Virus record (IMG/VR): IMGVR_UViG_3300048112_000129
Coordinates: 1-25,508 of that record
Length of the DNA: 25,508 nt
Direction: 5' to 3' (one strand)
DNA from: a virus
A program made the translations under genes and the position numbers. The notes below the pieces were generated by a model. The model saw only the letters and a list, made by a program, of their open reading frames with translations. It made no database searches and was not told where the DNA came from. Positions 1 through 25,508 of the stretch are shown piece by piece. Within the stretch, counting starts at the first letter, position 1; the number at the start of each line of letters is the position of its first letter.

Positions 1-26
1 AGACGACGTACATCCAGCTGTAATAC

Positions 27-55
27 TTGAACTAATATATTAGCGGTAGTACTAT
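27..55 (+). promoter_or_regulatory. Promoter with degenerate copy of the dispersed palindrome (site a)
   Basis: A sigma70-like promoter is readable: -35 TTGAAC (27-32), a 17-nt spacer and -10 TACTAT (50-55). The left half-site TATTAG (38-43) and a degraded right half-site (49-54, 4 of 6 matches to CTAATA) place it in the AATATTAG-N5-CTAATATT family found at six other sites. The right half overlaps the -10, as a repressor operator would. The first gene starts 21 nt after the 21-bp operator frame. A separate 12-bp perfect palindrome, CTAATATATTAG, lies at 32-43. Confidence 0.6.
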
Positions 56-77
56 TTCGCTCTACTAGGAGAGTACG

Positions 78-416
78 ATGAGTATTAATGACGCAACACC
101 ACGTGATTGGGACCGTGTAACTAAGTCCAACAATTCCCACGATCTCGAAAACTATTTCGATCCTTACGACCAACCCCCAATAGCAGACCCAGTAAACGCA
201 CCCCCGCACTACAACACTGGGAACATCGAGTGCATCGAGGCTATCAAAGAGTCAATGACACACGATGCCTTCAAAGGCTACTGCAAAGGTAACGCCCTCA
301 AATATATTTGGCGCATGTCCTACAAAGGTAAACCAATCGAAGATCTCCGGAAGGCTATCTGGTACATCGAGCGCCTTATCGAATCTGAGTTGGAGCACCC
401 AACAATAGAACGATGA
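78..416 (+). CDS. DUF3310 family phage protein
   Basis: The 112-aa protein has a C-terminal half (about residues 38-105) that reads as a DUF3310 domain. It shows the P-x-H-Y motif (NAPPHYNTG), an E-x-I-E-A-I segment, FKGYCKGNALKYIWR, and a final K-x-x-E-D-L-x-K-A-x-W-Y-I-x-R-L helix. These small proteins are common next to phage replication genes; some are labelled nucleotide kinases, but no P-loop is visible here and the biochemical role is unknown. The first ~35 residues are polar and probably disordered. The start is supported by AGGAGAG 5-11 nt before ATG. It is the first gene of the early operon and its stop overlaps the next start (ATGA). Confidence 0.88.
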   Translation: MSINDATPRDWDRVTKSNNSHDLENYFDPYDQPPIADPVNAPPHYNTGNIECIEAIKESMTHDAFKGYCKGNALKYIWRMSYKGKPIEDLRKAIWYIERLIESELEHPTIER

Positions 417-637
417 GCGAGATTTGGACAGACATAGAAGGCGCAGTCGAAGAAGGGCACTTCATACAAAACCAGTTAGGTAAGACCGCCTATCTAGCAT
501 GTGACATGCAACGCAACCTTTATGTGTTTACCCACGAAGAACTCAAGACGTTCAAAAAGAAACTAAAAGTCATAGAAATCTTTCACCCTGGAGGGCGCTT
601 AAATGGACACAAAGGACTACTTTCAAAACATACCTAG
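413..637 (+). CDS. Small hypothetical protein, 74 aa
   Basis: I do not recognise the family. The protein begins at an ATG overlapping the previous stop (ATGA), which suggests translational coupling. The N-terminal part is acidic (WTDIEGAVEEGHF) and the middle has a KTAYLACDMQRNLYVFTHEEL stretch typical of a small mixed alpha/beta phage protein. The C-terminal ~12 residues overlap the next reading frame by 35 nt. The tight packing in the early operon supports a real gene; the function is unknown. Confidence 0.6.
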   Translation: MSEIWTDIEGAVEEGHFIQNQLGKTAYLACDMQRNLYVFTHEELKTFKKKLKVIEIFHPGGRLNGHKGLLSKHT

Positions 638-806
638 CCTTGACGAAGACAGGCTGCATCCCGAGTTCCATACCTACACAGCGGTATGGATGAAATCACG
701 AATGCCTCAAGCATATAACGAGCTAAAAGCCCGCTTCAAAGAAATCGAAGGCGAAGTCATGGCTCAGCACGAATGCAATGACGCCAACTCGGAGCTACCT
801 TTCTAA
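603..806 (+). CDS. Small hypothetical protein, 67 aa
   Basis: Family not recognised. A strong ribosome binding site (GGAGGGCG, about 590-597) precedes this ATG, although it lies inside the previous ORF (35-nt overlap). The protein is soluble and predominantly helical: YTAVWMKSRMPQAYNELKARFKEIEGEV. The end is joined to the DNA polymerase gene by a TAATG stop/start overlap. A small accessory protein translated just ahead of the polymerase is the best that can be said. Confidence 0.65.
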   Translation: MDTKDYFQNIPSLDEDRLHPEFHTYTAVWMKSRMPQAYNELKARFKEIEGEVMAQHECNDANSELPF

Positions 807-2599
807 TGCTAGTGACTCTTGACTTCGAAACGTATTACGACAAAAACCTTTCGCTAACTAAAATGACTACGATGGAATACGTCAGCCACGACTTGTTCAA
901 AGTGTGGGGCGTAGGCATCAAGATAAATCATGATGCAACAGAGTGGTATGGCGAAGACGATTGCGAAGAGGCGCTTCGATCCCTGAATTGGGACGACATA
1001 ACGCTGGTATGTCACAACACTCCGTTTGATGCTTATATTTTGACGCAGTATTACGGACTAATACCAAAGTACTACGTAGATACCGCTGCAATGAGTCGCG
1101 GGTTGTACCCAGGGCAAAGCGCTCGTTTGAAAGACGTATCAATACGCTGTTTCCCCGATGACGAAACAATGCGTAAAGGTGAAGAGCTAGCTAATGCTAA
1201 AGGTGTTTACGACTTAGACCCTGAACTAGAAGAAGCTATTGCTGGCTACTGCATACAGGATGTCGATCTTACTTACGCTATTTATCGTAAGTGGACTAAC
1301 CAAATGCCACTAAACGAACTTGATCTAATCGATCTCACATGCCGCATGTTCTGCGAGCCCAAGCTAAAGATTGACCGCGAACGACTGGCAAAGTACCACG
1401 AACAAGAGTTCAAGAACGCAGAGACGACCATCGCTGCAGCAGGCGTCGACCGCAAAGTCCTCAGCTCTAACCAACAATTTGCTGAGTATATTTATGAGAT
1501 TGGCCTCGTACCACCAACAAAGGTTAGCCCAACGACAGGCAAAGACATCCCAGCCCTTGGTAAAAACGACAAAGCCTTTACCCAACTGCAAAACATGTAC
1601 CCACAGTTCAAGCATGTATGGGACGCACGCATTGCCACAAAGAGTCGCTTAACCGAGACCAGGGCAAAACGCTTCTTGGAAGCTGCATGGAAAGACGACT
1701 GGTTACCTGTCCCTCTTAGATATTATGCGGCTCACACCGGACGTTTTGGCGGCACCGACAAGCTCAACATGCAAAACCTCCCTCGAGGCGGTGAGCTACG
1801 CAAATGCATTGTGGCACCTGACGACCATCTTTTGTTTGTTGCTGATTTATCCAACATCGAAGCCCGTATGCTTGCTTGGTTAGCTGGCGAAAGCGAATTA
1901 GTCGAACAATTCCGTAACGGGGACGACATATACAGTAACTTCGCCTCCAAGATTTACGAACGGCCTATCAATAAAAAGGACGACCCAATCGAAAGATTTG
2001 TAGGCAAGACCGCTATATTGGGTCTTGGTTACGGTATGGGCGCTCAAAAATTCAAAGACACGCTAGAAGCTGGAGCTATGGGACCACCTGTCCACTTCAC
2101 ACTAGAAAAAGCCAAACAAATTGTTAATACATACCGCAGTACATACTCAGGTATACAAAGACTCTGGCGCAAACTAGAGGACTTACTCAAACAAACTATG
2201 CACTCAGACAACTGGGGCAACACGTACGGGCCACTGACTGTTGGCGACAACACTCTACAACTGCCAAATGGCCTAGGGCTCAGGTATCACAACTTACGTT
2301 CTACCAGCCAAGGCCTTATGTACGACTCACGTAAAACTGAGTACACGTACGGCGGACGCATAACAGAAAACGTAATCCAAGCGTTAGCCCGCATAGTCAT
2401 TACTGACAGCATGTTACGACTCGACAAGACACACGATGTTGCACTCACAGTACACGACGAAATAATTATTACTGGTACTAATATTAAGCCTGATGCTACA
2501 ATGGAGAAGATTATCTCCGACATGTGTATACCACCTTGTTGGGCACCCGATTTACCGCTAGATGCCGAAGGCGGATACGCCAAAGAGTACAGTAAGTAA
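806..2599 (+). CDS. Family A DNA polymerase with 3'-5' exonuclease domain
   Basis: This 597-aa phage replicative polymerase should copy phage DNA and proofread. The DEDD exonuclease motifs are intact: Exo I D6-F-E8, Exo II N71-x3-D75, Exo III Y148-x3-D152. The polymerase motifs follow: motif A D347-L-S-N-I-E-A-R, the O-helix R-F-V-G-K401-T-A-I-L405-G-L-G-Y409-G-M, and motif C V-H550-D551-E552. There is no 5'-3' exonuclease domain, and the length is normal for phage PolA proteins of this type. The O-helix residue corresponding to E. coli Pol I Phe762 is Leu405. The start is an ATG in a TAATG overlap with the gene before. The csrA gene starts directly after the stop. Confidence 0.97.
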   Translation: MLVTLDFETYYDKNLSLTKMTTMEYVSHDLFKVWGVGIKINHDATEWYGEDDCEEALRSLNWDDITLVCHNTPFDAYILTQYYGLIPKYYVDTAAMSRGLYPGQSARLKDVSIRCFPDDETMRKGEELANAKGVYDLDPELEEAIAGYCIQDVDLTYAIYRKWTNQMPLNELDLIDLTCRMFCEPKLKIDRERLAKYHEQEFKNAETTIAAAGVDRKVLSSNQQFAEYIYEIGLVPPTKVSPTTGKDIPALGKNDKAFTQLQNMYPQFKHVWDARIATKSRLTETRAKRFLEAAWKDDWLPVPLRYYAAHTGRFGGTDKLNMQNLPRGGELRKCIVAPDDHLLFVADLSNIEARMLAWLAGESELVEQFRNGDDIYSNFASKIYERPINKKDDPIERFVGKTAILGLGYGMGAQKFKDTLEAGAMGPPVHFTLEKAKQIVNTYRSTYSGIQRLWRKLEDLLKQTMHSDNWGNTYGPLTVGDNTLQLPNGLGLRYHNLRSTSQGLMYDSRKTEYTYGGRITENVIQALARIVITDSMLRLDKTHDVALTVHDEIIITGTNIKPDATMEKIISDMCIPPCWAPDLPLDAEGGYAKEYSK

Positions 2600-2600
2600 T

Positions 2601-2780
2601 ATGTCGAGACTCGTTTTGACCAGAAAACTAAATGAATCTGTCGTTGTTCACCAAGACGACAAGGTTCTGCTCGCGGTCAAAGTTTCAAAAATCGACAGAA
2701 ACCAAGTTCGCCTCGCGTTTGACGCTGATCACGACATAAAAATCGATCGGCGAGAGGTGTATGACAAGCCCGAAGACTAG
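2601..2780 (+). CDS. csrA: Phage-encoded CsrA/RsmA-like RNA-binding regulator
   Basis: A 59-aa CsrA homologue, close to the usual ~60 aa. The beta1 strand S-R-L-V-L-T-R-K matches the CsrA N-terminus (M-L-I-L-T-R-R). It is followed by N-E-S, the N-Q-V-R-L-A-F core strand, and the C-terminal I-D-R-R-E-V-Y matching V-H-R-E-E-I-Y. Arg50 aligns with the RNA-contacting Arg44 of E. coli CsrA; the second basic residue of beta1 is Lys9 instead of Arg. CsrA dimers bind GGA motifs in mRNA leaders, usually blocking ribosome entry. I chose the ATG at 2601, two bases after the polymerase stop, because a longer in-frame version adds residues outside the fold. No strong RBS is seen, so expression may depend on coupling to the polymerase gene. 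Confidence 0.93.
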   Translation: MSRLVLTRKLNESVVVHQDDKVLLAVKVSKIDRNQVRLAFDADHDIKIDRREVYDKPED

Positions 2781-2804
2781 ACGCCTATCTACTTAACCTG
2801 CGCC

Positions 2805-2847
2805 TACTTGCAGTAAGTACGTCAGTTGAAGGCTCAGGAGGAGCTTT
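2805..2847 (+). promoter_or_regulatory. Primase mRNA leader hairpins; SD in a GGA loop (putative CsrA target)
   Basis: Two hairpins lie between csrA and the primase start. The first is TACTT-GCAGT-AAGTA (2805-2819). The second is AAGGCTC-AGGAG-GAGCTTT (2829-2847): seven pairs including one G-U, with loop AGGAG. The Shine-Dalgarno sequence AGGAGGAG (2836-2843) occupies the loop and the 3' stem, and the TTG start is at 2851. CsrA-family proteins prefer GGA exposed in a hairpin loop overlapping the SD, so this is a plausible target of the phage CsrA encoded about 50 nt upstream. The hairpins are read by eye; binding is inference. Confidence 0.5.
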
Positions 2848-2850
2848 AAA

Positions 2851-5364
2851 TTGCGAATAACCTTTCTTGAGGCCACTAATGGTCTCCCGCTTAGTAAGCA
2901 CTACTCAAAAGGTAGCGGTTTCAAACCATACCCGCACGTAAAAGCAGTTACGTCACATAAATACAACTTATCTGTTGATGCTGACGGCTTACAAACCTTT
3001 GAGAATCTTATTAGAGATCACGGAGCAAAAGGTCACTGCCTACTAAAGGGCAACCTAAAACGTGACTTAGTAGACGAATCTCGTGCAGGACAGACCAACC
3101 GTACCGAGTTAACAAACCTACTCGTGCTCGACATTGACGGCGTGCGCTTACCAAAATCTGTAGATACAGGCGATAAACTATCTAGTACTGACGTTACGTT
3201 TCTAGCCAATCAAATAGTTGCAGAACTACCTATTGAGTTGCGAGACATAAGCTACGTCGCGCAAGCCTCAGCAAGTTTGGGTCTTAAAGGCGACAAGATA
3301 TCTATGCATATCTTTATGCTCCTCTCAGTAGCCATGCCAGCAAAATCAGTAAAGCTGTGGCTACAAGACTGTAACTTTGAGTCTGATGTATTCAGCGAAC
3401 AAATGGAGCTGTCTGTAAACGGGCAATCATTGAAGTACCCTTTAGACACTTCAGTAGCTGACAACTCAAAGATCATATTCATAGCACCACCGTCTTTTGA
3501 ATCAACGCGACTAGACCCATTTGATTCCGACGATGATCGAATAGTTAAAGTAGACCGTGGGCAACCGACACTTGACCTAGCATCCTTGATGTCTGACATC
3601 AGCCCTCAACGTTGCCACGAGAAAGCGCAAAAGCACAAAGACACGTTGCGCGATGCAGCAGGCTTCAGCAAACGCCAAACTAAGATTCGCGTAGCAACCA
3701 TTGATAACCAAACAGAAGAAGTCCTATCTAATCCAGACAAGATGGCTATAGCCATTGTTGACGAGACTTCATTCCCATACATACGTTGCAACATCAACGG
3801 CGGAGACTCTGGCGCGTACTACTTCAACATGTCCAAGCCAACGTACATGTACAACTTCAAAGACGAACCACTGTTTGAGATCGAGAAAGCCGACAAAGAT
3901 TTTTACGTATCTATATTCGAACGTTACGAAGAGCGGTTAGAAGAAGTGGGACATGCAGTCAAACCAGTTGTACTGCGCGATTACTCAACTGACACCTTCT
4001 TCAACGGCGTGTATGACCCAAACACTAAACAGTTCGCTAAAGAATATCCGCTGACCCCCATCAGTAAGATGAACATCGAAGACTTCTATATGAATCACGG
4101 CAAAGTACCGCCTGACTTCATACCAGACGGACGCGTTATCTTTGACCCGACATCTAATGAAGAAGCTATTAACTTCAACAAAGTGCCTTACTACGTCAAC
4201 ACGTATCAAAAAAGCGACTACGTGCGTAATGCGCAGACGCCGCAAGTACCGTTAGAGATAGGCCACGGACAACGGATAAAGGACACCTGTCCACTGATAC
4301 ACACAATCATCTACCACATACTTGGCAATGGTGATGAAGAATACGAGCGCTTTATTAACTGGCTAGCATACATCTACCAGACGCGTAAAAAGACGGGCGT
4401 ATCCTGGGTACTGACAGGCACACAAGGCACTGGTAAAGGTGTCTTCTACTCCAAAATCCTCAGAGGGCTATTCGGTACACCACATGTACCCATGAAGTTT
4501 CTGCAAAGCATGGAAGAACAATTCAATCTGTATATGCGAGACGCGCTGTTTCTAGTGGTTGATGAGTTCCATATGGCATCAGCATCATCTAGCGCAGGTA
4601 AGATGGCAGACAAACTAAAGAACCAGATCACTGAGCCTACGATCACAATACGTGGTATGCGGTCCAATCAAGTAGAAGTTGAGTCTTACACCAACTATCT
4701 GTTCTTAACGAACAGGGTAGACGCAGTAAACATCGAGACTGGTGATCGCCGGTACAACATTGCACCCAAACAAGAAGAGAAGCTGCTCGAAAAGTTCCCA
4801 GGCATTGCCAAGCAATTAGACTCAGGAAAACTCGAGAAAGAACTGTATGAATTCGCTGGGATAATGCAAACGTACAAAGTAGATGCGCACCTAGCTAAGA
4901 CTGCAATTAACAACCTTGCTAAAGAACAGATGCGTAACGTATCAATGTCTGTGTTTGAAGAGTTCTGTCAGGCACTTAAAGAAGGCAAGCTAAGCTACTT
5001 CACTGACATTCTTGATATCAACACAGCAACTGTACTGCACTCCAACGAGATTGAAGCAGCGCAACGACTTGTTAAATCATGGATCGCTCACGCAGAGCAC
5101 CCATATATGGTTCTCCCAATGGAGCATCTGCGTACGGTATTCCACGTACAGACAGAGCAAAACCCGCGCCTGTCGCAACGTGAGTTTACAAAGCGCATGA
5201 GTAGAAACGGCATTGAGACAGAACGCAAACGCCCACACGGAGCAGCTAGAGATACAAATCCAATACGCGGAGTTGTTACTACGTGGCAGTCAAACGAATT
5301 AGAACTCAAGCGATTGCAGGAATCATATTTCACGGAACAAGACCGTAAATTGCTTACGGTTTAG
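2851..5364 (+). CDS. Phage primase-helicase (P-loop C-terminal ATPase, DUF5906-like)
   Basis: This 837-aa protein probably primes and unwinds DNA at the fork. The C-terminal half carries a Walker A G523-T-Q-G-T-G-K529-G and a Walker B hydrophobic strand ending D571-E572-F-H, followed by a sensor-like F-L-T-N-R segment. This is typical of phage D5/SF3-like helicases with DUF5906. The N-terminal third has L-L-V-L-D-I-D-G, compatible with a primase (AEP-like) active-site strand, but I cannot confirm the complete primase triad. The start is TTG, preceded by a strong AGGAGGAG; the rare start plus the leader hairpin suggests tight translational control. The stop lies just before promoter/palindrome site b. 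Confidence 0.85.
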   Translation: MRITFLEATNGLPLSKHYSKGSGFKPYPHVKAVTSHKYNLSVDADGLQTFENLIRDHGAKGHCLLKGNLKRDLVDESRAGQTNRTELTNLLVLDIDGVRLPKSVDTGDKLSSTDVTFLANQIVAELPIELRDISYVAQASASLGLKGDKISMHIFMLLSVAMPAKSVKLWLQDCNFESDVFSEQMELSVNGQSLKYPLDTSVADNSKIIFIAPPSFESTRLDPFDSDDDRIVKVDRGQPTLDLASLMSDISPQRCHEKAQKHKDTLRDAAGFSKRQTKIRVATIDNQTEEVLSNPDKMAIAIVDETSFPYIRCNINGGDSGAYYFNMSKPTYMYNFKDEPLFEIEKADKDFYVSIFERYEERLEEVGHAVKPVVLRDYSTDTFFNGVYDPNTKQFAKEYPLTPISKMNIEDFYMNHGKVPPDFIPDGRVIFDPTSNEEAINFNKVPYYVNTYQKSDYVRNAQTPQVPLEIGHGQRIKDTCPLIHTIIYHILGNGDEEYERFINWLAYIYQTRKKTGVSWVLTGTQGTGKGVFYSKILRGLFGTPHVPMKFLQSMEEQFNLYMRDALFLVVDEFHMASASSSAGKMADKLKNQITEPTITIRGMRSNQVEVESYTNYLFLTNRVDAVNIETGDRRYNIAPKQEEKLLEKFPGIAKQLDSGKLEKELYEFAGIMQTYKVDAHLAKTAINNLAKEQMRNVSMSVFEEFCQALKEGKLSYFTDILDINTATVLHSNEIEAAQRLVKSWIAHAEHPYMVLPMEHLRTVFHVQTEQNPRLSQREFTKRMSRNGIETERKRPHGAARDTNPIRGVVTTWQSNELELKRLQESYFTEQDRKLLTV

Positions 5365-5384
5365 TTATTAGTTATACTAATAAA
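5350..5384 (+). promoter_or_regulatory. Promoter with palindromic operator (site b)
   Basis: A perfect inverted repeat TTATTAG-TTATA-CTAATAA spans 5365-5383, a member of the dispersed AATATTAG-N5-CTAATATT family. A sigma70-like promoter overlaps it: -35 TTGCTT (5350-5355), 17-nt spacer, -10 TATACT (5373-5378). The start codon of the nuclease gene lies 24 nt after the 21-bp operator frame. The -35 is inside the end of the primase gene. A bound protein would cover the -10. Confidence 0.65.
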
Positions 5385-5408
5385 ATAGAACAAAATAGAA
5401 GGATTCAA

Positions 5409-6158
5409 ATGGTTCAGCTTACTCAGGATGCGAGACCAGATGGCAACAAGCCAATGGAAAAGCCAACAGAGCTAGGTCCGCTCAGGGCCTGGTCTTACTC
5501 TGCATTAAAAGTTTACGAAGACTGTCCGTATCGTTCGTACATCCAAAAAGTAAAGAAGATACGTGAGCCTTCTGGTCCTGCAGCAGAGCGCGGCACCATG
5601 ATTCACCAAGAAGCAGAAGACTACGTCAACGGTACGCTTGGCGAGTTCCCCGACTCATGCAAAAAGTTTAAGAATGAATTCGAAGAACTGCGCGCTGGCT
5701 TCATCGATGCAAAGGTTGAGCTAGAAGGTGAGTGGGGCTTTGATCTTGACTGGCAACCAGTCGGATGGATGGAAGCTGCTACATGGGCTCGTATTAAACT
5801 GGATGCACTTGTACACGAGGACGAACAATCAGCACGAGTCATCGACTACAAAACAGGCAAAAAGTGGGGCAACGAAATTGCGCACAGCCAACAAGGCTTA
5901 CTTTACGCCATTGGTACGTTCTTTAGGTTCCCACAACTCGAGTTCGTACAAGTTGAGTTCTGGTATCTCGATAAAGGTGAGACTACCAAGAAACAATACA
6001 GCAGAGAGCAAGCTATGCAGTTCGCTCCAGGCTGGCACAAGCGCGCAGTCATAATGACTACAGCTACAGAATTTGATCCGACACCTAGCAAAGACAGCTG
6101 CAGGTGGTGTTCATACCGTAAAGGCGACCACCCCGAGTGTCATTGGGGCGTCGACTAA
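5409..6158 (+). CDS. Cas4/RecB-like PD-(D/E)XK exonuclease with probable Fe-S cluster
   Basis: A 249-aa nuclease of the RecB/Cas4 group. Motifs in order: S30-Y-S-A-L-K-V-Y-E-D-C39-P-Y, then G-T-M-I-H66 (motif I His), L-D132-A-L (metal-binding Asp), V-I-D146-Y-K148-T-G-K (catalytic motif), S-Q-Q-G-L-L-Y-A (motif Q-x3-Y type), and C-terminal C231-x2-C234-x9-C244. The lone N-terminal Cys39 plus three C-terminal cysteines is the Cas4/AddB layout for a 4Fe-4S cluster. It probably acts as a DNA end-processing exonuclease in phage replication or recombination. The RBS GAAGGA precedes the ATG. The gene has its own promoter and is closed by a strong terminator. No CRISPR array or cas1/cas2 is nearby, so a CRISPR adaptation role is not supported here. 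Confidence 0.9.
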   Translation: MVQLTQDARPDGNKPMEKPTELGPLRAWSYSALKVYEDCPYRSYIQKVKKIREPSGPAAERGTMIHQEAEDYVNGTLGEFPDSCKKFKNEFEELRAGFIDAKVELEGEWGFDLDWQPVGWMEAATWARIKLDALVHEDEQSARVIDYKTGKKWGNEIAHSQQGLLYAIGTFFRFPQLEFVQVEFWYLDKGETTKKQYSREQAMQFAPGWHKRAVIMTTATEFDPTPSKDSCRWCSYRKGDHPECHWGVD

Positions 6159-6188
6159 CCAACTTACTTCCCCTCCGATGTAAGTCTT

Positions 6189-6228
6189 GCCCCACTAAGT
6201 GTACCCCTTACTTAATGGGGCTTTTTTT
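6189..6228 (+). terminator. Rho-independent terminator
   Basis: The stem pairs GCCCCA with TGGGGC, then one mismatch, then TAAGT with ACTTA. It is followed directly by seven T residues (6222-6228). It lies 30 nt after the nuclease stop and separates the first replication block from the small-gene block. Confidence 0.9.
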
Positions 6229-6272
6229 CGCGCATAAAAAAGTATCTAACCATCAATTTTAAGGACTAATTA

Positions 6273-6398
6273 ATGCTCCGTTTATTACTAAACGCCGTCT
6301 TGTTTTTCGAAATATTTACATTCCTTCGAAAAATCTCAGAAGAAAAACCAGACGACCAACCAATAGATGAGGACGAACACAATGATGCAACCCTTTGA
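6273..6398 (+). CDS. Small membrane-anchored peptide, 41 aa
   Basis: The peptide begins M-L-R-L-L-L-N-A-V-L-F-F-E-I-F-T-F-L-R-K, one hydrophobic helix of about 17 residues, and continues into a very acidic tail (E-E-K-P-D-D-Q-P-I-D-E-D-E). AAGGA, 8-12 nt before the ATG, is a good RBS. It overlaps the next small ORF by 17 nt. Family not recognised. The pairing with a second single-helix peptide suggests two small membrane proteins made together, perhaps acting on the host envelope or as superinfection factors; this is a guess. Confidence 0.6.
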   Translation: MLRLLLNAVLFFEIFTFLRKISEEKPDDQPIDEDEHNDATL

Positions 6399-6534
6399 AT
6401 ACATAATCGCAGGCAGCGTGCTTGTGCTGTTTGCTTTGCTCACTTATGGAGGTTTCCTCATTGTCCAAGACAAAGAGCAGGCCTACAGAGATCGTCGCAA
6501 CGGGAGAAAAAACAATGAAAGAAATAAGCGCTAG
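6382..6534 (+). CDS. Small single-pass membrane protein, 50 aa
   Basis: The sequence begins M-M-Q-P-F-E-Y and has one clear transmembrane helix (about residues 8-28, I-I-A-G-S-V-L-V-L-F-A-L-L). A strongly basic tail follows (Y-R-D-R-R-N-G-R-K-N-N-E-R-N-K-R), so the positive-inside rule places the C-terminus in the cytoplasm. GAGGA lies upstream of the start. It overlaps its neighbours on both sides. Function unknown. Confidence 0.65.
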   Translation: MMQPFEYIIAGSVLVLFALLTYGGFLIVQDKEQAYRDRRNGRKNNERNKR

Positions 6535-6694
6535 CCACGAATCACGAACCTACGGTCAACGTATCCGATTCCAGATCGAGTTCATGCACACCATGTTGGC
6601 CTCGGGCCGTGAGATCGAAGCACTAACCGCGATCAACAAAGCACTGGATCTAGCCGACGAAGTGCATCAGTTGGAGACAAAAGATGACCTATAA
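6515..6694 (+). CDS. Small helical hypothetical protein, 59 aa
   Basis: The protein starts M-K-E-I-S-A-S-H-E-S with GGGAGA 7 nt upstream. A longer in-frame reading exists but lacks an RBS and runs through the preceding membrane-protein gene. The body is helical, with FQIEFMHTML and ALTAINKALDLADEVHQLE resembling a helical hairpin. Family not recognised. It overlaps both neighbours by 11-20 nt, typical of a tightly packed phage operon. Confidence 0.65.
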   Translation: MKEISASHESRTYGQRIRFQIEFMHTMLASGREIEALTAINKALDLADEVHQLETKDDL

Positions 6695-6878
6695 AGAGCT
6701 ACTTACTGGACATATAAAGGAGATGTTTGACGATGCAAATGTACTACAAACGCGATGGGAGCGCAGTCGAATACAAGCTCGTAACCGACCCAAAAGAAGC
6801 GACAGTGTGGAGTACACACCGTTTGAAGAAGTCCGAAATCAAGATCATGACGAAATGCGATCGGATAACAGCCGCTGA
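6684..6878 (+). CDS. Small hypothetical protein, 64 aa (competes with the frame at 6733)
   Basis: ATG with GGAG 7 nt upstream, overlapping the previous gene by 11 nt. The N-terminus M-T-Y-K-E-L-L-T-G-H-I-K-E-M-F-D-D-A looks like a real helical protein, but the rest is Arg/Ser/Asp-rich and could be the shadow of the +1 frame ORF starting at 6733. Either both are genes or only one is. No recognised domain. Confidence 0.45.
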   Translation: MTYKELLTGHIKEMFDDANVLQTRWERSRIQARNRPKRSDSVEYTPFEEVRNQDHDEMRSDNSR

Positions 6879-7032
6879 ATACAGACAGGAGATCCTCGAT
6901 GACATCCTCAGCCGTGAACCTAATCCCAGTAAAAAATCTGCGCCCCCCGCAGACGAGATATCTAAAAGGCGTCAAGCCGCCAAGCCTCAACATGCTAAAG
7001 CGCGGCAAACAAAACAAAAAGTTGGGCGATAA
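6733..7032 (+). CDS. Hypothetical protein, 99 aa, overlapping the Gp88-like gene
   Basis: This reading frame starts at ATG 6733 after AAAGGAG (6716-6722). The N-terminal ~60 residues look natural (MYYKRDGSAVEYKLV, DPKEATVW, RITAAEYRQEILDDIL). The C-terminus is Lys/Ala/Pro-rich and overlaps the following gene by 134 nt in another frame. It also overlaps most of the 6684 ORF. I favour it as a real small protein because of the composition of its first half, but the case is not settled. Confidence 0.5.
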   Translation: MQMYYKRDGSAVEYKLVTDPKEATVWSTHRLKKSEIKIMTKCDRITAAEYRQEILDDILSREPNPSKKSAPPADEISKRRQAAKPQHAKARQTKQKVGR

Positions 7033-7594
7033 AGTATCTGTCAAAATGTGGAAAGGCATGACTATGTACTCGCTGTCTCTAGAAGAACGCGCTACATGCC
7101 CATCTGACTGTGAGCAGTGGGACAACTGCTACGGTGACAACATGCCGTTCGCTCATCGTTTTGATCACAACGACCATAACTTCATTGGGTATTTAGAGAT
7201 GCAACTCACAGAGCTTAACGACAAGCATCCAGATGGTTTTGTTGTACGACTGCATGTCCTGGGTGACTTCTACGACGGCAGATACATAGTCCAGTGGCAG
7301 TTATGGTTACACCAATTTGAGAACCTACGCGTGTTTGGCTACACGCATCACACAGCAGATTCTCAATTGGGTAATATGATCAACAACGTAAACCGCTTGC
7401 ACAGCGATAGGTTCCGTATACGTTTCAGTGATGACTGGGACCAAGAGTTCAGCGCTCATGTTGTCCAATCAAGAGACTTAGAATACGTCGAGCACGGTGT
7501 TGTATGTCCCGAGCAACTAGGTAAAACAGACAGCTGTTCTTCTTGTGGCTACTGCTGGTCCAGCGATCAACCTGTTGTTTTTATTGAGCACTGA
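6899..7594 (+). CDS. Gp88-like Cys-rich phage protein
   Basis: A 231-aa protein with the look of the phage 'gene product 88' family. It has an N-terminal Lys-rich G-K-Q-N-K-K-L-G segment, then a Cys knuckle C67-P-x2-C71-x5-C77-Y-G, the central V-R-L-H-V-L-G-D-F-Y-D (residues 116-126), an F-G-Y-T-H strand, and a C-terminal cluster C203, C213-x2-C216-x2-C219-W. Seven cysteines in two clusters suggest bound zinc or an Fe-S cluster. The biochemical function of this family is not known to me. The start has AGGAG upstream but lies inside the 6733 ORF, so a later start is possible. The gene ends just before palindrome site c. Confidence 0.7.
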   Translation: MTSSAVNLIPVKNLRPPQTRYLKGVKPPSLNMLKRGKQNKKLGDKVSVKMWKGMTMYSLSLEERATCPSDCEQWDNCYGDNMPFAHRFDHNDHNFIGYLEMQLTELNDKHPDGFVVRLHVLGDFYDGRYIVQWQLWLHQFENLRVFGYTHHTADSQLGNMINNVNRLHSDRFRIRFSDDWDQEFSAHVVQSRDLEYVEHGVVCPEQLGKTDSCSSCGYCWSSDQPVVFIEH

Positions 7595-7612
7595 TATTAG
7601 TAAGGCTAATAA
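7584..7612 (+). promoter_or_regulatory. Promoter with palindromic operator (site c)
   Basis: The perfect inverted repeat TATTAG-TAAGG-CTAATA (7595-7611) belongs to the dispersed palindrome family. -35 TTGAGC (7584-7589), 17-nt spacer and -10 TAATAA (7607-7612) are in the same register as sites a and d. Unlike the other copies it abuts the next ATG (7613), so a transcript from it would be nearly leaderless for that ORF; it may mainly serve the helicase downstream. Confidence 0.6.
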
Positions 7613-7786
7613 ATGATCATAACAAAGCGTGAGTTGTTACAGCTCACACCTAAGAAAATCAAAGTATCAGGCCACTACGGCTTTGAAGAAGAAAGCAGAC
7701 TTGCTTACTGCAAGTGCCAACCTCAATGGCGTATTGGCGACTGGCCAAATAACTGTAGAAGTTGCGGTAGAAGAATCCGCATTTGA
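7613..7786 (+). CDS. Small zinc-ribbon protein, 57 aa
   Basis: The peptide begins M-I-I-T-K-R-E-L-L-Q-L-T-P and has a C33-K-C35 ... C48-R-S-C51-G-R-R four-cysteine ribbon, suggesting one bound zinc ion. A basic end (R-R-I-R-I) could contact nucleic acid. Only AAGG (7602-7605) within the palindrome spacer could act as RBS. No family assignment; probably a small DNA- or protein-binding accessory factor between two regulated promoters. Confidence 0.55.
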   Translation: MIITKRELLQLTPKKIKVSGHYGFEEESRLAYCKCQPQWRIGDWPNNCRSCGRRIRI

Positions 7787-7812
7787 TTCAAAATATTAGC
7801 TGTGCTAATATT
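7783..7812 (+). promoter_or_regulatory. Promoter with palindromic operator (site d)
   Basis: The perfect 8-5-8 inverted repeat AATATTAG-CTGTG-CTAATATT (7792-7812) is the clearest early-side copy. The promoter -35 TTGATT (7783-7788), 17-nt spacer and -10 TAATAT (7806-7811) overlap it, so the right half-site contains the whole -10. The helicase ATG lies 25 nt after the palindrome. Confidence 0.75.
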
Positions 7813-7837
7813 ATCAACCATCAATGAGTGATGACCT

Positions 7838-9187
7838 ATGTACGAACCATTCGAGCATCAAAAAGTCACGACTGACTTCATTAATAGTAACCCACGCTGC
7901 CTTATCACATCTGACCCAGGTACAGGCAAAACACGTTCCGTACTTGATGCAATCAAAGACAACGGAACACGGACACTTGTCTTAGCACCCTTGTCGATCC
8001 TCGAGAGTTCATGGGGTGATGACATTGAAAAGTTCACGCCTGACCTAACGTACGTTTGCGCGTACGCCAAGAACCGTGAGAAAGCGTTCCTCGGTACAGA
8101 AGATGTTGTCATTACTAATCACGACGCAGTCAAATGGATAGCTGCGAATGCTGATCTCCTAGAAAACTTCAATACATTGGTTATTGATGAGTTCACTGCA
8201 TTCAAAAACAAAGATTCACTACGCAGCAAAGCGGCATTAAAGATTGCGAAGCACTTTGACAACCGTATCGCAATGTCCGGTACGCCAAACAGCAACACGA
8301 TAACGGACATCTGGCACCCGACACTGATCGTTGACGATGGTGAACGCCTAGGCCATCGCTTCTACTCGTTTCGTAGCAGTGTATGTACATCTAGCTTTAA
8401 TGGCTTCGCTAACGAATGGCATGACAAAGAAGATGCACAAGAGATTGTTGGCGCTGCACTTAGCGACATCAACATTCGATACGAATTAACTGACTGTATC
8501 GACATGCCAGCCCAAAGCGTACACACCGTATACGTAACGTTGCCCAAGAAAATCCAACAGCAGTATGAACAACTGGCCGAGGACAACGTCCTATACACCG
8601 GACAGACAACAATCAACGCTGTGCATGCTGGCGCTAAAGTCAAAAAACTACTGCAACTCTGCACTGGTTCTATCTATGACGAGCATGGCACAGCTCAAGG
8701 CATACACGCAGAGCGCTACGAGCTAGTAATGCAGCTAGTTGCAGAACGTTCTCAGTCACTCGTTGCATTCAACTGGAAGCACGAACGTGAGCAATTAACG
8801 ATGCTTGCCGAAAAAATGGGCATCACATACGGAGTAATCGATGGATCTGTAGCAGCGTCCAAACGAAAAGAAATCGTCGACCGATTGCAAGCAGGCCAGC
8901 TGCAGGTGGTGTTTTGTCACCCCCAATCAGCAGGACACGGCCTAACCATGACCAAAGCAAAAACTGTTATCTGGGCATCACCAACATACAACGCCGAACA
9001 CTACGTCCAATTCAACCGACGTATATACCGCGCTGGTCAAACAGAAAAAACAGAGGTCATTCAAATTGCAGCCAAAGACACATGGGAAACCGATGTATAC
9101 CAAAAGCTAGAAACCAAAACTGGGAAGATGGAAAACCTTCTTTCCGTACTAAAAGATCTACACACAAACCGGAGGATCGCATCATGA
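7838..9187 (+). CDS. SNF2-family DNA helicase/ATPase
   Basis: A 449-aa superfamily 2 ATPase of the SNF2-like phage type. Motif I is D26-P-G-T-G-K31-T, motif II V-I-D117-E118-F-T with the A-F-K-N continuation seen in SNF2 proteins, motif III S147-G-T-P. The C-terminal RecA domain has G-H-G-L-T-M-T (motif V) and Q391-F-N-R-R-I-Y-R398-A-G-Q401 (motif VI with arginine finger). It probably remodels or unwinds DNA in replication, recombination or repair. The length is compact, with no extra domains. It has its own promoter (site d), and its stop overlaps the next start (ATGA). Confidence 0.93.
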   Translation: MYEPFEHQKVTTDFINSNPRCLITSDPGTGKTRSVLDAIKDNGTRTLVLAPLSILESSWGDDIEKFTPDLTYVCAYAKNREKAFLGTEDVVITNHDAVKWIAANADLLENFNTLVIDEFTAFKNKDSLRSKAALKIAKHFDNRIAMSGTPNSNTITDIWHPTLIVDDGERLGHRFYSFRSSVCTSSFNGFANEWHDKEDAQEIVGAALSDINIRYELTDCIDMPAQSVHTVYVTLPKKIQQQYEQLAEDNVLYTGQTTINAVHAGAKVKKLLQLCTGSIYDEHGTAQGIHAERYELVMQLVAERSQSLVAFNWKHEREQLTMLAEKMGITYGVIDGSVAASKRKEIVDRLQAGQLQVVFCHPQSAGHGLTMTKAKTVIWASPTYNAEHYVQFNRRIYRAGQTEKTEVIQIAAKDTWETDVYQKLETKTGKMENLLSVLKDLHTNRRIAS

Positions 9188-9588
9188 GCGTAGTAGAACT
9201 AGCGGCGTCAAGCCTAGAAAACCAAAGCATCACTGAACTAATCAACCATCGTGCTGACCTTAAAGGTCAAATGGATCAGCTAAATAGACAGCTAAAAGAA
9301 TTGCGTGGAGAAGAGAAATACGTAGACGTTCTCCTGCTCAAGAAAATGGACTCAGAAGGGGTTTCAAGAACAGCAAATGAAAACGCTTCTGTGTCGATTA
9401 ACGAAGACACTGTGCCCGAAGTTACTGACTGGGATGCTCTCTATGAGCATGTCACAAGTACTCAGGATTTCAGCTTGCTTCAACGACGTGTGAGTTCGAC
9501 TGCTTACAAAGAGCTGCTAAAGATGGGCGAAGTTGTCCCTGGCGTAGCACCTCGTAGCGTAAGACGCGTCAACTTCCGAAAACTTTAA
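9184..9588 (+). CDS. Conserved phage replication-module protein, 134 aa
   Basis: The start is ATG 9184 with GGAGGA 7-12 nt upstream, overlapping the helicase stop; longer in-frame versions are shadow. Residues ~14-58 form a probable coiled coil (LINHRADLKGQMDQLNRQLKEL). The C-terminus contains W-D-A-L-Y-E-H and Q-R-R-V-S-S-T-A-Y-K-E-L, then G-V-A-P-R-S-V-R-R-V-N-F-R-K-L. This pattern recurs in unnamed proteins beside phage helicases and SSB-like proteins, but I know no tested function. A DNA-binding or helicase-partner role is inferred only from position. Confidence 0.75.
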   Translation: MSVVELAASSLENQSITELINHRADLKGQMDQLNRQLKELRGEEKYVDVLLLKKMDSEGVSRTANENASVSINEDTVPEVTDWDALYEHVTSTQDFSLLQRRVSSTAYKELLKMGEVVPGVAPRSVRRVNFRKL

Positions 9589-9630
9589 CCGTAAAACTTA
9601 ACAACTGACATTTAACAAGGAACAATCGAT

Positions 9631-10293
9631 ATGGGTAGCACAGCGTTAGCAATAAAAGAAGACAAGGTACCAGCACACGTAGCAGCCTCAATGGGCGCTG
9701 GTCGTGGTAACGAGAACGTAGGATCAGAAGTACAGATCCCTCGATTGAAGTTGCTGCAGAAAATGCACGACGAAGTAGACAAGAACCACCCCAAGTTTGT
9801 GAAAGGGGCAGAGGTAGGTTTGTTCTACAACACACTCACGGATCAAGTCTATTCAGACACTCTCCACATCATCAGCATCACGTTCAGCAGTGAATACACT
9901 GTCTGGAAAAACCGTGACGCAGGTGGTGGCTTACTTGGTAGTTACGGCTCAGCAATTGCGGCTGAAGAAGCTATACAGGCAACAGGCAGACCTGATGACT
10001 ACACCGTTTCACCTACACATCGACACATGTTGGTGTTGAAGGATGCTGAAACTGGCGAGCTAGAAGGCCCAGTCATCATGGACTTTGCCAACACTAAACT
10101 CAGAGTTTCTAAAACTTGGAACAGCCAGATTGGTATGAAAGGCGGCGATCGTTTCGCTGGCTTATGGACCATGCAAGCTGTGCCAGCAAGCAACGACAAA
10201 GGCTCATGGTTGAACCTAGATGTATCGTTCGCAGGCTGGACCAAAGAAGAAGACTACCGATTTGCTGAAGGTCTTTACGAGCAGCACGGGTAG
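9631..10293 (+). CDS. Conserved phage protein, possibly ssDNA-binding
   Basis: A 220-aa soluble protein. The N-terminal V-P-A-H-V-A region is followed by I-P-R-L-K-L-L-Q-K-M, then G-L-F-Y-N-T-L-T-D-Q-V-Y-S-D-T, I-I-S-I-T-F, and a W-K-N-R segment. A later M-D-F-A-N-T-K-L-R-V-S-K-T-W-N-S-Q-I region is consistent with a beta-rich fold. Similar proteins in marine phages sit between helicase and nuclease genes and are sometimes suspected SSBs, but no diagnostic OB-fold motif can be read by eye. Start ATG 9631 has AAGGA upstream. The name is a positional inference. Confidence 0.7.
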   Translation: MGSTALAIKEDKVPAHVAASMGAGRGNENVGSEVQIPRLKLLQKMHDEVDKNHPKFVKGAEVGLFYNTLTDQVYSDTLHIISITFSSEYTVWKNRDAGGGLLGSYGSAIAAEEAIQATGRPDDYTVSPTHRHMLVLKDAETGELEGPVIMDFANTKLRVSKTWNSQIGMKGGDRFAGLWTMQAVPASNDKGSWLNLDVSFAGWTKEEDYRFAEGLYEQHG

Positions 10294-10335
10294 TAGCCAT
10301 TCCTCCAGGTCAAGGGCGCGGGATTGCGTCCTGAT

Positions 10336-10371
10336 TCAACGGCCTAGCCCACCGTTGACCGAAACGGGCTA
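10336..10371 (+). promoter_or_regulatory. Two overlapping, mutually exclusive hairpins before the VRR-NUC gene
   Basis: TCAACGG (10336-10342) pairs with CCGTTGA (10352-10358), and TAGCCC (10345-10350) pairs with GGGCTA (10366-10371). The two stems interleave, so only one can form. The second is followed by T-rich TTTACTTT up to the ATG at 10380. This could be an attenuator-like switch or a weak terminator, but no ligand or regulator is evident. Confidence 0.3.
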
Positions 10372-10379
10372 TTTACTTT

Positions 10380-10811
10380 ATGAACGAGCACAGTTTTGTA
10401 CGAAGCATACATAACGCTCTGTCACCCGACGTCTACAAGTGGAAAATCCACGACACGTATACGGGAGGTGTGCCCGACGCCATGTATGCAGGCCCTGCAG
10501 GTGTGCTGTTCGTAGAGTACAAGTATGTCAAAGCTCTACCTAAGAAAGACACGACCGTGATCCGCCATTCGTTATCAGCGCTTCAATGTGCGTGGCTCGA
10601 GCGTATGAAAGCCAGTACATCAGTAGCATTAATATTAGGTGTAGGTGATTCAGCACTAATAATAGTTGACGAGTTCGCAGCTAATATATATAAATCTAAC
10701 TATGTAGAGGAAAGTATTCCACGGAAGCAGGTAGCTGAGTGGATCTACAACCAAACACACTCAGGAAGAGCACATGAAAAAAGCCCACGAGTTGCCACAG
10801 GCTGTGAATAA
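10380..10811 (+). CDS. VRR-NUC domain nuclease, 143 aa
   Basis: A compact PD-(D/E)XK enzyme of the VRR-NUC group. G-G-V-P-D33-A-M-Y precedes V-L-F-V-E46-Y-K48, the catalytic D...E-x-K; S-A-L-Q69-x2-W72-L follows, as in the family. Such phage nucleases cut branched or flap DNA and accompany SNF2-like helicases. The start has no strong SD sequence. The interval before it can form alternative hairpins, so translation may be regulated. The gene's end overlaps the XRE regulator by 38 nt. Confidence 0.9.
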   Translation: MNEHSFVRSIHNALSPDVYKWKIHDTYTGGVPDAMYAGPAGVLFVEYKYVKALPKKDTTVIRHSLSALQCAWLERMKASTSVALILGVGDSALIIVDEFAANIYKSNYVEESIPRKQVAEWIYNQTHSGRAHEKSPRVATGCE

Positions 10812-11349
10812 CTTACGCGCTATTTGGGACCAAAAGAAAGCTGAGATGAAGTTTACGCAAGTTGAAGCTGCGGCAAAACTTGGCTGGTCACAAAGCGCTG
10901 TATCTCATTATCTTAACGCTATTACTGAACTTGGCCCTGCGGCAATTATTAAGTTTGCTAATTTTTTGGGTGTTGATCCTGTTGAGATCGACCCGAACGT
11001 TCAAGAGTTCTTGCCTCACACTAGAACTCGAATAATCAAATATGACGTTGCCAATCTGTCAAAACAAATCAATGTAAAATACTACGATACTCACCCCCCA
11101 TCTTCTTTTTGGGTAAAAACAGACTCTAGCGTATTTACTTACCAAACCCATAGCGCGAACAAGAATGCTACGTGGTTCACTCATGTGTGCCCGCCAAAAG
11201 ACCACCCCAGAGCTAGCATTTATATGGTCCAAATTAAGGGCCAAAAAGAAGGTCGCATTTACAAAAAAGAAGACTTACCGCCAGAATCAGACATACATAA
11301 AAAGTTCGCCGTACTTGAGACAGAAGTTAACAACAGCATTACCGATTGA
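10774..11349 (+). CDS. XRE-type transcriptional regulator (probable phage repressor-like)
   Basis: A 191-aa protein. The N-terminal helix-turn-helix (about residues 26-48) reads K-F-T-Q-V-E-A-A-A-K-L-G-W-S-Q-S-A-V-S, followed by F-A-N-F-L-G-V-D-P-V-E-I, the usual XRE end. The C-terminal ~90 residues (S-S-F-W-V-K-T-D-S, then I-Y-M-V-Q-I-K-G) recall the S24/LexA-like dimerisation domain, but the G-D-S-M and K dyad motifs are not visible, so self-cleavage is not supported. GGAAGAG precedes the start. It is co-directional with replication genes, not divergent as in lambda-type switches. It is the best candidate for the protein that binds the dispersed palindromes, one of which lies directly after it. 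Confidence 0.82.
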   Translation: MKKAHELPQAVNNLRAIWDQKKAEMKFTQVEAAAKLGWSQSAVSHYLNAITELGPAAIIKFANFLGVDPVEIDPNVQEFLPHTRTRIIKYDVANLSKQINVKYYDTHPPSSFWVKTDSSVFTYQTHSANKNATWFTHVCPPKDHPRASIYMVQIKGQKEGRIYKKEDLPPESDIHKKFAVLETEVNNSITD

Positions 11350-11366
11350 CTTTGGCAGTACCTAGA

Positions 11367-11389
11367 CTAATATTAGCTACACACATATT
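11367..11389 (+). promoter_or_regulatory. Imperfect palindromic operator (site e)
   Basis: AATATTAG-CTACA-CACATATT (11369-11389): the left half is perfect, the right half 6 of 8. CTAATATTAG (11367-11376) is itself a 10-bp palindrome. It lies between the XRE gene and the excisionase-like gene, 21 nt before the GTG start. No convincing -35 box is seen. Confidence 0.5.
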
Positions 11390-11410
11390 CGTTGCAGGAG
11401 GCAACTCTCG

Positions 11411-11623
11411 GTGGAACAGATCTTATTAGAGAAGTACGGCCCGTTCATGGACTTGGAAGAACTTGCCAATCTATTAAGGATCAAGAAACAGTCGGTGTAT
11501 CAGCAGATATATCGCGGCCAACTAGACGTACCTCATGTACGGCGCGGTAAAAAGTATCTTTTTCCGACTCAAGAAATTGCTAAATACTTCACATCCCAGC
11601 TAAATCTTCCGCGCGGAGATTGA
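11411..11623 (+). CDS. Excisionase/AlpA-like HTH protein, 70 aa
   Basis: GTG start with AGGAGG (11396-11401) nine nt upstream. The fold signature is M-D-L-E-E-L-A-N-L-L-R-I-K-K-Q-S-V-Y-Q-Q (residues 13-32), followed by G-Q-L-D-V-P-H-V-R-R-G-K-K-Y-L-F and an E-I-A-K-Y-F helix. This is the MerR-like helix-turn-helix plus wing of HTH_17/excisionase proteins. Its place beside the integrase suggests a directionality factor or a regulator of integration. The last 35 nt overlap the 3' end of the integrase gene on the other strand. Confidence 0.8.
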   Translation: MEQILLEKYGPFMDLEELANLLRIKKQSVYQQIYRGQLDVPHVRRGKKYLFPTQEIAKYFTSQLNLPRGD

Positions 11624-12611
11624 CGTACCTTGAGAGTTGTTCAAGTGAGCTGTGTCCCGAAACAACTTGCACTTGTTCAACTCGCATCCCCCTCTCAAAC
11701 ATCCGACTTATCGCCTCATGACGCAAATCATGGAAGCGCAGGTCGTCAATCCCCAGCTTCTTAGTCATCTTGGCAAATTTGTCAGAAATCGACGCAGTAG
11801 TCCTTACAGTGAAAGGGTAATCACCTTGCCCAAGATCATTCTGTGCACGTAGCAACGCCTCTCTCACGCCCTCCACAAGCGGTACTTCCTTCCAAGACTT
11901 GCCTGTTTCTGAGTCTTTATCTTTCCGATTCACGCGGACAAGATCCTTTTCCCAGCACACGTTAGACCATTTTAACTCGTGAATTTCCCCTTGGCGTAGA
12001 CCAGAGTGAACAGCTATATCGATCGCGTACCACAGCCAATTAGGTTTTTCATTACTGCCTTTATAAATGCCGCACTCAAACTTCAGTGCTTCTAGTTCAG
12101 ACGGGGTTGGCCGACGCGTACGCCACACGCTGCCTTTGATCACCTTCTTTCTTTTCAGCTCGTCGATAGCTTGCGCCACAACATTCTCTTGAGTTGTGAT
12201 CCGACTGGCTTCTACGACCTGACGCAAGTAGTACATTTGTTTTTGAAGCGTTGAAGCGGAAATCGTTTTGTAGCGCATAGCTGCAAAATCCATAACCATG
12301 TCGTAGGTCATATCGTGTATCGATACACCGCTAAAATATTTTTTGATCTGATTAAGTTGTCCCATCTTCGGGACAGGGGTAACGATTTCAAACTTAGTAT
12401 TTTCGGCTACTAATCGGTCGACCAAGTAATCAATGTGAGTAGACCGCGTACCGCTGACGTCTACCCACGAATGACTGTCCATCTGGGATTCTATTTTTAA
12501 AACCCATGAAGCGGCGGCTGCCTTAGTAAAAAAACTTTGTGTTTGTTGCGGGTAACCCTTGATGCGGATCTGAGCTTTCCACTTCTTTCCGCGCTTTGTT
12601 ATCGTTGCCAT
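11589..12611 (-). CDS. int: Tyrosine recombinase (phage integrase)
   Basis: A 340-aa integrase. An N-terminal arm-binding-type segment (G-K-K-W-K-A-Q-I-R-I-K-G, residues ~8-19) is followed by a core-binding SAM-like region (about 55-155) and the catalytic domain. Catalytic residues: R206 (H-S-G-L-R), Lys near 230-238, H294-x2-R297 (H-D-L-R-H), H320 (S-G-H-S), and Y329 (R-Y-V-N-L). All are present, so it should be active. The ATG is chosen at 12611; the two TGGCACAC repeats lie directly upstream, overlapping the likely leader or RBS. The adjacent tRNA-Ser-like attP core supports site-specific lysogeny. Confidence 0.97.
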   Translation of the reverse strand: MATITKRGKKWKAQIRIKGYPQQTQSFFTKAAAASWVLKIESQMDSHSWVDVSGTRSTHIDYLVDRLVAENTKFEIVTPVPKMGQLNQIKKYFSGVSIHDMTYDMVMDFAAMRYKTISASTLQKQMYYLRQVVEASRITTQENVVAQAIDELKRKKVIKGSVWRTRRPTPSELEALKFECGIYKGSNEKPNWLWYAIDIAVHSGLRQGEIHELKWSNVCWEKDLVRVNRKDKDSETGKSWKEVPLVEGVREALLRAQNDLGQGDYPFTVRTTASISDKFAKMTKKLGIDDLRFHDLRHEAISRMFERGMRVEQVQVVSGHSSLEQLSRYVNLRAEDLAGM

Positions 12612-12613
12612 CA

Positions 12614-12632
12614 GTGTGCCATCCGTGTGCCA
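12614..12632. repeat. GTGTGCCA direct repeats, 11-bp spacing (arm-type or operator sites)
   Basis: Two perfect copies of GTGTGCCA start at 12614 and 12625, one helical turn apart, right beside the integrase start codon. The same 8-mer recurs as an inverted pair at 12831-12848 on the far side of the attP core. They are candidates for integrase arm sites or excisionase/repressor sites. Confidence 0.65.
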
Positions 12633-12681
12633 GTGAGTGTATGCTCACACGGAAACGTAGCTGTGACAAGGGCTAGATTGA

Positions 12682-12701
12682 TGGCGGAGAGAGAGGGATT
12701 C
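12682..12701 (-). other. attP: attP core: tRNA-Ser 3'-end-like sequence
   Basis: On the minus strand the 20 bp read GAATCCCTCTCTCTCCGCCA. This matches tRNA numbering 57-76: T-loop GAAT, T-stem 3' half, acceptor strand TCTCTCC, discriminator G73 and CCA. G73 with a GGAGAGA-complementary acceptor strand is characteristic of a tRNA-Ser. No other tRNA part is present, so it is a fragment, as expected for an attP that restores the tRNA end after integration. Confidence 0.8.
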
Positions 12702-12830
12702 TGTACCTAAATCACCTCTAAACCCTTCTGTATCAATGCTTTTAGCTATATTTATGTCTATCTGTAATACAACTACTGATTCGCATAACTTATTGATACT
12801 ACTACATATTTCATTTTACATTATTTTTCA

Positions 12831-12848
12831 GTGTGCCAAGTGGCACAC
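12831..12848. repeat. GTGTGCCA-AG-TGGCACAC inverted repeat
   Basis: A perfect 8-2-8 inverted repeat made of the same 8-mer found twice next to the integrase start. No T-run follows on either strand, so it is a protein-binding site candidate and not a terminator. Confidence 0.6.
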
Positions 12849-12988
12849 TAAAGATCTTGTTTGGCTATCGCGCCTAAAGCTACAAGAACAAAAGCTATTA
12901 CGTAAAGAATCATGCTTACCTCTGGTTGATTGAGGCGCAATTATACGTGGGCTAGCGATATGCGACCAATGCATTAAATGCATCAACG

Positions 12989-13225
12989 TTATGCAAATCT
13001 GTACTTACCGCGATTTTTCTTTCGACTAACCACCTTCACATTACTAGGCTTGTTGTTGCGTGGGTTACCGTCCTTGTGGTGAACATCTTTCTTGTCACCT
13101 TTCTTCACTTTACCTTTGGCGAGAGCAGTCCGACGGGCTTTGTTACGGCCCGCACGGTTCTTCTTCTGGTCAGCCTTACTATGGTATTCGCTGTACTCTT
13201 TCTTGTAGTTCCGCTTAGTACCCAT
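12989..13225 (-). CDS. HNH-like small basic phage protein, 78 aa
   Basis: The protein is very basic: M-G-T-K-R-N-Y-K-K-E-Y, then K-K-N-R-A-G-R-N-K-A-R-R, and an HNH-like core D-V-H-H-K-D-G-N-P-R-N-N with N-V-K-V-V-S-R-K-K-N-R. This is a widespread phage protein resembling the beta-beta-alpha metal part of HNH nucleases without much else. It may bind or nick DNA; activity cannot be judged. It is the last gene of the late operon, and its start overlaps the end of the Lys-rich peptide gene. Confidence 0.8.
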   Translation of the reverse strand: MGTKRNYKKEYSEYHSKADQKKNRAGRNKARRTALAKGKVKKGDKKDVHHKDGNPRNNKPSNVKVVSRKKNRGKYRFA

Positions 13226-13310
13226 AGTTCTTTTTCACCTTCTTCTTCTTTCTCTTTTTTGGTTTACTTTGCTGGTTTAAAACACACTGCTTACCTTTAC
13301 CTTTGTGCAT
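13215..13310 (-). CDS. Lys-rich peptide, 31 aa
   Basis: A small ORF with AGGAGA 6 nt before its ATG. It reads M-H-K-G-K-G-K-Q-C-V-L-N-Q-Q-S and then a lysine/arginine block (residues 16-27) ending N-Y-G-Y. It overlaps the HNH-like gene by 11 nt in another frame, a usual coupling pattern. Strong charge suggests nucleic-acid or membrane binding; no family known to me. Confidence 0.55.
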   Translation of the reverse strand: MHKGKGKQCVLNQQSKPKKRKKKKVKKNYGY

Positions 13311-13319
13311 GGTTATCTC

Positions 13320-13808
13320 CTATGCGTTGTTTACTGCTTGGATGTTTGTGTAAAGAACCATAAATATTTGGTACAGGGCTCCGCTCAAAAGCAGGATTAA
13401 GGCGCTTTGCAGGGTCATCCAGAAAGCGTTCTTCCGTCTACGAGCTTGCGCGTAAATAGTCTTCTCGCGCTGGTCTTTAATTCGCCTACGCAGATCCACC
13501 ATTTCTTGATAGCCTTTCGGGCCGTATGAGTACATCAGCAGTTCTCGCAGCTCTTTCTCTTGCTGCTGCGCGCGCTTCTTAGCCGCGTACACGTCCATCG
13601 CTTCTTGCTCAACGCTCTTCCCAGCAACTATCTTTTTGAACAGCGGCGGGTTTTTAGCGATGCGTTCGGCTTCGTTAAGGTCGGAGATAGCTCCGTACCA
13701 TTTGCCAATCTGGCCGAGCGTGTCTTCCACGTCTCGTCCCAGTTCAACCATTTTTTTGACAGTATTGAATGCAGCTGTAGCTGTGGTGATTGCGGTTATT
13801 GGGTCCAT
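13320..13808 (-). CDS. C-terminal-anchored membrane protein (possible lysis or tail accessory)
   Basis: I chose ATG 13808 (M-D-P-I-T-A-I-T-T-A-T-A-A-F) because AGGAGG lies just upstream; a longer version has no RBS. The 162-aa protein has an amphipathic N-terminus, a long charged helical region (about 60-125, A-K-K-R-A-Q-Q-Q-E-K-E-L-R-E-L) and one C-terminal transmembrane helix (about 130-152, M-T-L-Q-S-A-L-I-L-L-L-S-G-A-L). The topology could fit a holin-associated or spanin-like protein, but position after the tail genes is the only support. Unnamed proteins of this shape occur near phage tail fibres. Confidence 0.8.
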   Translation of the reverse strand: MDPITAITTATAAFNTVKKMVELGRDVEDTLGQIGKWYGAISDLNEAERIAKNPPLFKKIVAGKSVEQEAMDVYAAKKRAQQQEKELRELLMYSYGPKGYQEMVDLRRRIKDQREKTIYAQARRRKNAFWMTLQSALILLLSGALYQIFMVLYTNIQAVNNA

Positions 13809-13809
13809 A

Positions 13810-14256
13810 TTAGCCTCCTGGTTCAGTCGGCCATGACACCTCATCTAGGGAATTAATTGTTGTGTAGTTTGCGGGAACGTCTCGCAGTGCTTGCCTGTAG
13901 GTTACCCACTCTGCTTTCGCAGCATCGGACAACGGGCTATCAGCCGCTTGCGTCCAGTCAGATCTGTACAGTTTCCTGTTACGAGTCTCCCGAACTTCAG
14001 CGGCTAAATTAACTTCGTCTAAATTCCACTGGTAGTTTGCCCAGTAATGATATTCTGATGGGCGCGCAGGTTTATCTTTTTGCCAACCGTCCCGCCAATA
14101 CCAGTTTTCACAAACATCTGCATCGCTTTCGGCGTAGTCAAAACTACGCACAGTATCGTCGTCAACCTGCTCACCATCGGTAAACGCGCCATCTTCTGAA
14201 GGGTGTACTGTTGCTACGACTTCGCCATGTTCATTCACAAAAGCAAATTTAATCAT
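13810..14256 (-). CDS. Tail assembly chaperone-like protein (Phage_tail_APC type)
   Basis: A 148-aa protein starting M-I-K-F-A-F-V-N-E-H-G at an ATGA overlap with the upstream gene. The C-terminus contains A-E-W-V-T-Y-R-Q-A-L-R-D-V-P and V-S-W-P-T-E-P, the conserved ending of the Phage_tail_APC family. The middle has W-Y-W-R-D-G-W and Y-H-Y-W-A-N-Y. Proteins of this family usually lie just after tail fibre genes and help fibre or tail assembly. That fits here. Confidence 0.82.
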   Translation of the reverse strand: MIKFAFVNEHGEVVATVHPSEDGAFTDGEQVDDDTVRSFDYAESDADVCENWYWRDGWQKDKPARPSEYHYWANYQWNLDEVNLAAEVRETRNRKLYRSDWTQAADSPLSDAAKAEWVTYRQALRDVPANYTTINSLDEVSWPTEPGG

Positions 14257-15014
14257 ACGACATAACCTACCATTTCTGTCCTGTGTCCTTTCCAAACTCG
14301 GGTGTACGTAGTCTGAGAAATGGTGTCACCGCCCACACTCTGAATAGCTGTACTAAAAGTTGGAGGAGTAAGGTTAAAATTCCAAGCACCTAGCCGCGAC
14401 TTAGCCTGGTACTGCCTGTCATTAGTGGGGCCAAACACCCTTCTGTACAAACCACCGTAACTGTGTGCTAACGCATATATGTTTTTGAGATCGTTTACGC
14501 TGGACGCTGTAAACCAAGTAGCAGCGCCGAAACTAGTTGCCGTTACCTCATGATGTCGCGCCGCGCGCACACGATACGTTGGTTTTTCTGTAGTAAAACT
14601 TAGCGTTCCATCTGACCGATACACATTAAAACCGTAGTTAGGGGGGGTTTGCCCGCTAATCTGCGTGTCATCAAACAAGCTGCAGCGTTGGATAATTGCG
14701 TAGTCAGCCGCTTGCGTAGCAAGAACAACGCTTCCATATGCAAAATTCATGTAACAACGCCGTTGCCGCGAGCCGTTAGAAAGCGTTATGTCGGAGTACC
14801 TAGCGAATAATCGGTACTGCACGTTCGTGTTTGGGTTACTCGGCCTAGCCACCACCAAAATATCGTCTGGGTAGCTACTTGGGATGGTTACATAACCCTG
14901 TGTATAAGCATCGGTCGCTGCAACCGTGCCTGTCGCAAGCACCTGATAGCCCTGAGTAGTCTCATCTATTTGTGTAAATCCAGAGCTGTTGTATGCACGA
15001 AATCCAAAAGCCAT
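14253..15014 (-). CDS. Virion/tail protein, 253 aa
   Basis: No named family recognised. It begins M-A-F-G-F-R-A-Y-N-S-S-G and is rich in Thr, Ser, Tyr and Gly, with beta-strand-like segments throughout, as in tail-tip or fibre proteins. A Tyr-rich tract and the final T-Y-T-R-V-W-K-G-H-R are notable. Starts with TAATG overlap to the preceding gene. A tail location is inferred from operon context and composition. Confidence 0.75.
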   Translation of the reverse strand: MAFGFRAYNSSGFTQIDETTQGYQVLATGTVAATDAYTQGYVTIPSSYPDDILVVARPSNPNTNVQYRLFARYSDITLSNGSRQRRCYMNFAYGSVVLATQAADYAIIQRCSLFDDTQISGQTPPNYGFNVYRSDGTLSFTTEKPTYRVRAARHHEVTATSFGAATWFTASSVNDLKNIYALAHSYGGLYRRVFGPTNDRQYQAKSRLGAWNFNLTPPTFSTAIQSVGGDTISQTTYTRVWKGHRTEMVGYVV

Positions 15015-15322
15015 TATTGATTCAACTTAAATACGTTAATACGCCAAAAGATAGAGCTGTATCCTGCTGTCGAAGGATTCTTATTTGTTAAAGTAACGGT
15101 ATTAGAAGTAGATACAGCTTCTAAATAGTAATCTACGGGCGTTACGTCGATACCCCAGTCGCCAGAAGTAATGTCGTACCCACCACCGATTGTCACTGTA
15201 GTTGTAGCGGAGCCCCCACCAGTCAACGTCCCAGAATAAAACGCATAGTGCATAACCTGCTTGTCGCCTGGGTCAAGGCGAAGTCCGCCTGAAGATGACC
15301 AAACTCGTATACCTGAAGGCAT
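15014..15322 (-). CDS. Small tail-associated protein, 102 aa
   Basis: The protein starts M-P-S-G-I-R-V-W-S-S-S-G-G-L-R-L-D at a TAATG junction. The rest is Gly/Thr-rich beta structure (G-G-G-S-A-T-T-T-V-T-I-G-G-G-Y). The start resembles that of the following gene (both R-x-[WY]-x-S-S-G), hinting that the two may be related tail accessory proteins. No function known. Confidence 0.7.
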   Translation of the reverse strand: MPSGIRVWSSSGGLRLDPGDKQVMHYAFYSGTLTGGGSATTTVTIGGGYDITSGDWGIDVTPVDYYLEAVSTSNTVTLTNKNPSTAGYSSIFWRINVFKLNQ

Positions 15323-16464
15323 TAGAGATTCCCCAGCTTCACACGCAACGTGTTAGACGAGTCGAAAACTTCAATTTTGTCTTCTTGGATTACCATTCGC
15401 GCGCCTGACGCAGCGCTCTTCAAATTAATTTGTGCTCCTGTACCAACAAGGTTCAGCTTATTTACCCCAATGCTGCTTGCAGCAAGTCTGTCGGCACTCA
15501 GTGTGCCCGTAGAGATCTGATTAGCACTTAATGAACCAATCTTTGCTGACGTAATGGACGCGTCTTTTATCGCGGCTGCTTTGATGTACGTGGTGCCACT
15601 GTCAATGAAAAACGGTACGTTGTCCGCTGTCGGAGTAGTTGTACCAAGGCCATCAGCCGTTGATGCAGGATTAATCACCGCGAACTTATCAGCACGAACA
15701 ATAAATGCAGACGTAGGGCCTGCGGTCGTAGTCGTGTTGCTTAGACCAAAGCCCGCAACATGACCGTTGTTATCGATCTTTACTGAGTACTGACCTTCAA
15801 GATCTGTTATGTCAGTCTTAATGCCTGGGATATCGCTAATTGGAGTCGCTAACGACGTAGCTAACTCGCTGGTAGTAATTGCATTAGCCAGAACGTTTAA
15901 CTGAAAGTCAACGTCCGCAGCCGTTGTGGCCGCTGTTCCCGCGCTGGCATTGAACGAGCCAAATACGTCAGCTTGAGAAACAGCTCGAACCCAATAGTAA
16001 CGAGTCTGCGCACTTCCAACTGGGTCGGTGTATGTGAACCCACTAACAACAGCAGTCAGCACGGCGTCACCAAGCACGTCACTAGTGTGAGACCACACCT
16101 CTGTAAGCACTCCAGTGCCGGAAGCAATAGGAGCCCAACTCAGATTAATAACAGAATACGCGCCCAATGCCGCAAGACTAGTAATAACCGCAGGAGGGCT
16201 AAGGTCTTGTATCGCTGGAGTAGGCGCAGGGCTAATAGAGCCGACTAACCCTGTACGACCCTCGTTAAAGTAGTTTCCTTGGAGATTGACTGCAAGGCCC
16301 CCAGCAACAAGCTCTCGTAAGGTAACGGCTCGATCAAGGGGATCACCTCGACGACCAAGGCGTATCTCAACGGCTTCTGCTAGAGCAGTAAGATAGGCGC
16401 GCGTTTCTGCATCTACCGTTGAAGGTGGTCTTGGTATGCCTGGAACTTGAGTGGGGTTTGTCAT
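15322..16464 (-). CDS. Tail host-specificity protein, lambda J C-terminus-like (FN3 + DUF1983)
   Basis: A 380-aa protein starting M-T-N-P-T-Q-V-P-G-I-P-R-P-P at an ATGA overlap. Residues ~90-178 form a fibronectin type III-like domain (V-I-N-L-S-W-A-P, then Y-Y-W-V-R-A-V). Residues ~222-270 are the DUF1983 signature: Y-S-V-K-I-D-N-N-G-H-V-A-G-F-G-L-S-N and F-I-V-R-A-D-K-F-A-V-I-N-P. The end (I-Q-E-D-K-I-E-V-F-D) is typical of J-like tail-tip proteins. The large N-terminal part of J is absent, so this is a split or reduced version. It should sit at the tail tip and take part in receptor recognition. Confidence 0.88.
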   Translation of the reverse strand: MTNPTQVPGIPRPPSTVDAETRAYLTALAEAVEIRLGRRGDPLDRAVTLRELVAGGLAVNLQGNYFNEGRTGLVGSISPAPTPAIQDLSPPAVITSLAALGAYSVINLSWAPIASGTGVLTEVWSHTSDVLGDAVLTAVVSGFTYTDPVGSAQTRYYWVRAVSQADVFGSFNASAGTAATTAADVDFQLNVLANAITTSELATSLATPISDIPGIKTDITDLEGQYSVKIDNNGHVAGFGLSNTTTTAGPTSAFIVRADKFAVINPASTADGLGTTTPTADNVPFFIDSGTTYIKAAAIKDASITSAKIGSLSANQISTGTLSADRLAASSIGVNKLNLVGTGAQINLKSAASGARMVIQEDKIEVFDSSNTLRVKLGNL

Positions 16465-18164
16465 GTACCGCGCACCTCGTCCATCGCTTGCGCAAGACAA
16501 AACTCATTTATGTCTGTCCCTTCTACCTGAACCTCCCACTCCTGAGCAATAACAGCGGGCATGCGCATGATTGGTTCTTGTAAAGTGCCATTACTAACCC
16601 CGCTCGGTACAGTAGTAGCCTGCGTGTATGTTGCTCCTGATTTACTAAGTACATAATGAGCAACAAGTGAGCCGTCGCCGTATACCTTTACTGTTACTGG
16701 GTAAACATTTGCGTTGACTGAGATCCAACCCATAGAGATCGGAGTAGGTGATACAAACTTTTTAGTCTTGAACTTGAGGTTCTTAGGTGTGGTGCTGCCG
16801 CGATATTTGCGAATTTTGTTTCCGACAATAACGTAAAGCTGGCCGTCTTTCGGGTTCCGGTAGCCGCCTCTAACATCTCCAGAAACTGTCAATGTAGTTA
16901 GGCTTGCGTCCTGATTGCGGGGGTCGTATACCCAACCACCACCAGCATGAAAAGCTACGTACGTGCCCTCATGCTTAAACGCTCGAATAGTGGTTGGGTT
17001 GAAGTCATCGTTCCACTGTTTAGCACTAATTTGGCCTTGCGTTGCAACAGCTCCTTGAACGCCTTGCACTGTGCATAAGCCATCTGGCCCCGCATAAATG
17101 ATGTAGTCGCCCATATCTACAACGCTTCGCGTATTGACGCAGGCTTGTGCCAGATCTATTCGAATCGCCGTCATAGCACTAGGGTCAGTACCAGTAATGA
17201 AATAAGGCTGACCGTCTGTCAAAGCAACTACGCCATTAGAAGTGCTTGCTATCGCAACAATGTCTTCTTCAGTTGTAATCCGATATTGGATCGGCCAAGC
17301 ATGCGGAAGAAATGGTTCGCTCAAGCAGAAACGCTTGCCTGTAAAGCCTGCCATAACGCCTTGTGCGAGTGGGATTAAGCCCTGCAACGGGCCATCGGGA
17401 TACAGGTTCGTATCATCATCTGGCGGACCAATCCAAGTATCACTTGGCAATACTTCACCCAAAAGCGCAGACTCGGTGCTATCGGTATACGAAGTAGTGT
17501 TGTATGACACCTCAGCTACAAACTGAAACCGCGTGTTTGTAGAACCTGTATTGGAACGGTATATGCGCTTTTTTGAACCAGTGCCAAAATTATAGTTACC
17601 AGAAGGTAAGCTGCCTGAAGCTAAAGTAAGTGTTGCGGTTTGACCGGAATCTTTTTCTATCGCACCGCTTGGGTCGCTAGGTGGGCCCTCTTCGCCAAAA
17701 GCAGTTACCAACGTATATACATAGCTAACGTCATCGGGCGTAAGGGTGTCATCGGCTGTGTTATTTATAACGACAGTAGGGGCAGCGGAAGGCGCGGGAA
17801 CTCCTAAACGATAAGACGTATTAGGATAACCGTTGTTGCCAGCCACTAAAGTGGCGTATGTACCAACGCGCGGGTAATCGTCACCGGTATAATACAAGCG
17901 ATCAGTTGTATCCCCTGGTATAGGCCCTGGCACTACAGAGACGTCTTCTTCGCTCCACTCCAACCAGTTTGTGTCACGGTAGAAATATATAGAACGTCGC
18001 GCAGAATTTTGCAGCGAATACGTATCAGAATCTTCAGTAACAGATTTTAGGTGTTGGGACTCAAAATCAATATTCTCTGCAATCTGCCCGAATCTCTCCG
18101 CCAACAGTCGAGGATTGACTGCCGGTGCAATGCCTGCAAATTTTTCTCTTTTAAAATAAACCAT
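16461..18164 (-). CDS. Large virion structural protein, 567 aa
   Basis: I chose ATG 18164 (M-V-Y-F-K-R-E-K-F-A-G) because AAGAGG precedes it; an upstream GTG lies before the RBS. The N-terminus F-A-G-I-A-P-A-V-N-P-R-L-L-A, then G-Q-I-A-E-N-I-D-F-E-S, is a pattern seen in unnamed virion proteins of marine phages. The rest is beta-rich, with Y-V-Y-T-L-V-T-A-F-G-E-E-G-P-P-S (FN3-like strand) and repeated G-x-Y-V/I segments that could be propeller blades. It has its own promoter with palindrome site f and starts the second late unit. The exact virion location is unknown. Confidence 0.82.
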   Translation of the reverse strand: MVYFKREKFAGIAPAVNPRLLAERFGQIAENIDFESQHLKSVTEDSDTYSLQNSARRSIYFYRDTNWLEWSEEDVSVVPGPIPGDTTDRLYYTGDDYPRVGTYATLVAGNNGYPNTSYRLGVPAPSAAPTVVINNTADDTLTPDDVSYVYTLVTAFGEEGPPSDPSGAIEKDSGQTATLTLASGSLPSGNYNFGTGSKKRIYRSNTGSTNTRFQFVAEVSYNTTSYTDSTESALLGEVLPSDTWIGPPDDDTNLYPDGPLQGLIPLAQGVMAGFTGKRFCLSEPFLPHAWPIQYRITTEEDIVAIASTSNGVVALTDGQPYFITGTDPSAMTAIRIDLAQACVNTRSVVDMGDYIIYAGPDGLCTVQGVQGAVATQGQISAKQWNDDFNPTTIRAFKHEGTYVAFHAGGGWVYDPRNQDASLTTLTVSGDVRGGYRNPKDGQLYVIVGNKIRKYRGSTTPKNLKFKTKKFVSPTPISMGWISVNANVYPVTVKVYGDGSLVAHYVLSKSGATYTQATTVPSGVSNGTLQEPIMRMPAVIAQEWEVQVEGTDINEFCLAQAMDEVRGT

Positions 18165-18181
18165 CGTAACCTCTTGCACTT

Positions 18182-18210
18182 ATTATATTAGCTATGCTAA
18201 TACTTTTAAA
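18182..18210 (-). promoter_or_regulatory. Late promoter with palindromic operator (site f)
   Basis: The inverted repeat TATTAG-CTATG-CTAATA (18186-18202) is a perfect 6-5-6 copy of the dispersed palindrome. On the minus strand, -35 TTTAAA (18210-18205), 17-nt spacer and -10 TATAAT (18187-18182) overlap it. The structural gene start is 19 nt beyond the operator frame. Confidence 0.7.
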
Positions 18211-18212
18211 CA

Positions 18213-18740
18213 CTAAACGTAGTAAAAATAAGGGTCTTTACTGTGAGCCTCTAAAAACTTAAAGGCTGTCGCCAGATGCGTCCCTACAACTTCAGGCTCT
18301 ATCTTGTATATGGTTACAGCGGTACGTTGCTTGGGTATCTCCGAGACACTGTGGGGAACGGCTGAGTTGTGGAAGTACCAACGGTTTGCGTCATATTTAA
18401 CTGTTTCAACCACGTCCCCCTCCATGTCTTTTTTCCATCGCGTGACAGCACCTTCACCATGTAACAGGCAGTTGTAAGACCATTTTCTTATCGTGTCCGT
18501 GTGAAAATGGGCGTAATCAGTGTCGAAGCGTTGAATCGTCACAACCCATTCGTCGCTCAAATCAATAGGTATGTTTTCCACGACCCACTGACGCAACGAC
18601 CAGGGGGCTGTAAGCATCGAAAAAGGCTCTTTTTTAGATGCGGGAATCGCTCTTTCAGATGACAACGACCATTCTATTAGATCAGCGGCCATGTCATCGG
18701 GGAAGGAAGGCCAATTCTTCTTTTCGTAATACTTACCCAT
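18213..18740 (-). CDS. 2OG-Fe(II) oxygenase-like protein
   Basis: A 175-aa protein with the iron and 2-oxoglutarate signature of the double-stranded beta-helix dioxygenases: H80-x-D82 (H-F-H-T-D), distal H130 (A-V-P-H-S-V) and R139 (K-Q-R-T-A-V-T-I). The layout is nearest to aspartyl/asparaginyl or prolyl hydroxylase-like proteins, which are frequent in marine phages. It would hydroxylate a side chain or small molecule; the substrate is unknown. It is the last gene of the unit that also encodes the sulfotransferase and glycosyltransferases, and its ATG overlaps the sulfotransferase stop by 8 nt. Confidence 0.78.
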   Translation of the reverse strand: MGKYYEKKNWPSFPDDMAADLIEWSLSSERAIPASKKEPFSMLTAPWSLRQWVVENIPIDLSDEWVVTIQRFDTDYAHFHTDTIRKWSYNCLLHGEGAVTRWKKDMEGDVVETVKYDANRWYFHNSAVPHSVSEIPKQRTAVTIYKIEPEVVGTHLATAFKFLEAHSKDPYFYYV

Positions 18741-19416
18741 CTAGTGGTTCTACTGAATTGTAGAACTCTATGTCTTTAGCGAAATAAAGCTTCATTCGTT
18801 CGTAGCAGTCCGACGGCAACCACGTCTCTACAGGTTGCTTAAACTCTTCGGGAGTCCCTGTCGGATTTCTCTGGATGTGGGGGAGATTAACAGACACGTT
18901 TTTACCAAGTGTATCGCTTAAAACTTTGTTTGTGGCCGCTTCCGCATCTTCGAACCGGTATGCGTCCACAACTGTTTCTCCGTTGTGGCAAAAAAACTGT
19001 TCGTAGCTGAATGGTCGGTCTGATTTCTGACCCGTAAGCATATGAGCGGCAAAAGGCATCGGTGACGTTTGCCTTACCAAGTTACATATCTGAGTTAAAG
19101 GGTCTTGATGTTTGTCGAGAACGCCAATGAACCTAGCCAGAAAAATACTTGAAACCCATCTCTCAAAAGGTTCTCTAACAAAAGCAAAAGCGCGGAACTC
19201 TTTAAGCTCGTCTTCTGTCATAACCCCTGTATCAACTAAAACAGATGGCCTCATGTGGTATTTCTTTATATTGTCAAAATCCACTGAGTGGCTAAGAGAG
19301 CGAACAATATCTGTTTGATCAGCGATTTCAGCGTTCTGCAAAGCGTGTTGAACTGAGTTAGATGCAGTGCGGGGAACTGCTACGAACAAAAGTTTATGTT
19401 TTTTTGAAAGGTACAC
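18733..19416 (-). CDS. Sulfotransferase family protein
   Basis: I chose GTG 19416 (V-Y-L-S-K-K-H-K) with GGAG 8 nt upstream, since its first base overlaps the previous stop; a longer frame runs through the upstream gene. In the 227-aa protein, L-F-V-A-V-P-R-T-A-S-N-S (residues ~10-21) is the 5'-phosphosulfate loop, and F-V-R81-E-P-F-E-R-W-V-S89-S is the 3'-phosphate binding motif (Arg and Ser) of PAPS-dependent Sulfotransfer_2 proteins. It should transfer sulfate to a sugar or Tyr/Ser group. Placement with two glycosyltransferases suggests sulfation of a glycan, possibly on the virion. Confidence 0.85.
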   Translation of the reverse strand: MYLSKKHKLLFVAVPRTASNSVQHALQNAEIADQTDIVRSLSHSVDFDNIKKYHMRPSVLVDTGVMTEDELKEFRAFAFVREPFERWVSSIFLARFIGVLDKHQDPLTQICNLVRQTSPMPFAAHMLTGQKSDRPFSYEQFFCHNGETVVDAYRFEDAEAATNKVLSDTLGKNVSVNLPHIQRNPTGTPEEFKQPVETWLPSDCYERMKLYFAKDIEFYNSVEPLDG

Positions 19417-20000
19417 TATGATGCTCCGGTTGTGTCTGCGTAACCATCCGTTACGGTGGCCCCTGGTGTAAGTCTGCGAATCAGATCCTCTTGCATTGGC
19501 CCTACAGTCGGCCCCTTCCAGCGGGCAGCGACAGTTGTAGGTGTGAGGCCATCCTTCCATTTTTGGAAGGCGAGCAGCCCAAAACCGCCGTTCACTACAT
19601 CACGGGCTACACCTTTAAAATTGACGCCTGCTCCATGAGTCTCGCCTGTAACTAAAGTCTCAGATGCCTCTCTGTAGGTGGTCTGCTTCAACTGACCTGC
19701 GTCATCTACTGCCCAGGTGTCCAAGCGCATCTTGATCACATCAACGTCTGGGTGTCCGTGGATAGGTAAGTTTGGGCAAGGATGTATCAGGTACAGTTCA
19801 ACCTGAAACTGACCGCTTCTAAACAAGCAAAAAGAAGTAGCGTCGTCGCTTAAATTTACGACCTCGTCCGGCGGGGCTATCGGCCTGTTAGAAGCATTCC
19901 ACCACTCGCAAAACTCCCGCACTGTTTCCCAATGCGGCACCGCGTGGCCCCGCATCGGGTTAGTGCTAAAAACACCCTGCTTTGCCATCTTAATAGTCAT
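19416..20000 (-). CDS. Cupin-like protein, 194 aa
   Basis: The central segment F-Q-V-E-L-Y-L-I-H-P, then L-P-I-H-G-H-P-D-V-D, resembles cupin motif 1 (H-x-H-x3-D/E), and T-H-G-A-G-V-N follows further on, supporting a metal-binding beta-barrel. Not enough to name an enzyme; sugar-modifying cupins or cysteine-dioxygenase-like folds are possible. The start is a TAATG overlap; a second ATG four codons on is an alternative. Neighbours are glycosyl- and sulfotransferases. Confidence 0.65.
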   Translation of the reverse strand: MTIKMAKQGVFSTNPMRGHAVPHWETVREFCEWWNASNRPIAPPDEVVNLSDDATSFCLFRSGQFQVELYLIHPCPNLPIHGHPDVDVIKMRLDTWAVDDAGQLKQTTYREASETLVTGETHGAGVNFKGVARDVVNGGFGLLAFQKWKDGLTPTTVAARWKGPTVGPMQEDLIRRLTPGATVTDGYADTTGAS

Positions 20001-20356
20001 TAGCTGACCGCCAGTTCTGACGTTGGGCGCAGTGTTAAATATCGGTCAGCGTACTGCGCTGATAAATTAGCTTCGTGTGCGCCTTGTAGATGTTCCAAGA
20101 AATCCGACCCGCCTTCGCGATCAAGGCAAAGCTGCAATACTTGCTGCTGGGTGATACTGCTGTAATCGATAAATGAATCAGACAGAGTGTCAGTGTTCAG
20201 GTATGTCAGTATTTGACCTTCGCTGTTCACTGCGCGACGGAAATCGGCGTCAAAAAACTCTACCTGCCACAGCACTTTTTTGACTACGTTTTCGCGTCCG
20301 TCTTGTTCGGGTATCGTATATAACTCTAGTATTTTTGCTTCATACTCAATGTTCAT
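20000..20356 (-). CDS. Small hypothetical protein, 118 aa
   Basis: The protein reads M-N-I-E-Y-E-A-K-I-L-E-L-Y-T-I-P and K-K-V-L-W-Q-V-E-F-F-D-A, followed by an acidic helical C-terminus. Family not confidently recognised; similar small acidic proteins occur beside tail genes in cyanophages. AGAGGAC precedes the ATG, which overlaps the end of the previous gene by 11 nt. Confidence 0.65.
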   Translation of the reverse strand: MNIEYEAKILELYTIPEQDGRENVVKKVLWQVEFFDADFRRAVNSEGQILTYLNTDTLSDSFIDYSSITQQQVLQLCLDREGGSDFLEHLQGAHEANLSAQYADRYLTLRPTSELAVS

Positions 20357-21062
20357 TAGTTGTGTCCTCTAATAATGTTTTTGCTAACCCGACTCGTAAC
20401 TTTGCAGCGCGGGTTAATGTTCTCTCTGCCAAGCTTTTAACAGCGGGTAACTCGTCTGCAAAAGGCAACGCTTTCTCCAAAGCGTAGGCAAACATCTCGT
20501 TACCGTTGGCTGAACCTTTTTCAAACACATCCACGTAGTTACAAATAGAAGCGTTTTCGGCGAGCATTCCGTAATCCATCGCCAGCTTTCCTGACAAAAC
20601 ATTCGCGATGAGCGCATCGCTTTTATGGTTCATGTGTCTCGGCATGCGAAGACGTTTTGCTGTCTGTAGCACCCCCACATCTGAAGCTGGTATGTCAGTC
20701 CACCGTGCTGGGTTAATAATGAACACGTTCAGGTCTAAGTGGTTTCTACCAATCTTGCTGCCGATAAGCTCATAAGCCTGACTGTGTTTAGGGTGATCGC
20801 TAAATACCCCCGCACGGCTTAAACAAATGTCATACTCATCGAGCAGCTCCCAAGACGGCATATCCCCATCTTGAACGTCCAAAATAACCCCGCTCTTCAC
20901 GACTAACGCTGTCTTTGTAAGATTCTTCAGGGCTGTGGGTATAAACCCTCCAACGTAGGGCACCACCTTACAGTCCCAGTCAGGCATGTTCGTTTTTACA
21001 GAGTTAACTGTTAACGACGCCAGCCTGTTGCACTCGACTACTAAAACTTCTGGGCGCGACAT
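20346..21062 (-). CDS. Putative GT-A-type glycosyltransferase
   Basis: I chose ATG 21062 (M-S-R-P-E-V-L-V-V-E-C-N) because AGGAG is 7 nt upstream; a TTG earlier is too near it. The 238-aa protein shows an N-terminal nucleotide-binding-like start, a buried strand A-L-V-V-K-S-G-V-I-L-D-V, and L-N-V-F-I-I-N-P-A-R-W, the N-x-x-x-I-N segment of GT-A/GT8-like enzymes, then H-K-S-D-A-L-I. A clear D-x-D is not visible. It lies with a second, GT-B-like protein in the fibre operon. The glycosyltransferase label is moderately supported. Confidence 0.6.
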   Translation of the reverse strand: MSRPEVLVVECNRLASLTVNSVKTNMPDWDCKVVPYVGGFIPTALKNLTKTALVVKSGVILDVQDGDMPSWELLDEYDICLSRAGVFSDHPKHSQAYELIGSKIGRNHLDLNVFIINPARWTDIPASDVGVLQTAKRLRMPRHMNHKSDALIANVLSGKLAMDYGMLAENASICNYVDVFEKGSANGNEMFAYALEKALPFADELPAVKSLAERTLTRAAKLRVGLAKTLLEDTTNEH

Positions 21063-21897
21063 GCTCAACTCCTATGTACTGATCAAAAAAACTAGTCACG
21101 TTATCCCGATGACGGTCGGCGCTTGATGGTATTAGCCCTGAACTATCGCTACTTAAAAGCGCTTTCAAGCGGTCTGCTCGAAGAACACCTTGAGTTTCCA
21201 ACGCTCTGTAAATCGCCGTGTACGTACACCACTCATCGCGCTTGCCGAATAAGTAAACTTTCTTACCTTTTGCAAGGGCTACAATGCCCATCTCACTGTT
21301 TTCACAGCAGCCTACAATCGCCGCTCGATCTAGTATTGCTTTGCCGCTCTTCTTCTTTTCAATAATGTTCTCTGCGCCGTACTTATGTACTAAATGTTGG
21401 TACACAGTTGGCGACGTAAGCGGGTGGCACTTCAGCTTTGCGCCCTGGGCCATTGCTCTTTCGACTTTAGGCCAGTCCGTAACCTTGTCTAATATGTTCG
21501 TACCTGGGAGGAAGATAACGAAGTCATGTTGCTCTCCAGTCGATCGTAGTCGGTACTTGTCTTCATTGTTCTCAGCAATATCATTGAACCAGCGCTCACC
21601 AACCGCGTTAATTCTGCAGCTTGCAGCTTGCAGCATCGTTTGAGAGGCGTGTTCTATACTCGCTGCTCTTAGGTAAATGAACTTCGTCAGCAAGTCCGTA
21701 TAAACGTAGCCATGTATCTTGCCGTCGCTGAAGTTGTACCAAAGGTCATATTCGATCTTTGTACCTCTCCACGTCTCAGGTAACAGCTTCTTGATCGCGA
21801 TTAACTGGTCGCTCTTTCTGTTCCTCAGTACATTCCCGCTTTTGAAAAAGTGCGCAGCGGGGTTACCAAACTCGTCATTCTCAGCTAGTTTCTTCAA
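21004..21897 (-). CDS. GT-B/capsule-synthesis-like glycosyltransferase
   Basis: A 297-aa protein. The second half carries K-L-K-C-H-P-L-T-S-P-T-V-Y-Q-H-L and a later segment I-V-G-C-C-E-N-S-E-M-G-I-V-A-L-A-K-G-K-K-V-Y. This resembles the nucleotide-sugar-binding end of KpsS/capsule-type GT-B proteins (S-x-x-G-I-E-A-L-x-x-G). The N-terminal half is not recognised. The TTG start has no good RBS and overlaps the coiled-coil gene by 17 nt; the 3' end overlaps the next gene by 59 nt. The sugar donor and acceptor are unknown. Confidence 0.6.
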   Translation of the reverse strand: MKKLAENDEFGNPAAHFFKSGNVLRNRKSDQLIAIKKLLPETWRGTKIEYDLWYNFSDGKIHGYVYTDLLTKFIYLRAASIEHASQTMLQAASCRINAVGERWFNDIAENNEDKYRLRSTGEQHDFVIFLPGTNILDKVTDWPKVERAMAQGAKLKCHPLTSPTVYQHLVHKYGAENIIEKKKSGKAILDRAAIVGCCENSEMGIVALAKGKKVYLFGKRDEWCTYTAIYRALETQGVLRADRLKALLSSDSSGLIPSSADRHRDNVTSFFDQYIGVEHVAPRSFSSRVQQAGVVNS

Positions 21898-22015
21898 GTC
21901 TTTTTACCAATTGAGCCACCTGCTCTTCGAGTTCAGAAATACGGTCTTCTGTTTCTGAAAAGTGCTCCATAATTACGTCAAGCGTGTTTTCTAATTTTCG
22001 AGCTATATCATCCAT
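21881..22015 (-). CDS. Coiled-coil peptide, 44 aa
   Basis: An ORF with a TAATG junction to the fibre gene. M-D-D-I-A-R-K-L-E-N-T-L-D-V-I is followed by hydrophobics in heptads (I-S-E-L-E-E-Q-V-A-Q-L-V-K-R-L). It looks like a short trimeric or dimeric coiled coil that could serve as a fibre chaperone or joint. No database family known to me. Confidence 0.6.
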   Translation of the reverse strand: MDDIARKLENTLDVIMEHFSETEDRISELEEQVAQLVKRLEETS

Positions 22016-23190
22016 TAGTCTTCCGTCCACTGTGAGCCATCCCAATAACGGCGATTGTTAGCGCCTTGACTGCCTACTTCGGTCTCATTACCCGTTGCTG
22101 TAAGTCTTTCGTAAACCACCGTGGACGTATCCCGATTCGTGTTAGTCGATCTACTTGTCCCTGTGTCATGCGCGGTAGTGTTGTTAGTGTCAAAAGTCGT
22201 AGTGAACGACGTAGTAGTTGATCTGCTTGTTCCAGTAGCCCGCGACGTATTAAACGACGTAGTAGTTGATCTGCTGGTGCCAGTGGCGCGAGACGTAGTA
22301 ACCGACGTAGTAGTTGATCTGTTGGTGCTAGTGGCGCGAGACGTGGAGAGGTACGTGGTGGTTGCTTTGCTCGTGCCGCGAGAGGTTCCGCGAGAGGTTC
22401 CACGGGTGGTTCCGCGAGAGGTTCCATAAGTAGTGGTGCGAGAAGTGCTGCGGGTTCTGGCGAGCCTCTTAATTCGATACTGTGTGGTCGTGACGCTATA
22501 ACCGTCAACAATAGAACTGTGTGTAGCGCCCCGCTGGTATGTAAAACCGCCTGTCGTATAAGTGGTGCTGGCTGCTAAAGATGTGGAATTTAATTGACTA
22601 CCGTACCACCAGAATTGGGTGCCAGAGCCAGCGATATTGCCGCCAGATATACGTGTTACACGGTAACTTGTGCTGTACGCTGGGTAGCTTTGTGCGTGTG
22701 TCTGTGTGTTAAACGACGTGCTACGCGACGTGTTAAACGACGTGACGATAGCCGTATTGAACGATGTAGTGTACGACGTATTGAACGACGTAGTAGTTGA
22801 TCTGCTTGTACCGTAAGTGGTCGTTGTGTTGAACGACGTGGCGGTTGCTTTGGCGGTGCCAAAAGAAGTCGTGGTGTTAAAGGCTGTAGTCGTAGCGTTG
22901 CTTGTACCAAAAGTAGTGGTCGTGTTGAACGCTGTAGTCGTAGCGTTGCTTGTACCAATGCTCGTACTATAAGTCGTTGTATAGCTGGTCGAAGTGTCAA
23001 ACGCTGTAACTGTACCAAAAATGGTACTGGTGTCTCTGGTTGTGTCGTAAACAGCATTCCAGACAGTGCCTAACGTACCGTTGTTGTTGGCAACCACATA
23101 GTTAACGCCATAAAGCGTCCCCTGGTCACCTTTAGCGAAGATTTGGGTAGGCTCTTTAAGAGTACCACTGTCGTTAACTTTTATTGACAT
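22015..23190 (-). CDS. Thr/Ser-rich repeat tail fibre protein, 391 aa
   Basis: The protein has a conserved-looking N-terminus (S-I-K-V-N-D-S-G-T-L-K-E-P, then G-V-N-Y-V-V-A-N-N-N-G-T). Then comes a 16-residue repeat array (residues ~79-165), a globular-looking insert (~167-245, W-W-Y-G-S-Q-L), a second repeat array (~248-358, first G-T-S-R-G, then the 16-residue unit), and a C-terminal G-S-Q-G-A-N-N-R-R-Y-W-D-G-S-Q-W. The unit is about G-T-S-x-x-T-T-T-x-F-N-T-x-x-x-x. Almost half of the arrays is Thr or Ser. It is probably a fibre or spike that meets the host surface. The AAGGG before the ATG fits as RBS. The adjacent glycosyltransferases make it a candidate for O-glycosylation. Confidence 0.85.
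   Translation of the reverse strand: MSIKVNDSGTLKEPTQIFAKGDQGTLYGVNYVVANNNGTLGTVWNAVYDTTRDTSTIFGTVTAFDTSTSYTTTYSTSIGTSNATTTAFNTTTTFGTSNATTTAFNTTTSFGTAKATATSFNTTTTYGTSRSTTTSFNTSYTTSFNTAIVTSFNTSRSTSFNTQTHAQSYPAYSTSYRVTRISGGNIAGSGTQFWWYGSQLNSTSLAASTTYTTGGFTYQRGATHSSIVDGYSVTTTQYRIKRLARTRSTSRTTTYGTSRGTTRGTSRGTSRGTSKATTTYLSTSRATSTNRSTTTSVTTSRATGTSRSTTTSFNTSRATGTSRSTTTSFTTTFDTNNTTAHDTGTSRSTNTNRDTSTVVYERLTATGNETEVGSQGANNRRYWDGSQWTED
22186..22329 (-). repeat. 48-bp tandem repeats coding R-S-T-T-T-S units (fibre array 2)
   Basis: Three near-identical 48-bp copies; the shared stretch CGACGTAGTAG begins at 22207, 22255 and 22303. Each encodes a 16-residue unit (residues 288, 304, 320 onward). Such repeats can expand or contract by slippage or recombination. 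Confidence 0.8.
22765..22956 (-). repeat. 48-bp-period repeats coding G-T-S/A units (fibre array 1)
   Basis: Four more diverged copies of the 16-residue unit, with Gly-Thr at residues 79, 95, 111 and 127. The nucleotide copies are less similar than in array 2, which suggests array 2 is younger. Confidence 0.75.
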
Positions 23191-23199
23191 GGCTGGCCC

Positions 23200-23787
23200 T
23201 TAGCTCACTACATACCAGACGTGTCCGTTTGCAAAGCCACTGGCACTGGTAGGAGCCGTAGTGACAACAGATTGTGTACCCGCATTATTGAGCTTCGTGT
23301 GATCTGCATCAGTAAACACATTTGAGTCGCTTGCGGCCTCAACAGCCGCGCGTATCTCGGCATTTGTCTGGTCAGCAGTGGCACTAGCCTCTATACCATC
23401 GAGCTTGGTATGGTCCGCATCGGTGAAGTTGTTCTGCGTTAGACCGCCATCGCCCACTGTGTAGGTAGTGTCTGTATCAGCTTGTGTTGCAACATCGTTT
23501 AAACCTGCAGCGGTAAGCCTAAGCTCACACTTATCTCCTGACGAAAAGGTACGGGCAGTAGAGTTATCTTGGGCTCTAACGACCGTCAACGTGTTACTGC
23601 TACGAGCCGTACATTTAACAATCTCTTTAAGCGTCGGGTCGCTGTCTACTTCAAGAGTCAGATAAAGGTAGTCGCTACCAGAAAGCGCTGGAAACGCTGA
23701 CCCATCTGCCACCGTAATAGATGTGGCAGAGTCGCTAACACCCGCCGACAGCGTTGTAGTCGCATTGTTGTGAAATAAAACTGCCAT
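23200..23787 (-). CDS. Tail fibre protein with D-A-D-H-T-K-L repeat
   Basis: A 195-aa protein. The N-terminal domain contains A-T-S-I-T-V-A-D-G-S-A-F-P, E-I-V-K-C-T-A-R and L-T-V-V-R-A-Q-D, a beta-rich 'fibre attachment' type seen in many phage tail proteins. The C-terminal part has two copies of F-T-D-A-D-H-T-K-L plus I-E-A-S-A-T-A-D-Q-T-N-A-E-I-R, common in marine phage fibres as triple-coil linkers. RBS AGAGAGG. It lies just before the Thr/Ser-rich fibre and may form part of the same spike. Confidence 0.85.
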   Translation of the reverse strand: MAVLFHNNATTTLSAGVSDSATSITVADGSAFPALSGSDYLYLTLEVDSDPTLKEIVKCTARSSNTLTVVRAQDNSTARTFSSGDKCELRLTAAGLNDVATQADTDTTYTVGDGGLTQNNFTDADHTKLDGIEASATADQTNAEIRAAVEAASDSNVFTDADHTKLNNAGTQSVVTTAPTSASGFANGHVWYVVS

Positions 23788-23799
23788 GAGAAACCTCTC

Positions 23800-24225
23800 T
23801 TACGAAGCGGTTATTGCCCAAGTCACGGTCATAGCGTCTGAAGAACCTTTGTTGACTGTCGCAAAGACTGTTCTACACAACATTGTGCCGCCGCTAGAAG
23901 CGTTCAGGATCGCTGCTTCAGTAAGAGCCGCCGTGGCTGTGCCAGCTGGGAACGTAGCTACGTAAGTAATAACGTTGCTGCTAACAGTGGTAGAGGTTAA
24001 ACCCACACGTCCAGACTCCGTACCAAGCGCGGTATCACCTGCGGCTGCCGCTGTGTTGTCTGTGCCCGTAGCCATGTGACTCATAGCACCAGCTGTGGTG
24101 TCTTTCATGCGGCTCGCAACGTAACCCTTGCCAGCCGTAACGACGAGGTTGGGTATCTCTTGCACCACTTCATTGTTGATTGCCACGGTTACATGGCCTG
24201 TCAGTTTTAATGCTTCATTAATCAT
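23800..24225 (-). CDS. Virion structural protein, 141 aa
   Basis: The protein starts M-I-N-E-A-L-K-L-T-G-H-V-T-V and is rich in Ala, Thr, Val and Gly, with beta-rich segments (V-I-T-Y-V-A-T-F-P, then T-E-A-A-I-L-N-A-S-S-G-G). This pattern recurs in tail and baseplate proteins beside fibres, but I cannot name the family. AGGATA serves as RBS. Context between fibre genes supports a tail role. Confidence 0.75.
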   Translation of the reverse strand: MINEALKLTGHVTVAINNEVVQEIPNLVVTAGKGYVASRMKDTTAGAMSHMATGTDNTAAAAGDTALGTESGRVGLTSTTVSSNVITYVATFPAGTATAALTEAAILNASSGGTMLCRTVFATVNKGSSDAMTVTWAITAS

Positions 24226-24234
24226 GGTTTTATC

Positions 24235-24927
24235 CTATGAATTAAGTGTGAATGTGTTTAATGCTGAGGTGTTCAGTACAGCGTTGTGACCAGCTCTTAT
24301 CTCGTAACTAAAACTGTCTGAAAACGACAGAACATTTGTTTTCTCGACGCCCCAGTTCGGGCTAACGTTTACTACTTCGTCCAGACCGAACGCTTCGGTA
24401 AAGCCTCTGGAAAAATTCGCAACTCGGCTAAACGAGTCAGACACCGAAAACGCGTCGCTTGCAGGTTTGGCATAAGTACTGCTGTATAAATCTCCGAGCG
24501 ATATAGAGTCTGTCTTGCTTGTATCAAATGCTCGATCTATTACTTCGGACAGAGCGACCTGATCACTAATACCTTTGTCAAACGTAAAGACAGATGCGTC
24601 TGTCACCGCAAACGAATCGGTAAAGTCACGTATAACTGTCACCAGCAAAGTGACTGAGTCGCTAAATCCAACGCTATCAACTGCGCTTTTAGCTAACGCA
24701 ATGGCCTGAGATTCAGTGAATCCCAAGCTGTCTAAAGTGGTCTTTTGCGTATAGAGCGCTGCTACATCCGAAAAATTAAACAGGTTGTCGAAATACTGAT
24801 TTATTGGATACGCATCCAACTTAATCTCAGTAGCAGTCATGTCCGTGTAAGACACTTCGCCCTTTGCTAACTGGTAGGCAGCTCTGCCTGTAATTTTTAC
24901 GTAAGTAACGCTAGCCTTCGGACCCAT
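24235..24927 (-). CDS. Repeat-containing virion protein, 230 aa
   Basis: After ~45 N-terminal residues, nine copies of a motif close to D-S-x-x-[FVL]-[ST]-[DE] occur at about residues 47, 66, 84, 104, 122, 140, 158, 178 and 198, a period of 18-20. The acidic, regularly spaced motif suggests a solenoid or calcium-stabilised rod in the tail. The start overlaps the previous stop (TAATG). Family not named. Confidence 0.8.
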   Translation of the reverse strand: MGPKASVTYVKITGRAAYQLAKGEVSYTDMTATEIKLDAYPINQYFDNLFNFSDVAALYTQKTTLDSLGFTESQAIALAKSAVDSVGFSDSVTLLVTVIRDFTDSFAVTDASVFTFDKGISDQVALSEVIDRAFDTSKTDSISLGDLYSSTYAKPASDAFSVSDSFSRVANFSRGFTEAFGLDEVVNVSPNWGVEKTNVLSFSDSFSYEIRAGHNAVLNTSALNTFTLNS

Positions 24928-25301
24928 TAGTCAAAATCACTACGTACTTTTAGCTTTAACAAGTCATAAACAGTCTGAATACCGCCGTTAGCAAAGGTCA
25001 TTTCAATTTCACCTTCAAACGTACCAGCTGTATCTAGCGTCCCAGTGGGGAAGTTAGTGGCTACTTTCCCGCTCGTGGCATCAGTTACCGTGCAGTTGAG
25101 TGTGCTCTTCACGGTTGTACTGCCAAGCTCTCGTATACGTAGTTTTACCGAGCCGCCTGTTATATCAATCGGAGCCCATGTGGCGGAGTCATTTTCGTCT
25201 AGCGTTTTGCCAGACGCTGCGGACTGACTGTCTTTTAGCGTAAAAGTCAGCTCTGGCAGAGTGTCACCTGCAACAAGGTTAAGTGTTTGTGAATACGCCA
25301 T
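24927..25301 (-). CDS. BppU N-terminal-domain-like baseplate protein, 124 aa
   Basis: The protein begins M-A-Y-S-Q-T-L-N-L-V-A-G-D-T-L-P-E-L-T-F, then D-I-T-G-G-S-V-K-L-R-I-R and G-T-F-E-G-E-I-E-M-T-F. This is the beta-sandwich pattern of DUF2479/BppU N-terminal domains used to anchor receptor-binding proteins to the baseplate. AGGTGT precedes the ATG. It is the first gene after promoter site g and so leads the fibre unit. Confidence 0.78.
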   Translation of the reverse strand: MAYSQTLNLVAGDTLPELTFTLKDSQSAASGKTLDENDSATWAPIDITGGSVKLRIRELGSTTVKSTLNCTVTDATSGKVATNFPTGTLDTAGTFEGEIEMTFANGGIQTVYDLLKLKVRSDFD

Positions 25302-25323
25302 TTTTACACCTGTATGTTATCTG

Positions 25324-25348
25324 ATTATATTAGCTGAACTAATATAAT
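25324..25348 (-). promoter_or_regulatory. Late promoter with the longest palindromic operator (site g)
   Basis: A perfect 10-5-10 inverted repeat, ATTATATTAG-CTGAA-CTAATATAAT. On the minus strand a TATAAT -10 lies in the right half. The -35 is weak (TAGCAT at 17-nt spacing), so an activator may be needed. The BppU-like gene start lies 24 nt beyond the 21-bp operator frame. It separates that gene from the lysin. Confidence 0.7.
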
Positions 25349-25356
25349 GCTAGTAA

Positions 25357-25508
25357 TTAATAGCACCAAAGGACCGGAGTAGTCTTTCTGATATCTACAT
25401 GTACGAAGCCCTTTGCGACACCAACAGACATTCCCATCGCTAATGCATGAGCCACAATTGCGCGCCGTTGAGCGCCACCTTGTACTGCGACATCTGCGGC
25501 AATACCCT
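25357..25508 (-). CDS. Peptidase M15-like endolysin, C-terminal fragment (partial at window edge)
   Basis: The last 49 codons of a gene that enters from the right. The residues G-I-A-A-D-V-A-V and the final G-F-V-H-V-D-I-R-K match the zinc-peptidase M15 phage lysin type: an Asp in A-A-D and the V-H-V-D-I-R end. It should cut peptidoglycan cross-links. The N-terminus, including the first His ligand, is outside the window, so the assignment is from the C-terminus only. Confidence 0.75.
   Translation of the reverse strand, partial: GIAADVAVQGGAQRRAIVAHALAMGMSVGVAKGFVHVDIRKTTPVLWCY

Follow-up and report, generated by a model that had tools for sequence, protein, structure and literature searches.

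What does a short palindrome repeated along both strands of a viral genome do, and which protein reads it? This question is posed by IMGVR_UViG_3300048112_000129, a virus record of about 25.5 kb whose 25,508 nt were analysed as one stretch, referred to here as the window. A preliminary description of this DNA took seven copies of the palindrome for operators of one phage-encoded regulator covering early and late genes, and named the XRE protein encoded from position 10774 as the best candidate. As argued below, we consider it highly likely that the 17-bp operator, TATTAGYNNNRCTAATA, is the binding site of this XRE protein, which would act as a CI-like repressor and maintain lysogeny by occluding many promoters.

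A rightward early block of the window encodes a family-A polymerase, CsrA, a DUF5906 primase-like protein, a nuclease and a helicase. It is followed by the XRE protein, an Xis-like HTH_17 protein and a tyrosine integrase, and the virion genes run leftward. The local gene order is VRR nuclease - XRE - HTH_17 - integrase, with XRE at the end of the early operon:

10774..11349, plus strand: XRE (HTH_3) protein of 191 aa, with a lambda-CI-like DNA-binding domain and a beta-rich C-terminal domain; the proposed repressor
11411..11623, plus strand: Xis-like HTH_17 protein; probable target of XRE via site e
11589..12611, minus strand: tyrosine integrase, which together with XRE and HTH_17 forms a conserved lysogeny block

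Two other genes deserve mention. The CsrA homologue (Pfam PF02599; 2562-2780) is kept in relatives and has an operator about 87 nt upstream, within the polymerase gene. A late protein of 391 aa (22018-23190) consists mostly of Thr/Ser-rich repeats (TSxATTTxFNT), and is probably a fibre.

Distribution of the palindrome in the window and its relatives

All seven of the sites described earlier, a to g, are present where they had been placed. An eighth, at 2467-2483, had been overlooked; it recurs there in relatives. The proposed operators of the window are as follows:

21..37, plus strand: operator a1, TAATAC-TTGAA-CTAATA; first of a tandem pair ahead of the DUF3310 gene
38..54, plus strand: operator a2, TATTAG-CGGTA-GTACTA; promoter TTGAAC 27-32, 17 nt, TACTAT 50-55
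2467..2483, plus strand: operator in the 3' end of the polymerase gene, TATTAC-TGGTA-CTAATA; about 87 nt before csrA
5366..5382, plus strand: operator b, ahead of a PD-(D/E)XK nuclease gene (5409)
7595..7611, plus strand: operator c, abutting the ATG of a 57-aa ORF (7613); TTGAGC 7584-7589, 17 nt, TAATAA 7607-7612
7794..7810, plus strand: operator d, ahead of the helicase gene (7838); promoter TTGATT 7783-7788, 17 nt, TAATAT 7806-7811
11367..11387, plus strand: operator e, degenerate (CTAATATTAGCTACACACATA), ahead of the Xis-like HTH gene; TTGACT 11346-11351, 16 nt, TAATAT 11368-11373
18186..18202, minus strand: operator f, ahead of an internal virion protein gene (ATG 18164); TATAAT -10 at 18187-18182
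25328..25344, minus strand: operator g, ahead of a 124-aa late gene (25301); TATAAT -10 at 25329-25324

Several details of the preliminary description can be refined. Site a, given as a single degenerate copy at 36-56, is real but comprises two copies in tandem, 21-37 and 38-54, spaced 17 bp centre to centre. Close relatives keep both, and the loop of a1 holds most of the TTGAAC -35 of the DUF3310-gene promoter. Site g is indeed a perfect 10-5-10 palindrome (25324-25348), and the palindrome at d, reported as 8-5-8, is better than that, namely, 9-3-9 (AATATTAGC-TGT-GCTAATATT). Six of the seven sites had been said to lie 19-25 nt before a start codon; the remaining one is c, whose right half-site lies 1 nt from the ATG at 7613. 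Sites e and g were said to have no good -35, which is correct for g, as it is for the other late site, f, but not for e, where TTGACT-16-TAATAT is usable. The loop of site c, TAAGG, can double as a Shine-Dalgarno sequence, and thus a putative repressor site and a ribosome-binding site coincide through the 5-nt loop, as also observed with AGGAGG at two sites of the relative G053 (1025 and 6958).

The motif is far more frequent than composition predicts. With up to three mismatches, the pattern proposed earlier has 8 matches in the window against 0.07 expected from shuffles, and core sites with at most one mismatch number 6, whereas each of 30 Markov simulations gave 0. When every 6-bp inverted half-site with a gap of 0-12 was ranked without bias, TATTAG with a gap of 5 was the only half-site having at least three exact copies in the window, and TATTAG-N5-CTAATA ranks as the top palindrome in the window and in relatives G006, G010 and G015, as well as in many XRE-seeded loci.

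More than 100 related contigs were gathered by polymerase, XRE and virion-protein searches. A set of 208 sites from 26 records consists of symmetric, palindromic 17-mers, 116 of which (56%) precede an ORF start by 0-60 nt, compared with 7.8% of random positions; these relatives are unannotated metagenome contigs with ORFs called by a simple script, and related contigs are not independent samples. Another 56 of the 208 sites, 14 of them exact, were called intragenic, some of them due to the crude ORF picker. The copies thus cluster just upstream of gene starts on early and late strands alike, where they precede primase-like, nuclease, helicase, Xis-like, packaging, head and tail genes. The palindrome inside the polymerase gene lies about 115-135 nt from the gene end in relatives, with differing DNA and encoded residues (TATTACTGGTACTAATA, AATTAGCCAAGCTAATA, TATTATTGCAGCTAATA and others).

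Records longer than 45 kb with XRE and the TATTAG operator carry 7-18 sites at no more than one mismatch, in keeping with at least about ten dispersed operators; the maximum of 18 is found in G042, the genomes of these long records being about 60 kb. Such numbers, ahead of gene starts on both strands, support the proposal of a single phage-encoded regulator of early and late genes. G042 is probably a complete genome of about 57.7 kb: its start (1-3354) is repeated at its end (57.7-61.1 kb), site 1952 being the same as site 59688 and the integrase appearing twice. A second palindrome, the multicopy ATTGC-N7-GCAAT (G025, 5197-7030; G033, about 41253-41673), was considered as an operator and rejected, since in G025 it is mainly a 30-bp coding repeat within one long ORF.

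Geometry of the proposed operator within promoters

Sites were oriented by the downstream gene. In 34 of the 116 sites, the TAATAT of the right half-site is then preceded by TTG at a spacing of exactly 17 nt, compared with 0-5 for other spacers (12-22) and with 4 for TTG-17-TAATAT in the opposite orientation; the count of 34 is dominated by orthologues of the helicase promoter, where the -35 is at the same time the coding end of the gene before it, which in part explains this dominance. After merging orthologues, the 17-nt peak persists in 9.9 of 54 clusters, any other spacer reaching at most 3.2. The earlier claim that the right half-site overlaps the -10 is therefore sustained by a sharp peak that survives the removal of orthologous copies. 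A TATAAT register three bases further on was found 17 times, compared with 4 when the sites were reversed, and belongs mostly to the late strand. We do not claim it as a separate promoter class, as 13 of 45 late sites against 4 of 71 become 6 of 27 against 1 of 44 without orthologues.

Together, the TTG peak and the TATAAT register imply that the palindrome occupies the spacer between -35 and -10 as well as the -10 itself. A standard consensus promoter scan showed no excess of promoters, because it demands a near-consensus -10, and we preferred the aligned-site test. Since the spacer has the normal length of 17 nt, the geometry argues against MerR-type activation and for occlusion.

These data also bear on whether the palindromes could instead be RNA hairpins, such as terminators, processing sites or CsrA targets. 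Short A/U stems are possible, the phage encodes CsrA, and there are the Shine-Dalgarno sequences in the loops at c and at two sites of G053. However, CsrA requires GGA, which is missing from most loops, the stems are A/U-rich without T tracts, csrA is still present in relatives free of the motif, and the -35 geometry is a feature of DNA, all of which makes this reading scarcely credible.

Evidence for the XRE protein as the candidate binder

The palindrome is very probably read by the XRE protein of the window. First, the motif depends on the presence of XRE. Four relatives (G028, G038, G040 and G049) have the polymerase, CsrA, helicase and virion genes, but XRE, HTH_17 and integrase are absent, and they carry 0-1 sites. 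G042, whose polymerase and helicase are 70% and 77% identical to those of the window, has XRE and 18 sites, whereas G040 is similarly close (69% and 77%) and is without XRE.

Second, the operator changes with the recognition helix or the loop that follows it, which, together with the absence of the motif where XRE is missing, bears out the nomination of XRE. Among XRE-seeded loci, 58 with the canonical helix contain 242 TATTAG sites, and 51 of them have at least two; the other seven have fewer than two clear sites, although one of these phages, G058, has sites with two mismatches at the corresponding promoters. Where the helix WSQGAISHY becomes W[GK]QSNFSHY, the operator is TAGTAC-N5-GTACTA: six loci with the SNF/SLF helix have 13 TAGTAC sites and no TATTAG site. 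Where the loop after the helix changes from IT to ETP or VVP, the operator is TAATAG-N5-CTATTA, with 12 TAATAG sites and one TATTAG site in four loci. Three QTP loci have mixed operator types. Finally, the relative G053 (virion protein 64% identical to that of the window) has the helix WGQSNFSHYIANIN and no TATTAG site (at most one mismatch) in 55 kb, together with about a dozen ATAGTA-N7-TACTAT sites, many at equivalent places.

The same comparisons speak to two other possible binders. Phages can borrow host regulators; a host transcription factor is nevertheless very unlikely to bind the palindrome, because the motif is absent in relatives without XRE and the operator varies with the XRE helix. 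Moreover, one scan of bacterial genomes returned a single gammaproteobacterial MAG contig, and the 3.4-Mb gammaproteobacterial bin that includes L195 has two exact sites, both on the XRE-bearing contig of L195 and none elsewhere in the bin. The Xis-like HTH_17 protein encoded from 11411 is a most improbable binder as well, even though it is conserved next to XRE and integrase. L108 and G041 keep TATTAG with an HTH_17 protein only 40-48% identical, G053 (45%) does not, and therefore divergence of HTH_17 fails to predict the operator; in addition, G021 has four sites and no HTH_17 detected in 30.7 kb. This protein is more likely a target than a binder.

The XRE protein itself resembles lambda repressor. 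It matches Pfam HTH_3 (E 2.7e-10), and its predicted structure (mean pLDDT 91) has the lambda-186 hybrid repressor as top structural match; the HTH of the model superposes on lambda repressor 3kz3 with an rmsd of 1.3 over 68 columns and 32% identity. A third line of evidence for XRE as the binder is that, across relatives, its conservation is confined to the HTH, where the recognition helix is nearly invariant, and the C-terminus is variable or missing (85-aa forms). The operators of lambda CI have 17 bp and begin with TATCA, Gln44 reading the A at position 2. XRE has an invariant Gln40, which we take to be the equivalent of Gln44, and its proposed operator, also of 17 bp, begins with TATTA. 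The two systems thus share an HTH fold and a 17-bp palindromic operator that overlaps promoters and in which an invariant Gln faces the A at position 2. They differ in that operators are found here at many promoters rather than at OL/OR, no divergent cro-like gene was found beside XRE in the gene order, and the catalytic serine of the S24 Ser-Lys dyad, which serves RecA-stimulated cleavage, is not conserved: XRE has no Pfam match to an S24 peptidase C-terminal domain and no invariant serine, and the domain is absent in some relatives. SOS self-cleavage is therefore unlikely, and repression by XRE would be lifted in some other way.

A putative mechanism of repression

Binding itself, dimerisation, repression as opposed to activation, and expression of XRE in the lysogen are what we infer from these sequences. 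A lambda-CI-like XRE would bind the operator as a dimer. As the typical operator fills the -35/-10 spacer and has its right half-site in the -10, bound XRE would exclude sigma70 RNA polymerase. Because copies precede replication, packaging, head, tail and Xis-like genes, one XRE could silence early and late operons directly, so that late genes of the prophage would not be left to an activator cascade, and XRE probably silences the whole viral genome during dormancy. This scheme involves two further features near XRE:

10666..10694, plus strand: candidate XRE-gene promoter inside the preceding gene, TTGACG, 17 nt, TATAAA, with a lone CTAATA half-site in the spacer
10947..10963, plus strand: weak operator-like site in the XRE gene, TATTAA-GTTTG-CTAATT

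In the lysogen, XRE would probably be expressed from its own promoter at 10666-10694, which has only the lone half-site and is not in the output of the standard consensus scan. Lone or degenerate sites near XRE could provide mild feedback; the half-sites before XRE are conserved, which coding constraint may partly explain. Simple promoter occlusion fits poorly at site c and the few others that touch a start codon; such sites might be roadblocks, as has been proposed for the stoperators of L5.

Alternatively, XRE might bind these sites to activate transcription, or to time lytic growth in the manner of Cro, rather than to repress in lysogeny. Being encoded last in the early operon, it could act late in infection and not in the lysogen; promoters with a TATAAT and a weak -35, as at the late sites f and g, could need help. 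Yet a dimer bound in a normal 17-nt spacer and over the -10 should block polymerase, the presence of XRE tracks the integrase block, and its fold matches that of lambda CI. We thus regard this alternative as unlikely, and a CI-like repressor as the better description of XRE.

Comparison with known systems and implications

Near-identity searches among named phages gave zero matches, and searches with XRE among named phages gave only weak ones, to repressor-like proteins; our literature search, of incomplete coverage, found no report of this operator. The system works like those of P1 C1, L5 and MrpR, yet it is a member of none. First, P1 C1 is also one repressor with many operators, 22 of them, dispersed over the phage genome, but these are asymmetric 17-bp sites (ATTGCTCTAATAAATTT) (PMC8546580), whereas the operators of the window are symmetric 17-mers. 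Second, the repressor of L5, a Cluster A mycobacteriophage, likewise has more than 20 sites spread genome-wide in promoters and short intergenic gaps, which are however asymmetric 13-mers that follow the direction of transcription and are bound by a monomer (PMC9283540), as opposed to palindromes with an embedded -10. Third, SPBRE of Bacillus SPbeta provides a precedent for an operator first found in silico: this repeated intergenic element was predicted and later confirmed as the site of the MrpR master repressor in promoters. The fold of MrpR is that of a tyrosine recombinase, and its motif spans 15 bp (PMC10516654), in contrast to the CI-like HTH (HTH_3) and 17-bp palindrome described here.

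With these results, a probable lysogeny switch and its operators are assigned to marine phages known here from metagenomes alone, and immunity groups could be predicted from sequence alone, by combining helix class with operator class. One repressor shifting in concert with ten or more operators amounts to a natural experiment in which a regulon acquires a new specificity while keeping control, a process that, to our knowledge, has been studied mainly in mycobacteriophages. On balance, we favour the view that a single CI-like repressor directly switches early and late operons, through an operator built into each promoter, in a large clade of temperate, uncultured marine phages. On several occasions this repressor and its operators, 10-18 in number, would have moved together to a new specificity (TATTAG, TAATAG, TAGTAC), so that natural classes of immunity arose and operator type can be read from the helix as a code.

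Follow-up and report, generated by a model that had tools for sequence, protein, structure and literature searches.

CsrA/RsmA-family proteins recognise a GGA presented in a hairpin loop, as follows from SELEX and from CsrB, and residues L4 and R44 of the E. coli protein are critical for RNA binding (PMC7652899). Genes of this family have been known for years in phages and plasmids, csrA being reported in 30 of 2517 phages (Sobrero and Valverde 2020, PMC7366521), and their role was guessed to be a manipulation of the host, with the CRISPR-Cas systems among the proposed objects of action (Campa 2021, PMC8450108); the sole functional hint from a phage is the smaller plaques obtained upon knockdown of gp28 of phage PTXU04 (PMC11879866). 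Phage T4, for its part, encodes within its replication cluster RegA, a small protein that represses about 30 early mRNAs (PMC3014915). In the open-access literature we found no report of a phage-encoded CsrA with operators on phage genes. Here we describe a phage family, mostly marine, that carries csrA between DNA polymerase and primase, and we suggest that such a phage probably uses CsrA to switch off its own replication genes and not only to manipulate the host.

The window, which is the whole analysed stretch of 25,508 nucleotides, corresponds to a virus record of 25.5 kb, whose plus strand carries an early module while other genes are encoded on the minus strand. The module consists, in this order, of a DUF3310 gene, two small genes, a family-A DNA polymerase, csrA, a primase-helicase-like gene, a PD-(D/E)XK nuclease, a SNF2-type helicase, an HTH regulator and an excisionase-like HTH_17 gene, with the integrase on the opposite strand (Table 1). 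The DUF3310 gene is the first gene of the module visible in the window. The product of g3, the second of the small genes, gave no match in Pfam or PHROG, and the one-base overlap of g3 with polA recurs in 20 of 30 relatives. The primase start at 2851 is backed by relatives that align from residue 1, many of them with ATG in this place.

Table 1. Genes and putative regulatory sites of the early module, with the adjoining integrase, in window coordinates
Feature	Position	Strand	Basis or remark
Putative CsrA site, UACU[AGGAG]AGUA hairpin, SD of DUF3310 gene, 2 nt before ATG	63..75	+	Strict motif, 4 Watson-Crick pairs
DUF3310 gene (PHROG 'nucleotide kinase')	78..416	+	Pfam PF11753 1.6e-20; PHROG 236 2.8e-32
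Weak g3 site, CCC[UGGA]GGG over SD of g3	586..595	+	3 bp only in this phage; no folding excess
g3, small gene of unknown function	603..806	+	Stop overlaps polA start by one base
Family-A DNA polymerase (polA)	806..2599	+	Pfam DNA_pol_A 1e-31; PHROG 17 7.4e-85
csrA, 59 aa, CsrA/RsmA-family RNA-binding protein	2601..2780	+	PF02599 2.2e-13
Putative CsrA site, AAGGCUC[AGGAG]GAGCUUU hairpin over primase SD	2829..2847	+	Read from sequence; folding; different stems, same loop in relatives
Primase Shine-Dalgarno AGGAGG	2836..2841	+	Read from sequence; AGGAG is the hairpin loop
Primase-helicase-like protein, 837 aa, TTG start	2851..5364	+	PHROG 24712 3.7e-180 over 1-822; DNA primase PHROG 1156/1829; DUF5906
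Putative CsrA site, GUUGC[AGGAG]GCAAC hairpin over SD of excisionase-like gene	11391..11405	+	Strict motif; compensated stems in relatives
Excisionase-like small helix-turn-helix protein, GTG start	11411..11623	+	Pfam HTH_17 3.7e-10; PHROG 66 'excisionase and transcriptional regulator' 1.4e-4
Integrase	11589-12611	minus	Adjoins excisionase-like gene

A previous sequence-only reading of this DNA had placed a phage csrA just after the polymerase stop, and the gene is indeed there, with the TAA of polA at 2597-2599 and the csrA ATG at 2601, a single base lying between them. Its product is CsrA according to the Pfam profile (50.3 bits against a cut-off of 27), and the RNA-contact residues L6 and R50, which correspond to L4 and R44 of E. 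coli, do not vary across 18 phage proteins and the E. coli protein. An AlphaFold model of the phage protein (pLDDT 88.1) was matched by Foldseek to solved CsrA/RsmA/RsmE chains with a probability of 1.00, a TM of about 0.65 and an E of about 0.005, values that refer to a 59-aa monomer. The identity with E. coli CsrA is only 30%; tblastn with the phage protein found no match in cultured phages, and the family consensus found weak matches only. The dN/dS of csrA is about 0.05-0.2 in most comparisons of close relatives, one very close pair being uninformative and the largest dS saturated, and the gene is, by these comparisons, under purifying selection.

Relatives were collected by primase scans which gave 59 loci, then a wider set and then a more distant one; many of these loci are near-duplicates, and at a 90% identity threshold about 65 non-redundant primase leaders remain. 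In the near clade csrA is located directly upstream of the primase in 102 of 102 viral loci with upstream DNA, at -4 to about +75 nt from the primase start, and in the distant set (41-46% primase identity with the query) it adjoins the primase in the loci whose contigs reach upstream. The genomes checked have a single csrA copy. In Halomonas and Pseudomonas prophages, with primases of 34-37% identity, a csrA-like ORF is found 4-5 kb away, and a search of viral contigs with the phiA008 primase for csrA-less relatives found none. The assignment of the protein to its family, its conservation and its linkage to the primase are established on the level of sequence, as is the selection on the hairpins discussed below.

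The hairpin over the primase Shine-Dalgarno sequence (SD), AAGGCTC-AGGAG-GAGCTTT, lies exactly where the sequence-only reading had it, at 2829-2847, and consists of 7 bp, including one G.U pair, closed by an AGGAG pentaloop. The core AGGAG of the SD forms the loop, the 3' arm begins with the final G of AGGAGG, and the hairpin is followed by AAA and then by the TTG start. A 40-nt leader folds with -11.6 kcal/mol (z -2.70; 1 of 200 shuffles was as good), the predicted fold pairing also the start codon by an outer part that is not conserved; the whole 90-nt leader folds no better than its shuffles (z -1.01), which is uninformative by itself. Hairpins by a permissive definition, with a stem score of at least 4 and a short loop, accompany 10-17% of GGA-containing SDs in csrA-less phages, and a single hairpin of the primase is therefore weak evidence and unsurprising alone, so that the decision was left to the relatives.

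The 15-nt core GGCTCAGGAGGAGCT does not vary among the closest relatives, whereas its flanks drift and TTG gives way to ATG as the start; covariation has no power within these leaders, their arms being invariant. In other branches the primase SD is placed in loops with other stems, such as GCUCU[GUAGGA]GGAGC, UUGACCU[GUAGGA]GGGUUAA, AAGAUUC[GUAGGA]GGGUCUU and UUCUCU[AGGA]GGAGAA, and only 10 of 2000 arm swaps among primase leaders reached the observed pairing, in a test that takes the correct GGA in AGGAGGAG. Homologous leaders present a mixed picture: the hairpin is kept in 23 of 53 non-redundant leaders with a GGA-type SD, and the rest are without it. It occurs in none of the 7 leaders where the gap between csrA and primase is below 8 nt and in 26 of the 42 where the gap is at least 26 nt, and its absence where csrA nearly abuts fits a coupling of translation or just too little non-coding space. 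What the sequence-only reading had called the classical layout of a CsrA target, a GGA-loop hairpin over the primase SD beside csrA, is an apt description, and this layout is conserved and selected in relatives.

That reading had noticed one site, which is real, and had missed several others in the window and in the relatives; across the phage family as a whole the hairpin is strongly upheld because other early genes bear the site as well. For the DUF3310 gene a matching pentaloop hairpin is found in relatives, for example UUUACU[AGGAG]AGUAAA in the relative L039, and RNAfold favours an overlapping 5-bp register for the site of the window; taken alone, this family shows little covariation (arm swap 339/2000). 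The most telling position is that of g3, since it is at the place homologous to the weak site of the window that relatives bear the strongest covarying hairpins of all. Around one and the same AGGAG loop the stems change there between CAUC/GAUG, CACC/GGUG, CAGC/GCUG, UACC/GGUA, UAGUAC/GUACUA, AACUAC/GUAGUU, CCGC/GCGG and more. When 3' arms were exchanged among the g3 leaders, the own pairing of 3.92 stood against 2.62 +- 0.15 (0/2000, z 8.6), and in an alignment of 22 sequences, namely those with a one-base spacer ahead of the core, the covariation score was 0.386 against 0.154 +- 0.029 for shuffled sequences (0/500), with all slid registers worse and 3 of 4 pairs changed on both sides.

Compensated stems were also revealed by a dedicated scan of the excisionase-like gene (GUUGC/GCAAC, GAAGC/GCUUC, GUCU/AGAC, AGAC/GUCU and AUGC/GCAU; arm swap 0/5000). 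The site stands in relatives before the gene that precedes polA or on polA, and in distant relatives polA itself carries it, as in ACAATTC[AAGGAG]GAATTGT. Under the permissive rule the rates by family are 26/40 for g3, 8/16 for DUF3310, 23/53 for the primase and 11/37 for the nuclease, with 5-12% for most others, and the sites concentrate on early genes beside csrA. For polA, csrA, SNF2, DUF3310, PD-(D/E)XK and other families the arm-swap test was non-significant or marginal, and we claim no covariation there. The stems evidently vary by compensatory substitutions while the AGGA loop stays, and these hairpins are under selection as judged from that pattern. Hairpins are also present on genes that are not adjacent to csrA.

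Specificity was evaluated with a strict motif of at least 4 Watson-Crick pairs around [AGGAG] or [NAGGAG]. Three of the eight AGGAG SDs of the window carry it (DUF3310, primase and excisionase-like gene) over a background of about 1% (binomial p about 6e-5), and among non-redundant SDs it is found at 41 of 292 in the near clade and at 16 of 98 in the far clade (14-16%), compared with 3/315 and 3/153, respectively, at non-SD AGGAG of the same genomes. Shuffling of the 5' flanks gave 1.0%, csrA-less cultured phages, with Vibrio phage nt-1 (NC_021529) included as such a control, gave 0/75, and marine HMO-2011-type phages (44% GC), chosen as a csrA-less control after no csrA-less relative was found, gave 4/216; the Fisher p of the comparisons ranges from about 6e-5 to 5e-11. 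It is extremely improbable in our opinion that complementary flanks, being frequent in SD-rich leaders, arose here by chance: the permissive background mentioned above lends something to this idea, but the strict background of 1-2% is far from the 14-16% observed, and covariation tests rule chance out for the set, while an isolated site, for example that of g3 in the window, could yet be fortuitous. Four unrelated csrA-positive cultured phages have the strict motif at 1 of 57 SDs, which indicates that a regulon of this kind is not a general property of phage csrA.

The loops are not fully those of the CsrA consensus. In the window [AGGAG] is preceded by C or U and the strict ANGGAN hexaloop is not matched, while CAGGAGG shares 6 of 7 positions with the CsrB repeat CAGGA(U/A/C)G. 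Most loops of the near clade lack the leading A of ANGGAN, and [AAGGAG] of polA in the far relatives fits the consensus; it may be suggested that the specificity of CsrA has shifted in the near clade. Several hairpins of the window exceed the 4 bp usual in SELEX ligands. No CsrB-like cluster of GGA hairpins was found in the window, and an Rfam search gave no match. As candidates for a sponge RNA of CsrB/RsmZ type we considered clusters of four in 11 relatives, which turned out to be csrA-primase coding and leader sequence.

Taking these data together, we propose, and consider it likely, that a phage-dedicated CsrA represses translation of the phage's own replication and excision genes. A dimer of the protein would bind AGGA loops of short hairpins set exactly on the SDs of early genes and would block the 30S ribosome; in the window phage the targets would be the DUF3310 gene, the primase and the excisionase-like gene, besides which a weak site precedes g3-polA-csrA. 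Binding to the hairpins, the repression that it would cause and its timing are what we infer from the arrangement of sequences. As g3, polA and csrA are nearly contiguous or overlapping, repression at the site before g3, or at the one ahead of polA in distant relatives, would also reach csrA, which would thus restrict its own production; the g3 site of the window is weak (3 bp), and autoregulation is therefore less secure here and is deduced mainly from relatives. The outcome may be that replication and excision proteins are shut down in a timed or homeostatic manner, as with T4 RegA. Against such a regulon we count that about half of the primase leaders and a third of the g3 leaders are without a clear hairpin, and that the stem alone, without a protein, could hinder or help translation. 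The deviation of most near-clade loops from ANGGAN, the window stems that exceed those of SELEX ligands, the weak g3 site of the window and the scarcity of the motif in other csrA-positive cultured phages weigh on the same side.

The same layout could be read in the opposite direction, with CsrA as an activator of these genes that opens the hairpin in which the SD is buried, as known for ymdA (PMC7652899). The stability of the primase hairpin in the window would agree with it, but the SD is the very loop that CsrA would occupy, occluding the ribosome, typical stems in relatives are of only 4-5 bp and no second upstream site is seen in the window, which makes activation quite unlikely. It is also unlikely, in our view, that the selected hairpins are read by another protein, either the DNA polymerase or the g3 product, or that they control SD accessibility in a protein-free manner. 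T4 gp43 does repress its own mRNA via a hairpin operator (PMC3014915), structure alone can tune translation, and the hairpins on genes away from csrA would be compatible with another reader; however, the conserved part is the AGGA loop, the recognition element of CsrA, csrA is always in the same operon, and csrA-less marine phages with a family-A polymerase are without the motif.

The published proposals for phage RsmA/CsrA (Campa 2021, PMC8450108; Sobrero and Valverde 2020, PMC7366521) would make the protein mainly a tool for rewiring the host, in its carbon metabolism, biofilm or CRISPR-Cas, and the hairpins on phage genes targets of the host CsrA or a minor matter, and plasmid-encoded RsmQ does act mainly on host proteins, the number of plasmid proteins that it affects being 16 of 733 (PMC9928087). 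We find this very unlikely for the present family, where cognate sites on phage genes evolve by compensation and csrA is strictly linked to the replication operon; moreover, most published phage CsrAs are host-like, in contrast to the diverged protein of the window. Extra effects on the host could be exerted alongside the phage's own regulon. Two further suggestions of the sequence-only reading, that the phage ties replication to the carbon state of the host and that its CsrA competes for host CsrA RNAs, are speculation, and nothing in the sequence favours either. Its central observation is confirmed and widened, and what it touched is, most likely, a regulon of early genes under a CsrA dedicated to the phage.

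On a larger scale, we are inclined to think that CsrA was domesticated by a large, mostly marine phage lineage and became there a dedicated, self-limiting master regulator of the phage's replication and excision mRNAs, working independently of the Csr signalling of the host and with a preference shifted to AGGAG loops. It would be an early-gene switch of RegA type, made out of a global regulator of bacteria, whose operators turn over among g1, g3, polA, primase, nuclease and the excisionase-like gene, csrA itself being fixed between polymerase and primase. What is new here is that the phage's own mRNAs bear covarying putative operators beside a strictly linked csrA, which gives a concrete regulon, and the question of what a phage CsrA is for becomes testable using short synthetic leaders. 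The family also provides dozens of natural pairs of protein and operator in which the co-evolution of CsrA specificity with its targets can be studied.

Compared with the known CsrA/RsmA/RsmE repression, represented by RsmE on the hcnA SD (PDB 2JPP) and by the E. coli glgC and CsrB sites, the locus has in common the family, the fold, the equivalents of L4 and R44 and the GGA loop over an SD. It differs in being encoded by a phage within a replication operon with phage genes as the apparent targets, in having one AGGAG penta- or hexaloop on each gene, from which the leading A is mostly absent, with no CsrB-like antagonist seen, and in a longer strand-turn region of the protein (4 extra residues). 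The csrA/rsmA genes of cultured phages (F116/RsmM, VvAW1, Vibrio phages and E. coli phage PTXU04 gp28) are phage-borne too, but they stand in other gene contexts, host manipulation is the role proposed for them, and the four that we tested are without the motif at the rate given above. Kochitakasuvirus KPP25 and Aeromonas phage phiA008, the closest cultured relatives by primase (30-32% identical), have no csrA beside it. Membership in the T4 RegA family was considered and rejected, the protein being CsrA by Pfam and fold, and the likeness is one of analogy only, as it is for the autogenous repression by T4 gp43 and gp32. RegA is likewise a small repressor from a core replication cluster, and both proteins would occlude the initiation regions of many early phage mRNAs, RegA by an unrelated fold at unstructured A+U-rich sites at the AUG and the present protein by a CsrA fold at structured AGGA hairpins. 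By this analogy T4 RegA appears to be the best functional analogue of the phage CsrA.

One branch of the relatives carries an extra GGA-loop hairpin at the very start of the primase coding sequence, among its first codons and some 40 nt away from the Shine-Dalgarno (SD) hairpin (for example AAGCCGCU[AAUGGAC]AGCGGCUU, loop letters in square brackets), and from this spacing we suggest that one CsrA dimer could bridge both. Two further GGA hairpins, both weak, are found inside csrA itself; all of these lie in coding sequence, where codon constraint may contribute to the apparent pairing.

Judging by the pairing around its SD, covered by AGUUUC[AGGAA]GAAACU in the relative L039/L245, the lysogeny-type HTH regulator gene may be an additional target. 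The SD of the Gp88 / DUF7227 gene lies within CGCC[AAGGA]GGCG in some relatives (L042, L058). In Halomonas (Vreelandella) and Pseudomonas prophages (L121, L123, L124), with primases 34-37% identical, a csrA-like ORF is located 4-5 kb upstream of the primase, and the primase hairpin is absent.

Coordinates of the additional features
Feature	Locus	Position	Strand
Phage Gp88 / DUF7227 family homologue, function unknown	window	6899-7594	
391-aa repeat protein	window	22015-23190	minus
Second GGA-loop hairpin, first primase codons	L082	5021-5041	
Same	L098	2831-2853	
Same	L115	5020-5042	
TTAGCTATGCTAA-type palindrome	window	5368-5380	
Same	window	7796-7808	
Same	window	18188-18200	
Same, one mismatch	window	7597-7609	
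Same, one mismatch	window	25330-25342	
HTH gene, homologue of window 10774-11349 regulator	L245	11976-12545	minus

The 391-aa protein, which consists mostly of short Thr/Ser-rich repeats (TTTFGTS..., SRSTTTSFNTSRATGT...) and gave no match in a Pfam search, is possibly a fibre or adhesin.

Several genes of the window are preceded by TTAGCTATGCTAA-type palindromes, which are common in the relatives too, at the same places, and which, allowing at most one mismatch, were observed 8 times against 3.2 matches expected. TATACT-like -10 boxes occur within them, and the palindromes may act as an early regulator's operators or promoters.

Follow-up and report, generated by a model that had tools for sequence, protein, structure and literature searches.

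A probable attP site built on the 3′ end of tRNA-Ser, with arm motifs that co-vary with the integrase N-terminus, in an uncultured temperate tailed phage

The window analysed here, a whole virus record of 25,508 bases, carries on its minus strand a gene for a tyrosine integrase of 340 amino acids (11589–12611), which begins 70 bp beyond a 20-bp sequence, GAATCCCTCTCTCTCCGCCA, lying on the same strand at 12682–12701. The catalytic domain of the integrase (PF00589) scored 75.7 bits against a Pfam cut-off of 27.1, and R206, H294, R297, H320 and Y329, which we take to be the conserved R, H-x-x-R, H and Y catalytic residues of tyrosine recombinases, are invariant in 13 aligned rows. A structure model of modest confidence (pLDDT 78.8, pTM 0.55) fits lambda Int (1z1b) over its full length, and also 1z1g, 5j0n and Tn1549 Int; ahead of the core-binding and catalytic domains it places strands at residues 2–7, 10–15 and 23–27 and a helix at 30–44, a β-β-β-α arrangement that makes residues 1 to about 45 a predicted arm-binding domain. 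Such domains occur in mobile-element integrases generally, according to PMC8138268. On the plus strand lie a repressor-like HTH_3 gene (10774–11349) and a candidate excisionase gene of the HTH_17, Xis-like type (11411–11623), convergent with int and overlapping it at its 3′ end.

Elsewhere the window encodes a CsrA-family protein (2595–2780, plus strand; PF02599, 50.2 bits) directly after a DNA polymerase gene and, all on the minus strand, an internal virion protein (16461–18179; phrog_511, E 1e-137) about 30% identical to homologues in Vibrio, Burkholderia and E. coli phages, a sulfotransferase-like protein (18733–19560; phrog_3347, E 8.8e-10) and a long, repetitive Ser/Thr-rich protein (22015–23190) with no PHROG match. 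The phage collection contained no DNA relative of positions 5000–25508 at megablast sensitivity, and protein relatives there were all below 60% identity.

Numbered back from the CCA (74–76), the 20 bp read G at 73, TCTCTCC at 66–72, CCCTC at 61–65 and GAAT at 57–60. They thus correspond to tRNA-Ser positions 57–76, from the T-loop to the CCA end with G73 and a TCTCTCC acceptor strand, just as the sequence-only reading had proposed when it named this stretch an attP core. The sequence has no second match in the window even with up to three mismatches, and none of 100 dinucleotide shuffles produced one. ARAGORN detected no whole tRNA gene in the window and an Rfam search of it gave no match, so that the core is a fragment, as expected of an attP core. 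Viral contigs hold the exact 20-mer in at least 120 stretches; among the matches listed, 45 of 121 occurrences overlap an ARAGORN tRNA call, and all 45 calls are tRNA-Ser (anticodons TGA, GGA, CGA or GCT), while many other listed copies are attP-like places adjoining integrases (44 integrase matches among the contigs listed). The assignment to serine also held in bacterial genomes, where tRNA-Ser genes with an identical 3′ end had been predicted: the first 35 bacterial loci (L241–L275) all carry the exact copy inside a tRNA-Ser gene (22 GCT, 10 GGA, 2 CGA and 1 TGA), and ARAGORN called tRNA-Ser in eight of eight further loci (L305–L312).

A search by integrase sequence alone retrieved 17 viral loci, every one of which carries the core just before int (12 exactly, five with one mismatch). 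No whole tRNA was found in these 17 loci, which therefore look like the unintegrated form, and the recurrence of the core at the same place in all of them strongly supports its reading as an attP core. Later searches brought the clade to 25 distinct members with integrases 48–100% identical, the core being kept at 0–1 mismatch in 25 of 25, although some of the members beyond the first 17 were retrieved by means of the core itself or its flank (one right-flank search gave 26 stretches, five of them the already-known attP of L017, L060, L102, L232 and L233; a second gave 17 stretches). The variants, T66C in four loci and T70A in one, can both be read as tRNA acceptor variants, T66C fitting the acceptor GGAGAGG...CCTCTCC of the tRNA-Ser genes in two bacterial loci, L152 (Microvirga) and L157 (Bosea). 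If the 20 bp were instead left over from a tRNA-Ser gene carried by the phage, and no attachment site, they would equally present an exact tRNA 3′ end, but the rest of the tRNA is absent upstream, the 20 bp stay at 0–1 mismatch beside int in all 25 distinct relatives while their flanks diverge, and the core also lies beside integrases only 28–36% alike (loci chosen for holding the core); we consider such a remnant extremely improbable.

Two further observations concern the extent and orientation of the core. Identity to the tRNA reaches seven bases further into the T-arm in L003 and L004 (27 bp), and also in L060 and L102; it looks as if host tRNA bases had been picked up by imprecise excision or exchange. 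In a second integrase subfamily (32–36% identity) the 20-mer is the same but faces the other way with respect to int (L032, L047, L049, L055, L075, L077, L085, L086, L097, L099, L100 and L137), and in several of these loci a near-perfect inverted repeat encloses it.

Read along the tRNA strand, the site comprises an inverted pair at −149, IHF-like sites at −97 and −42, the core, a pair of direct repeats and the int start codon. The distal arm (12830–12849; −149 to −127 from the core) consists of AGTGTGCCA at 12830–12838 and its inverted partner TGGCACACT at 12841–12849, whereas the int-proximal arm (12613–12632), which ends adjoining the int start codon, consists of direct copies 11 bp apart, AGTGTGCCA at 12613–12621 and CGTGTGCCA at 12624–12632. 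The motif GTGTGCCA has four copies in the window, all in the arms (shuffles average 1.2 copies, and three of the 100 have at least four), so that no exact copy lies by the repressor gene. This geometry is conserved: in 24 of 25 relatives an automatic finder put the inverted repeat at this −149 position, the one that it missed (L007) having the repeat in the fixed register, and the 11-bp spacing of the direct repeats is fixed among relatives. Between the distal arm and the core lie an IHF-consensus match at −97 (12786–12798, minus strand; TATCAATAAGTTA) and a second IHF-like site at −42 (12731–12743, plus strand; TATCAATGCTTTT) that agrees with 12 of 13 consensus positions and is an exact consensus in several relatives. 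An IHF consensus stands at −97 and/or −42 in 16 of the 25 attP loci, against 1.8% of shuffles, and is absent from both places in the other nine. The Xis-like HTH_17 gene occupies the same place after int in 22 of 25 attP loci. With its arms, IHF-like sites and Xis-like gene, the attP has, as far as sequence can tell, a lambda-like organization.

A conserved ORF of 21 amino acids (12848–12913, minus strand; MILYVIAFVLVALGAIAKQDL), whose stop codon touches the distal arm, would encode a hydrophobic peptide and has a purine-rich stretch ahead of its start; by a count made by eye, a similar peptide is encoded at that place in 17 of 25 attP loci. A promoter scan of 12560–13000 gave one promoter-like site, on the plus strand, and none for int, a result no better than that of shuffles.

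The arm motifs themselves differ between relatives, amounting to about 15 motifs. We compared the arms of 40 attP sites: the 25 of the clade, six from distant loci of the same orientation (of eight) and nine with the core inverted relative to int (of 12), L089, L132, L097, L100 and L137 being omitted as near-duplicates judged by eye. Distal and proximal arms of the same phage matched in 34 of the 40 (score of at least 12 of 14); among mismatched pairs 15% scored as high, and none of 2000 shuffles equalled the result. Against a reading of the arms as phage-specific codes stand L032, L055 and L077, in which no inverted repeat qualified, and the scores of 10, 11 and 11 for L133, L129 and L047 respectively. 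Distance between motifs followed distance between integrase N-termini, with a partial r of 0.635 given the catalytic domain (25 clade loci; 0 of 2000 permutations, in a test that ignores the relatedness of the sequences); counting against the arm-code reading, the same 25-locus scan also gave r values of 0.35 and 0.29 for integrase windows 211–250 and 241–280. Over 37 loci, the three lacking a repeat having been dropped beforehand, residues 1–22 gave a partial r of 0.42 and residues 231–290 also 0.30.

Alternatively, the HTH_3 repressor might use these repeats as operators, or the Xis-like protein might bind them, in which case they would not be integrase arm sites. Excisionase sites, too, typically take the form of direct repeats spaced by one helical turn, those of 186 Apl being an example, and the repressor does differ (41% identity) between L036 and L111, a pair with different motifs. 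Among the 22 loci with all genes, however, the partial r of motif distance was 0.57 for the integrase N-terminus against 0.15 for the repressor and 0.07 for Xis (core-binding domain, −0.23); the Xis proteins of L036 and L111 are identical at 67 of 68 positions despite the differing motif, and confinement of the exact motif to the arms in the window speaks against operators as well. We therefore judge this alternative unlikely and continue to read the repeats as probable integrase arm sites.

In three sets of relatives the N-terminus and the arm sites appear to have been replaced together while the catalytic domain was kept. The catalytic domains of L036/L299 and L111/L115 are 96–99% identical and their N-termini 52–55%; the corresponding values are 97–98% and 52% for L130 against L301/L304, and 96% and 67% for L013 against L296. 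Between L036 and L111 the distal repeat is changed although the DNA around it is almost identical, and similarity is only about 50% in the proximal arm and over the first 45 or so codons. Within the clade of the window, aligned residue 14 tracks the motif type in 25 of 25 members when compared by eye, Q (16 members) going with CACA, I (five) with CACCC and E (four) with GACG, which makes it a candidate recognition-code position there; outside the clade the code fails, other I-bearing integrases having other motifs.

More distant integrases from bacterial genomes (at most 33% identity) were located at 99 loci, at least one place being counted twice. A tRNA lies within 600 bp of the integrase at 63 of the 99, with many isotypes represented, and the first-listed tRNA is upstream on the strand of the integrase in 61 of the 63. 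L152 and L157 show an intact tRNA-Ser(CGA), then a pair spaced by 11 bp (identified by eye), then int; no attR was found within 60 kb downstream of these Microvirga and Bosea tRNA-Ser genes, so that only the attL side is seen. The GTDB scan for the integrase of the clade returned, among the matches listed, only relatives of at most 33% identity, and no close integrase occurred in samples of 369 and 390 genomes. The proposal of integration at the 3′ end of a tRNA-Ser gene in the host, with restoration of that gene, is upheld in part: the target is strongly supported by comparison, and restoration follows from the identity of the 20 bp to the tRNA end, but the search for prophages ending at tRNA-Ser yielded no integrated copy of the clade, among the GTDB matches listed or in the sampled genomes, that could display either.

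The integrase could also act on a different or additional site, the tRNA match being a historical trace. That no lysogen turned up in those GTDB matches and sampled genomes, and that many tRNAs are targets among relatives of about 30% identity, would agree with this, but the core is kept across integrases 48–100% identical and its only variants are tRNA-like, and we regard a different site as very improbable. The tRNA-Ser 3′ end thus stays the preferred target.

The 20-mer had also been offered as a handle for host assignment, a use that we rejected since the sequence is too common. It occurs in 135 of 229 genomes from the class of a SAR92 MAG (presumed Gammaproteobacteria), 23 of 142 from the class of a SAR116 genome (presumed Alphaproteobacteria), 2 of 99 from the phylum of a Cyclobacteriaceae MAG and 1 of 61 from the phylum of a Marinimicrobia MAG, the class and phylum names of all four sampled groups being presumed. 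Being so widespread, in tRNA-Ser genes with four anticodons, it points only weakly to a host, mainly among Gammaproteobacteria; a short match to a tRNA tail does not identify a host.

Taken together, the window very probably contains the attP of a temperate tailed phage with a lambda-type tyrosine integrase whose target is the 3′ end of a tRNA-Ser gene in the host. The N-terminal domain of the integrase would bind the arm repeats that flank the core, bends at the IHF-like sites would bring the arms together, and the catalytic domain would carry out recombination between the 20-bp core and its identical counterpart, the 3′ end of the host gene (attB). As the phage supplies bases 57–76, the tRNA gene would be complete again at the int-side junction, with int just downstream of it on the same strand. 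Excision is likely to depend on the HTH_17 protein as excisionase, and int is probably autoregulated, given that the proximal arm abuts its start codon.

The attP of phage lambda has a core between arms carrying repeated sites, IHF sites and a Xis gene beside int. The window shares with it the two-arm layout, the IHF-like sites, a Xis-like gene beside int and the Int fold (1z1b, 1z1g, 5j0n), and differs in its target, a tRNA-Ser 3′ end, in its arm motifs and in having an inverted pair as distal arm and a direct pair 11 bp apart as proximal arm. A partial precedent is found in the Cluster K mycobacteriophages (Pope et al. 2011, PMC3203893), whose attP lies 5′ of int and has a 24-bp core, at the 3′ end of the tmRNA gene, flanked on either side by paired 11-bp arm sites. 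Arm sites and integrase N-terminus vary among those of these phages that have an attB in common; within Cluster K1 the paper singles out residues 17/19 of the integrase and one position of the arm. Here, by contrast, whole motifs and the first 45 or so residues are replaced beside catalytic domains that are 96–99% identical. The KplE1 prophage (intS/argW; PMC2951348) likewise has int beside a tRNA gene with a control region overlapping arm-type sites, a precedent for int control; its tRNA is argW and its int regulation was measured, whereas ours is deduced from sequence. Phages of tRNA-dependent lysogeny (PMC10865867) also use a tyrosine integrase, their attB overlaps a tRNA of the host and their core lies between putative arm-type sites. 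That core, of about 10 bp, does not restore the tRNA, for which the phages bring a replacement, whereas the 20 bp of the window should rebuild the tRNA, and ARAGORN found no tRNA gene in the window.

For this group of uncultured temperate phages, the attP thus makes the target site clear. As a site it is ordinary and of a known kind, and the modular arm specificity is the more interesting result; in the literature found, as far as its text was available, we met no whole-module replacement with a fixed core, which may still have been published. We put forward the hypothesis, to which we give somewhat less than an even chance, that an interchangeable module of N-terminal domain and both arms, combined with a fixed core and catalytic domain, insulates phages that share the tRNA-Ser 57–76 attB from one another. 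If so, the integrase of one phage would not excise or recombine the prophage of another, in the manner of the immunity groups of repressors. The natural domain swaps make both the arm specificity of the integrase and the interference between phages with a common attB directly testable.
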